NCBI GenBank assembly: GCA_012845835.1
Contig: JABAKD010000002.1
Span: 7,124,603 to 7,188,602 of the forward strand
Direction: 5' to 3'
DNA: 64,000 bases
Source: Undaria pinnatifida
Lineage: Eukaryota; Sar; Phaeophyceae; Laminariales; Alariaceae
Part shown: positions 1 through 64,000 of the stretch, in pieces
Layout: each line of letters starts with the position of its first letter
Position numbering within the stretch: the stretch's first letter is position 1
Program-made: the position numbers and the translations under genes
The notes under the pieces: model-generated
What the model saw: the letters and a program-made list of their open reading frames with translations, nothing else
What the model was told of the DNA's origin: nothing
Database searches by the model: none

Positions 1-830
1 GTGAAGAGTCCCGTCAGTCATTAATGGTTTGGCCGTATAGAGGTACAGAAAACTGTACCCTTATCGTGGTACGCGTCCTATACTTGGGTATACTACTAGT
101 TTGTTGTTGGTTGTCTAATTGGTCTGTTTGATCTAATTTGATCTATATGATCTGCTCTATTTGATCTATTTGATCTATTTGACCAAGTTGGTCTATGTGA
201 TCTATTTGATCTATTGGATCTTTTTGATCTATTTGATCTATTTGATCTATTCGATCTATTTGACCTATTTGATCTAATTTGATCTATTTGATCTATATTT
301 GATCTATTTGATCTATTTGATCTAATTTGATCTATTTGATCTGTTTGATCTATTTGATCTATTTGATCTATTTGATCTATTTGATCTATTTGATCTAATT
401 TGATCTATGTGAATTATTTGATCTATTTGATCTATTTGAGGAGCATCGCCAGTCAGAAGCGTCTTGGCCAAAAAGGGGTACTGCTGTACCCCGATCGTAG
501 CACGCGTCCTTACTTGGGTTTACTATTGGTTTGTTACTAACAAAGTAATTGATCTATATAATCTGTAAAGTAATTGATCTATATAATCTGTTTGATCTAT
601 TTGCTCTATTTTATAAAAATATTTCAAGAACGTCAGCCGTGAGTTCGACGAATTTAAGGTCAACACTCATATTTGCAAGCTGCGTGTGATCTATTTGATC
701 TGTTTGATTTGATCCATTTGATCTATTTGCTCTATTTGATCTATTTGATTTGGAGGATCCTCGTCACTCAGAAACATTTTGGCCAAAAAGAGGTACTGCT
801 GTACCCCGATCTTAGCACGCGTCGTGTGTC
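1..830 (+). repeat. TTTGATCTA minisatellite with embedded family-C ends
   Basis: Degenerate 9-bp units (TTTGATCTA) fill about 122-440, 541-610 and 690-755. They alternate with a ~90-bp block seen near 25-118, 450-545 and 765-825 that contains TTTGGCCAAAAA, GAGGTAC/GTACCCC and AGCACGCGTC, the terminal motif of family C. The whole is a higher-order tandem array of roughly 330-bp units. No exon of the peptidase was found here. Confidence 0.8.
608..690 (+). repeat. Dispersed repeat family E, copy 1
   Basis: An ~85-bp block reading TATAAAAATATTT, GTGAGTTCGACGAATT, GGTCAACACTCAT and TTTGCAAGCTGCGT. It recurs on the minus strand at about 53,270-53,350 and, more diverged, on the plus strand at about 12,300-12,400. 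Confidence 0.6.
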
Positions 831-1290
831 CTCCTTCTCTTCCTCCTTGCTCCCCTCGTGGTTCGTCTCGAGCGTGTTTGTTGGCCGTTGTTGTTGCGTT
901 CGGTTGATGTTGTTGCTGCCTTAACCTTGGGGTTTTGGTTTATTTTTTTTTGTTGGGCTAGGTTGGATGGGGTTGGGGTTGAGTTGGGGTTTTGGTTGGG
1001 GTTGTGGTTGGGGTTGTGGTGAGCGTTGGGGTTGGGGTTGGGGGTTGAGTTTGGTTCCGTTCTGTTTTTTTGGGTGGGTTAGGGGCTGGGGGATACTGTT
1101 GCTGTCTAGACGTTAGGTTGGGTTGGGTTGGGTTTGGGGTGGGGTTGGGTTGTTTTCCTGTCCTTGGCCTTAGCATGCCACCCTACCCCACCCCGCCCCA
1201 CTCACACCACGCCACTCACCCCCCCTCCCACCCACCCCCACCCCACGCCACCCCTATTCCACCCCGTCCTATCCCATCGACTGTGACCAG

Positions 1291-3332
1291 GTAGTTTTGG
1301 ACGAGAACATTCAGGCCGAGGGGGCATCCTACTGCGACATTGCCGACGTCAGCCCGTCTCCGGGCGGGCACGAGCTGGCGGCCTATGCGGCGGACATGAC
1401 CGGCTATGAGGTGCGTTGTGAAGGCGGGGGAGGGCATGGGGATAATCGTGATATGATGCATGGTCGTAGTCCGTAGGACCATAGACTCTAGCATCGCCAC
1501 AATGAAGGGCGGCACACGTCGGTTTTTCACCCTATCAGGCAGGCATTGCGTGCACCAAGTGCGAAACGTCATGGGTGCTCGGCGAGTCGCATGAAGGGTG
1601 AGTTGCATCCTACTAAGAACCACTTTTGAGGCGGGTTTCCGCACCTTGTACGTACTTTCCTGCATACGGATCGGGGCGGGGGGTTGCAATAGTCAGAGTT
1701 GTAACAATGAGTTAAACGGTGTGATAACGAGCATTAAGACCCGGCGCCCTACGTCAATATTTAGGACAGCGTTGAGCTGAACTGTCTGCACCCCCCCCCC
1801 TACCCCCCCCCCCACTTCATCCCCGCTCCCAACCCCCGGAGTCGCTGGATGGGTATTGTTCAGGGTTGGGTCAAGTCAAACCTCGCGGGTCGGGTCGGGT
1901 CGGGTCGGGTCGGGTCGGGTCGGGTCGGGTCACCTGCGCTCCCTCCCCCCCACCTCATCCCCGCTCCGAACCCCCGGAATCGCTGGGTGGGTATTTTTCA
2001 GGGTTGGGTTAGGTCGAATCTCGCGGGTCAGATCGCACCTGATCCGACCCGATCCGTGAGGGTTTCATGATCCCCATCCGACCCGACCCGTGAGGTTACC
2101 CGACCCGACCCGTCCCGTGATATTTTGAAAGCCTCCTGACCCGACCCGACGGGACCCGTGAGAGTTTGAATACTATCACCCGTAAGCAGGCCTGGTATTT
2201 TCAACCCTCGGCTGTATGTACCGCTCGACCTCGCCGTGTGTTTTAATGTCTCTGTTATGTGTGTGTTTTTTCTGCTGCTGTGCGATTTTGCTGCTCCTTT
2301 GTATAACGTTTCTGTTTGTAGTTGATACATGCGTGTTTTTCGCTGTTTCTGTGTTCGAAAGTGGTACATTTTTCCCTGTTTTTGACCTCCCTTGTGTTTT
2401 GGTTATATATTCTATGCATTTTCGCCGTGCGCTCATATGCCTATTCTCTCTATTGTTCACTGTGTTGTTTTTTGTATGCAACGAAAGCCGAACCAAGCCC
2501 CATTTTTTTCCCCTTTTTTTTTCGTCCCCCCCCCCTCCCTACGACGTTCGTCAATTTCCGGGACATCGCCACCGAAAAAAAGATCTGGATAACATCGTCG
2601 TGAAGAGTTTTCCCAGTGTTTGTTGTTGCGTTTGTTTTTTTCAGTTTCTGTTTTTTTCCTACCGATATGTCTCTGTGTGTTTTGCCTTACACTCTCATTC
2701 TCTTTTGAAATATGTACTGTGCCGTTGTTGCTTTTTTCGACGGAAACCCATGTGGGCTTTTGCTGTCGTTTTTTCTCATTTCTGAAAGACATACGACGTG
2801 AAATTCCGGGACATCGCGACGGGCAAGGACCTGGACGACGTCATCGTCAAGACCTCGGGGGATGTCTGCTGGGGGGCCGATGCCACCACGGTTTTCTACA
2901 CCACACAGGCAAGCATTTGGTGTTGATGTTGACGTTGGTTTTGTTGTTGTTGGTGCTGGTTTTTGTGGTTGTCGGGATGGGAGTGGTAGTGGTGTTGGTG
3001 AGTTGGTAGTGTTGGTGTTTGCGGTGGTCTTGGTGGTGGTAGGGGTGGTGGTGGTAAATGGTGGTGGCGGTGGTGGTGGTGGGCGCAGTAGGGAGGTTGG
3101 GGGGTCGAAGTGGTGATGTTGGCGTTGGTGGTGGTGGCGGTGCAGCTGAAAGTGGTAAAGGCGGTGGTGCTGGTGATGTTGTCGTGATGCTGTTGTTGTT
3201 GGGGGTGGGGGTGCGGGTGCGGGTGCGGGTGGGGATGGGGATGGGGGTGGGGGTGGTGGTGTTGGTGGTGGTGTTGATGTTAGTGTTGGTGTTGGTCTTG
3301 TGGTTGTTGCTGTTGCTGTTGCTGTTCCTGTT

Positions 3333-3363
<31 letters not shown>

Positions 3364-4888
3364 TTGCTGCTGTTGTTGTTCGTGTCGGTGTCGTTTTTTC
3401 CGCTGTAGTAGCTGCTGCTGGATTCGGTGGTAATAGTTGTTGCTTGCTGCTGCTGTGCTACTGTTGCTTCCGTTGCTTCTCTTTTTGCTGCTTCTTGGTG
3501 CCAGCATCTCCTTTAAAAAGCAAAATGCATGCGCCCGGTTCCTTTTAACGTGGCATTGATAGGTAATCGCTCCATGATCTCGTGCCATCAACATCTCCAT
3601 GATTCGCGCGGTGATTATTTACATCCTTTTGTTCCATGATTTTGTTTCATGTCTGTTCTAGAGTTTCTTACGCTCTTTGGTTGGTTGTTCAGTTTTTCGT
3701 TCGTTTTCCTCCACCCCCCCTCTGTTGCCACGAACAAAAAACCCTTCCCAGGACGAGGAACACCGGCCGCACAAGCTGTGGATGCACACCTTGGGCACTC
3801 CGCAGACCGAGGTGTGTCGCTATGATCGGCTTTGGCTAATTGATAGCTTCCTTTTTTTGTCGCTTTAAGCGGCTATTTTTTGTTGTTTTCTCGCACTTGC
3901 GCTAAATTGGTTTTAGGGCGCATATGTTCGCATCCGTGACATGTGTGATGTGGCCATGTAGTATGTACCCATGATATATGTCTTTGGGGAGTCGTTGCGT
4001 GTGTGTTTTTCGTACAGGGTTTGTGTGTCTCCTATTTTGTTGATGTTTTTTTTGTTTTTTTTCGTACAACAATCTGACCGTTTTTTTGCTTTCTTTCCTG
4101 CTTGTTGCTGTTGTTTTTTTTTTTTTTTTAATTTTGTGCTTTTCTTTTTGTTCAGGATTTGCTTCTTTACACCGAGGAAGATCAACTTTTCTGGATGGGC
4201 ATCGGGAAATCAGACAGCGACAGGTGTGAAACCGATATTGCGGAGATCCATTGTTAACAGGATTGAATCACACCCGAGAAAGGAACCCGTCTCCATCTTT
4301 CAGGCGAGAACTGTCCTACGCTACGACTTGTGTTCGGTTGAAGCTCTGTACACCTGGTAAGACCAGCCAACAAACATGAATGCGAGCACGCGCTATTAAA
4401 CAAAGGCGGACGCTTTCATGCCCCCCTTTTTTTGGTTCGTGTTTCATCCTCCTAACAATATCTCCGTAATAGTGTTGGGCCTTTATCGAAAATTTCGACG
4501 TATCGAGTTTATGTGCAGTGTGGTACCAGGTGTAAGAGCGTCCACAACAAGGAAAACGGACTTGAAGCGCTGCCAGATTGCTTTGTCACGTTTTGTGGAT
4601 GCTAGAAACATATCTTGCCAGTGTCGGTGGAGTCAGTGCTGCTGTTGGTGTTGGTATTAAGGTTTGTATTATTGATTGGGGTGCTGTTTGTGTTGGTGGT
4701 ACCTGTATAGAATGCCCAATCTGAGATAAGAAGAGCGGTAATATGGAGATGAGAGCGGCGCCACTTGCCTGTTACGAGGGACTTTTAAACTGGTTAGCCC
4801 ACTGCACCAGGTGCGGTATGCGTTATAACGTTGGAATTTTCGATATTCCGAAATATCGAGCTTTCGATGTATGTGGTATCGAACACGT

Positions 4889-4928
<40 letters not shown>

Positions 4929-7900
4929 GGTTGTTGTTGTACAATGACGCATGTTATGGCAGAGGTGCCCCATTTGCCGTCTGAGGGTGGTTGCTTGAAC
5001 AGCTCCATAGCTCGCCCAAAAACTGTTCTCGAGTAAACCTGAAAGAGCAATCTGGATGAACAAAGTCCATGGCCCGTGGTCTATTGAAATAGGTAGCACA
5101 CAGAACAATCGTAATTCGAAACAAGAACGACATCCCGACGATTTTGGGTTAAGATTGGTTATGGAGCCCTTCAGTCAGAAAAAAAATGCCCTACAAGGAC
5201 TACCTCTACCGCAGCAAGCGTCTATTGTAGTGCTGAGTATGGTGTTGAGTATAGTGTTGGTGGCGTTGGTCTTGGCGGAGTTGGTGTTGGTGTTGGTGGA
5301 GTTGGCGTTGGTGTTGGTGTTGGTGTTTGTGGTGTTGATTGCGGTGCTATTTGTGTTGTGGTTGTTGGTGTTGGTTATGTTCGTGTTGTTGGTGGCTTTG
5401 GTTGTGCTGGTGCTCTTGTTGGTTTTTGTGTTGTCGTTGTCGTCGCCATCATCGTTGTTGTTGTGGTGGTGCTGCTGCTGTCGTTGGTGGTAGTGATGGT
5501 GGTGGTGGTGGTGGCGGTGCTATCATTGCTAGTGCCACCGCCGCCGCCGCCGCCGCCGTCGCTGCTGCTGCTGCTGCTGCTGCTGCTTCTTTTCCCCACG
5601 GCCGTGCTTACATTTTATGGCTCGTGCGATTTTTGTTCTTGTACAGATTCATGACAATGAAAGTGGGCAGCAAGACTACCTCGGAGATCCGTTTCGTCGA
5701 CCTTCAGGTGGGCACAACCTACGGTTCAGCCGACGGAATAACAGGCCGCACACGCTACTGCGCAGCTAATTGCAGTGTCTACGGCACGTGATCTGTCAAA
5801 TCTAGTGCACGCGCTACTCTAGCAGCTGTTTTAACAAGGCGGTAAACTATACTGCACAAAGCACTACCGCACAATATTGTGCACAGCCTCCTGCAGTAAC
5901 TACTCTAAAATACTACTGTAACAAGTCTCGTGCACATAGTACTCCCGCACAAACTACTGCACAACCTACTGCGATACCTAAGGAAGACAATGCTGTACAA
6001 TCTACTGCATTTCCTACTGCAATATCTACAGTGAAAACTGTTGTCAATCGTGCTACACAATCTACTATAGTACCTACCGTAAAAATATACGGTAAAAACT
6101 ACTCCTCAGGGTACTGTGTCCGTCATATCTAGAGCCAGAGGCAACGCTGCAACAATATGCAACATAAGTTATCCCGCTTCCCCTCTTCTTGCTTCAGGGA
6201 GTTCAAGGCAAAGAGGCGCACCGCCAGCTATCGCTTAAATTGGTCGCCGCAAGGAAGGAAGGCGTGCGATACGGAGTCGAGGTGGGTTTGTCATCGGCTA
6301 CCTTTGTTTCTTGTCTATGTCAGTCATATTTCCCATCCTCCCACACCCTCGGGGCTTCGATGCGGCACAGGCGCGCGTCGTCGCGTGATGCTGAGGCCCA
6401 CTCACTCTGTCTCGTTACCTCCCGCCCTCCCCCCCCGGCCGCCTTTCTCTCCCCGTCTCCTTGCCTCCTCCCCCGACCTTTCCCCTTCCCCCCGACCCGA
6501 CAAACGGCGTGTTCCACTAAGCACTTCACAATCAGCATCGGGCATCACCTCACCCCTCCCTCCTCCTCATACCCCTTCCATTTTATTGTTAGTTGTCGCC
6601 TTGATTTTTTCCCTTTTCCTTTCGTTTTCAATTTTGTTTCGTTTGCGTTTTCGTCTGTTTCGCATTTTTGTATTTTCGTTTTTTTTTTTTTTCCCCTTTG
6701 CGCTTTGTGTTGCGCCATATCAGCACTGGGGTAACGACTTCTACATCGTCACCAATGCGGACGGCTGCAAGAACTCCAAACTGGTCAGCACCCCTATCAG
6801 GCACGAAAACGACGTTGTTTAGCTTTTTTCCTGTTTGCCGTGCAGCGCAAATGACCCCACACGATTTCAATAATTCTGCCCCCGAAAAAATGGATGTGGG
6901 TCTATCAAGGGTTAAAAGTAAGTGGTTGGACTATTTTTGTACCCTGCTTGTATCGGACAGCTCACCAGCTCGCTCGCCGCCCCCCCCCCCTCCCCCCACC
7001 CATTCTTCGCTCTAACACCGACTCCCAGGTGCATGCCCTTCTCCCCCTTCGCATCCCGCCCCCGCCCCCCCCTCCTCCCAACCCGCACATCCTCCCCCTT
7101 CCCCCCCCCCTCACCTGAGCACCCCCCCCTTCCCGTCCCCTTCCTGTGCGTGATAATGAGTACATCCCCTCACCTCCCAACCCTATACCCCCCCCCCCTA
7201 ACGCCTCACGTCCAGCCCCCACTCCAGTCCACTCCACTCCCTACCCCTCCCCAAGTTCGCCGCCAGATTTTTATTTTCCCGGAAAATTGGAAAGTTTAAA
7301 AACACTAGTATAAGAAATTGGGCCCATAGACGACCGTCCAGGCAAAACCCTCCGTTGGACTAACCCCTTTACGGTTGAAAAAAGCCAGCCCACTCTTATT
7401 CCAAGTTTTTTCCCTAAACAGGGTAGTTGCGGTTCTAAAGGCAATGCCGTGTTTTGATCAGATTTTTTGTTTCAGCATGCTAGGGTCGGGATACCGAACG
7501 AGCGTGACGTGATGCCGTACAATCCATCGTGCCTACCCCCTTAATAGCCCCCCCCCCCGCCCTCGCGTCCCCTCCCGAATACCCCCTCCCACTCCCCCCC
7601 CCCCTCCCCACTCATTGGCTTGACACGCTTTTAGAGCACGCCGGGATCAGAAAGCTGGACGGACGTGATGCCGTACAGTCCATCATGTCTACCCCCCCTC
7701 CCCCCTTTCCCCCCCTCCTACTCACCTCTTCCCCCCTTCCGATCTACCCCCCCTCATTGGCTTGACACGATTTTGCAGCACGCCAGGATCGGAGAGCTGG
7801 AAGGACGTGATGCCGTACGACCCGGCGGTGTGCTTGAAGGGAGTATTGTGCTTCGAGAACCACATCGTGCTCAGCGGCAGGTACCATAATATTGTATGGA

Positions 7901-10900
7901 CGAAAAGGGTTTTGCATGGGTGGGGTAGGGGGTGCGGGGGTGGGGTTGGGGGAACAAGGGATTTCGTTGCTTTTGTTGTTTTCGTACAATCAGGCGGTGT
8001 GGTTGAAGGGAGTATTGTGCTTCGAGAATCGCATCGTCATTGGCGACAGGTAAAGGATATATCGATGAATGCGTTAAATGGGTTTTGAGTGGAAAGGGGG
8101 GGGGGGTATATAGGGGATCGGGTGATATATATTGTATTATTTGTTTGGCTGAGGTGTGCTTGAACGGAGTACTGCGCTTCGAGAACCACATCGTGCTTGG
8201 CGGCAGGTTACGGAATAGCAGTTGGATCGAAAGTGTTTTTGCATGCGTTGGGAGGGGTGTATGGATAGAAGAATGGGTGATAGATGAGTGGAAGGGGTTT
8301 TATATGGGTGCCGATGGAGGTATATGGGGGTGGGAGGGGTCTTCATTTGTTGTTGCTTCGTTTTTGTTGTTTGCCTTTGGCTGGTGTATGCTTGGTAATT
8401 GTGCTTCGAACGCCACGTTGTGCTTGGCGTCAGGTGACGGCAAAATTCGGGATGTGAGATGTGAGTTAGCTGACTAAAACGTAGCCGACTGGCTACTCGT
8501 TGACGACTAGTGAGTAGCCGGCTAAGATAAGTTGGCGACTAGCTGTTAGTTGGCTAGATATTTCAGCTGTTATAGCTGCGTGCCGTAGTTTTCAGGGCTC
8601 TGCGTCTTTTGTATCTTACTCGCGCGTTTGTGGCTCAGCGCGTGGTTTGTATTAACAAACATCAAGTCCGCAGGTTGGCTTTTATTAATTGTCGCCACCC
8701 AGCTAGCGGCCGTAGGGGAAATGAAGGGATGTTTTGTATGGGTGAAGGAGGGGGGTGAGCGGAGGGGACGGTTTTCGTTGTACTTGGTGTTTTTTTTTCG
8801 TGGATCCTTCGACAGGCATTTTGTAGCGGTTACTTTTTATATCTTATGATCCCCCCCCACCCCCGACTCTCACCCACCTACCCACCCACCTTCGCCCGCA
8901 TCAAAACCAAAACCAAACCGAATTAAACAGGGAGGGCGGCTTGTCTCAGCTGTGGATTCGCGACATGCGTACAGGCAACACTCACAGGCTCGAACACCCT
9001 GAGGATGCCTACGCTTGCTACTCCACCTCGAACATGGTGTTTGAGTCTGGCACCCTTCGCTTCGGGTACCAGTCGATGGTGTCTCCTCGAGCTGTCTTCG
9101 ATTACAACATGGACACCAAGTGAGAAAGGGGGTGGATGGGGGGAGGAGACGGGGTGGGGCGGGTCGGTAGGGGGGGGGGGGGGGGAGGAGGGATGGTCGT
9201 GGTTGGTCGTGGTGGTGGTGGGTGTTTGTGTTGGTCGTGGTTGTGTTGGTGATGTTGGTTTTGTTGGCGTTGTTGGGTACCAGTCGACGGGTACCCCTGA
9301 GCTGTGTTGGCCTACATCGTGGACACCATGTGAGGAGGGAGGGTGGAGGTGGTGATGGTGGTGGGGGTGGGGGTGGTGTTGTTGGTGTTGGTGTTGGTGG
9401 TGGGTGCTGGTATTTAGTAGACACCACACGTCGAGCCACAAATGCACCAGCCAGGTGCAAAGCCGCAGAATTTCGCTACATTTACCGCGCGCAACTAACT
9501 GTAATAACCAACCAATAGTCAACGGTCGGCGGCTCACAGTCAGCCAACTCACAGCCCTGTAATTTTTTCGTTTCTGTGCTAAGCTATATTTCGGGCAGGG
9601 TCCTGCTGAGGGTGGCATACTGATGAGCTGGTGTGGAAACCCATCTGATGCTGTTAAATTGCACGTTATTATTTACTATTGTTAAGATGAGTGTTTAAAA
9701 ATGTTTCATTTTTAGGGAGAGGGTCCTACTGAAGGAGAAGGAGGTGCCGAACTACGACCGCTCCCTGTACACGTGCAAGAGGAATGTGGCCAAGACTCGC
9801 GACGGGGTGGAGGTGACCGTTTTTCTTGCCGTGACTGGTGATGGTGGTGGTGGTGGGGGAGGGGGTAGTGGTGGTGGTGGTGTTGGTGCTGTTGGTGGTG
9901 GTGTTGGTAGCGGTGTTGGTGTTGGTGATGGCCTTGGTGGTGTTGGTAGTGGTGGTGGTGTTGATGGCGTTGGTGGTGTTGGTGTTGGTGTTGGTGCTGG
10001 TGTTGGCGGTGGTGGTGGCAGTGGTGGTTGCCATGTGGTATGGGGTGGTCGAGGTGGTTATGTTTGTGGTGGTGATTGACGTGAAGGTGGCATGGTGGTG
10101 GTGGAGGTGGCGGGGGTGGTGGGGCTAGGGTGGTGTAAGTGGGGGGGAGGTGAGGGGTGATGGTGGTGGTGGTGGGGTGATGGTGGTGGAGGTGCCGGTG
10201 TTGTTGGTGGTGTTGGTGTTGGTGTTGGTGTTGGTGTTGGTGTTGTGCTTGCGCGTGGCGGATAAACCTTAATTTAGATCCACAGGCAGTACGACTGCAC
10301 GTCCTCTTGCCAACTGCGTGTCGTTCTGATGCCAGCTCTGTTTTTGCTTTTCCTCCCACCCCGCCCTTTTTCCCTTTGTACCTGGTGCCAGTCTCCGTCG
10401 TTTGTCGGAAGGATGAGTCTTTCGTGTGCTCGTTCACCCCCGCCCCCTCCTTCGAATCCTTCGTTCCCTCCTCCACCTTCTTCCTTTCGCGTTTTGTTCT
10501 GGGGCTGGCTTTGTTTCCCCCCTCCGTTTTGTTCTGATGCCGGCTCTGTCTTCTCCCTCCCACCCCATCCTTGTCCCTTCTGTACCAGGTTCCGGTTTCT
10601 ATCGTTTACCGGAAGGATGTTTACCCGAACGGGGTAGAGGGGCAGGGAGCGCCTTGCATGCTGTACGGGTATGGGAGCTACGGGGCATCCATGGAGCCCT
10701 CCTTTGACTTTACGAGGTGTGATGCGTGGTGTTTTGGTTCTTTAAGTGTGGAGGCTTAGCGTAGGGGAGGGGGGGTGGGGGCGTTACGCTGTAGGTGGGA
10801 TTTTGTGACACATTTGTGTGTGTGTGGGGGGGGGGAGTAGTTCGTAAGTACAGGACACCTCCACGACCACCAAACTAACGCCACCAGCACCACCGCCAAC

Positions 10901-13900
10901 ACCGACACCAACATCAACATCACCAGAACCACAGTCGCCACCATCCGCGGTAACCCTGTCTGTTTCTTCCCCTCCTCGCTGCTCATTTTTTGGGTGATCT
11001 AGACTGAGTTTCCTTGACCGCGGGATGGTGTACGCGATCGCGCACATCAGGGGGGGGGGCGAGATGGGCCGCCCCTGGTACGAGGACAGCGGGAAGTTCC
11101 TCACCAAGCGCACCACCTTCGAAGGTAATTAGCTGTAAACGTAACCGTAGATGTAGCGTTAATTGTACTACTGCTCCCCCCCCCCCCTTCCCCCGTTCTC
11201 CTGTGTCTGAACCTTTTTATTTTTGCTTCGTACCTGGCATGTGTATAACCAAATTTCATGGACTGCGTGTAAAGTTCCTTACCAAGCGCACCACCTTGGA
11301 AGGTGGCTGTGTGTAGATGCAACTGTAAATGTAACTATACCCCGCCCCTCCGGCCTCGTTCCCACATGTGGAACCGCAATTATTGATTATATGTATAGCC
11401 TTTTTTTTACCCAGCGCAGTACCTTCCAAAGAGCGATGTGACCATGATCTTTCTAACTGCCCCCCCCCCCCCCCCCCCCCCCCCCGTTTCGCCTATGTCG
11501 AAACCCTTACGTGTACCGTGGTATACCTTTTTCTGGTATTTGTGATTTAACCTCGGTTTATTTATATACATACTGTGCAGCCAGATATCAGCGACTGTGC
11601 GGAGCACATGGTGTCCAAGGGGTTCACGCATCCGTCCGGGCTAGCCGTATGTCCCCCCGCCTGATTATATGGGTACACAACCCCCCCTCTCATGCCAATC
11701 ACTGCGTGAGCTAGACAACCGGGGTACCGTTTGTTTTTTTGTGGCGGTCACGATGATAGTTATCTAGTTAGATCATATTGTGCGGGGTGGAGAACCCTCT
11801 CTCCGCACAAGGGGAATCATCGCATCGAAACTTATTGTGAATATGGTAAGGCACCCACGAGGCAGTGACATAGTGATACCCATTGCTGTCTCTGGAGTGG
11901 CCACACCAGAAAATAAAGTAACTCATTGGCGCAGTCATCCATTAGGAAGAAAGTAGGCGCAAGGTGCCGAAGTCCGTCTTACGAGGGGTTCTTGAAAGGA
12001 TGCACTTCACCCTTGGTGCGACTCGCCGAATACCTCACGGCGCTTCGCGCTTGGTGCAAGCAATGTCTGCCTGGTTGGTGAAAACCCGACGTTCTCCATC
12101 CCGGCATTGTAGAGATGCGAGGGTCTATGGTCATACGACTACGACCAAGCACAAACTGAGTACACCCCCCCCCCTCCCCCATCCTACCGTGATGGATGAC
12201 ATGGTCACATCTCTCCCCACCGTTCGCTTACATATGTCGAAGCCCTAATACTGAGTTTTTATTACTGTACATAGACTCGTTTTATTTTCATGTTTAGTCT
12301 ATATTTAAAAAAATGCAAAAATACAATTCAGCTGTGAGATCGACCGAAAAATAATGGTCAAAACTCGTATACTTCGGAGTATACGTGCAAGGCTTCGGAG
12401 TGTTCATGGTGAGGGCAACGCAAGAAATATGGGTCCCCTCGGCGCCAGTAGCGCTTCGTCAATTTGATGCAGAGCAGCAGCAGCAGTAACGACGACGACA
12501 GCAGCAGTAGCGATCACATTGTATGCTCACTGCTCACCCAAAACCGAGAGCGAGCGCACTGACAGCGCGTTGAGACTAAAAAACATGAGAAAGTGAGTCT
12601 GCACTCTCGCGTCATCGGCCGTGCTCCATGCTTGTATAATATGTACCTGCAGTAGCATGTACGCATTTCTCAAGTATGCCAGCCTAAAAAACGCGTGCTG
12701 GCTTTGGGTATTTACGCCAACTTTCCGGAGAAATTCGTACCGGCGGTAGGTGGTGTGCTGTGCTGATTCTGCTGCAGTTTAAAATTGTTACAGAAGAGCA
12801 ATCGATATCTGTCTACATCTACATCGCTTTTTAGTTGCACAAGTCGTGCCACGGGAGAGCAAGAACTGTCTTCCGTCTCACGCCGCATCTCTCCTGAGGT
12901 CCATTCCGGAAGGGGGAGGGGGCAGTGCCAAAAAATAGAACCGACTGCCCCATGATAAAATACCTAAAAAAAATGTCACCCTAAGAGATAAGATAAAGAA
13001 AAAACGGACAGACCAGACTAATAGAGACCAACACCTGGACTTTTCGCCTGAGATCTGACAGCAGGGTAAACACTGCTGTAGTTTTACACTTTGGCACAGC
13101 ACCTCGCAGCAGCAGCACAGAGAGGAGGAGTTCCAAAGGGCACACATGAACCGCAAACAAACAACAAACTCGACATCCACAGCTCACCCAGCAGTGCAGA
13201 CAGGTGCCGGTGAGGCTTCTTCCGATAATATATGTCGTGCTCAGTATCATTCGTTCGGAGATCATAAGCACGCGTGTACGTCCGCGTGTACATAGTATCG
13301 TGGACAACATGCTACCACGAATGCTTTACCTTCGTACTGCAGACAGTATACAGCAGCATCAGCAGTACGAATTATTGAAACGCTTTGCGACAGCTGCTGC
13401 CGACGTGAAGTCAACTAACTGGAGGTTGTACCACCATCGATCTCGCCCCCAGCAAAACTACCACCCGGTTATCGGTGGCGATAACAAGAACCCACCCAAA
13501 AAGTTGGACGTGTGGTCTCTAGCACGGTACACATCGGCAATTTTCAACGAGATAAGTTAACCCGGGTACCGTACCTGTTCTCATTTGATTGGCCGGGTCC
13601 TCCTGGTGAATGTCTATCGGCTAAATGGGACAGTGCGTGGTTGTTCGCTTCAGCATCACGCAGCAGCACCACAACACAAGCTGTAGTCGAACCGTAGGTT
13701 CTACGAGAGCAGAATACAGCACAGCACAAACGTGTCAACTAGTACTGCTGTTGTACTGGTCGTTCTATTGGCAACGTGTCGCTACTGGTGTTGCCGGTGT
13801 GTGTACTGCCCTACAGGCGGTGCCGCTAGGTGTGCCGTTGTGTGTGTTAGATGTGCAGTCTTGCCCCTGGGTTGTCCCAGGTTTTGGGTTGTGTGGAGCT

Positions 13901-16900
13901 TTTGATGGGATCATGCAGATAATGCCGATTCGGGCATTGTTGAAGAATCATTGGGTGTTAGACTGCATGTTCGACATAGCTGATTCGAGCGCTGTTGAAG
14001 AACCATCAAGTATTAGACTGCACGCTCGACACGAAGAAGCTGAGAAATACAGCTGCACGTCAGCCTTGCGTTAGTTTAGACGTTGGGCTGTTTGAGCGAC
14101 CTGAGAACCTGAATTCATGATGAGGTTCATTCGACAAGGTTTGATTGACCGCGCGGAGACCACATCGACGGGGCTTGCCGTGTACACTCCCCCCTCTCCC
14201 CACACCCTCCCCTGGTATATCGAAACCCTGTTATTTTACAGTTTTTAATCTCGGTGTGTGGGGCAATTACACTCGTGTTGTGCCGTATGTGAAACCCGGG
14301 GATGTCTACTTAACGTCCCCCGGTTTATGTGTACAATCGCCAGATTTCATCGACTGCGCGGAGCACCTGGTGTCCGACGGGGTCACTACTCCCGCGGGGC
14401 TTGCGGTGTGCGGCCGCAGCGCGGGGGGGCTGCTGATCGGAAACGTGGTGAACATGAGGCCCGACCTGTTCGCCGCTGCTGTGGCCGACGTCCCCTTCGT
14501 CGACCTAATGAACTCGGTGAGGGGGGGAGGGGGGGGGTCATTTCATGCCTGGCAAGTCCTGCAGTGCTGCCTGGACGCAGTCCGTAGGAGGGTGGAGGTT
14601 GACAGGGTGCATGTCGGGGAGGGGGAGAGGAGGGGGCGTACTCGTTTGTTGCTTGCCTTAAGTCATTTGACCATTTGGCCACGCATCCCTATCGAGAAGG
14701 AGCACCGTTCCTACTCCTGATAAAGACACTTCCAACATTTGGGCGCTCAGTACGTTTCTTCCGTACATTACATGAACAATGTTTTGCGTATCGTATCTCC
14801 TTCGTCTTCGGTCGTCTGTGGCGACCATCGGTCTCCTAGAATAGCGATCGTTATCTCGCCATTATACAGTGTACCAAACTTGTCCACGTCACATCCATCT
14901 ACTTTCCTCATCTCTTCCTGCAACACGTTCCGTTCCACCTTGTCCAGTTTACGTTCTCGCGCTGAGGCTGTGTGTGTGCTCAATTTGTGCATGGCCGTGG
15001 CCGTATGACCATAGACCCTCGCATCCAAACTATGCCGGGACGGAGCCCCGTTCCTGTTCCTAATAGAGACACCTCCAACATTTAGGGGGGAGTTATTGGG
15101 GCGGGTGGGGTTGGGGGGTTGGGTTGAGGGGAGGGTGGTCATGTCATGCCTGTCCGTAGTCCGTAGGAGGGAGGGGGTTGGGAAGGGTTGTGGGCTTGAG
15201 GAGGTGGGGGTTTTGGTAGGGAGCGAGTTGAGATGGGTGTGTGAAGGGTTGAGAGGTTATCGGGGGGAAAAGGTCTGTTTTTTTTTCTGTCTTTTTTTGC
15301 CCGTTTTCTGCTTTCCTCCTGTTTGTTATGTTGCGTTACTTTTTTCAGATCTTGTGGTGCACATTGTTTTGCCCTCGCCTGCTGCTTTTTTTTCGGTTGT
15401 TTGTTGTTCTGTCGCCCCCCCCCCCCCCCCGCTGTTTCCGCTTTTCGGCGCAACCCCGCACGCGCGGCATCGGGACCGACAACCACTAACAATTCAGGCT
15501 TGCGTACGAATGGAACATTTATTTTCGTATTTTGTGTTGCTCCTTGCTCCGTTATAGTCTCATCATACAAAGCCACGATAGAGGTATACCTTTTGTTGGC
15601 GAAAATGGTTTCTGAATGACGGGGCTCCTTAACCTACTAATACTATCGTCCGAAAAAAAAATAATAATAGGCCATTTTTTTTACGATTCTTGTTGCGTAC
15701 CTAGGCCATATAATTTTTCATCCGGTATGGGCGGTCCTGTATTTTTCCAAAATCAGTTTCTTGGAGAGGTATGTGATCCACAGAAAAAACGTGGTGACAC
15801 GCGTCTATCGTAGCAAGCGTCTCATGAGTACTTGCACTCGCTAACCTTCGTTCTATGCCGCCCCCTCTCCCCCACCTCCCATTCCCCCATGTTTTTTGTT
15901 GGGCAGATGGCGGACCCCAGCATCCCCTTGACCATCACTGAATGGGAGGTAATACATGCTCTAAGAGGTATCACTGCTCTTGTGACACGAGGTTTTATGG
16001 TCAAAAGACGGGATCCGTGGATTGTTTCAGGGCCGTGTCTACAGTAAACCTTTGACCCAATAAACTCGTAGAATATTTTCGCGTAGATGGACCAATTTCG
16101 TTCGTGATTCCTCGCATATGCTTTGTATATACCGTTATTATAGGTGTTGCGGTGCTTGTGCGGTTTTTAGGTATTGATAGTTTCGCATAAAGAACCGGGC
16201 TCTCTTGTTGTAATTTATTCGAAAATTCGTAAGACCTCGCGCGTATCACGTCAAAAGCAAGTCGCGAAGGCGATGGGGTCAAATTCTTAAAAACCTAGCC
16301 GTGTCGTTTTCCGTTCTGGATCGTGCCTGGTTGTTCGGCCTCCCAGGAGTGGGGAAATCCCAACGAGGGCAAGTTTTTCGACTACATGCTCTCCTACTCC
16401 CCCTACGACAATGTGCGGCGACAACCCTACCCCGCTATGCTGGTCACGGGCGGCCTGAACGACCCTAGGGTGAGTTAGAAAACGGGTTTTCAGCCAATTG
16501 TGGCGTTTCGGGGTGGGGTTGATTGGGGTGCGGTGGGGTAAGGTCCAATATGCTGTATGTTGGAGGCCGGTCTTTTTGTGCTTGTGCAAGGCTTGGCGTG
16601 GTCTTAATATTATAGTTTTAGTGTGGGGGGCTGTCAGTCCAGGGGCCAAATGACGGTCTTGTAGTATCTGTGGGTGGGATTGGATGGCGTGGGGTGATGG
16701 GTGAAGGGTGGGTGGGATGGGGGGGGGAGAGGTGAGGGTAACCCTGCCATGCTGTGGTTACGGGTAGCTTGCATGACGATAGGGTGAGTGAAGTAATGGT
16801 CGGTCACTCGTCGCCTCTTGTTTTCGGGCTGGTCTAGAGAGGTGGGAGGGGGGAGGGGGGGGTGTTGGTGTTGGTGTTGGTGTTACTGGAGCTGTTGTTG

Positions 16901-19338
16901 CTGCTGCTGCGGTTGTTGTTGTTGCTGTTGTAATTGTTGGCGTTAGTGTTGGCGTTAGTGTTGGTGGTTGTCTTGTTTTGCTGTTGCTGCTGCGGTTGGT
17001 GTTGGTGGTGATGACGTTGGTGTTCGTGTTGTTGTTCCCAGTAATTTGTTTCTTTGTTTTGTCCTTGGTCATTGGACGCTTTCTGGAGGTCTTGCAAACC
17101 CCTCTCACCCTAACTAACCTTCCTCCGTATTATTTATTGCTTCTCGCTCTTCTTTCTTGTTCTTGTTCTTGTTCTTATTTTTATCATTGGCTATAGGTGG
17201 CATACTGGGAGCCTTGCAAATGGGTGTCGAAACTAAGGGATATGTCCACCACCGACAAGCCTCTTTACCTCAAGATTGGTGAGTTTCAGAAACACTGACA
17301 AGTGCAGTAAGGATATTTCGAGCTTGACACTGGTAATCAGATCCGTCATTGGTATGCCAGAAAGTATGCACAAGGCGCCGAAGTCCGCCTCACAAGCGTT
17401 TCTTAGTATGATGGTGCTCACCCTTTATGAGATTCGCCGAACACCCCACGGCGCTTCGCGGTTGGTGCAAGCAATGCCTGCTTGGTTGGTGAAAACCCGA
17501 CATGCTTCGTCCCGGCATTGTGGGGCTGCGAGGGTCTGTGGTGTTGAGCACTACGGCCATGCATGATGTTGACCAACACCCCCTCCCACCCTCGTCTCGC
17601 ATTGAGTCTGTTCCAAATTATCTGTTTTATGGTTTAATCATGGTTGACCCCTTTGAGTCTTTAGATGGGAAATGTATCGGAAACGTTACGATTGAAGCAT
17701 CGCCCACACGACGCAACAACCCCTCGCAAGGATACAACTTTTCATGGGCTTGTAAGCCTTGAGCTTTTTATGGGCTATTCTTAACCCCTTAAGGGGTTGA
17801 TCCTTTAAGGGGTTACAACCAGTGGGTTATTTCTATCCCTTTGAAGGGCCATAACCTTTTAAAGGGTTATTGTGTAACCCTTACCATTTAAGGGTACCCA
17901 TGTAAGGGTTTTATGTGTAACCTTTTAATGGGTAGTTAAAACCTTGTAGGGTTATTTATAACCTTCTTGGGGTTATTTCCACCCTTTTAGAGGTTGTTTA
18001 TAACGTTTTAAGAGCTATTTATGGCCCAACCCTTGATGGGTAATAACCCCCATAACCCTATAACCTGCATAACCCACCTAGGGTTAGGGTTAGGGTTATG
18101 GGGATTATAACTCCTCTGGGGCTTCAGAGGGTAAAACGATTGCAACATCGGCCACACGAAGCAGCCCCTTCTGCTGTGGTAAAGGATGTGTCCGACGTGT
18201 AGCCAAACGGGGGTAGATGTACGACACGCGCGCAGCATAAACGACACGTGTACTGTGGCACGCTCTTTTTTATAAGGTTGAGAAAGACCGCACTGCTACC
18301 AAGTGTTGGTTGCAATACCTGGGCGTTCGGGACGGCGACGGGTCATGACACGTGCTACGATGGCGGCAGCAATTTTGGCTAAAAATAAACTGAATGACCG
18401 GGCTCCTTAGCCCCAATTCCTCGGGAAATCGTTCTTTGTTGGCGACACGTTTCGTTTTTTTCCTAGGTTATCGGTGTGTTCACCGGGGAACACTTTTGAG
18501 TTTCTCCAAGTTAGGTTTTTGGTGAGGTATAGCAAGCCTTAGCTCCTCAAGGGAAGGCCAGAAAAAAAAATGGTGCACGTCTATCGTAGCACCCGTGTCA
18601 TGTATGACCCCTTCAGACGCGTGCTACGACGGAGGTAGCACTTTTCGTCTGAAATGGTTTCCTGCATGGCGGGTCATTTTTTTTTTTTGCGCGATTCTCG
18701 TCGTGCACCTAGGCCGTAAGATTTGTCGTCCGGTATGTAGGCAGTTTTATCTTTCGGTCAAATTCAGTTTTTGGGAGAGGTATGTCTTGAGCTCCCAAAT
18801 TGAGGGGTAGTATTAAGAAAAAAAGTGGTGTACCTCTATCGTAGCACGCGTCTTCTTTCTACTGCGCACACGTTGTTGGGGACAAACTGTTGGTTCGTGA
18901 AAAGGTAGTAATCCCCTCTGAAGCCCAATAGGGTTGTCATGACAGTAACACCTACCCCCACGATGTTGCCATATTTTAGCCGATTACCTGAACACCCCCC
19001 CCCCTCTCTCCCCAGCAGCTTTCCGTCTCGAGAGGGATGCGTGGTCAACCGGTCAAATGACAAAGGCAAGGGCAAGCAATACATGAGTACCCCCCCCCCC
19101 CCCCCCCCTGCTCTCCCCCGCCTTCCTCTACCTCCTCACAAACGTCCTCTCGCTCTCATTGCCAGACATGTCTGCGGGGCACTTCAGCGCAAGCGACCGT
19201 TACAAACACATGAAAGAGCAGGCTTTCGAGTACGCGTTCGTGTTGGAAACTCTGGGATGTGTTTCTCTCGTTTCGCCCTCATCGGGAGGGGGGGCTGGAT
19301 CGACCACAGCCCCGGGTTTCCCGCGTTCAAATTTGTAG
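1291..19338 (+). CDS. OPB: Oligopeptidase B-like serine peptidase (S9A family), 17 exons, 5' end outside window
   Basis: Exons read as 1291-1410, 2789-2908, 3752-3811, 4156-4223, 5647-5707, 6198-6281, 6724-6800, 7779-7880, 8931-9119, 9716-9812, 10589-10716, 11003-11124, 14344-14516, 15907-15948, 16347-16469, 17197-17278 and 19166-19338. Phases join to 606 residues with stop TAG at 19336. Exons 1-10 give the beta-propeller and exons 11-17 the alpha/beta-hydrolase domain, with [37 protein letters not shown] and YSPYDN. Triad candidates are Ser at 14418-14420, Asp at 16461-16463 and His at 19180-19182; their spacing (85 and 35 residues) matches the bacterial enzyme as I recall it. The family cleaves short peptides after Arg or Lys. 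About 97 N-terminal residues must lie before position 1; I see no exon in 1-1290. Donors after exons 2 and 7 are GC. The tail after His runs ~17 residues longer than expected, so the last exon's end is less certain. Confidence 0.9.
1455..1680 (+). repeat. Dispersed repeat family A, copy 1 (in peptidase intron 1)
   Basis: Diverged ~225-bp copy with the family hallmarks in order: CGTAGTC..GACCATAGAC, a GCACGTCGG..TTTTCAC stretch, CAGGCAGGCATTGC, GGCGAGTCGCATGAAGG and a closing GCACCTTG..TACTTTC. Better copies are at 32,755-33,045 and 53,505-53,790. Confidence 0.75.
1849..2170 (+). repeat. GGGTC pentanucleotide and related minisatellite
   Basis: About nine perfect GGGTC units lie at 1886-1929, followed by mixed GACCCGACCCG(T)GA units separated by A/T-rich spacers such as GATATTTTGAAAG. 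The same composite recurs around 33,380-33,940 and 36,080-36,290. Two ~130-bp tandem blocks start with CCCCGCTCC(C/G)AACCCCCGGA at about 1818 and 1961. Confidence 0.75.
2549..2615 (+). repeat. Decayed duplicate of peptidase exon 2 5' part
   Basis: TACGACGTTCGTCAATTTCC onward parallels the exon 2 start at 2789 (TACGACGTGAAATTCC, then GGGACATCGC and AACATCGTCGTGAAGA). Small indels break the frame, so this is an intronic relic, about 240 bp upstream of the real exon. Confidence 0.8.
2925..3480 (+). repeat. (GTT/GGTG)n low-complexity tract in intron 2
   Basis: Degenerate GGTGTT, GGTGGT, then GTTGCT/CTGTTG repeats on the sense strand. The apparent open frames here in several phases are a by-product of the triplet periodicity. 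Confidence 0.85.
4895..4942 (+). repeat. (TTG)n microsatellite in intron 4
   Basis: About 14 tandem TTG/GTT triplets. The intron spans 4224-5646 and holds no other recognisable feature before the next tract. Confidence 0.85.
5219..5590 (+). repeat. GGTGTTG/GCTGCT repeats in intron 4
   Basis: Degenerate hexanucleotide GGTGTT runs, then CCGCCG and (GCT)n near 5536-5590. Sense-strand G/T-rich like the other peptidase introns. Confidence 0.8.
5735..6110 (+). repeat. Degenerate CTACTGCACAA minisatellite in intron 5
   Basis: Diverged ~14-22 bp units built on CTACTGCACAA/ATCTACTGCA; period and identity decay along the tract. Confidence 0.5.
7476..7700 (+). repeat. Two upstream copies of peptidase exon 8 5' part
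   Basis: Copies start at 7476 (after TTTCAG) and 7637 (after TTTTAGAG) and parallel the real exon at 7779 (after TTTTGCAG). The second keeps an open frame ([15 protein letters not shown]) close to the real [15 protein letters not shown]. Flanks such as TCATTGGCTTGACACG are duplicated too, giving periods of ~161 and 142 bp. Confidence 0.9.
7985..8445 (+). repeat. Three downstream copies of peptidase exon 8 3' part
   Basis: Copies end at donor-like sites at 8050 (CAG|GTAAAG), 8207 (CAG|GTTACG) and 8434 (CAG|GTGACG), paralleling the real donor at 7881. The first two keep open frames ([17 protein letters not shown] and [17 protein letters not shown]) against the real [18 protein letters not shown]. 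Each has an AG just upstream, so they could be spliced as alternative exons. The third is decayed. Confidence 0.9.
8459..8575 (+). repeat. Degenerate GGCTA/GACTAG repeat in intron 8
   Basis: Short diverged units around GCCGACTGGCTA, GACTAGTGAGTAGCC and GCGACTAGCTG. Nothing else is seen between this and exon 9. Confidence 0.4.
9183..9410 (+). repeat. Exon 9 3' edge duplicate within GGTGTT repeats
   Basis: At 9272-9335 GGGTACCAGTCGACGG..GTGGACACCATGTGAGGAGG parallels the exon 9 end and donor (GGGTACCAGTCGATGG..GACACCAAGTGAGAAAGG, 9060-9130). The rest is GGTGGT/GGTGTT low-complexity sequence. Confidence 0.75.
9595..9630 (+). repeat. Possible duplicate of exon 10 5' edge
   Basis: GCAGGGTCCTGCTGAGGGTGG resembles exon 10's start at 9716 (AGAGGGTCCTACTGAAGGAG). 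Short and diverged. Confidence 0.45.
9836..10255 (+). repeat. (GGTGTT)n/(GGTGGT)n tract in intron 10
   Basis: About 420 bp of sense-strand GGTGTTGGTGGT-type repeats immediately after the exon 10 donor (GAG|GTGACC at 9813). The long antisense frame rich in His/Gln is repeat-driven. Confidence 0.85.
10318..10425 (+). repeat. Upstream copy of peptidase exon 11 5' edge
   Basis: CTGATGCCAGCTCTG..CCTCCCACCCC..TGTACCTGGTGCCAG..GTCGGAAGGATGAGT parallels CTGATGCCGGCTCTG..TGTACCAGGTTCCGG..ACCGGAAGGATGTTT at 10530-10621. The acceptor AG of the real exon is TG in this copy, so it cannot be used at that site. Confidence 0.8.
11271..11440 (+). repeat. Two downstream copies of peptidase exon 12 3' edge
   Basis: TTCCTTACCAAGCGCACCAC (11274) then TTGGAAGGTGGC, and a more decayed CAGCGCAGTACCTTCCAAAG (11413), follow the real edge TTCCTCACCAAGCGCACCAC at 11097 and TTCGAAGGTAAT. 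The first keeps a GGTGGC donor-like site. Confidence 0.85.
11461..11485 (+). repeat. Poly(C) homopolymer
   Basis: 25 consecutive C residues, the longest mononucleotide C run I noticed in the window. Confidence 0.9.
11582..11660 (+). repeat. Upstream copy of peptidase exon 13 5' part
   Basis: After GTGCAGCCAG the sequence encodes [20 protein letters not shown], against [20 protein letters not shown] in the real exon at 14344. Acceptor and frame are intact, but the frame stops before the catalytic serine. It lies 2.75 kb upstream of its parent; the intervening intron holds repeats only. Confidence 0.9.
11885..12165 (-). repeat. Dispersed repeat family A, copy 2
   Basis: Nearly full-length reverse copy: GTGGCCACACCAGAAAATAA at one end, CCTTGGTGCGACTCGCCGA, GGCGCTTCGCGC, GGTTGGTGAAAACCCGACG, CGAGGGTCTATGGTCATACG, ending GAGTACACCCCCCCCC. 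It sits in peptidase intron 12. Confidence 0.85.
12170..14140. other. Gene-free part of peptidase intron 12
   Basis: Contains a diverged family-E copy (12,300-12,400). A ~56-bp direct repeat lies around 13,926-14,032 (GTTGAAGAA(T/C)CAT..GTTAGACTGCA-type units). An open frame at 13,204-13,560 has no recognisable domain and its composition gives no support for a gene. Confidence 0.6.
14142..14195 (+). repeat. Decayed third copy of exon 13 5' part
   Basis: TTGACCGCGCGGAG then ATCGACGGGGCTTGCCGTGT resembles exon 13 (TCGACTGCGCGGAG..GGGGCTTGCGGTGT) with an internal deletion. About 200 bp upstream of the real exon. Confidence 0.6.
14630..14985 (+). repeat. Dispersed repeat family B, copy 1
   Basis: Begins after a G-rich run at GCGTACTCGTTTGTTGCTTGCC, then CATTTGACCATTTGGCCACG, GGAGCACCGTTCCTACT, ACACTTCCAACATTTGG, GGCGACCATCGGTCTCCTAG and CATCTCTTCCTG. 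It parallels 51,925-52,330 over about 350 bp. A partial family-A segment (14,985-15,045) is fused to its end. Confidence 0.8.
15571..15822 (+). mobile_element. Family C MITE-like element, copy 1
   Basis: About 250 bp, non-coding. It starts near CACGATAGAGGTATACC and ends with CGTCTATCGTAGCAAGCGTC, an imperfect terminal inverted repeat. The interior shares TGAATGACGGGGCTCCTTAA, ACCTAGGCCAT and AAATCAGTTT with the other copies. No transposase is present, so mobility would depend on an outside enzyme. Confidence 0.75.
16745..16795 (+). repeat. Downstream copy of peptidase exon 15 3' edge
   Basis: AACCCTGCCATGCTGTGGTTACGGGTAG..GCATGACGATAGGGTGAGTG parallels the exon 15 end (CCCGCTATGCTGGTCACGG..CTGAACGACCCTAGGGTGAGTT, 16,433-16,475). 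The copy has lost the frame through the catalytic Asp region but keeps GGGTGAGT. Confidence 0.8.
16858..17040 (+). repeat. GGTGTT/GTTGCTGCT tract in intron 15
   Basis: Hexanucleotide GGTGTT and triplet GTT/GCT repeats on the sense strand, then a TTGTTC run near 17,156-17,180 just before exon 16. Confidence 0.8.
17335..17570 (-). repeat. Dispersed repeat family A, copy 3
   Basis: Reverse copy in peptidase intron 16: GTCATTGGTATGCCAGAAAG, AGGCGCCGAAGTCCGCC, GGCGCTTCGCGG, TTGGTGCAAGCAATGCC, GTTGGTGAAAACCCGAC and CGAGGGTCTGTGG. Confidence 0.85.
17770..18110. repeat. Palindromic AACCCTTTTAAGGGTTAT satellite
   Basis: About a dozen diverged ~25-bp units of the form ACCCTTTAAGGGGTTAT, each nearly self-complementary, ending in CCTAGGGTTAGGGTTAGGGT. 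No gene. Confidence 0.75.
18347..18601 (+). mobile_element. Family C MITE-like element, copy 2
   Basis: Starts GACACGTGCTACGATGGCGG and ends CCTCTATCGTAGCACC; the interior includes TGAATGACCGGGCTCCTTAG and GAAAAAAAAATGGTGCACG-like sequence. It is followed directly by copy 3. Confidence 0.75.
18616..18852 (+). mobile_element. Family C MITE-like element, copy 3
   Basis: About 237 bp bounded by GACGCGTGCTACGACGGAGG and CCTCTATCGTAGCACGCGTC, a near-perfect terminal inverted repeat. The interior has GCACCTAGGCCGTAAGATTT, ATTCAGTTTTTGGGAGAGGT and TGTCTTGAGCTCCC. This is the clearest pair of ends in the window. Confidence 0.85.
19020..19092 (-). repeat. Family B terminal fragment
   Basis: CCGTCTCGAGAGGGATGCGT..GGTCAAATGAC..AAGCAATACATGAGTACCCC is the reverse of the family-B start, ending at a poly(C) run just upstream of the last peptidase exon. 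Confidence 0.7.
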
Positions 19339-19790
19339 GGAATTGTGAGCGGGGGGATGGATCGACCATACCCCCGGGTTTTCGGTGTTCTACCGTTGTA
19401 GGGTAATTGTGGGGAGGGGCTGGATCGACCACGGACCCGGTTTCTCGCGTTCGAACGTGTAGGGGAGTTATGGGTGGGGTGCGGTTAGGTGGGGTGGGGT
19501 GGGGTGGGGTGGGGTGGGGTGGGGTGGGGTGGGGTGGGTTTCAAATACGCATTTGTGGAACCCCCGTGATGCCCCCCTGTCGTTTCGTCCCCGTCGAAGC
19601 CTTCGCGGGGGGGAGGGCTAGATCGGTCACAGCCCTGCGTTTCCTGTGTTCGACCTTGAAGGGATATGGGTGGGGCAGGGTGGGGTGGGGGGTGGGGAGG
19701 GGTGGGGCCGTCGGTTATTCTGCGGGGCGGAGATCGACCACACCCCCGGGTTACCCGCGCTCGCACTCGTAGGGGAATGTGGGCGGGGCG
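19296..19790 (+). repeat. GGATCGACCAC minisatellite and GGGGT runs
   Basis: Five ~57-60 bp units (starts near 19,296, 19,357, 19,421, 19,619 and 19,732) built on GATCGACCAC..CCCCGGGTTTCCCGCG..TTCG..TGTAGGG, with (GGGGT)n between the third and fourth. The first unit overlaps the inferred C-terminal codons of the peptidase. Confidence 0.8.
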
Positions 19791-20109
19791 GGGTGGGGTA
19801 GGATGAGATGGGATGGGGTGGCGTAGGGCGGGTGGCAGGCCTATTTGTCGTCCGCTGGCGGTCTTGATTGTTGCTGTTGGGCGACCACCGCGCAATTTTG
19901 TTGGCTTAGTACCTGTGCTTATGGTTCTGCGTTAACAGTCTGCATTGACGGTGGCTTATACTTTTTTTGGCGCTGTGTGGAGACTTTATGCTCTGTGGAG
20001 AGGAGAGGCTGTTGGTGTGGGAACTTGACCCTCTCTGTGTTCACGTACTCGCTGCATGTTCCCAAATTCGGCGGGGGGCACCCTCGTGTTTTTGCCAGTA
20101 GAAGGGTTA

Positions 20110-20330
20110 ATTAAGGACGAGGATATATGAAGAGGGAGGGCAGGACGGGGGGAGGAACGGAGGAGGGGGAGATATGGGGTGAAAGGGATAGGGAGGAAGG
20201 GTGCCAGAAACAGGAAGAGGCAGGGAGGGAGAGATGGGAAGGAGGGAGGGGAGGGGAGGGGGGAGGAAAAGAGGGAGGTGATAAGAGAATAGGGAGTGGG
20301 GGTGGGGGAGAGAGGAAACATGGTGGGAAA
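20110..20330 (+). repeat. Polypurine tract
   Basis: About 220 bp almost entirely A/G on this strand (GGGAGG-, GGAGGGG- and GGAAGG-type units), capable of triplex or other non-B structure. No coding support. Confidence 0.8.
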
Positions 20331-22190
20331 TTGTCAAATTGGGGTATACCCCCGTGTTTTTGGGTCGTTTGGAGGTATAGAGAGAACATAAAGCACGCCC
20401 GCGGAACGTGTCCGCGCTTGCCCCAAATCGCGTAAACAAATATGACGCGCTGTCGAGACACCCGCAGCCCATGCCGATCTCGCACGCCATTGTTCGTTCT
20501 TTTTCGGGTGCACTAGGGGGCTACCGGGACCGCGGCGAAAGAGGGGGCAAAATAATACCCCCTTTTGACTCGTACAACATGGGGGGGTATACCCCCTCAA
20601 ATGTACTCAATTTATCTGTTACCCCCACTTGACCACATTTCTACCCCTTTTGACCGGAAGCCATACCCCCTTTTGACCAATTATGACACCTTCAAAAGCG
20701 AGTACATCGAGGACGGCTACGCGTCACCGCCCAACAGCCCGAATAGGCCACGAGCGTAGCATCCAGCAGGTACGAGTAGCTGCGATCGTTTATCTCCGAA
20801 AAAATGACGAAACAAGAAACAAACAAAACAACAAAACAAATTTTAAAAGCACGGACATGAATGGTAAAATTGTTTGCCTCTTGGGAAATGGAATGGGAGA
20901 ACCAGGACACATGCCCTACTGTCACCAGGTCGTGGGTACGTGCCGGTCGGGGTGCTCCGCTCGGTGCCTTGTTTGTCGGGTCGGGGGGAACACACGCTAA
21001 TATCGAAGCATTGACAACGAAGACAGTAATCAACCTTATAGCAAGCCTGCGCCCATGGCTATCGAAGATCAAAGCAATTGCATCCTCTTATCCATCACCG
21101 AGAACGCTACGAAGGCTAAATGACATCGTTACCGTTTCGAAATTATACGATATGGGAATAGACGCACTGCAACAGCAGTAGCAGATGCCCCGCCATAGTG
21201 CCGGTTGCCCGCGTAAGTGCCTGTGAAATCGCTTGGTACAGATGTGTACAACAACCAGTACTGAAACTATAGGGAGTAGTGTCAGTTGTCGCTATAGTAG
21301 GGCCGGTCTTTTACGGCTAGCACTATTGAAGGGTCAGAACATCACCGGTATATGGCATATACGAGCACTGATAGTGCTGCTTGCGGCCTCTGTTCGGTTC
21401 CCCTTTTCCCTTCGTTTGTGTTGGCTTTTGTTTGGTTGTTCTTTCGAGTTGTCGTTGCCGGTAACTATTGATAGTGTAGTTGCCTTCGTGTTGTCGTTAC
21501 CCGCAATACCTTTGGGTTGTCGATAGTCTTACCGTGACGTGCATATTGTAACTAGACTGTGTGTGGTTGCACCCCCCCCCCCCCCCCCAACAACCCCTTG
21601 CGAAATGAGTAACCCCCCCCCCGCCCGAACCCCTTGTGCCCCTGACTAGAGATCTCTCATGCTCCCTGGCCCACGAACCCACGGCAAGGAAGAACAACAG
21701 AATGAAGCCAACACAAACGAAGGGAAAAGGATAACCAAACAGAGGCCGCAAGCAGAACCATCAGCGCTCGTATAAAGAAGTTCTGCGCTGATTGGTCCTT
21801 CAATAGTGCCGGTATTTACGGGGGTACGTGAAGGAAGAAGTACCCCCGGTCGGGGGTACCAGGTTTACGCGTACCCTCGACGTACAGCCGTGACGTGTGC
21901 GCCCCGACGACTATAATCACCCGCGCAGCCGCCCCTCCATCGAATATATGCAGATCGTCAACAACTCTGGGAAACCCCAACCAACGGCAGCCGGGCACCT
22001 TCCTCGCCGACTGACAAGGCGGTGGTGGGGCAACTGCCGCTTCTCCGCCAACAGCACTTGCTGCGAGCACCCGAGGCTCTGAAGACACCCGTGCAATACC
22101 ACGTCTCCCCGCTCCCTGCCCCAACTCCCCCCCCCCCCCCCCAGTCCAATCCCTAACTACTTGCTTAGGCACTGATCCTCTTGCTACAGT
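20331..22190. other. Intergenic stretch without a recognised gene
   Basis: Short open frames only. Three CCCCCTTTTGACC-type units lie at 20,566-20,680. A frame ending SEYIEDGYASPPNSPNRPRA (stop at ~20,759) looks protein-like and could be an alternative last exon of the upstream peptidase, but nothing proves it. Poly(C) tracts are at 21,571-21,588 and 21,613-21,621. Confidence 0.4.
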
Positions 22191-23045
22191 GATTGGCTTG
22201 TGGCGTGGGCAAGAGGAGACCTAGATGCCGAGCCCCACCGGGGTGCTCCACTCGACGTCTTCCCGCCATGAACAACACCCCTGTCGATTATCGCCGAGAC
22301 TCCAGACATTGCTAACCTGGGCTACTTCTCGACGACTACGGCTACCAGCGGTTCCGGTTCACACGGAACTGCTGTTTCGTCTACCGGGCCATCGCCCCCT
22401 GAGCCCGCCTCGACCCCAGGTTGGCTGCTCCTTACGCGCTCGTCCTTGGGCGTGCACTCTACCAGTGACAACATTAGAGCCTCGAACGACGGGTTCTTAC
22501 CAGCTGCCACGGTGTTGACAGCACCGCTGCTCCTAAGACGGTCCAGTATTAAAGCGGACGGCTCGTGATCACAGTCGACCAGGACATACTCTGAGCCCCC
22601 TGCTCAGTTATCCTCGCCGGTCCAGCGCAGTGCGTGGACTCAGACCACAGGATCGGCATGCCCTAGCGAGTACATTCACTTTCTCCGAACGTCTCAAGGC
22701 CCCCAGGGTATCCCCACCCGGCGTACGCGCCATCGCGTGGACCCTCCCGGTAACCCGGCTTGGCCGAACAACTCCCCCGCGAACTCGAGGGTTCCCGTCA
22801 GCCCCGCCCGGTCGAACCTGACTCCACCCCCGACAACCCACCTGGTTTAACCTAACTCCACCCCCGACTACACCAAATGGCGATAACACCAACAATCGCC
22901 GCCCCCCCCCCCCACCCCTACCAGACGACTCGCCCTCGCCAGTACACGACACCGCAGACCCCCCCCGAATCTTTCCATTTCTTCTTGAACTCCTCGCCCG
23001 TCTTCTCGATATGATACACCTGTGCGACATTGAGCACAAGGCGTC
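22190..23045 (+). other. Ser/Thr/Pro-rich coding-like sequence upstream of the NADAR segment
   Basis: A stop-free frame from about 22,275 to 22,568 is rich in S, T, P and G (ends RRSSIKADGS). The GC-rich composition continues into the NADAR domain. It could be the gag-like start of the retroelement; no nucleocapsid motif was seen. Confidence 0.35.
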
Positions 23046-23427
23046 ACGTACAAGTGCCCCGAGCATATGATGATTGCGCAGAAGGCTGCGCTCTTCGGGG
23101 ACACTGCAACCGAGCTCCGCATCCAAACCACCCCTGACCCCGCCGATCAAAAGCTCTTGGGCGTTCGAATCGTGTCCGGCTTCGCCCCAGAAGTGTTGGG
23201 AGCGACACCATTACGGCATCGTCATCAACGCCAACTTCTGCAAGTTCCGTCAGAACCCGGATCTTCCACGGGCGCTATCGGCAACGGGCGAAAAGCACAT
23301 CGCTGAGGCCAGCCCGTATGACTTGAGCTGGGGCATCAGGTACAGGGCCGATCACCCATCCGCCTGCAATCCGACGTGTTGGCGTGGACATAATCTGCTG
23401 GGCCGGATACTTATGGACGTTCGCGAA
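23046..23427 (+). pseudogene. NADAR domain, broken by a single-base frameshift
   Basis: Frame one reads TYKCPEHMMIAQKAALFGD then QKLLGVRIVSGFAPEV. After a +1 shift in GTGTTGGG (23,193-23,200) the next frame gives WERHHYGIVINANFCKFRQN, ATGEKHIAEASPYDLSWGIR and CWRGHNLLGRILMDVRE. These match the NADAR (YbiA/DUF1768) family from its AEx-like start through EASPYDxxWGI and the closing RWRGxNLLGxxLMxVR. Family members act on N-glycosidic bonds in NAD/ADP-ribose or riboflavin-pathway chemistry. A stop lies upstream in frame and the extreme N-terminus is not recognised. The same strand continues into a retroelement protease, so this may be part of one polyprotein. Confidence 0.85.
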
Positions 23428-23578
23428 GGCCCTTGGCTCTATCCTTCCGAGACTGCTTTCCCCCTGGTCACCAATGCCCACCAATCCACTCCACCCGGGT
23501 CTTCCCCACCACCGACTGTATCCATGAGACAGCCCCCCCCCCCCCCGTCAACCACCGAATACCCCACTTGAACCCCTG

Positions 23579-25180
23579 TTGCCAACCTGCATCCCCGACG
23601 CCTTCTCCAGCAGCCATTTCGCTCAGGTATCCGCCGTCAACACCGCAGCCCAAATCTACCCCCCCACCTCCCCGCCACCGATACCAGAACATGGACGGTG
23701 CCTTACAAGCAGCGTCCCAACCGTCGATGACGCGTCGTTCACGAAGGGGGTGCTAGGGCACAGTGGCCTTGCCGCCACGAAGCGCTGCGGACTCGTGGCA
23801 CTGCTTGATACAGGCTCGCCCCAGCTGTTCATCACCGCAATCGCCGTGGAACAACTGAAGGCCTCCCGGTCAGCAACGGATCCGTGCGAACAGCAGCATC
23901 CCCCCTGTTCATGGGGGGGGGTCGGAAGTTCGAGCTCTCGTCTCCACCACCGCCTCCATCCGCTTAAGCGTCCAGTTTAAGCACCTCCAAACCCTAACCG
24001 CCGTCCTAGCAGTGTGGGCTTGCGCCGATCCCGCAGGAGGACGCCTTCGACGATAGAGGTAGCAATTTTTGTCTGACATGGTTTCTGAATGACGGGGCTC
24101 CTTAACCCAAAATCGTCGAAAACACGCCCCATTTATTTTTGCATGATTCTCGTGGTATACCTAGGCCATGGAATTTTTCATCTGCGATAAAGCAGGTTTA
24201 TTTTTTTTCTTCTCCAAATCAGTTTTTGGGTTAAAAAGGACATGTCTTGACCTCCTCCTACAATGAGGAACCTCAGAAACAATGTGGTGCACCTCTATCG
24301 TCCCACGCGTCGGAGCTATGCAGCACCCCATTACCTTGGGGTGAGTCAGCTGGATGCACCTCGAACGACACTCGTGTACCACGCTCCCGCGACAGCCCGC
24401 GCTACCTCACCAGCCCCCTCCAGCCAATACACGTGGCAAACACTCCCTGCACCACCACGGCCCCAACGAAGCCCCCACATTCATTCTTTCATTCCCGTGA
24501 CCGTTAACCCCAACGACTTTTGCCACCTTCGATTTACCGGCAGCAAAGTTGTTTCGCTTTCTTACGCGCTGGAACTCGTCACGGTCAACCTGGTGCGTCA
24601 CTCAGGCGCTCCAGCGTTTACCGGGAATTACATGGCTACCATCCTCCCCCGCGAGGACCTCCTTCCCGACACGGCGATTTTCGTCTCTGACAGGCACCAG
24701 ACTATCCCAATGTCGGGCTCCACCGACCTCGAGCCGGACGACCTCCTCGGAACCTCCTTCTCTCTCGCTGGTGCAAATGCCACCAACCCCATTTGGGCAC
24801 CCTTCCCTGAACCCCCCAGCCTCTCCCCCAATGCCAGAGGTACACGCTCTACACGATAACATCCCTGCGACCAACGAGAGCCCATCACCAGCCGGCCCCC
24901 ATCCCCCACGGAATACCCCGCGCCCACAATTTCTTGCACGCCTCGACGCCGACCAACGACTAAGCTTCCTCCACCTCTGGGACCTTCTACCGTTGAACCT
25001 AAGACGCGACGTCATCTTCGACCTTCGCGATTCTGGATGGTCCCCGTTGGTGATCGACAACCTGGGCGACGTGCTCTCCGCGAATTTCAGAATGTCTTCT
25101 CCACCTCCAAGACCGACCTTGGCTCGTGCTCACTGACGCCGTTCAATATCACGGTACACCCGGGCAGCGAAGTGCCAGGA
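23579..25180 (+). mobile_element. LTR-retroelement polyprotein remnant (aspartic protease and pre-RT segment)
   Basis: CGLVALLDTGSPQLFITAIA places an aspartic-protease D-T-G at 23,807-23,815. Protein-like sequence resumes at 24,520-24,790 (KVVSLSYALELVTVNLV) and 24,930-25,180, ending NVFSTSKTDLGSCSLTPFNI, a segment I recognise from just before reverse transcriptase in Ty3-like elements. Reverse transcriptase, RNase H and integrase are missing. At least three frame changes and the family-C insertion at 24,048-24,311 show it is dead. No LTRs were identified. Confidence 0.75.
24048..24311 (+). mobile_element. Family C MITE-like element, copy 4, inside the retroelement
   Basis: Starts CGACGATAGAGGTAGC and ends GTGCACCTCTATCGTCCCAC; the interior has TGAATGACGGGGCTCCTTAA, ACCTAGGCCATGGAATTTTT and AAATCAGTTTTTGGG. 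It separates the protease part of the retroelement from the later segment, so it landed after the retroelement. Confidence 0.8.
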
Positions 25181-25199
25181 AGTGTGTTGGATGTGAGAC

Positions 25200-27360
25200 T
25201 GAGGGAATGCACTCTACTACTACAGTAGACGGACACCTGGCTCGTTATCACTGGTTGATTGCTCCGACGTCCTTTCGCATCATCGTGGAAAGGACGGCGG
25301 CAGTGCATGCGGAGGTCATCATCTGCGTGCCAGCGCTTATTTACGCTGCTGGTGGCCAAGGGTTACGGGAAAAAACCGGTAGAGACGCGTGCTGCAATAG
25401 AGGCGGCACGGTATGGTCAACTGTTATACTGACAGACGGGGCTCTAAAATGGAGGAACTGGCCGTTATCGTCGGAGTGTTCGTTGACCATGATAGGCCAT
25501 GATGTCGCTCGTCGGGCCACGCATTCATTTTTGCTCAAGCTACAGAAGATATTCTCGGAAGAGGACTCCCAGAAAAAGTGTGTGTGCAACTCTACCGTTG
25601 CATTCGGCTGGACGCGGTTTTTAGGATGGACTCCGGGGAGACCGACACGATCGTTTCCTCCAGCGATGTCCGGAAAGGCGATCGGATGGGGCCGAGAAAG
25701 TGCGCCAAGTGTCACGACCGTGGCTGAAGCGATTCGCAGAGAAATTAGTAGGGGTGGAAGCCTTTGCGTACATGAATGTCCTATCGGGCGGCCTTAAGGG
25801 GGTCGCGGCTATCACCACAGTACCAAAGTAACCCCATCGGCTCCCTCCGTAACAAACTGGATGGCATCGGAATCGAGTCGTGGTGAAACCCCTGTCAAGG
25901 CCGTGGCACTTCCACCGAACGGGCACGCCACGACGACTGACGAAAATTCGCTCTTTGGAGTCCTCGACGTCCGTAGTGGCCCGAAAGAGGGATGAACGGC
26001 GGCTGGTATCCCGATAGGCGGAGAGGACTTGAGCATTTCTGGAGCAAGCCATGGGGGCAGTAACTAACGGAAGGGGGAGAAAAAATCGCGTTGCGGGATG
26101 TCTTGCTATTGTGCCCGATAAGCAACGAGTGGCCCTCATCGCCATCGAATCCCTAGGGCAGAGGACATGCCACCTCAAAAAGGCTCTGGACATGGGGCTG
26201 TCTGTCGAAGCGTTGAGGATGGCTAACGACGGGGTGCCCACGATGGCGTACGTGAAAATACATCAGATGTTATTGAGGAGATCTGTGGTTAACAGGACGG
26301 AGTGAAACACAAAAATAGTAGCAGCCGAGCTCTCCTACTTTACAACCGTGTTCGTGCAAGGCTCTGTACAGTGTATGGGCCATGCAGTAAATATCTCGAA
26401 AGAAAGACAAAAATCAAACGGGGGTGTTTCTTCCTCCCCTTTGTTGTCCGCTATTGCATCCCGTGAACACTGGATCTCGATAATATCAGGAGCGTCGGAG
26501 GCACTGTCGTGTTTCCTGGAGGGGTGTGCGGATGATCGACTGGCATTGAAACCTTACCAGCACAACCCAAGCACGCTTTTCTGCAGGGGGGGCAGTGTTA
26601 GGGCTACCGTCGATACGGCAGAGGCGAATGTTTGCGCCAAGTGTGAGCAGATCTGGGGTGTTGACGAAGATTCTGGCAGGCCAAAAGATTCTGGCAGGCC
26701 TCAATGGTCCGATAGGATACCAAGTGCGAAGAGGAGGGATCTCCCGGAATCGAGCCTCATCATTCAGTTTGGGAGCAGCCTGCGGGAGATTTATGACACA
26801 TGGGGGGGATCACGGAAGAAGCCATAGAGCAAGCATCGCCCCCAGAATCCCCGATGGATTGCGCTCTTGGAACAGTGTGGGGCCATGCCCCAAGCCTCCA
26901 AAGGCCGACCTGCTGCTTGCTGCGCACGACGGGGTCACGTCGGACTCGCTGAAAGCCCAACAGAAGTGGGCATGCGGGCTTCAGCCGCGCACACAGGACC
27001 AGCTACCGGAGACGGCACGCCCGCCGGAAGTGGACGACCCCATGGGGAGGTGGGAGACCAAGGTCTTCGCCAAGGCTCTCTACAGGAGGCTGCAAGGGGC
27101 AGGGGCCACCGCATGACCTCGCGCGCGGCTAACGGACTGTAACGATGCTGCCCAAACGATCCAAGGAGTTTGATCCCAAACGCGATTGAAGTTGCAGCAA
27201 AAAACAGCGAAATAAAAACAGCCCAACCTTTTATCTAACTGTTAAAGGTTGGATTCTAAGCGTGGGCGGGCACAGTTGGAAAGGGTTTCAACCCCTTTGG
27301 AATAACGCCTTCATTTTTGGGCGAAACAGTTCTTGAAAATGGTGTAGGATTTTTTTTAGT
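25200..27360. other. GC-balanced stretch with unassigned open frames
   Basis: A partial family-C end lies at 25,381-25,450. Coding-like but unrecognised stretches are at 25,520-25,700 (ATEDILGRGLPEKVCVQLYR), 26,051-26,305, 26,348-26,827 and 26,595-27,116 (plus strand). No shared domain or splice structure could be fixed; these may be decayed gene or transposon pieces. Confidence 0.3.
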
Positions 27361-29160
27361 ACCAGGAAGTGATGAAAAGAGTGAATCCCCTCCCCCCCGC
27401 GCAAACAAACACAACCAACGCACAACATCGGGAGTCTCCGATGATCACAACCCAGACAAACGAAACCGTTAGTCGCAATGTGCGATACACGTTTTGTGGG
27501 AGTGAGCGAGTGAGAAACATATCAAGCCAAGGCAAGGCAACAATAACAGCCCATCTCTACTCGCCCCCCCCCTCTCCCGGGCTCTCTCTCCATCCCTCCG
27601 TCCCTCTCTCCCTCCGTCCCTCCCTCCGTCCCTCCCTCCGTCCCTCCTTCCCTCCCTCGCTCTCCCTCTCCCCTCTCTCTCCCTGTCTCCCCCCCCCTCT
27701 CCCTCTCCTCTCCCTCTCCCTTGTCACCTGCCCCCCCGCGCCCATCCTGCTTGCCCCAGAGCGGGAGAGCCGTGTGTCACCATTTTTACCGTGCGAACGT
27801 ACAGACAAAAAAACGCATGAACCACTTAAGACCGGGCATCCGGAGGCGAAAAAAACGAGCAAAGACGTCGCAAAATTCAAGAAGCCGTACACGAATCTAT
27901 AAAGTAGCACCGGTAAAGCTGACAACTAACCGCTAGCATGACGGCACGCCATCTGAAACACACAAAAAAAGGTGTGGTTGAAAAAATAACAAAAAACGAG
28001 CGAACGAACGAACGAACAAACAATACCAACCGAACATGGAATCTTAACAGCACACCCAGATGTGGCTGTGTTAAGGGTCGTGGTTGTGACACAAACAATA
28101 ACGAACAAAACAGACGGTTACACGGCACGGCATCGTCTTTAAAGATGCAGTGGGGCACCCGGTTTAAGACATTTTCCTCTGTACAAAATTCCAAAGTAAA
28201 TCGTCCCCGAAAACGGATCAGAGCACCCGGGACTCAACCCCTCCCGAGCCCCAAAATTCCCCCTATAGTAATTCCAAGTAATTATATCCCCGAAAACGGG
28301 TTTCCAGTCGTAAAGGCGTTGCCATCTCCTCGGGACAGGCCATTGCAGCGGGCTTATCTCCAAGATTTTAGCCTTATATTTTACTGCTTAAAAAATTCAC
28401 CCCCCACCAGCTCCAAGCAGGTTGTTCGGAAGGGACATGCCGATTTACCCCCATCTTATCCACCGGAAAGTCCATAGCCGGATGACCTTAATAGTTAATA
28501 GTTTGCTCGGAAGGGACATGCCGATTTACCCTGATCTTCTCCACTGGAGAGTTTTAAGCCGGATGGCCTTAAGGTTGGCATACCACTGCGACTCACGCGG
28601 TTGTGAAGAAGGGAACTTTCGGTGACGACATCACTGAATCGCACACCATTCTGTGACCATTCTACAACTGTGAAGTGTTCTTCAAGCTCTAATTTCAAGC
28701 TGTTTACCCCCGGAAACGCGGCCAGTTCTTTGGGGATTCAGGCGCGGCTAACAAAAAACGAAAACAACGGCGTGATTACACCGTACAACAATAAATACAG
28801 AAACAAATAATCAGCGCGTGGTCTGTTTTACGAGCAGCAGCGGTAGCTACAGCAGCAGCAGCAGCAAACGCGGCCGAGAAACAAGTAGCGTCAGCAGTAG
28901 CAGCGCAGCAATAGCATCAGCAGCAACAGCAGCAGTCGCAGTTGCAACAACACCAGCAATATCAACAACCACCCGTGCAGTAGCAGTAGCAGCAGCAATA
29001 TCAGCAGAACCAGAAGCAATAGGAGTAGCACCAGCCACAGCCCAGCTGTAAATAACACAACAACGTCATACACAGCAGCAGCACCGATCGATGCCACCTC
29101 TCCCCCCCTCCTCCCTTCCCCTCCTCCCGTCCCCTCCTTCCTTCCCCTCCTCCCTCCCGC
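27361..29160. other. Intergenic, repeat-rich
   Basis: Pyrimidine repeats (CCCTCCGT-type) lie at 27,565-27,725. A family-D copy lies at about 28,215-28,330. A ~75-bp direct repeat (CGGAAGGGACATGCCGATTT at about 28,428 and 28,506) and (CAG)n-like triplets at 28,850-29,060 follow. No gene seen. Confidence 0.5.
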
Positions 29161-29169
29161 ATCCGGTAC

Positions 29170-30028
29170 ACCCATTTGCCTGCGCCCACTTGAGCAAGAC
29201 TATACGTCGCCCCGTCGCCCCCGCCCCACACGTATCCCCATCCCACAGACAGCCATTTCTCGCTTGCCAACATTAGCAGCAGCGAAGCAGCCAACGCAAC
29301 AGCAGAAATAACAACAGCAACAAAAGCAATGACCGCAGCAGCAGAAAGAAGCAGCAGAAGCAGCGGAGCCCGCAGAAGCTGCAGAAGCAGCGCCGTAAAC
29401 CAATCAGACACCCCCCCGCCTCTCACCCAGGGCAACCGTTCGCCTGAGCCCATCGCAACAACCCTCTACGTTGCCCCATCTCCGCCCCCCAATACGTATC
29501 ATCGCCCTTTGTCAACGTTAATAGCAGATGCATCATCAGCGACAGTATCACCACCACCATCACCACCATCACCATCACCACCGCCACCACCACCACCACC
29601 ACCACCAATCAACCAGTCTAATCCTTTCGTTGTCCCCTTCCCCTCTCTAGTAATAGTAAGAGTAGAAACGACTAAGGCAAGCAAAGTGCGTCCGAACCCC
29701 CCGCTCACCCGGGACACCCGCTAGCACGCGCTCATTTCAACAACCCTCTATGCCGCCCCATCGCCGCCGCCTTGCGCGTATCCTCATCCCACTGACAGCC
29801 CTTCGCCCTCGCCCACCACAACACCAGTAGCAGCCACAGCTGTCGATTTAGCAACAGCTACGGCAACAGCAACACCATCAACCGACCCGTCCCTTCCCCC
29901 TTTTTCGCGTTCGCCCCCACCCCCCCACCCCGGCTAACCCGGGACACCCATTAGCCCGAGCCCATTTCAACAACGCCCTATTCCGGCCCATCGCCGCCCG
30001 CCTAAAAGTATCCTTGTCCCACGGGCAA

Positions 30029-30068
<40 letters not shown>

Positions 30069-30170
30069 CCACCGCAACACCAGCAGCGGCCACAGCAGCT
30101 TGAATGGCAGCAACAACAGCAACAGCGCCACCACCAATCAAGCTCTCCTCCACCCCGCCTTTCCTCCCGC
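29170..30170 (-). repeat. Four decayed downstream copies of the ankyrin 3' exon edge
   Basis: Minus-strand remnants of the terminal repeat occur near 29,950-30,030 (CPWDKDTFRRAAMGRNRALL), 29,725-29,810, 29,440-29,510 and 29,180-29,260. They decay with distance. Two end in GGGTGAG, like the GGTGAGC at the gene's own 3' edge. Spacing is about 200-300 bp. A (TC)n run lies at 30,031-30,066. Confidence 0.8.
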
Positions 30171-33100
30171 TCACCAGGGACATCCATTAGCACGCGCCCA
30201 TTTCAGCAACCCCCTATGCCGTCCCATCGCCGCCCCCCTGCACGTATCCTCATCCCAAGGGCAGCCATTCGCCCTCGCCCACCGCAACACCCCCAGGTGC
30301 CCCTCCTCCGCCGCTGCCGTGCAAGTCCTCTTGTCCCAAAGACACCCCTTGCTTCTGGCCCAGCGAAGTACCTCCAGATGTCCCCCCTCAGCAGCAGCTG
30401 TGCAAGTCCTCTGATCCCAGGGACAGCCATTGTCACGCGCCCACTGGAGTAGCTCCAAGTGTCCCCCGTGTGCGGCTACTCGACACACGCGTTCATCCCA
30501 CGGGCAACCATTTTCCCGAGCCCACCGGAGCGTGGATAGGTGCCCTCCCTCGGCGGCAGCCGCACAAGTGGACTCGTCCCATGGGCACCCGTTCGCCCTC
30601 GCCCAACAGAGCACTCCCAAGTGACCCCCCCTCGCCGCCCGCTTGCATGTATTCGCATCCCAAGGGCAACCATTTTCCCTCGCCCACTGTAGGAGGTCCA
30701 GATGCCCCCCCGACGCGGCTTTCCAGGAGGTATACTCATCCCAAGGACACCCGTTTTCCCTTGCCCACCGTAAGACCTCGAGGTGTCCGCCCCCCGCGGC
30801 CCCCATGCAGGTGTTTTGGTGCCATGGGCAGCCGTTGCTCCGCGCCCACCGTAGCGTGTCTAGGTGGCCTTCTTCTGCGGCTACTGTGCACGTGCGCTGG
30901 TTCCAGGGACAGCCGTTTTCTCGCGCACACTGGAGAAGCTCGGGGTTTCCTACCCTTGCGAGGGCGGTGCACAGGCCCACGCGGTTGCGAGGTAGGCCCG
31001 AGTCGAAGCTGTACCTATCAATTATATATATATTTCGTCAGCCGCGTCACGGTAGTGGGTGGCGGGGGAGGGGAGGGGCAGTGTTCAGAGGGATTGGAGT
31101 ATTATTTCACCAAAGCACTATTCCATAAGCAAGCAAAAACGTGCCTCCATATATAGAGGTACGCTGGTTTCACGGACCCTCGTTTCCCCGCGCGGACTGG
31201 AGAGTCTCGCGGGGTTCCTGCCCTTGCGAGGGCGGTGCACTGGCCCACGAGGCTTTCGGCGCAGGCTGGAATCAAAGCTACCCCTGATACTAGTCTATCC
31301 CATTCACCCCACGACACCAGGGGTAAATCGGCGGGGAGGATACCTTTTCGGGCGGTCGGGGGTACAATTTTAACAAAACACCGCACTCTGTGTTTTGTCT
31401 TTCGAATTGGGTTGTTGTTTTCCTTTTTCTCTTGGGACGTGGGAGGGAATTTCCGCTGGCGTAACCTGCTACCGACGGCACTGACGGCATCCACAAGTTT
31501 TCACCTATATCGCCATTACTCCTTGTTTATAGCGCGATTACTCCGTGTCATACTTTTTATTACTTCCTCCCCTGGCCCCCTCGTCTGGGGCCTAGTATAC
31601 GGTCTCGGATGACCGAGTTCCCCAAATGGTCCCCGATCATTGAAACTCCTCACCGTAATTTTGCTGCAGACAAAAGAAAGTATACCTCGTAATAACTCCT
31701 TCCCCTCACCTTCGAAAGAAAAGAGGTGGGCGGGCGGGAGAAACTACGTCAATTCCTGGTAGATTGGCGTGCAATCACCAGACTGTAACGTCTTCTCCAC
31801 TACGACGTTAGATGGTCAGCTGAGGTCTCGCGCCTTTTGCGTGAGACTCCTGCGCTTCGCGAGCTCTGAAAGTTAGCTCGTGAGGATAATGATCTCGTGG
31901 GGCTTTTCTCCATTCATTATCGTTTGTCCGATACCTGGACTTACACCGTCCATTCCGTGAATCCAACGACCTACCCGAACCCCTCAGGCTTACGATGGTT
32001 TGGTTTCTCGGAGCTAGACAACATTTCTTATCATCGTCTATCCTAGCCTTTCAACTCTTCGATCCTTCACGCTAACACAAAACAACGAAATATTTATCGT
32101 TCTGTTCCAGAATCTACTAATTATTTATCGTTCTGTTCCAGAATGTACTAAATAATCCCCCGCTTAGTAGTAAATACAACAAACAAATGCCGTACAGGTA
32201 ATCAGCTGGTTCTAGTACAAGGACAACCGTTTTCACGCTCGCACTGGAGAAGCTCGGGGTTTCTTACCCTTGCAAGGGCGGTGCACAAAAAGGGCCTACG
32301 CAGCGGTTACGGGTAAGATCGGAAAACGAAGGTGAACCGCGTACGATCATTGTTGAGCCACGCTAGGGCAGGAGGGGGCACGGTCATCGCAGCGCGTACG
32401 GCGGTGGTCCGTAGGGCCGGTGCGGCTACCCAATATATAGGCGATTCCTTTTTTTCTTTTCTTGTTATTTTGTTTTATAGAGTTTTTTTCTCCGGGTCGC
32501 CGACCCTGGCAATGGGCGGTAGCGCCTATTGAGGTAATTTTGCTTCAGGCGCGCAACAGTAGGAGGGGCGGGGCGGGGGGGCATCCGTATTTTCCTCTTG
32601 CGTTAGTGGTTGGACCACATTGGCCACGCATCATCTCTTTTGAGACGAACGGACGGGCGTGGAGCGCTATTTCAGCCACACGCCACGCCATGGGCGGGGG
32701 GGGAGAGGGGTTACTTCAGGCGTGCCACGGAAACGGGGGGGGGGGGGGGGAGGTGTACTCAGTTTGTGTATGGCCGTAGTCGTATGACCATAGACCCTCG
32801 CATCCCTACTATGCCGGGACGGGGCACGTCGGGTTTTCACAAACCAGGCAGACATTGCTTGCACCAAGCGCGAAGCACCGTGAGGTGTTTGGCGAGTCGC
32901 ATGAAGGTTGTACTGCATCCTTCCAATAAACGCTCATAAGGCGGAATTCGGCACCTTGGGCCTACTGCCTTGCTTATGGATGACAGCACCAATGAGCTAC
33001 TTTGTTTTCTCGTGTGGTCACTCTAGAGCAGAAGTGGATGGGGCGGGGGGTACTCATTTCATGCATAGTCCTAGTCTTAAGACCATGGAACCTCGCATGC

Positions 33101-34822
33101 CTACAATGCCGAGACGGAGCACGATGGGTTTTCCCCGACCAGGCGGACAGCGCGTCGTGCACCAAGCGAAGCTCCGTGAGGTGTTTCTGCGAGTCGCATG
33201 AAGGGCGAGCTGCATCCTACTAAGAACCACTTTGTGAGGGGGATTTCCGCACCTTGTGCGTACTTTTCTTGCATTTGCATGACAGCGTCGAACGGGCGTT
33301 TTTGTCTTGGCTAGTGAGGGAGAATATGCGATAACTACCCAAGATATTCGCGTATTTTGTCACACATTTTTCCGGGGTATTCACGGGTCAGGACGCTTTT
33401 CGTGGGTCGGACCGGGCCAGGGCGACCCGGCTCGAACCGTGATATTTGGAAAACCTGCTGACCCGACTCGACCTGACCCGTGAGAAACAGAACAACACCT
33501 GACCCGATCCGACGCCTGAGAAGCAGAGCAAGGCCTGACCCGGTCCAGCCCGACCCGACCCAACCCGACCCGACCCGACCCGACCCGACCCGACCCGACC
33601 CGACCCGACCCGACCCGACCCGACCCGACCCGACCCGACCCGACCCGACCCGACCCGACCCGACCCGACCCGACCCGACCCGACCCGACCCGACCCGACC
33701 CGACCCGACCCGACCCGACCCGACCCGACCCGACCCGACCCGACCCGACCCGACCCGACCCGACCCGATCCGACCCGACCCGACCCGACCCGACCCGACC
33801 CGACCCGACCCGACCCGACCCGACCCGACCCGACCCGACCCGATCCGGCCCGACCAGACCCGACTCGACCCGCAAGGTTTGGCAACAGATCCAGATCTGA
33901 CCCGACCCGCGGGCAGAGACATGACTCGCGAAAAGCCCTGGTATTTTCGGTACATCATACAATGAGAGTATATATATACAGATACATAGCCCATTGCTTA
34001 TGCAACGGGTTGCTCGTATTTTATACGACGTACACAATTTTTTTCCCGGGGTCTGGGCTTCGAAATATTAGTAGAGCTACGACACATACGTTACTTTTGT
34101 TTTTGTCTCCTTTGAGTTAGTTTCTAATTTTACTTTGTTTTGCATTTCTTGCCTGAGGGTTTACGATCAGCGTTATTTGTTGTATGTGGTGATTTAGTTT
34201 GTCAGATCGATTTTCTAATGAGAACTGTATCTTAGATTCTGAAACCGATGCTAATGGAAACATTATGTGAATGCCCGTATATCATACAAGATTTGCAAGG
34301 CAATACCATACGGCAGCATTGCTTGATAATCGTAGCTTGCTAGCTGAGGGCCTACGGAGCGGCGGGTTGAGCTGGAAAGCAAAACTGACGACAAACAACG
34401 AAAAAAACATGGACAAAACGAAAACAAAAAAACTAAAACAAAACAGAAGCAAAACAAAAAACAACACAAAAAAAAGCAAAACAAAACAAAACGAAACGAA
34501 ACAAAAGCGAAAACTGAAATCAAACAAGCAAATCAAGCGATAAGCCTGACAAACACGAACAAGAACAAAAACACTTTTAAGCACCCCTACAAAAGCGTGC
34601 GTAGCATAGTATACCTTACCTGAGCTGGGAGACCACGGAATGGCGGGTGGCATAGCGAGTCACCCGAGGCCGGTCCCCCCAGGCATCTTTCCATCGCCTC
34701 GACACCGGAGCAAAAAAGAGGTACTGTCCGCGGTCCGTGAAGTCCGCCACTCGATTGATCACGTCCAAATTCGTGGCCAAAGGGCCGCCCGGGCCCCCAG
34801 CACCAATACCCTCAACCGCCAT
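30171..34822 (-). CDS. GCPW-type ankyrin-repeat protein, two exons
   Basis: Exon 1 is 34822-34620 and exon 2 is 31014-30171, giving 348 residues. Exon 1 starts MAVEGIG and holds a helical, F-box-like leader (VINRVADFTDRGQYLFFAPV, SRRWKDAWGDRP). Donor AG|GTAAGG joins acceptor GATAG|G in phase, giving SQLRYSFDSGLPRNRVGLCT. Exon 2 holds ten GCPW units (one GCLW) spaced 27 residues, each with A-A-x-G-G-H-L-x-x-L-x-W-A-R. Such proteins are protein-interaction scaffolds and form large families in brown algae; the partner is unknown. The stop at 30,171 lies inside GGTGAGC, a good donor, so the gene may instead splice on to a further 3' exon among the downstream copies. The 3.6-kb intron holds two decayed copies of the exon 2 start and a (CGACC)n block. 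Confidence 0.8.
31165..31285 (-). repeat. Decayed upstream copy of ankyrin exon 2 start
   Basis: On the minus strand, frames give SLVGQCTALARAGTPRDSPV, beside the real RVGLCTALARVGNPELLQ. A premature stop lies in the first codons. About 250 bp upstream of the real exon. Confidence 0.8.
32220..32340 (-). repeat. Second decayed upstream copy of ankyrin exon 2 start
   Basis: Minus-strand sequence reads CTALARVRNPELLQCEREN with a TAA before it and a small insertion. About 1.3 kb from the parent exon. Confidence 0.8.
32755..33045 (+). repeat. Dispersed repeat family A, copy 4 (full length)
   Basis: About 290 bp starting TACTCAGTTTGTGTATGGCC directly after 12 or more G residues and ending GAGCAGAAGTGGATGGGGCG. 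It contains CATAGACCCTCGCATCCCTA, GGGTTTTCAC, CCAGGCAGACATTGCTTGCA and GGCGAGTCGCATGAAGG. Best representative of the family along with 53,505-53,790. Confidence 0.9.
33046..33300 (+). repeat. Dispersed repeat family A, copy 5 (tandem to copy 4)
   Basis: Begins GGGGGGTACTCATTTCATGC at the end of copy 4 and follows the same order of motifs, more diverged (CCATGGAACCTCGCATGCC, GGTTTTCCCCGACCAGGCGG, CGAGTCGCATGAAGGGCGAG). Confidence 0.85.
33541..33880. repeat. (CGACC)n pentanucleotide satellite
   Basis: About 60 tandem CGACC units with a few substitutions, in the ankyrin-gene intron. The long RVGSG- or RPDPT-coding frames in all phases come only from the 15-bp codon cycle. Flanking GACCCGTGA units link it to 1849-2170 and 36,080-36,290. 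Confidence 0.95.
34385..34530 (+). repeat. AAAAC-rich degenerate repeat
   Basis: A-rich tract of AAAAC/AAAACG units just downstream of ankyrin exon 1 (in its intron). No coding support. Confidence 0.6.
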
Positions 34823-35039
34823 GAAACGAAACAAAATAAAATCTGCTTGGAAGGATTTGAACCAAAAGAGGGGGTGTGCGTAGGTAGGGACGTGAGGTAG
34901 AGAAGGTGGGCGAGTGGGTGAGTGGGTGGACACGTGGGGAATGGGTAGTGGGAGGTAGGGGAGGGCGGGGGGGTGGGGGGGTGGGTGGTGTATCGCTATC
35001 TTTTTGCGGCTAGCTGTCAGTTCGGTGCATGATGAATAC

Positions 35040-35290
35040 ATACCCCCTCCCCCCCTCCCCCCCTTCACGAGATGAGTACACCGCCCCCCCCCCTTTTCGC
35101 CCGTCCTCCCTTGCCCCCCCTCCGTCTCGAACGGGATGCATGGTCAATGGTCAAAAGACTAAGGCAAGCAACGAATGAGTACTCCCCCCCCCCCCCCCTC
35201 CCGTCCTCCCCCCCCCTCCCCCCCCCTCTTGCACACCTCTTCCCCATCCCCCCCCCCCCCTTCTTTCCTCATCCCTCCCCCAGAAGAAAC
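35040..35290 (-). repeat. Family B fragment in poly(C) sequence
   Basis: CCGTCTCGAACGGGATGCAT..GGTCAAAAGAC..AAGCAACGAATGAGTACTCC (35,112-35,188) is the reversed family-B start, bounded on both sides by C-runs of 9-13. Confidence 0.75.
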
Positions 35291-37560
35291 AATTTCTGTT
35301 TACGGATCCCACCCACCCGTGAAAGGTCGATTGCGTTTGCCTAATGCTTGTTTCGTATTGCTACGCTGCCTTGAGGCAGGGCTGGCTTGCAAGGTGCTGC
35401 CGAAATACGCCACGTACTGCTTTAGGAATAAAATGGTTACACTCCGAAAACACTCGTACTCTGTTCGATATGATAGTATACGTACAATGCAAGATTCAAA
35501 GTGTGAGGGAATTGCGGGGAAATGCGGCCGAAGTTTACTACAGTAGATACTATTAGCCCCTTTTGAGGAACCCGCCCCCCCCAAAAAAAACTGGCATATA
35601 AGGGACTTTAAAATTCCTGTTCAAAGTTTGTTGGGCCAATTGAAGGGACTTGGTCGCTTAAAGTAGACGCGACATTCAATACGGGATCCCAGGCCCCTTA
35701 AAGGGGGCAGAAGACTGTCTCCCGCTTGTAACACGCCATACAAAAACGCTAGGAAACGGGTCAAGTGTCAAATATGATAGGATAGAGTCGGTACATGAGG
35801 GGTCTCTCCGCCCGGACGCACTATGTATGGCCCCTTAAAAGGGGTCATCTACTTCGTACTGTGTTCACAACACTTCACTGGACTGGAGGAGTCACTCAGT
35901 TAGTCTGAGGTTTGAAACAAGGTACAACTATTATGAATACCTGCTACGGATACCGGTAGTGCTATACCAGGTGCTGCCCTGAAAAGGTATTACTAATTAT
36001 TAGTCCATCATACCGCGGATATATCACGACCTAGACCATCTCCTGCAGCGGCGTACTTTGGCGCGCACGTCATACCAAAGCTTTTCACGGGTCATGACCC
36101 GGCCCGCAGGTCGGACCAGGAGGAATTTCACAAACTCGCGGGTCGAGTCGGGTCGGGTCAAGAAGGGTTGCAAATGGCACGGGTCGAGTCCGGTCGGATC
36201 AGGAGTATTCAAATATCGCCGGGCCAGGCCGGGCCGGGCCACCCTGGCACCATCCGGCCCGCGAGAAGCGATCTGACCCGTGAAAGTGATATGGGTGTCG
36301 CATGGAAGCCGCATGGAAGACCCATGGAATACCCACGGAAAACCCACGGAATCCCCACGGGATACCCACATCAGATCCATGGGAGACCCATGGGCCGGTA
36401 GTAGAAACCCATGGGCTACCGTGAGCCAGCACATGGTGATATCTATCTGGCAACTGCTAGGTGGCGCTGCTGTCACCTGCCAAAAGATTACGCATGCGCT
36501 CCGACGTATGCATTGACGTTGTTACACTCTAATTTATGTGCGGTACTGTTCTTTGTTCGTTCTACTGTAGATCGCGCGCACGTGCGGCGTTACGCACGTT
36601 CGCCAAAAGGTGGCATCGAGCGAAAATTAACAACCTTTTGCCTCTTTGCCAGATATCCAGGCCAGCACGACGACAAAGCGTGACTCAGTTTACATCTTTA
36701 GGCCAGGCATTATGAAAAATGAATCTTGATCTTGTTTTCTTGGCCAGATTTTCCCTTTTGTTTCGACCCGTTTAAAGTCATATTTCCTCGCGGAGAGCTC
36801 AAAAACCGTCCATTCTTTTGATACAACTGAGTTGGGGCTTTCTTTCGGGGCTTTGCAGCGACCACCCCATTGCTGCAGGTTACACAACTTACTTCTTACG
36901 ACGGAGCAAGGATTCCTCGAAAAATCCCGACATTTTTCCACGTATCTCCCCGAGATACCGGCACGTACGGTATGGTGGTACAGAACGAAAAACGCGAGTT
37001 TTTTTTGCACAGATGTTATTTCGTTTGGGCTTTTTCGAAACAAACCAACCTTCACCCCTCCAGCAAGAAGGGTAGGCTAGCTGGAAAGCCCCGCAAGAGA
37101 GCTCGGGCAGTTAACTCTTGTCAAGATCATGGCTGGCGCGTTTTTGTTGAGTTCTCCGCGAGGAAAAACTGACTTGGGTAGGCAAGAAAAGTAAGATCTG
37201 GAGGGAAAAAATAAATACATATCAAGATCCGTTCTTCCATAGCGGTCGGCCTTACACCTTTAAAAGAAAAAACACAACGCTCCAAAAAAAAGGGAACCCT
37301 TTCGAGATCGCTGAAAACCCGGAATATAAGTCCGCTGCCGCTGAACGCCAAGGCACAGACTTTTACGACAGTTACGGCCACAGTGCATAACCCGATTCAA
37401 GAGCGCCCCGTGGCAAGCCGAAACAAGCGCTCTTACCTACGCCTCTTGCTCGTATCGGTAGTGGAAAATCTATAACTTTTGGTATAGGCGAGACATGATG
37501 ATTTTACCGCCCGCATGCTCTTATCCTTGGCGCTCTTAAATCGGGGTATCCACTGCATCG
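35291..37560. other. Intergenic, no recognised gene
   Basis: GGGTCGG-type minisatellite with CATGACCCGG-like units lies at 36,080-36,290. An ~11-bp minisatellite (GGAAYACCCAYG) lies at 36,300-36,410. GCGCCCCGTGG and AGGCGAGACATG at 37,400-37,500 are shared with 42,820-42,930, suggesting a larger dispersed element. Confidence 0.5.
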
Positions 37561-40500
37561 TGCTGCGTGAGTTTCTAGCGACAGCTATACTATAATTGAC
37601 CCTCTAAGGTATACGTAGGTGCAGCAGGCAAACCTGCAAGATCTAGGATCCAATAAAGCATACCGACGGTAGTCCGCCTTCGTTTGCCCGTTACAAAAGC
37701 ACGAACAAAACTTGCAAAAGTGCCGAGTATCGACCGACAGGAAGAAGTCACAGCTCATCACGCCGTATGTTTTTTTTTTTACATTTCTAAAGCGATCAGA
37801 CGATAAGCTGCATTCATAAGAAGACGAAAAACAGTAGGGCAGCTATTATCATCGCGTAGCTCCTTCGGCCGTAGCCAGTCGCCGTACACACGCCGGCCAC
37901 TCGTCGCTGACGCACACCCTGCCTATGCGCTTTTCCGCCGGCGGTTATAGGGCTTCGTAAAAATATGGCGTCGTCGACCGACCATGTTTTGGGCCGTGGG
38001 TTCGAATCTCACCACACAACAATCGATACCAAAATGTTACGACTTTCCCCATGTGAAACCTTCCAATGCACTCCCCCCGGTATCCCCAGGAAACGGAACC
38101 GCGTGGATATCGACACGTCCGCCCGTATAACCGGCCGACCTTCCACCCCGCCTGTCCTGCGGGGGCTAATGTTATAAGGCTTACTTAGAGCAGGTAATTG
38201 GTTAGCTTTTTACCAGTCAGTGGCCGAACGGACTAATACCCTTTAGACTAGTCTAATACCTTATTAGCGCGCCTCAATCAAGGCCTGGCAGGCAGTCAAA
38301 ACCCACAGGACCCAAGACCCAACGATAAGCGCGGCAGAACAGCAGTTTCTGCAGTCTGCGGTAGACTACATTCGCATGCCGACAGTCTACCCCCGCTACC
38401 CGTTACAGATTAGACGTTTTGCTGCAACAAGTAGCGTAGGTCCCTCGACCGCAAGCACACAACCGACGACTCGCCGCACACACACCCTGACCTAGGGCCT
38501 TTTAGCCCTCTGGAGCCGTACGGGAGCCGGCAGGCAATCAAGCCCTCAGGATCCAGGACCAAGTAAGTGACAAGATACAGTAGTCCTCCTCCGCTACATA
38601 TCAGACGTTATGCTGCATTTCACAAGACGAATGGTATTCTTGACGTAGGCAGTTAGCGTTGGTCCTGCGGCCCGCATCAGCGTGTTCCCGCTCACAGCCG
38701 GCGATTCGCCGCTGACATCGGCCTTGCCATATGCGTGTTTCAGCCCTCGATATGTAGTCACAGCAGACAATCAAACCCACAGGATCCAGGGTCCATATAA
38801 TAAGTGACCTCAGATAGTTCGCATCCGTTACCCGTTCGTCACAGATTAGAGTAGAGGTTGTGTTGATTTCACAACGCAAACAGCATTAATAGACAGTTAC
38901 GAGTAACGTCGCTTCTTCGGCCCCAGTCAGTCACCGCACACAGCCGGCCCGCTACATGCACATGCCCCTCCCTGCGCGCTTAGTAGCCCTCTAGACTATA
39001 CGTAGGCGGAGCAGGCAATCAATCCCACAGAGCGGCAGCAATTATCACTACTGTAGACTATACTGTAGACCGCGTATCGATAGTCAGCCCGCACACATGG
39101 TATGCCTAGAAACGAAACGACTCATAGGCAAGATAAATTTTCAGGAAGGTTCAACTTTTCCAGCATTTTTTTTACTCACGATCCGCACCCGCCACTACCA
39201 AACCGACCTGTTACGATACCAAAAACCAAACACGTTCTGCTTGCTCCTTGAATCTTTGGTTGTACCTGGTAGTCGCAAAAAAGGAGTCATTTTTCGCTGG
39301 TCCGCATGAGGTACGAGCGCACAAACAAGCTCCCAACTCACAGGCATCACACACGCTTTCTCTGTGTTACCTGTGTGCGTGAGGTACGAGAGCGCACAAA
39401 CACGTTCCCAACTCACAGGCATCACACACGCTCTGTGTGTTACCTGTGCGAAGGCTTGTAGTAGCCCTGTTCGTACGTGGGTGCAGCAGGGTGCAGCAGG
39501 TATAATCAACGCTGAAGGATAAGGATTCAACAACGGTGGTTTTTGGCAGTACACCGCACCGATAATCCGCACCCGTTACAAAAACACGCTCTGTTCGTAC
39601 GAAGACTCGACGTAGGATGCCGCCCTGTTACAAGAAGCACGCTCTGTTTGTACGAAGACTCGACGTAGGATACCGCTGTACCCAGCAGGTAGTTTCTGTT
39701 TTGCTGATGATCCGCATGAAGCACGTGCACACAAACAAGCGCACAAGCATCGCAGAGAAGCTCTGGGTGCTACCCTTGACGCAGAGACTAGCGCCTTTGT
39801 AGCCCCCCGTGCGTACGTAGGGGCAGCCGTCGAAGTCAATCAACCCCACAGGACCCAACAACAGCAGCAACCTTTGCTAGGTGCAGCATAAGATGGTCCG
39901 AAAGACCGCATCCGTTACATTCATTCACCGCGATCCAAACACCTCCGGAGTTAACACGTCCTGCTCGTTCTCCAAGAAAGTCTACTTCGCTGGTCTGCAT
40001 GATGTACTCAAGCACACAAGCTCACAAACATCACACACGCCCTCTGCCTGTGCCTGTGTGGCGACTTGCACTACAGTTAGTAGCTCCGTGCAGCACGCAA
40101 TCTAAAAAGCAGCAATAATTGCCCTACATCCGACAGGCCGGTAATTCCGCGCCCGTTTCTACACCGCCGACTCCCTCGCGATTAGGGACCCTAAACACCA
40201 TACAAACACGTTGGGCTCTTCTAATACCAAACACGTCGGGCTTCTTGAGTACAAGTACATAGACTAGTCTAGTCTATACGTGCAGCAGAAGAGTCTTTTC
40301 TGGCTGGTTCGCGCGAACAACACGCGCACTATACCGGTGCTGTGCGTATATTGCGCAGCACGCGGTCAACCCCACGGGATCCAGTAACAACAACAACAGC
40401 AGCTGCTATCGCCGCAGACTAAACTTTATACCGCCGTCGTTATCGTTATCGTGCGAATCCGTTACATAATCATCGTCGTACTAGCACCGGTGTTATGCGT

Positions 40501-40700
40501 ACATTGAAATTGCGCAGCATGCATCAAACCCATGGATAGGATCCAATAACAACAACAGCAGCTAGTAGCTGCTATCATCGCCGTAGGCTAGACGTCAGAC
40601 CGTACCCCGATCCCGATCGTCGTGCGCATCCGTTACGTACTCGCACTGGCACCCGACACATTCTGCTTCTTCGATACATCGAGACAGAGTCAGAAGAGAG
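37560..40700. repeat. Diverged satellite-like array
   Basis: Roughly ten units of about 240-350 bp, each with a core like GCAGCAGGCAATCAA then CCCACAGGATCCAG, a CCGTTAC..AGATTAGACG block and a GTACGTAGG edge. Cores are near 37,620, 38,290, 38,530, 38,765, 39,015, 39,830, 40,365 and 40,525. Local duplications sit inside (CACAGGCATCACACACGC at 39,340 and 39,420; GAAGACTCGACGTAGGAT at 39,600 and 39,655). Confidence 0.65.
37966..38015 (+). other. tRNA-derived fragment (Leu/Ser-like 3' half)
   Basis: GGCGTCGTCGACCGACC leads to a perfect T-arm, GTGGG TTCGAAT CTCAC (37,996-38,012). The D-arm side and a pairing acceptor stem are absent, so it is a remnant or the promoter part of a SINE, not a working tRNA. 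Confidence 0.5.
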
Positions 40701-43700
40701 TATTTAGTATTTAGTTTTTCTGTTGCTTGCTGCTGGTCCGCATGCAGAATGTGCGCATAGGAGCAGAGTCGACTATTCTTAGCAACACACCAATCCTCCT
40801 TAGTACTGGTTGGTGCGACTTTTACTGGCCATCGCAAAACGCACGCGAAGAGCAAAATAAAAGAGGGGGTCTAGTCTATGGGCAACCCTCGCTTTACCGT
40901 ACGTCAATAATAATGGGTGTTGTCGTGCTGTACGAGTCGCGGGCTTTCCCTACGCTATTAAGCTATGAGGGTTTTCGCTCATTCTGGTCTCACATGATCG
41001 ATAGAGCAGAACGGGTGAGCACGACTTGAAGGGAAAACATTGAGATATAGTGCGGTACTCCATCTATGGCTGGTGTTGATGATGTTCCGGTTGTTCTGTC
41101 ATCATGCGCTCGCAAATTCCAGGACCTGGTAGTAGATAGATAGACATCCGTCCTCTCCTCCACCCCTTACTCACATTTTAGTGACCACAAAACGTGTCAC
41201 CAAGAAACCACCCTTCTTCCAGAAAGCGCTCGGTCAAGCGAGACGATACCTCCTCAGGTCCAGGCGTGGCTGCTCTCCTCAAGCAACTCGTGTGTGGGGG
41301 CTGGGCTGGAGAGTCGGAGTCGGGCTAAATTTTAATGCGCGAGTTATTTTTCGGGACGTGTTTTTTACAGGAGGACCGTACCTATTTTACTGGTACGTTA
41401 TGTGTGTTCTACGTAATTTTTAGTAGATTCCTGCATGAACAGTTTCGCCGCTTTTTTCGGATTTTTGGGCGGCCCTCTCTGTATCCAAGATCCAGATATA
41501 TCCAGAATCCATATTTCCAGATATCCCACAAAGTACGGCAGTGCTCCCTCTTAAGCTCTGCAGTGCCGGCATGTGCAAGCCAGAAGCGCCAGCATTATAG
41601 CGGCAACCGGCACCCTTCCGCCTACTCTGTTGTTACTGTTCCCATGTGCGCCAAGCGATTTGAGGGGCACAATAGAGGGTGACCCAGGGTGACCTGCACT
41701 ACTCAATCGGCAATATATAGGCCTCTAGTTTACATACCGTAGCCCCCGGTATTCGAGCGCTCGCGTCCGAAGCAGAATCTGCGCGTGAGTGTGAACGACT
41801 ATGTATGGCAGCCGTGATCCCCGTTGGTACAGCAGTGCGTCATCCCTTTAGCTCGCGGGGCCCGGCTTTCGAGTTATATCGCGTGGTGACAACGGTTTGG
41901 CTCGGCTTCTCGTCCTGCAGAGAAACAAATCAGAAATATTTGTCGGCTAACGGTCTAGCTTTGACCCGTCACGTCGTCTTAGAACTTACATTGTACTAAT
42001 TTTAGATCTAGGAGCTCCTTGACGGCTGCCCGTCAAGCAACTGACAAGAATGCCGTCAACCTTCATCTTTGTTTGGCTGTGCGCACCACGAATCGTATCC
42101 CCCGCCGGGATAGTTCGGGGTGCGGGTCCCACGCCAGAGAGGTTGTTATCAGTCTGTGCGGGTCCCACGCCAGAGAGGTTGTTATCAGTCTGTCCGACTG
42201 GGGTCGTTGCAGCTCAAGTGTGAGAGCACCTTCGTACGTGGTGCAGGAGGTAGGAGATGGAGGTTCGTTACCTTTCAAGGGATGTTGAGCGCAAAAGCCA
42301 CCGCACAAACTAGGGACCACGGCTTACCAGTGTGTACATCAGGTAGATCCGCAAAAATCCTGTGTACGTACACCGACGTACACCCACCACAGCCGTCTAG
42401 GCCCCACAGCGCACAACGGGTTTACATACTGTCAACACCATACCTGTGGTATAGTACTGCAGCCGTGTCGACGATGTAATACGTTCGCACAACCACACGG
42501 CAACAGCAACGAGTAATGCTCTTTTGGGTCCCCACAGATTTTATTCCTTTTACAGCAGTATAAAAGAAGCGACAAACATGGCAGCGTAGCACGTGCAGCT
42601 TGCAAAGTCTAAAGTTGAGCTTCAACCACTCAAACGTTCTTACTCACATCTGACGTTTTTCAACTTATTACCTGGTATAAAATACGTACGCTTCTGAAAG
42701 CGATGCAGAGATCGCTCACTACAGCAGTGGGTATCCCCCCGATTTGAATTTAGAACCCTAATACCCCACCCCATACTAATTCCAAGTGGTTTGTCCCCAA
42801 AAACGGGTTTCCAATTGTAAAGGCGTTAAGAGCGCCCCGTGGTAAAGTGTCGCCAGCATTTCCTATCTTCAATGGACAATACATACCAGGTAGAGATTAT
42901 ATATAGTACAGATAGGCGAGAGACATGCCGATTTGACCGCTCGAACGTTCTTATTCAGGGCGCTCTTAACGTCTTCACAACTGGAAAACCCTTTTTTTTT
43001 CACAACTTACTTCAAGTTAGTATGGGGAATCGTTTTGGGGCTCTAAAGGGGTACCAACTGAACTATCTGTATTCGAAAAGCTCGGCGAAAAAACAACGAC
43101 CCCCGTCATCGTGGGCGATCTTCGGAAAAAAGCAGACCATCTCCATCTCGATTTTTCCCGGAAAACGCCACACCCCTTTGTGACACCTCCAGGCACATGC
43201 CGGCGCGGGTCACTCAAGCAGCGGAGCTCAGAGCAGGATTATTAGGATTTCGACGGGCAAAAAACAAATTTAGAATAATCGTCGTGCACGCGGAAGAATA
43301 CCCCTCATAATCGATACGCCCGACTCTCTGTGAAGGATAGCAAAAAAATAACAACAAAAAAATGACAAAAAAATGTCCAAATCAACAAAGAATCGTCGAC
43401 ATAACATATATATATTACGAGGAGCGAACAACAAACAAACAACAATAATGAATGAGTGGACAAAAATATCAAACGAATGGTACGTATTATTCATTTATTT
43501 GACATTTTCGTCACTTAATGTTTCTTGTATGTCGAAATCTTATTTGTGTGAAAGCAACCCCCTAAAACCCTAACAAACCTAACCTGTTACCCTAACCGAG
43601 GCCCCAAAACAGACACAAACCAGACCAGAAACGGGGGCGCGAGAATCAAACGCTGCTGCGCCACCTTGTCGTTCGTTTGTTCTGTTTTCTTTTCTATTTT

Positions 43701-44400
43701 TGAAAATTCCGATCTTAGTAACGTCCAATCCCTTTTTTAGCGCCGCAACATCGGGACGAAACACTTGGAGCTAGACGAGGAAAAAAATGGGAGTTGTTGT
43801 ATGTCCAAGATGCAACACAAGCGGAGCTGTACCACACGCGCGCGCAGCACGGTGGTAATCGTGCTCGTACACGCCCACCCTGCTAGAGGGACGTTAAGAC
43901 TCCACTTCCAGCTGTCGAGGTGTTAATAGCTATAAATGGTCCCCAAGAAGGTCGAGAGCCCGAATAATGCCCACTTTTCGTCGAAAACCCATCTTTTTCG
44001 ACATCTACGCGAAAAATCGTTTCAACTGAGGTATATTATTGTAGTCCCAGCCTTCTCTTTGAACACGGGTGCACGTGAGAAGAAGACTACAGCCCCACCC
44101 AACGTACCTATAAAAATAACGCGCCACTCGTAGGAGAGCGAAATAATAGGTCCTCTTACGCTACGGTACGCACACAGCAAAAAAAGAAAGGTAACGATGG
44201 AGTACTGTAACTTCAATCTCGTCGAAAATAGCCCACGAGCCGTGCTGATAAATTAGAATAACAGATGGTAGTAGCGAAAAGTAGCCGTCGAGTACCAGAA
44301 AGGTAGGACAACACGCAACGGTTGAGTCAATTCGAGCCACAGGAGTGGGAAACCGACTGTGCTGAGTGGAAGCAGTGTCAAAACTGCCCCCCCCCCCCTC
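40701..44400. other. Intergenic, no recognised gene
   Basis: Contains the 36-bp dimer, a family-D copy at about 42,740-42,835 (ACGGGTTTCCAATTGTAAAG) and A/T-rich sequence at 43,270-43,560. Open frames here lack recognisable domains. Confidence 0.5.
42120..42191 (+). repeat. Perfect 36-bp tandem dimer
   Basis: The unit starting GTGCGGGTCCCACGCCAGAG occurs twice back to back without a mismatch, indicating a recent duplication. Confidence 0.95.
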
Positions 44401-44408
44401 GTTCCGGT

Positions 44409-44719
44409 TCACGCCTTTCTTCGCTTTTTCTTTCCCCTTCGACCTTTCCCCGCCCCCATCAAATCAGGCCCGCTTTCCACCCCGTTAGCAGCACCGCCGG
44501 TAACAGCAGAACCCTTCAGGGAAATCAAACCTCCACCCTCCTGCCTCTTCGCCGAAGCGACAGCGCTACTAGCAGCGGCACCCTTCGCATTCCCCAAACC
44601 CCTACCCTTAAGCTTGTGGACAAGGGCAGACAGGTCTCCCTTATTGTCTGCGCCACCACCACCGCCACCATCACCACCACCACCACCACGGTTAACAGCA
44701 TCCCCTGCGCTCTTGTTTG

Positions 44720-44751
<32 letters not shown>

Positions 44752-45732
44752 TCGGCAAGAGAGCCATTCGCGTCATGACCACCGTGGGTATTATTGCGGC
44801 CGTTGGGGTGTCTCTTGTCCTTCCGACGCACCCGTTCGTCCAGGATTTGCTGCATTCCCTTGGTGTCCTGCGCGGCGGGGCCCACGTTGCGTCGTTTTTT
44901 GTTATTTTCGTTATCGTTATGGGACAGTCGGATGATCATTGAACATTGTGCGGCATTCAAAAGCAAGTAAAATTGACGGCAAAGGACAAGGAAACGGCCT
45001 TGCAACATGGTGGGAAACAAAAGAACCGGAAAAGAAAGGGGAAAGGAGGAACTTCAGTGCAAGGAAGAAGCAAAGGGGCGGGGGTCAACACGACGGACAA
45101 GAATGGAAACTACCAGGTTTCGGCATTTGGACAGGAGAGGGGGGAAACGAACCCCGACATGAGGAATGGCAACGACGAAAGAAATGACAACTTCCAACGC
45201 TTCCAACCTTCAACGTGATGGCAAGGCACAAAGAAAACGGATGCGACATGGTATACTGCAGCCCGTACTACCGCTCCCCTGCTTATCGGCGGTGCGGTGC
45301 AGATACCATTTAGTACCCACTTGGTACCTGTTCCATCGGGACGTCTTTTTAGCCGTTTTTGGCCAGTTTTTAGGAAAACGAACTAACGTGAGATCGTCGT
45401 CATCATAATCATCATCCTCGTCATTCTTCGGCCGTGAAAATTGGAATATCCTCGCTATTGCAGCCGGAGGCAAGTGAAAGACACTCGAACTCTCACCGTG
45501 ATGACAAGAAGACGCAAAGAAAAGGGATACGATGTGGTATACCGCAACCCGCAGAACCCTTCCCTGGCATACCGGTGGTGCCGTGAACATAGTTTGGTAC
45601 CCCTTTGGTACTTCTTTTTTGGTCCATCGGGACGGCTATTGAGACGATTTTGGCTAGATTTCAGGTGCATGGGCTAATGTGAGATCATCGTCATCATCAT
45701 CATCATCATCATCATCATCGTCATCATCATCG

Positions 45733-45782
<50 letters not shown>

Positions 45783-48700
45783 GTCGTCGTCGTCGTCGTC
45801 GTCGCTCTTCGGCTCAATTTGTCCTCGCTATCGCAGCTTTGGTCGAGAACAAAGTAAGAGACACTCCATCCTTCAACGCGATGGCAACAACACGTAAAGA
45901 AGAGGGATACGAGACGGCTTACCGCAGCCCACAGTACCGACCCTTCGCATTTGGGTACTGCGGTACACGCGTTGGTTTGCCCTCGTTTTTTCTTCTGTCG
46001 GGACGTTTTTTTTAGCCGTTTCGGGCTAGATTTCAGGGAAATGAGCTAAAATGTGAGAGGTCTTCAACTCGATGATGGCAAGACATTTTATGTTTTTTTT
46101 TTCTTCATCCCATTTTTTATCCTCGCACTCGTACTCTCGCCCTCTCTCCCAGTTGTAACTCAGATCTGGGGATATATTCGTAGCGGGCTCGATTCCCCCC
46201 TCCCCACTACGGTACGCGCCTTCATTTTTATCACGAGAGGACTTCAGAATTTTCTTCCCTCGTCGACTCGCTTCGAATTGTACCTACCCACGCTGCTAGG
46301 CGCTCTCAGCAGTTGATCCTTTTCTTTGGTGCAATTATGCATATAAAGTCAAATCTCATCACGGTGGGAATCGAACTCGAGAACCAACGCTAATAGCATT
46401 CGAGGGTAACCACTGAACCACCGGGGCGACCGGCATCATGTGGCATATCATATATACAAAGAAAAGCACTTGGTTACAGTGATTGCAAGACACGAAAAAA
46501 AAGTTGAAAAAAAAAAGCGAAAAATGGCACTCGCCTTGAACTGGGTGTCCGTGCGGTCGATCCCAAACCTTGTGTCCCCTTCGAGCACCGCGGCGAACCG
46601 CTCATCGGCGACGTCCACTTTGAAGTCTTGCCCTGGTGCCTTCTCCCTTTCATTTTCTTTGCGTTTCCGCTTACCCCTGAGCTTCTTGCCCTTGAGTTTT
46701 TCTTCTCGGGCCAGGCGGTGCATGTCGTAGTCTCGCCTGTCTTCTTCCTGAAAAGCGAAACGAAAACGAAAAGCGAAACGAAAACGAAAAACGAAAATGA
46801 AAACGGAGAAGAAACAAAACACAAAAAATAGCAAGAAGAGGGAAAAGGAAAAAGGAAACGGAAAAGGCATGAAGACGATTCTCGATTTCAGATGAACCAA
46901 AAATAAAACCCAAACGAAGGGTTTTTTTGTTTTCGAAACGAACACGAAAAAGAGAAAAGGATAACGAAACCGAAAGCGAAGCCGAACCCGGAAACGAAAA
47001 CGCAATGTAATTGTAAAAATAACATAATCATACTGGAAACGAAAGGACACGAAAATGAAAGCGAACCGACGCGAGACAGTTCGGCACGAAACGAAAACAA
47101 AACGAACGGAAACGAAACGAGACTACACCGATACCAACCTGAACACGATGAAAAAAAAATATCAAGAAGGAACTCGAAAACGAAATTAGAACGGAAGGCC
47201 GTCACAGGAATCAAAGTGACGGCGACTATTGGATATTTTTGTGTAAGATAGCGGTCAGTCAAGGTGTAAAACAAACCGTGGCTCCTATATAGCATCTACA
47301 ATCCCATCCCAACCCACCCTATCCCACCCCACTCCATCCCATCCCATCCCGTCCCATCCCGTCACCTCGTCTTCCTCCGCTGCCACCGCCGCCGCCGCCG
47401 CCGCCGCCGCCTCGGCTGGAACGCCTCCCGCAGTGTTCGAAGCGGAAGCCCTGTTCTTCTTCGCTTCTTTCTTCGCCTCTCTTCGCGAGGATTTTTCAGC
47501 TTCTATAGACGTTCCCTTGGGTGCCCCCGCTGGTGTTTCCCCGGTTGCCCCCTCGAGGAAGAAATCGTCTCCCTGGCGAAAAAATGTTACATGGGACGGC
47601 ATTAAAAAAGGAAATAATTTGTTGTTTGGGGTAATCTTGGGCATTATGTGGTTGATGAACTATTAATAACACTAAATCACCACGCTGACATTGCTGATAT
47701 CGTAGGTAGGCATTCGCTGACATTGCTGATATCGTAGGTAGGCATTCGACACCTCTTACAAGACGCGCATGTTTGCACGTCTGAAAAAGGGGGGGGAGTG
47801 ATGTGGATACCAGGCCCTATCCCCTACATCGTGCCGCCTCGTTATCACTCGTATAATCCTTTAAGACCATCCTGGCTCCTCGGGGGCACTCTGAGGTGTT
47901 CCCTCATCTCTGACCCTCGAGCGTGCGGTTGCGCAAATAACTGTCTCCACAACATCCATCTCATGGGAAGAGATTCGCCTGCTACTGGACTACAGTCCCA
48001 CACGACGCCAATTGTGGGACTGTAGTCCAGTAGCAGGTTTATCTCTGTCTTAGATGGATGTTGTAGAGACAGCAATATGCGCAACCGCACGCTCGAGGGT
48101 CAGCGATGAGGGGAACCCTCAGAGTGCCCTCGAGGAGCCAGGATGGTCTTGAAGGATTGTAGTGATCACGAGGCGGCACGATGTCAGGGGATAGGGCCTG
48201 GTATCCACATAAACAGGAAAACACAACATATGGGATGTCAATACAAACGGATACTAGTATAAGAAGGAAATAAGCGCTCTGCGCCCAAAACCAAAGTCTC
48301 TTACACCAATATTAATGAAGAGAGATACAACATGAATTGTTTCTTGTATTGGGGAGGGGAAATAGTGGGTAGATTAAAAGCAAGGATTCACTATTTTCAA
48401 GTGTTTTCCTCAAACAAAACATATTTGAGTTACATCAAGCGCTAGCCTCTTCCCGTTCTGCCCCCTCCCCCCCCCCCCCCACAACTTCACAGTAACTCCA
48501 CGTATGTTGTACCCAAAGCAATATCGTTGGAAAATAAAAGTACACGCGCTCACCTCCTCCTGCTCTTCCTGCTCTTCCCCTCCTTTCGCCTCTAACGCCT
48601 CCATTTTCTCCTTGAACGCCTTCTTCCTCGCCTTTTTCCTCTCCCGGTCTTTCCTTAGAGACGCCTGCCAAGGGGTCTCCAAGGCCAGGGCCTCCTTCTC

Positions 48701-51700
48701 CTTTCTGCGAGCCAAAAGCCTCTCAGCTCCTGCAACTCCCCCTTCCCCCTCTCCCGCTGTTTTACCATCGTCGTCCATGCCGTCGAGGGCAGATGCTGAT
48801 CCGCGGGGGACGAACGTGAACTCTGTGTCTCCTTCTCCTTCCTCTTCTGCGGAGTGGTCCTAAATCGAAACAAGGGAGGAGAAACATGCGAGTTGTTGTT
48901 TGGGGGGGGGTGGAGGGGAGGGGGGAGGGGGGAGGGGTAGGCATGCGGATGAAGGGCGGGGTCGGGGGTGAGGATGCGGGGGGATAGGCATGCGGATGAA
49001 GGGCGGGGGTTGGGGGCGGGGATAGGGGTTTCGTCGACGCGTGCTACGATAGAGGCACGTAGGTGAGGATGCGGGGGGATAGGCATGCGGACGAAGGGCG
49101 GGGATTGGGGGCGGAGATAGGGGTTTCGTCGACGCGTGCTACGATAGAGGTGCGTAGCATTGTTCTGGGCAAAAACGTTTTCTAAGTGACGGCGGCGCCT
49201 TTAGCCCAAAATCGTCGGATTTTTCACTACTTTTTTTTGCTACCACAGATGTAGCATTATTTCACTCCGGGGAATTTTTTTGACTGAAGACAATTTGTGA
49301 ATTACGGGGGGCGTCTTCATCCAAAACCATCGGATTTTTCACTATTTTTTTTTTTTTGGGGGGGGAGGGCAACAAGTTTTCGTTTGCTACACCTATAACA
49401 CGCCCATGGGCATTTTTTTTTTTATCGGGAGAACAGAACGTCTATTTTTTTTTTTTTTTTCCACAACCGATTTTTTTGGGCGAGGTATTTAGAGTTCTCC
49501 TCACGCAGCCACCCCCAGGAGGCAAAAAGAACGGTCCCTGCACCTATGCCATATCATGCGCCTGTCAACTTATACCGGGTACCTGTGATGGACGCCACGA
49601 TTGAGGTATACCGTTTTTTGGCGAACACGTTTTGTGGATGACGCGGTTCCTTAACCCAAACTCGTCGGAACTTTATCCTTTTTTTTATTTTTTTTTGCAC
49701 GATTTTTCGTCGGTACACCCGACCCAGGCCATTAGATGCTTCATCGGGTGGCAGTTTATTTTTCATCAGCCTCTCCAGGCGAGGAGCCGCGGAAAACAAA
49801 AACGGTGCAACTCTAACGTATTATGCGTCATATATGTTACATGATGGGGCGGGGATGGAGTTCCACTCTTTCAGCTACCATTACAAGGTTTCCCGTTGAG
49901 ATGTCGGCGGCTTCAAAAAAATCCCGGGGTTTGGGGTTTCGGCTTCAAATCCCGGCGTTTGGGGTGTCGCAAGCTGAAAATAAAAGGGGGAACACAGACA
50001 GGCGTTCCTACGAGCGAGCTCAAGCCAGGAATACCACAACAACACAAAACTCTCGCACAACTAGACACACAAAAAAAAAAAGAACAGCAGCCACCGCGCA
50101 GGTAACAGGGCAAGGAGGAACACTCACCACCCCGAAACGAGCTTACAGTCTACCTCATACCACTCTCTGTCCGAAAATATAAGCACATCACGACACAAGC
50201 TGCGGCAGAGAGGGGGTCACCCTTGGGACTTTTTCTTCAGCAGACCAATGCTAGGCCACGGGGGGGGGATCCCCTCTTGGGCACTTTTTTTCAGTGGCTT
50301 TCTCTTGGGCACTTTTTCTTCAGTGTCTGCGAGTGACCCCCCTGTTCCTTGCGGTCACAGGCTTTCTTTCGTGTTTAACATACTTTTCGGTATCAATACG
50401 AAAAGGGATGGTTAGCTACGCTGCAACAAAGAAACCACCGAACGTGTTCTTGTCAGTGACGTACAGAGTCACTCGCGCGAGTGGCTCAGACGCGGTAGTG
50501 AAAAAATTGGGGGTACCCCCCTACCGTACGTAGCCTTGACAAGAGGTATACCCTTTTTTGGCGTTGAACCGGAAGTGGAACTTGGGGGTACCCCCCTACC
50601 GCACGTAGCCTTGATAAGGGGTATACCCTTTTTTGGCGTTGACACGGTAGCGAAAGTTGAGGGTACCCCCTTACCGTAGCCTTGGTAAGAGGTATACCAT
50701 TTTTTTGAGTTGACCCGGTAGCGAAAATTGGGGGCACTCCCCTACCCTAGCCTTGATAAGAGGTATACCCTTTTTTGGCGTTGACCCGGTAGCGAAAATT
50801 GGGGGTACCCCCCTACCGTACGTAGCCTTGATCTGCAGTGGCTCGGTGTCACTCGCGCGAGTGACCCCCCCCCCCGTTCCTGTTGCTGTCTTAGCCTCTC
50901 GTGCTCAGAAAAAGATGCGATACAGGAATCCGCGACGGAATAATAAGCTACGCCGCGCCAAAAAATAAAATCGTCTCTCAAGTCTTTGTGTCCGCGAGGT
51001 ACAGAGTCACTTGCGCGAGTATGATAGCTCAAAGCAGGTAAAAAAAAGGGGGCACCCCGTTTACCGCATATAGTCCTTATTGTATACTAATAGTAATGCA
51101 AAACGGTGCTTACATTTCCATTACACATGGGCGCGGGGTACAAGCTACCCGAACGCGGGCCCGAAGCGACTCACGCAGCCAAGCCCACAGCCATGCTCAC
51201 CTCCTCCTCCTCCTCGTCCTCGTCGCTGCTGCCCCCCCCCCGCTCGGAAGACCCCGCCGAAGAAGAGTCGAGAGCGTCCTGCAGCAGAAGCTTCCGGGCG
51301 CGGCGTACAGACTCCTTCTTTTTCTTCTTCGCCGCCACGGCAGCAGGGTCGGCCGCTTTGAGTCTCTTGTTCTGGCGCTTGTTCTTGTTTTCGTTTTTCT
51401 TGTTTCCCCGACCCTGGGAAGACACGCCTTCCAGGCCTCGCTCGTCATCACCATCATCGCTATCACTATCACCGTCACCATCGTCATCGCTGTCACCGCT
51501 ATCCTCGTCTTCGCCGCTGGAATCGTCGTCCCCGCTTGACGATGCGAGGTAGGCCTGGGTGGGTAAGGGCAGTAGCGTGGGGCATGCCGGGGGGAGGGGT
51601 GGGGCGGATAAGAGGGGGGAGAGGGGGGGGGCGTACTCAATTGTTGCTTGCCTTATTCCGTTCGAGCGGGGGGGGGGGGGGGGGCTTATTCCGTTCGAGC

Positions 51701-54700
51701 ATAAGGGGGGGCGGGGGGGGGGGTGGGCTTCTTCTGTTCGAGCAGAGGGGCGGGGCGGGGGGGGAGGGGTTATTCCGTTCGAGCGAAGGGGGGGGGGGGG
51801 GGGGGGCGTACCCATTAGTCGATTGCCCCAGTCATTGTAACATCCACCACGCACCCCTTTCGACACGGTGGGGAGAGGGCTTGCGGGGAGGGAGGGGGGG
51901 GGGAGCGGGGGTTGTGGAGGGGGGGGGTGTACTCCTTTGTTGCTTGCCCTAGTCATTTGACCATTGACCACACATCCCTTTCGAGACGGAGCACCGTTCC
52001 TTCTTCACAAGGAGAGACCTCCAGCGTTGCACGGTTCCTAATCCTACTAGAGACACCTCCAACAATTCGGCACTCCTTAGGCGTTACCCATACAATACTG
52101 TATTCCAGGTATATTTTTGCTTGTATTATCTCTTCCCTCCTTGGCCGTCTGGTGCCACCATCTACCTCCTAGGAAGGCGATCGTTTTTCTCACTACTATC
52201 CAATCTATCACACTTCTCCATGTCACTTTCCGTCAATTTTCCTCATCTCTTCCTCTAAATGCATTCCGTGTATCCTTGCGCATGTTCACATTCTCGCGCT
52301 ACAGGAGTTCTACTCTCATCTGCTTTGCCACAAGCGCACTTGCGTTCATCTTCCCCTTCCACCCAACTACTGGTACACACAGTTCTTTCTGGCAGGTCAA
52401 GGTCTTCTATTAATACACGAAGTCGCAGTTTCAGCGTTTTCGCGTGGTCCGTTGCGGCATGTACATGTACAACTTCAATCATATATATTTTGGGATCAAT
52501 GAAGCCTCTGCCTGGAGGGAGGGGGGGGGGGGGGGGTACTCAGTTCGTGCATGGCCGTAGTCGTATGACCATAGACCCTCGCATCCCTACTATGCCGGAC
52601 GGAGCACATCGGGTTTTCACCAACCAGGCAGACATTGCTCGCACCAAGCGCGAAGCACCGTGAGGTGTTCGGCGAGTCGTATGAAGGGTGAACGGCATTC
52701 TTCCAAGACCCGACGGCGGCGGCGGAGGAGGGGGGGGGTTACCTCGAAGTCCTCCTCTGCCGCATCCCTCCACTGGGAAACCCTGCCCAGGAGCACCTGC
52801 CTCTCCAATGGAGCTTCGTCCCAGGTGCATTCCACCCTCGTTTGCTGGAGAGCCTGTCGGGTTTTTTAGCAAGACGTCATCAAAAGGAAAAATTATTTTT
52901 TAAGGTCACAAAGGCAAAGGGGGGGGGGGGGGGGGGCATAGTACAAGCATGCTTAGCACTTTGCGCTTTTGCAAAATTCCATCGAGGCAAAGAACCAACA
53001 ACCCCGACCAAGCCATCCACCCGCAAACCATCCACCATACATATGATAGAGCAGTTAAGTGGAAACTGCAGTAGTAACAAATTTATAAAATAGGTGTGAT
53101 GTTTGATCTAGCTCAAAATTCCCCACCCAAAGTAAAAATACCAACACTTATCATTATAGTGGAGACTAACAACATATATACGATATATATATATTTTTTT
53201 TTAAAACAAAATAATAGGACCCCTCCCATGAAGAAAAAACTCACCCACATAGAATATTACAAGTACCAACAACGCAGCTTGCAAAGATGAGTACCGACCC
53301 TCAATTCGTCGAACTCACAGCTGACGTCCTTATTTACATATATTTATAAAAGGAACGCAACATAAGGCAAACGGGGAGGTTGGAGGAGGCTTATTACGGG
53401 CACTTTTCTTTACCCCCTGTTTAGCACTGCCCAGGTTAGGGCAATGTTATCGCAACAAAATTATCACATGGGCAAAAGTGGATGGGCGGGTGGGGGGGGT
53501 TACTTAGCTTGTGCAGGGCCGTAGTCGTATGACCATAGACCCTCGCATCCCTACTATGCCGGGACGGAGCACGTAGGGTTTTCACCAACCAGGCAGACAT
53601 CGCACCAAGCGCGAAGCGCCGTGAGGTGTTCGGCGGGTCGCATGGAGGGTGAACTGCATCATTCCAAGAACCGCTCGTAAGACGGACGACGGCACCTAGT
53701 GCCTACTTTCTGGCTTATGGATGACAACGCCAATGAGTCACTTTGTTTTCTGGTGTGGTCACCCCAGAGCAGAAGTGGATGGGGGGGGGGCTATTACAAC
53801 CATGTTTTTTTACCCCCTGGTTAGTACTGCGCATGTTTGGGCAATTTTATCGCAAGAAAGGACGTCACAAAGGAAAAAGTAGATGCGGGGGGGGGGGACA
53901 CGTTTCACGTGTGTTACAAAGAAAGATGTAATCGCGAGAATGAACGTCGCAAAAAGGGGAAAAAAAAGGCAATTGGGGCGTGGGCATGTTGCGGTCCTTT
54001 TACACCGGTTTAGTGTTGGCGACCAAAAACAGAAAGGGGTTTGACTTGATTATTGCTGTTTTTTTAGTCTTTCCGTGATTACTTAATCGTGATAACTTGA
54101 TTTCATGGTTTGTGGCGTTTCGCATGGCATACTAGAACCCGAACACAAAGCTCATATGGCATTTTAGTGGGGTAATACTGAAACCGATAGGATTAACGTG
54201 CACGCTAAACCATATACACTTTTGGTATGGTTTTTGTATTATGAAGTCTAAAATCTGCACACAATATTTGCATGGTGTTTAGTTGGCCATACAGCTAAAA
54301 AACTCGACAACAAATTACGGCGATGGTGACTGGATTACTATTACATTTTTGTTCATTTAAATGTCATGATTATGATCATTTTTTTTTCAATTCCCAACAA
54401 ACACCACCCCGGTTTGTCACTGTGCGTTTTGCGAAACGTCATTGCGAGTGAAAAAACGGACCGGGTGTACTTGTACCCGTTTTTTGTTATTTCCCTTCCC
54501 CCGAAATAAGCACTGGAAGCACACCTTGCAGATGAAGGAAGGCGGCTCGTAGGACGAAGGAACCGACGCGCAGCGGTCGCGAAGCTTTCGCTCCGAGAAA
54601 GAAACGCCGTCCGGGATGAACCGGAGGTCTAACGCCACCGAAGAATGCTCGAACTCCATCCCATCTACCTCCCTGTTACTCCGGATAAGGAAGACCGAGC

Positions 54701-57700
54701 GGGTAACGGAAGGAAAAAACAAAAACCGGGGGAACGGAGGGGGGGGGGGGGAGGCAGGAGCAGGAAGGAGGGGTGGGTGGGGGCAGGAGAAAAGGGGGGG
54801 CGGGGCGGGGACGAGAGGGAAGGAGCGAAGGGGGGGGGGGGGGGCAGGTGGGCAGAGGAGATGGGGGGTTTATTTAGCACGCCCTTTGACGCTAGCGGTA
54901 CGATTTTGTCATCGTTATACACCAAAGAAAGCCCACACGGCGTAAACACACTTGAAACCCTTCCTAGAAACGCCCTATGTGCCCAAGCTGGAGCCAAACC
55001 AAAGATCCCCGACACAATTGAGGTGCTGCCACCGAAGCAAGCCCACACTGCGTAAACACATTCGAAACCCTTCCTAGAAACGCCCTATATGCCCAAGCTG
55101 GAGCCAAACCAAAGATCCCCGACAAAATTGAGGTGCTGCCCAACGGGTGGCCCCGAAAATAGCCCAAACCCAAACCTAACCCTAACCCTAACCTCGAGCC
55201 CAACGTAACACTAACCCCGGCCCCCTGACACCAACCTAGCCCTACTTCCAATTTAACTCTTGACACTAGCACCAACCTAACCCTACGTCCAACTTAGGTC
55301 CATACCGAACCCTAACCCTAACCCTGGCCCCGATGCTACCCCTAACCCTAACCGTGCCCCTATGCCCAACCCTGACTCTCAACCTCAAGCCTCACCCCTA
55401 ACTCCACCAGAGGCGTCCTATCGGCGGGACCCCTCCCGTCTGCAGCGTCGGAGAAAACACCATCCACCCCAGAGGACGGTACAATATTGTCAGGAGGTAT
55501 CTTGTGACGCGGAAGTGGACCTGCACCCCAGCACAGCCCCAACCCAACCTAAACCTGACTCTAACTCAACCCCTTCAGAGCCCCCAAATCCCCCTATACG
55601 AATTCCATGTAGTTTCTCCCCCAAAACAGGTTTCCCTATGTAAAGGCGCTATCCCCATGTCTAGCCCTAACCCTGACCCCCACCCTCATCCTAACTCGAG
55701 TCCCCACATACCAACCTAGCCCTACCTCTGACTCAACTCAGGCACCAACCCTGACTGTAACCCGAACCCTACACCCAGTCTCAACCCTAACCACAACCCA
55801 GACGACGATGAAATATCTTGCCTGTAAATAGCTTCCGCGGCGGTAGTAGAGCTGCACTCCAGCACGGCGAAGTAGTACTTCAGCTTCCTCAGCTCGTACA
55901 CCCTCAGCTTCTCCGGGTTGAACCCCGCCGAATTAACCTCAGCTCCCTCCTCCCCGTTCTCACCGCCCCCCTCCTCCTCCTCCTCTTCTTCCTCCTCCTC
56001 TCCCTCCTCTTCCATCCCATCGTCATCGCCGTCCTTCCCACCCCCCCCCTTCCCCGCTTTCTTCGCCTTGAAGCTAGAGCTATCACCATCACCACCACCA
56101 CCACTACCGTCACCATCACCATCGCGATACTCCTCGATGATGATCCCCGGGCGACGGCGGTGCACTATCCTTCCGTCGACGGCGGTGCCGACCCGGGTAG
56201 AAACCTCCACCGTCCCCGCTTTTCGCTCACTTTCCCCCCCGCTATTGGAGTCGCCATTTTCCAATGAAGAAGACCCCCCCTTTCCCCCCCCCTCCTCATC
56301 CGCCTCCTCCACCTCCTTCTCCTCCTCCCCTTCTTCGCCTTCGCTGTCGCTAGCTTTCACCGCCGCGCTATGCATCCCAAACAAAGGGTTGGGGTTAGGG
56401 GTGGGATCAAAGTTGGGGGCAGGATGAGAGTCAGGGTTGGGGTTGGGACCACGTCTACGGTAGGCGGTTTACTTTTCGGGAGCCTCTCTTAGCAATGGTT
56501 ACGTAGGGCGACTCGCGAGGAAGTGACTCCCTCTGTTCCTTTGCAGCCTTACTCCTTTTTAGTACCGCAGTCCCGACACGGGGGGCAAAAAAGACACTTG
56601 GAATTAGAACAGGGAAAAAAACTAAGAGTTGGAAGTGCCTTTGGAAAAAAAAAAATGAAACCGCCATGAAATGGTGAGTTAAGCTATTATGCCGTTGCGC
56701 GAAAAAAAAATAACCTAAAAAGCTTTTTTTCGTCAGTGAGGTACAGATTCACTCGTGCGAGTATGATGGGAAAAAAAGCCCAAAATCGGCAATGAGAACA
56801 CGAGTGGCTCAAACCCGGCCGTGAAAACGCGACTGGTGAAGAAACCCGGCAGTGAAAAAGGGGGTATATCATAACATCATCATAACATCATCATAACATC
56901 ATCGCAACATCATTATAACATCACCATAACATCATCTTAACATCATCGTAACATCGTCGTAACATCATCGTAACATCGTCGTAACATCATCGCAACATCA
57001 CCATAACATCATCATAACATCATAGCATCGTCATAACATCATCGCAACATCATCAAAACATCATGACACCATCGCAACACCATCGCAACATCATCATAAC
57101 AGTCCTCCTCTTCCTCCTCCTTTTTCGTCGTCGCTACCGCTAGCCTTTGGCGCCGCGCAATGTATTCCCAACTTATGTTGAGCACACATGCTGCTAATAG
57201 TACAGCAGAGGTGCACTGATTCATTCTTCTGAGACTTCCTCTTCACCCAAGGAGCTCCAAAAAACCACCCCAAAAAACTGATACCAAGAGAAAATAAAGT
57301 ACAACTTCATGAAAAATCCCATGGCCTACATGTGGCCAAAAAAACAAATAATGAAAAAAAAATTGGAATGGGCATTCCGACGATTTTTGGTTTGACCCCT
57401 TCAGAGCCCGAAAACCCCTCCATATACTACTTCTAAGTAATTTTCGCCAAAAACAGGTTTCCAGTTTCAAAGGCGTTAAGGAGGCCCCCGCCGTTCAGAA
57501 AATATCTTGTGTCGAAAGCGTTGCTCTTATCGTAACTCGCGTGTTAGGGCTAAGGTTAGCGTTAGGGAAAGGATGACGTTAACGGGTAAGGTTAGGGTCA
57601 GGGTTGGGTCAGAGATGGGGCTGGGGTTGGGACTGGGGTAGTGCTGGGCTTACTGCAGCATGTTCGTGTTTTTCATATCCATATCCACTCGTTTCAAAAA

Positions 57701-58580
57701 CTAACGAGGACCGTTACGCCGAACCTTCTCCTCCCCCCTCTCCTAACCACGCATTTTTCCAGCAAGGGCGGCGTGCAGAGACGTCGTCGCTTCGACCTGC
57801 ATCATCATCTCCAGCCCACGTAAACACGGATACCGCCTCCGCCACCACGTAAACACGGATACCGCCTCCGCCACCGGCACGTAGCTACAAAAACCGATAG
57901 GTTTCCGTCACACAGCAACTTGTTCCGAGTTTTACACTTTCCGACAGTTACACTTTCCCGACCGTTACACTTCCTGACCGATACAATTTCCAACACGTAC
58001 ACTCTCCGACCGGTACAATTTCCGAAAAATCCACTTCCCGACCGTTCCACGTCTCGACCGTTACGCATTCCGACAGGTACATTTCTGCAACTACCGTTAC
58101 GGTTACATGTCCCCCGCCCCCCGCCTCGCCTCTCCCGCCTCCCCACCCTCCCCGTCCGAAACAAAAATCACCGTTTTCCAGCCAGGGCGGCGTGCGGTCC
58201 TGCGGCAGCCTCGACCTTCATCATCTCCAGCCCAAAGTCCGACGGATATACCGATACCGACAGCAGCCTGGCGCTGGCGGGGCAGAAGGAGCCGCACAGC
58301 ACCATCAGGTCCTTGGCACGCATGTGGTCCCAATCACAGTTTGTGACCGCGAGACGGCAGGAGGTTTCCTCGGAAACCGGGATGGCTTCGCGGGAGGGGT
58401 CGTCTAGTCCCGCCCTCCCTCCTCCTCCGTCTGCTTTTTCATTTAAAGGGTACACCGGGAGGCAGCAGCAGCAGCCGGTTGAGCAGGAGGAGCAACCGTT
58501 AAACACACGCAAGCAGATGAGTGGAAGTATGGATGGAAGGACGGATGGACGGATGGAAGGATGGATGGATGGATGGATGG

Positions 58581-58616
<36 letters not shown>

Positions 58617-61600
58617 ATGGATGGATGGATGGACGGATGGATACTTTTACATAACGAAAAAACAGGCAGCAGCAGTAGCTTCACGAGGTTTTCTCGGAGA
58701 CCGGGATGGCATATCATAGAGGGAGGGGGGTCGTCCAGTGCCGCCCTGGTCTCCTCCTCCGTCTAATTTTTCGGTTCTTTTGTAAGGTTAGAGGATAGGC
58801 GAAAGCAATTGCAGCGACAGCAGGGGCGGCCAAACAACCAAGCAAACGAATGGGTAGATGGATGGTGGATTTATATTGTTTTTAGAGGTCAGGCAGCAGC
58901 AGTTACGAGGTACAGCAGACAAACCAAACATGCGGGTCGATATATCGATTTCATAATGTAGGGAGTTAAAGGCAGCTCAAAAGAGCAACCCCCCTCCCCC
59001 CCGCCCCCCCCTCACTTCCTTCCCGGCCCTCGCCTGAATCGGACGCATCTTCGTCTTCATCGTCCTCGTCATCATCGTCCGATGTGTCCGAAGCAGAAGA
59101 TGAGCCCGAAACCTCTCCGCGAGAGAGGCGCGTCAGGTACGCTTGTCTCGACTCTTCCGGGGTTGCAATCTTCCCGTCCCCCCCCTCCCCCTCTTCAGCC
59201 TCCCCCTCTTCCTCCTCCTCCTCCTCCTCCTGCTCCTCCTGATCCTCCTGATCCTCCTCCTCCTCCTCCTCCTCCTCCTCCTCTTCCCCCCCCTCCTCCT
59301 CGTCCTCCTCCTCGTCCGCCTCCTCTTCCTCCCTCTCCTCCTCCTCCTCCTCCTCCTCCTCGTCATCATCCACCTCCATGCTATCAGCTTTTGAGTTTTT
59401 TTCCCCGCTCTCTTCCACCTTGTAGAAAGCGCGAAGCTGGTTCTTCGCTTTGGAGGGCGCCTTGCCACTGACCTTACGTCCGTATTTGTCGATCTTGGCT
59501 GCTCATCAATCCAGGTTAGGAATTTGGTGGGGGTGGGGGTGGGGGGGGGAGGGGGGCTTAGAAACGGATTTATCTCGGGAGGAGGGGAACGCGGGGGTGG
59601 GTACTCTTATTAATAGAATGTCGGGGGGGGGCTAGAACGTGCTTTTGTCTCGGAGACACAGAATCATTTCAAAAGAAGATTGTCAATTTCTTGGTATACA
59701 GTATACACTCTCGTGGCCTTGGTGGAAGCCTTCCCGCAGACGTTAGGTTCATATTTGTCGATCTCGGCTGCTCCACAGTCCAGCAAAAATATTGGGAGAG
59801 TGGGGGGGGGGGGGGGGTGTACTCGATATGGGGGGGGATACGGGGAGGAGGTTAGAAAAAGAGCGTGGAACAACTACGACGAGTATTACCATGCTGCCTG
59901 CGCGCGTGTCTTCCAATTGTTTGCATCGCAGTTCGGACATACCCCCCCCCGCACCCCAAACAGCCCAAAAATAGTTGCGTGGCCGACGTCGTCACCGTAA
60001 TCTTTAACGAAATGTTTTCCCTCTCACATCTCAAAAGGGTTGAGGTAGTGACAACACCAGCACCAAATTCTTCAAAACTTTCCACCTCCAGTCTCCAGCC
60101 TCACAACAGCAGCAGCATATGCATAATAGGTGCCGATCAGATACGCACCAGCTTCCTGCACTCTGCCGTACATTATTTGCTTGTCTAATACCCACTGTGT
60201 CCATATCTATCTTCCTGAATGACAGCTAATCTCCACTAAACTTGCTCGCTCATACTCGCATGTATCCCCTGATCAAGATCCTTCTAAATATATTGAGATC
60301 CATTCCCGCCCCACAAAAAAGCCCAAAATTTACTACGTCCAATCGCACACATTGTTACATTCCAGTGCATGGTGATTCCAGTGCATGGTGATATACATAA
60401 ACAACACTATAGACTCGTTTGAGCTGGTCGACGTTTTTTGCCGGGCTTCTTGGGGAAGTGGCTGCAATGGCTATAGCTATTGGCCATTTTTCCCCCTTTA
60501 CTTTTTAAGAGCTTTATGTGTAATACACTTGCGACACCCCCGGTATTTCAAGCCAACCGCATCCCGGACGGGAACCTTGTATAAATAGTATTTATTACCA
60601 CGTATGAATACCTGAGTGGGGGTCCCCCCAAAGTGCCGGTTGAAAAGTGCCTACTGCCTGCGTAGTGTCGGTTGAACAGTGCATACTGTCGGTGTAGTGC
60701 CGGTTGAATAGTGCGTACTGTCGGTGTAGTGCGTGCTGAATAGTGCCGACTGCCGTTACAGTGCCGGTTAAATAGTGTGTACCGCCGTTATAGTGCCGGT
60801 GAAGTCGATTGTCTCCACTGGAATCCGCTATACTACAGTAGTACCAGTATATCGGTACTATAGAGACTTATACCCGATAATGCCGGTGCCCGACATACTG
60901 CCGGTATAGTTGGCTGGCACATACAGACCCTACAGGGATAACATCACTGTGTGAGTCTGTATCTCCTGCTGCCAGCTCACCTGAGGATACCTGGAAGCGA
61001 GCGTCCGTCAGCACCGCCTTGAATCTGTCATCCAGCTGAATTTTCCGCTCCTCGGGTTTCACTCTTTGGAAGGCCTGTGGGAGAGGGGGGGGGGGGGAGC
61101 GTGTATCCGCGTTTTGTGGCACATTGTACATTTAGTGGGGCTGTGGGTTGGCCGACTGTAAGTCACCGACTTGATAATATTGATAGTGGTTCTTGTTTGG
61201 CTACATTAGTTATTGCAGCTAGTGGTGTGAGAAAAATCTGCGCAGTTCTGCGCCTTTGCATCTGGGTGACGCGTGTGTGACTCGACGTGTGGTTATTATC
61301 GCTAACTCAAGATGGTAGTTGGATTTTGCATTTTTCGTCGCCACTGAACTATGATGGACTAAGCAATAAACTCGTTTGGGCTGGCCAATGCGCGGTGGCT
61401 ACATTTCCATTAGTTTTCACGACCCCCCCCCCCCCCCTTGTGACATCCCCGGGAGTTCAAGCAAATCACATCTAGTAGAGGAACCTTGTAGTGATTAACA
61501 AGGTTTCCTTTCGGGATGTGGTTGGCTTGAAAACTTCCTACAAGGTTCCCCTTCGGGGTGTGGTTCGCTTGAAATCCCGGGGGTTTCGCAAGTTGAAAAA

Positions 61601-62605
61601 TGGGGACTGTTCCAGGTATTGCGTGAAAAAACGCCCTTGAAAACTAAACAAAAACCATTGAACCACAGCGCGAGGACACGGGGCAAGTATCACCATCCAG
61701 CCCAAACGACTTCATAGTCGTAGTCTACTACTGTAATACTACAGCAGGTACCAGGTAGCCGTGAGTCCAGTCCATCCACAGACAGGGGAACTGATATCTC
61801 GACTACTTAGCCCTCGAGACCGACACACATAGCCTTATAGCCCTGACCGCCCCGTCCCTGACCCCAACCTACACCCGAAACACAGGCCTGAAACCCGGGG
61901 ATGGCTTCAAAACGCCCCCGAAGTCGTGATCCAAATCACATCTACAATCCCCCACAAACAGCCTAAGCGTTTTTGACAAATTCGAAATACAGGTCAGTAT
62001 GTATACTGGAACCGAACGAAATTGTCCACTACCCTCGACTCCAGCTACTTTTGTATTGCCGTTACCCGCAACGTATCACATGCACACCTCCCAATACACC
62101 GGTAAACGACACACAATCGACCACCCCTTCTATCGCTTAACTGGCTTGTTGGGACCGCTTTCATTTAAGCGTTGCGGTGACATCCGCAGAAACCTTGTAG
62201 ATCTACGTCATACCGCTATGTGCGGAAATATAGAGACCTGTGTGAATATTAGTACGAAGAAAGAACGGTACTTAAACTTGTGTCCAGAGCGGTACGTACC
62301 AGTACTGCCTTTACTGCCGTCTCCGACTCTGCTCCCATGTCTGAATGTGCAAGAGGCTTGTTTGCTTGTGTTAGCGGGCTTTTAAGACTCACCGGTGCGC
62401 TGTGCATGGAGGAAAACCTCGAGTCCGAGACCACGGGAAACGATCGCCCCGTCGACTCGGTGTCATTGCTGCTGCCCCTACCGCCACCACCACCGCCTTT
62501 GCCTCTGCTGCTGCTGCCGGTGGATCCTCGCTTTTTGCTGCCCCTCCTGCCCTGCGGTGTATTGCCACCACCACCACCACCACTGCTGTCATTGTTGCCC
62601 ACCAT
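44409..62605 (-). CDS. ESF1: ESF1-like pre-rRNA processing protein, 12 exons
   Basis: Exons in transcript order: 62605-62393, 61074-60981, 59498-59016, 58430-58172, 56367-55822, 54672-54525, 52853-52743, 51554-51201, 48859-48554, 47572-47366, 46747-46535 and 44867-44409. They join in phase to 1,130 residues (human about 850; the excess is low complexity). Landmarks: [21 protein letters not shown] (72-100), [11 protein letters not shown] (~104), a poly-Glu tract, [20 protein letters not shown] (~290), [58 protein letters not shown] (619), [10 protein letters not shown], and the NUC153 motif [20 protein letters not shown] (~955). In yeast and human ESF1 is a nucleolar factor for 18S rRNA maturation. 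ATG at 62,605 is the first after an in-frame stop. Donors after exons 5 and 11 are GC (GCAAGA, GCGAGT). Confidence 0.93.
45200..46060. repeat. Three ~300-bp tandem units with ATC microsatellite
   Basis: In ESF1 intron 11. Units begin near GATGGCAAGGCACAAAG (45,219), GATGACAAGAAGACGC (45,500) and GATGGCAACAACACG (45,880). Each continues with GGTATACYGCAGCCC.., ATCGGGACG, AGCCGTTTYGGC and GTGAGATCRTCGTCATC. The middle ATC block expanded to about 30 triplets at 45,686-45,805. Confidence 0.85.
46354..46431 (-). other. tRNA-like pol III promoter element (decayed tRNA or SINE head)
   Basis: On the minus strand TGGTTCAGTGGTTA (A-box) and GAGTTCGATTCCCACC (B-box) are 30-odd bases apart with an anticodon-like arm (AATG CTATTAG CGTT) between. 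T-stem and acceptor stem do not pair, so a working tRNA is unlikely. It lies in ESF1 intron 11. Confidence 0.5.
46755..47130 (-). repeat. GAAACGAAAAC degenerate repeat
   Basis: Plus-strand CGAAAACGAAAAGCGAAACG-type units fill intron 10 beside exon 11; on the transcribed strand this is a U/C-rich tract immediately before the exon 11 acceptor. Confidence 0.7.
47808..48215. mobile_element. Foldback element, ~200-bp arms
   Basis: From TGTGGATACCAGGCCCTATC to GATAGGGCCTGGTATCCACA the two halves are near-perfect reverse complements around a centre at about 48,008 (ACGCCAATTGTGG). Arm landmarks CGTGCCGCCTCG, CATCCTGGCTCCTCG, CCCTCGAGCGTGCGG and CTGCTACTGGACTACAGTCC all recur inverted. No protein is encoded. 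It lies in ESF1 intron 9 and would form a long hairpin in the pre-mRNA. Confidence 0.9.
48935..49240 (+). repeat. ~104-bp tandem dimer with family C ends
   Basis: GGGTTTCGTCGACGCGTGCTACGATAGAGG occurs at about 49,027 and 49,131 as part of a duplicated block that includes GGATAGGCATGCGG and GAAGGGCGGGG. The second copy runs on into family-C interior sequence (CCAAAATCGTCGGATTTTTC). Confidence 0.75.
49591..49830 (+). mobile_element. Family C MITE-like element, copy 5
   Basis: GACGCCACGATTGAGGTATACC start, interior GTGGATGACGCGGTTCCTTAA and CCAGGCCATTAGATGCTTCATC, end GGTGCAACTCTAACGTATTATGCGTC. Ends are diverged. Confidence 0.7.
50495..50850 (+). repeat. ~72-76-bp minisatellite, five units
   Basis: Units carry GTTGACCCGGTAGCGAAAATT, GGGGGTACCCCCCTACCGTA and CGTAGCCTTGATAAGAGGTATACCC. 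The array is bracketed by the palindrome CACTCGCGCGAGTG at 50,470 and 50,849. Located in ESF1 intron 8. Confidence 0.9.
51595..51930 (+). repeat. Poly(G) cluster with family B fragments
   Basis: At least six G-runs of 9-18 alternate with TTATTCCGTTCGAGC units (51,653; 51,687; 51,731; 51,770) and family-B pieces, in ESF1 intron 7 near the exon 8 acceptor. Confidence 0.85.
51925..52330 (+). repeat. Dispersed repeat family B, copy 2 (fullest)
   Basis: Starts GTGTACTCCTTTGTTGCTTG after a G-run; then CATTTGACCATTGACCACAC, GAGACGGAGCACCGTTCCTT, AGACACCTCCAACAATTCGG, CACTTCTCCATGTCAC, CTCATCTCTTCCTC and TTCTCGCGCTACAGG. It pairs with 14,630-14,985. Confidence 0.85.
52538..52705 (+). repeat. Dispersed repeat family A, copy 6 (truncated)
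   Basis: Starts TACTCAGTTCGTGCATGGCC after a G-run and stops at ATGAAGGGTGAACGGCATTC, about 40 bp from the ESF1 exon 7 donor at 52,742. Confidence 0.85.
53270..53350 (-). repeat. Dispersed repeat family E, reverse copy
   Basis: AACGCAGCTTGCAAAGATGA..AATTCGTCGAACTCACAGCTGACG..TATATTTATAAAAG is the reverse of 608-690. Confidence 0.75.
53395..53935 (+). repeat. Family A copy 7 flanked by ~100-bp direct repeats
   Basis: The full-length family-A copy (53,505-53,790) is bracketed by related blocks at 53,395-53,465 and 53,785-53,890 (TTTACCCCCTGKTTAG..GGGCAAT..TTATCGCAA..AAA). These look like tandem units rather than a short target-site duplication. Confidence 0.8.
54918..55145 (+). repeat. Recent ~115-bp tandem dimer
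   Basis: ACACCAAAGAAAGCCCACAC to AATTGAGGTGCTGCC is repeated almost exactly (second copy from about 55,035), in ESF1 intron 5. Confidence 0.9.
55155..55800. repeat. Interstitial telomere-like (CCCTAA)n and variants
   Basis: Degenerate CCCTAACCCTAACC and CCCAACCCTGA units abut ESF1 exon 5 on its 3' side. On its 5' side (56,385-56,450) the complementary form GGTTAGGG/GGTTGGGG appears, and again at 57,545-57,650. A family-D copy lies inside at about 55,560-55,660. Confidence 0.75.
56869..57105 (+). repeat. (ATCATAACATC)n minisatellite
   Basis: About 20 units of 11-12 bp (CATCATAACATCATCGCAAC) in ESF1 intron 4. Confidence 0.9.
57385..57490 (+). repeat. Dispersed repeat family D, copy 4
   Basis: GACCCCTTCAGAGCCC, TACTTCTAAGTAATTTT and AACAGGTTTCCAGTTTCAAA recur at about 28,215-28,330, 42,740-42,835 and 55,560-55,660. 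Confidence 0.75.
57755..58090. repeat. ESF1 exon 4 3'-edge copy, 30-bp dimer and ~17-bp minisatellite
   Basis: 57,762-57,820 (TTTTTCCAGCAAGGGCGGCG..CATCATCATCTCCAGCCCA) copies the exon 4 3' edge at 58,172-58,235. ACACGGATACCGCCTCCGCC is repeated at 57,824 and 57,853. About nine units like CCGACCGTTACACTTTC fill 57,930-58,090. Confidence 0.85.
58516..58770. repeat. (GGAT)n block and upstream copy of ESF1 exon 4 5' edge
   Basis: About 30 GGAT/GGAC units lie at 58,527-58,641. Then 58,684-58,770 (TTCTCGGAGACCGGGATGGC..CTCCTCCTCCGTCTAATTTTTC) repeats the exon 4 start and acceptor (TTCCTCGGAAACCGGGATGG..CCGTCTGCTTTTTC, 58,361-58,440). The copy's acceptor CAG is changed to TAG. Confidence 0.85.
59690..59795 (-). 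repeat. Upstream copy of ESF1 exon 3 5' part
   Basis: The minus strand encodes [20 protein letters not shown] against [20 protein letters not shown] in the real exon 3 start (59,498). The frame is open for ~27 codons and a CAG precedes GCCGAG, so an alternative exon is possible. Distance about 280 bp. Confidence 0.9.
60640..60815 (+). repeat. ~40-bp minisatellite GTGCCGGTTGAATAGTGC
   Basis: Five units of GTGCCGGTTGAATAGTGCGT..ACTGTCGGTGTA type in ESF1 intron 2. A related GTGCCGGTTG fragment is at 21,199. Confidence 0.8.
61430..61740. repeat. Dispersed repeat with CCCGGGGGTTTCGCAAG core
   Basis: Two nested units (GGAACCTTGTAG/CTACAAGGTTCCCC) read toward CTTGAAATCCCGGGGGTTTC and GCAAGTTGAAAAATGGGG. 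Related sequence lies at about 49,880-50,000 (GGTGTCGCAAGCTGAAAATA) and 60,520-60,580. In ESF1 intron 1. Confidence 0.6.
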
Positions 62606-63209
62606 CTCGTCCGAGCTTATAGCGGCCTTCAAAGGGTGGCCTTGACGTCACTGATGCCAGCTTAGGTGCCGCTTGGAGCACGAGCAATGGGTGCCAGTGG
62701 GTGCCTGATGCTACCCAGTACCGCCGCAAACCGCAAACGAAACAAACCCAAAAGTTGACAGTCCCTCCCGATCACGATCTGTGGGTGGTTTGGTGGCAAC
62801 GAACGATTGATCCACCCACTTTCTTCCACAATAGGAGAGCCTCGGCGACTGTCTTTCTACCTGCACTCGGTCTATTGTCACACCAGAACCATATCCCGCT
62901 GTTGGATCGCCTCTGCCTCGGGGTCTGTGCCCTCTGTCGCTTTCTGGCTGCTGGTGGCGCTCGGCTCGCTCGGGTTCGAACGTACAGTATGGATGACCCC
63001 AACAAAACACGCCTTTAAAACTATAGGAAAACGGTGAATCACACCACAACCGCAAACCCTGCTGAGCCTGCACGCTCTGCTCCTTTCGCTCTGCTTGCCA
63101 CCCCTGCTACCCTCTACTCCGGGAACCCACCACCACTTAACTGTTACACTCTTCCAAAAGCACAGCAGCAGCAACAGAAGCAACGGGAGCGAAATCACTA
63201 GCATCAGAA
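62606..63209. promoter_or_regulatory. Divergent promoter region between ESF1 and ATAD3-like gene
   Basis: 604 bp separate the two inferred start codons, which face away from each other, so both promoters and 5' UTRs must lie here unless there are non-coding first exons. No TATA box or other motif can be named with confidence. Confidence 0.6.
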
Positions 63210-63401
63210 ATGTTCAAGCCAGGCGGCCTGTTCGGACCTAAACCAGGCAAGGCAGCACTTGAGCAGGCAGTCGGCACTGGGTCTGGCAGCGATGACAACA
63301 GGGATGCGAAGAAGGGAGGGGGCGACAGCGGTGGGGACAAGACTTACGGTGGTTCGGGTTTCGACCCCAGGGGCTTGGAGCGAGCTGCCAAGGCTGCCAA
63401 G
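63210..63401 (+). CDS. ATAD3: ATAD3-like mitochondrial AAA ATPase, first exon (3' part outside window)
   Basis: ATG at 63,210 opens a 64-codon exon ending at donor AAG|GTGCGT (63,402). It starts MFKPGGLFGPKPGK, has a Gly/Ser/Asp-rich linker and ends GFDPRGLERAAKAAK, the signature at the start of the ATAD3 N-terminal coiled coil (FDPxGLERAAKAAREL). ATAD3 proteins are inner-membrane AAA ATPases of mitochondria that organise nucleoids and contact sites in animals and plants. Everything after the first exon, including the ATPase domain, lies beyond 64,000; 63,402-64,000 is read as intron. The short motif is distinctive but it is the only evidence. Confidence 0.7.
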
Positions 63402-64000
63402 GTGCGTGGTTCTCTAGAGAGTGCAAACTGCTGTGGTGCAAACGCAGCAGCAATCAGTCAGCACAGGTTCGTGAGCGGCATATACTGGATGTGCCTGGAT
63501 GTGCGGACATGGGCGAGTGCTGTTGCCGTGCCGAGCTTTGCTTGTCTCTCGGTGGCCCGTATGCTGCACTAGGAGTCTAGGGAACCTTGCTTTAGCTGGA
63601 ATGGGCGACAATTTGCAGTGCGTGCTTGCTGTTCGCCTTGCAAGCACTCTGTACCGATGCTCCTGGCGCGGGTGGTTCGTGCGCGTAAGCGTTCTTGCAG
63701 CGTGCATATGTTCTGCTTTGCTGTTCGTACCGCTGTTCTGTTTTGTGATCGGAGACTATCAATACCGCGTATGGATACACGGCTGTTGTACTGCCGACGT
63801 AGCAGTAGACGCACTGTTGTGCATCATGCACAACACACAGCAAGCAGTGCATAGTTGTAGTTGCGCTCCTCTAGCATGCTGCCGGCTGCATGTAGTGAAC
63901 GCAAAGCAGCGAATACCTCAACACCTACGAGGCACCGATACCTGGTATACTCCTGAACATGACAAGGACCCGAGGACAGCATCGCTGTACACCCTAGCTA

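Follow-up and report, generated by a model that had tools for sequence, protein, structure and literature searches.

The introns of three neighbouring genes of the brown alga Undaria pinnatifida raise the question of why decayed pieces of exons lie beside the exons themselves, and of what these pieces tell about the way in which the introns have grown. The window, that is the whole stretch of 64,000 nucleotides analysed here (C26:7124603-7188602), belongs to a surveyed genome of 511,146,479 bases in 68 contigs. It carries an S9 peptidase gene on the + strand (17 exons modelled, the N-terminal part lying beyond the window; Pfam Peptidase_S9_N 4.1e-70 and Peptidase_S9 3.5e-62), an ankyrin gene on the - strand (two exons modelled; Ank_4 4.8e-23) and an ESF1 gene on the - strand (12 exons modelled; RRM_ESF1 4.4e-46 and NUC153 4.5e-8). 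The joined reading frames of these 31 exons are open, and the 28 introns between them total 34.6 kb, with a median length of 1.1 kb. GC donors look common, being present at 4 of the 29 donors of the window, namely P2 (2909), P6 (6801), E5 (55821) and E11 (46534), and at 8 of 67 exons outside it (L023, L033, L042, L044, L056, L060, L070 and L073), this second share being approximate because the matrix used to set the outside sites allows GC.

Partial copies of exon edges in the window

Each exon was aligned with its own flanks, taken up to 3.5 kb on each side with the other exons masked, and the threshold was given by 60 dinucleotide-shuffled flank sets. Among the 25 same-strand matches obtained, 21 lie at the expected edge, none at the wrong edge only and 4 at neither edge (on P16, E1, E3 and E8), in agreement with the single fixed geometry claimed in the initial annotation. 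Three of the 21 sit at the stop-codon end of P16, the last peptidase exon, and not at a splice edge. Scores of 145-459 were measured for 19 of the 21, against shuffled maxima of 84-168 for the same exons, which sets these copies apart from random intron sequence, and two copies are marginal (the third downstream copy of P7, 110 for a threshold of 93, and that of P14, 97 for a threshold of 85). Inverted matches numbered 8 and were weak (scores 88-110), five of them being on exon E11. Self-alignment and targeted alignment added a copy at the 5' edge of P10 and second copies at the 5' edge of P7 and the 3' edge of P11, so that at 14 of the 58 splice edges of the window the neighbouring intron contains a partial copy in the same orientation, for a total of 22 copies, where a dozen or so edges had been announced. 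Eight of these edges belong to the peptidase gene, four to ESF1 and two to the ankyrin gene; 8 are acceptor and 6 donor edges. Upstream copies hold the 5' part of the exon and downstream copies its 3' part, none being on the wrong side. The 3' edge of E5, a fifteenth candidate (score 110, under a cut of 120), was left out of the count. The exon-edge observation holds. As for the scale of about 100-350 bp first proposed, the median distance between copy and parent, 309 bp, falls within it, whereas the spread is wider, from 142 bp to 1.3 kb with one copy at 2.8 kb.

The clearest case is P7 (7779-7880, + strand), an intact parent exon with two upstream and three downstream partial copies, the former retaining approximately the first 40-49 bases of the exon with AG and the latter its last 48-73 bases with a GT donor. 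The first upstream copy (7637-7676) is 90% identical over 40 bases at an offset of 142, with intron homology of 25/29 and AG kept, and the second (7476-7528, end approximate) has 35/49 identical bases, one frameshift and AG kept. Downstream, the three copies are 81% identical over 73 bases (7977-8049, offset 169), 88% over 58 (8149-8206, offset 326) and 79% over 48 (8386-8433, offset 558, the marginal one). In P7 and in the outside exon L024, which is also copied on both sides, upstream and downstream copies break near the same exon position (40/49 and 30/45 in P7, 59 and 62 in L024); this shared break position is perhaps a fragile spot or a coincidence.

The other peptidase copies are all on the + strand. 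Copies of the 5' part lie upstream of P2 (2789-2908; copy at 2549-2606, 77% over 56, offset 248, acceptor AG unaligned), of P10 (10589-10716; copy at 10385-10415, 24/31 in the exon and 38/48 in the intron, acceptor AG changed to TG, self-alignment pairing 10314-10415 with 10522-10619) and of P12 (14344-14516; copy at 11585-11651, 76% over 67, AG kept). The P12 copy is now about 2.8 kb from its parent, with a dispersed element (11880-12184) in between. Copies of the 3' part with GT lie downstream of P8 (8931-9119; copy at 9273-9328, 79% over 56, offset 211), of P11 (11003-11124; copy at 11260-11302, 90% over 41, offset 176) and of P14 (16347-16469; copy at 16741-16783, 76% over 41, offset 312). 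A second, short 3' copy of P11 (11403-11430, 20/28) is weak (score 73) and its donor is unaligned.

On the - strand, the ESF1 gene has copies of the 5' part upstream of E3 (59498-59016; copy at 59711-59767, 75% over 57, offset 269, intron 33/48, AG kept), E4 (58430-58172; copy at 58682-58762, 86% over 73, offset 332, AG kept) and E5 (56367-55822; copy at 57103-57157, 80% over 54, offset 790, AG changed to TG), and one copy of the 3' part downstream of E4 (57755-57847, 74% over 90, offset 418, donor unaligned). The ankyrin exon A2 (31014-30175, - strand) has two upstream copies of its 5' part, at 31157-31279 (79% over 121, offset 269) and 32205-32337 (86% over 118, offset 1323, with 4 frameshifts). 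Four copies of its 3' part lie downstream, at 29939-30046 (86/108, distance 236), 29709-29841 (109/133, distance 466, with an in-frame stop), 29427-29507 (57/81, distance 748) and 29164-29271 (80/108, distance 1011, GT lost). These 3' copies are the weakest cases because A2 is an 81-bp repeat array that may terminate, on its 3' side, in a stop codon (CPW-TGA) instead of a donor.

Kinesin and chaperonin exons and the absence of whole-exon copies

In the same genome, 130 kinesin and 57 chaperonin matched stretches served as the outside sample, of which 67 of 187 were examined (56 loci and 11 exons from 10-kb regions, with flanks of up to 1.5 kb). Left out were L010 (a duplicate of L009), L031, L035 and L055 (at least two stops) and, from the 10-kb regions, two rows with an internal stop and one at a region end, while L029, L036, L037, L049, L050 and L065 were kept despite one internal stop. 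These 67 exons and the 31 of the window were scanned uniformly at a score cut of 120. Over the 98 exons, 46 same-strand matches were found: 12 upstream at the 5' edge, 27 downstream at the 3' edge, none at the wrong edge and 7 at neither. The 39 matches at expected edges include the 3 at the stop-codon end of P16; a single inverted match was detected, and the wrong-edge count stays at 0 at score cuts of 100, 110, 130 and 140. Matches were carried by 20 of the 98 exons (9/31 in the window, 11/67 outside) and by 25 of 196 exon sides; the pattern described from three genes is thus present in two unrelated families as well.

The seven matches at neither edge are those of L030, L046 (three), L072 (which ends 10 bases before the edge), one in the ankyrin array and one at P16. 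The automatic setting of splice sites outside the window misplaced L030 and L046, and left L037 and L038 without AG at the set edge; the four matches of L030 and L046 thus involve edges that the splice-site model probably set wrongly. Judged by eye from the letters, the L030 match and two of the L046 matches would cross the true 5' edge and the last L046 match would be intron only.

Could such matches be fortuitous similarities of low-complexity or pyrimidine-rich sequence? These introns are rich in simple repeats (short-period repeats make up 8% of the window introns) and a few weak matches do look like chance (E1, E3 downstream, E8 and the inverted ones of E11). Flank swaps within the gene families gave 44 matches from related exons, and the control therefore consisted of unrelated loci, between which swapped flanks gave background matches only, the expectation being about 1.5 against the 46 same-strand matches observed. 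Together with the gap between observed scores and shuffled maxima reported above, this leaves chance a negligible probability as the general explanation. For the strong copies it is ruled out, and the cases that stay weak on score alone are P14 (97), the third downstream copy of P7 (110) and the second copy of P11 (73).

Two observations were made on individual outside genes. The 3' edge of the chaperonin exon L058 (6273-6445 in the L073 region) has six decayed downstream copies at about 6645-7133, spaced 79-87 bp apart, and this array reads as an exon-seeded minisatellite of donor sites. Two kinesin genes located 29 kb apart (G000:C2:16034374-16037637 and C2:16063521-16066784) have identical scores for three exons each, and are perhaps the result of a recent larger duplication.

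The side on which a copy lies is fixed by the way in which it would arise, because the extra half can fall only upstream when the duplication spans a 5' edge, and only downstream when it spans a 3' edge. The informative point is not this side geometry but the missing whole-exon class: none of the 46 same-strand matches over the 98 exons covers both edges. A length model predicts that 13-27% of detectable events would be whole-exon copies, and the probability of their absence ranges from 0.0008 under this model to 0.04 when adjacent repeats only are used; with random placement of the observed events, 2.4 whole-exon copies are expected against 0 seen, which is not significant (P 0.11). With this reservation, we infer that whole-exon copies were removed by selection. 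In the self-alignments, 24 events span an exon edge, where random placement would give 13.1 (P 0.008, with the ankyrin and P16 rows counted). Despite this approximately twofold excess, we do not claim that edges are hotspots of duplication, because old copies are more readily recognised beside a conserved parent.

Decay of the copies beside constrained parents

The decay of the copies was followed on 36 hand-listed copies at 22 edges of window, kinesin and chaperonin exons. This set includes the second upstream copy of P7, the P10 copy and the second downstream copy of P11, and excludes P16, E1, E3 downstream, E8, L013, L030, L041, L046 and L072; the downstream copies of L041 and L046 were dropped since the targeted alignment matched the parent itself, and the upstream ones of L046 since the edge was mis-set. 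Mismatch frequencies by codon position were 0.152, 0.174 and 0.291, which gives a third-position ratio of 1.79 (95% interval 1.59-1.98, bootstrap over edges), with values of 1.86 for the window (22 copies), 1.68 outside it (14 copies) and 1.75 without the ankyrin copies (30 copies). A ratio between 1 and 2 is expected if a constrained parent adds mainly silent changes at position 3 while a free copy changes everywhere, and the pattern fits such a pair of constrained parent and freely decaying copy. A frameshift or a stop was found in 23 of the 36 copies. The proposal that exon fragments can be used as datable markers is supported by these 36 decayed copies beside constrained parents.

The homology reaches into the intron in most cases, 32 of the 36 copies being aligned over 8 intron bases or more, and this homology beside the splice site indicates that the source was DNA. 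Identity in the intron flank is 0.74 upstream and 0.68 downstream, near that of codon position 3 (0.71), both flank values being upper ones because local alignment trims the ends.

A different reading is that the copies are functional alternative exon ends (acceptors, donors or mutually exclusive exons) maintained by selection. The splice dinucleotide is kept in 24 of 29 copies (AG in 8/10, donor in 16/19), and some exons, such as L043 and L058, have 3-6 donor copies in a row, as this reading would have it. Free copies are themselves expected to keep the dinucleotide at a frequency of 0.70, and retention among the 29 copies is not significantly above neutral (P 0.38 for acceptors, 0.13 for donors). 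On general grounds, two functional coding copies would be expected to give a third-position ratio higher than the observed 1.79. We consider functional ends very unlikely and reject functional alternative exons on the basis of this ratio and of the frameshifts and stops in 23 of 36 copies.

Local tandem duplication and the growth of introns

Local duplications were surveyed in 258 kb of sampled sequence as repeats of at least 60 bp at offsets of up to 1.5 kb, leaving out L014 (which overlaps L011) and pairs lying wholly within the ankyrin exon. The survey yielded 126 independent direct duplications against 7 inverted ones, with offset quartiles of 130, 240 and 372, and no such repeats appeared in any of three local shuffles of the window. 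As a measure of head-to-tail contact, the aligned length reaches 60% of the offset or more in 52 of the 126 events, the 74 others being below this value owing to later insertion, decay or other reasons. Two younger intronic tandem duplications lie in ESF1 introns, at 54920-55140 (110-bp unit, 93.7% identical) and 48967-49157 (95-bp unit, 94.8% identical). Perfect two-copy duplications found by TRF have a junction homology of 0-5 bp (9 rows, two of which are the same place), a very small sample in which the units measure only 15-36 bp, short of the longer class.

Transposons or reverse-transcribed RNA could also bring exon fragments into introns, and dispersed elements are common in those of the window, e.g. 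the one at 11880-12184 with relatives at 17345, 32738, 33028, 52517 and 53480. Against dispersed insertion or retrocopying, the copies are local, on the same strand and on the one predicted side only, the intron beside the splice site was copied too, which points to a DNA source, and direct pairs far outnumber inverted ones (126 to 7). This origin is in our view highly improbable and, on account of the intron sequence in the homology and of the one-sidedness of the copies, it was rejected.

Taken together, the same-strand orientation, the right side, the intron homology and the decay of the copies are in agreement with the idea, put forward in the initial annotation, of tandem duplications crossing an edge with one exon left intact, and repeated short tandem duplication across exon edges, one intact exon surviving, very probably explains the copies. 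In this mechanism, stretches mostly of about 100-400 bp would be repeatedly duplicated in tandem in and around genes. A duplicate spanning one edge would leave the exon intact and add half an exon that carries a splice site of its own, upstream for a duplicated 5' edge and downstream for a 3' one. Splicing would keep using the intact exon, and the extra half would become neutral intron and decay. Whole-exon duplications and shifts inside the exon would break the mRNA and be removed by selection, so that the edge geometry would remain. The tolerance of extra sites may be due to the spliceosome choosing the closest acceptor-donor pair, and the near equality of acceptor and donor edges in the window (8 and 6) suggests that extra acceptors and extra donors do not differ much in the harm they do. 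In a comparison across species (PMC6142364), Ectocarpus is a named exception to the link between exon skipping and an exon-definition architecture, and this exception does not favour a nearest-pair choice.

How much of the introns was produced in this way is a separate matter. Direct local repeats cover 14% of the window introns and 8% of its intergenic sequence (inverted repeats, 1.8% and 1.5%), and local repeats cover 9.7% of all the sampled sequence. Dispersed repeats within the window account for 10.5% (direct) and 8.1% (inverted) of the introns, and the greater part of the intron sequence falls into none of the repeat classes. With a recognisable coverage of this size, the earlier assertion that introns grow mainly by tandem duplication was not retained. 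A neutral simulation reproduced the observed coverage with a gain of about 0.25 bp per substitution and the observed event density with one of about 0.5 bp, which is an order-of-magnitude estimate since the length distribution was our own choice and two replicates were run per setting. The duplication input would then be roughly 0.25-0.55 bp per substitution, a large value for which dominance is unproven.

Other repeats were noted in the window. A dispersed element of about 200-300 bp is present in both orientations, in introns and between genes, its copies being about 75-92% identical (11880-12184, 17345-17567, 32738-33052, 33028-33287, 52517-52712, 53480-53793 and 1453-1671). A long CCCGA/CGGGT pentamer array occupies 33549-33872, with a related short array at 1886-1931, and sequence near the long array recurs near 36109-36284.

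The steadiness of the process, and with it the steady supply of new splice sites that had been suggested, is doubtful. By steps of 0.05 in divergence, the 126 events are distributed as 2, 12, 11, 16, 18, 27, 22, 10, 7 and 1, so that only 2 are less than 5% divergent, a smaller number than expected from a constant rate, and a copy with an identity of at least 0.93 is present at only 1 of 23 edges. The edges may owe their copies to a single burst or a few bursts in the past, which is compatible with the tandem-duplication explanation. The thin youngest bin and the rarity of near-identical edge copies speak for bursts, as do constant-rate simulations, which yield more young events (e.g., with a gain of 0.4, 9 of 103 are at least 95% identical). 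Assembly may nevertheless collapse near-identical tandem copies, adjacent-only events have a flatter distribution (from old to young 7, 14, 8, 4, 8, 9 and 2) and the numbers are small; bursts are a possibility to be taken seriously, somewhat short of a probable one.

Patch-mediated repair was reportedly treated in rice by Vaughn and Bennetzen in 2014, and in intron gain by tandem genomic duplication the copied stretch is said to supply the splice sites. Tandem whole-exon duplication, as in mutually exclusive exons, leaves local exon-derived copies in the neighbouring intron, as here; those of Undaria differ in being partial and decayed, and the ones that reach an edge include one edge only. 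Among the short (<100 bp) insertions of the human genome, small tandem duplications are the commonest class according to Schimmel et al. 2021 (PMC8355091). End-joining of staggered breaks gives local, direct, head-to-tail copies; the Undaria copies are likewise local, direct and, it would seem, head to tail, but they are old splice-edge debris, mostly 100-400 bp apart and up to six in a row. The duplications may arise by repair of staggered breaks or by slippage; the local duplications fit either pathway, the first as presented in PMC8355091. In the reported cases of intron gain in potato RdRp (PMC4974935) and Drosophila (PMC2891723), duplication takes place within a gene as well, but it yields a new intron, whereas here an existing one is lengthened. 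No new intron or exon formed from edge copies was found, the copies lying inside modelled introns and 23 of 36 having a frameshift or a stop. Introners and transposon-driven intron gain (the subject of PMC9860276) likewise add intronic DNA carrying splice sites; introners are dispersed, whereas the copies described here stay beside their parent. A search of literature titles and the beginnings of abstracts returned no description of exon-edge fragments as markers of intron growth, which is not proof of absence.

We put forward a joint reading tentatively, as one that may well prove wrong. Local tandem duplication could rank among the principal long-term contributors to intron DNA, adding roughly 0.25-0.55 bp per neutral substitution, and exon choice could tolerate outer splice sites, hence about one fifth of exons with decaying edge copies, which would act as a clock of intron growth made of a constrained parent and a free copy. 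In some genes this would lead to exon-seeded donor minisatellites, as at L058 with its six copies, and the input may have slowed recently.

The origin of long introns is usually credited to transposons, and here another source lends itself to a gene-by-gene count, because the conserved exon to which each copy is anchored reveals the stretch copied, the direction and the approximate date. The share of tandem duplication in intron growth becomes measurable in this way in a long-intron lineage, probably the brown algae. The same exons also provide a natural test of how splice sites are chosen, one acceptor or donor occurring two to seven times next to a single exon.
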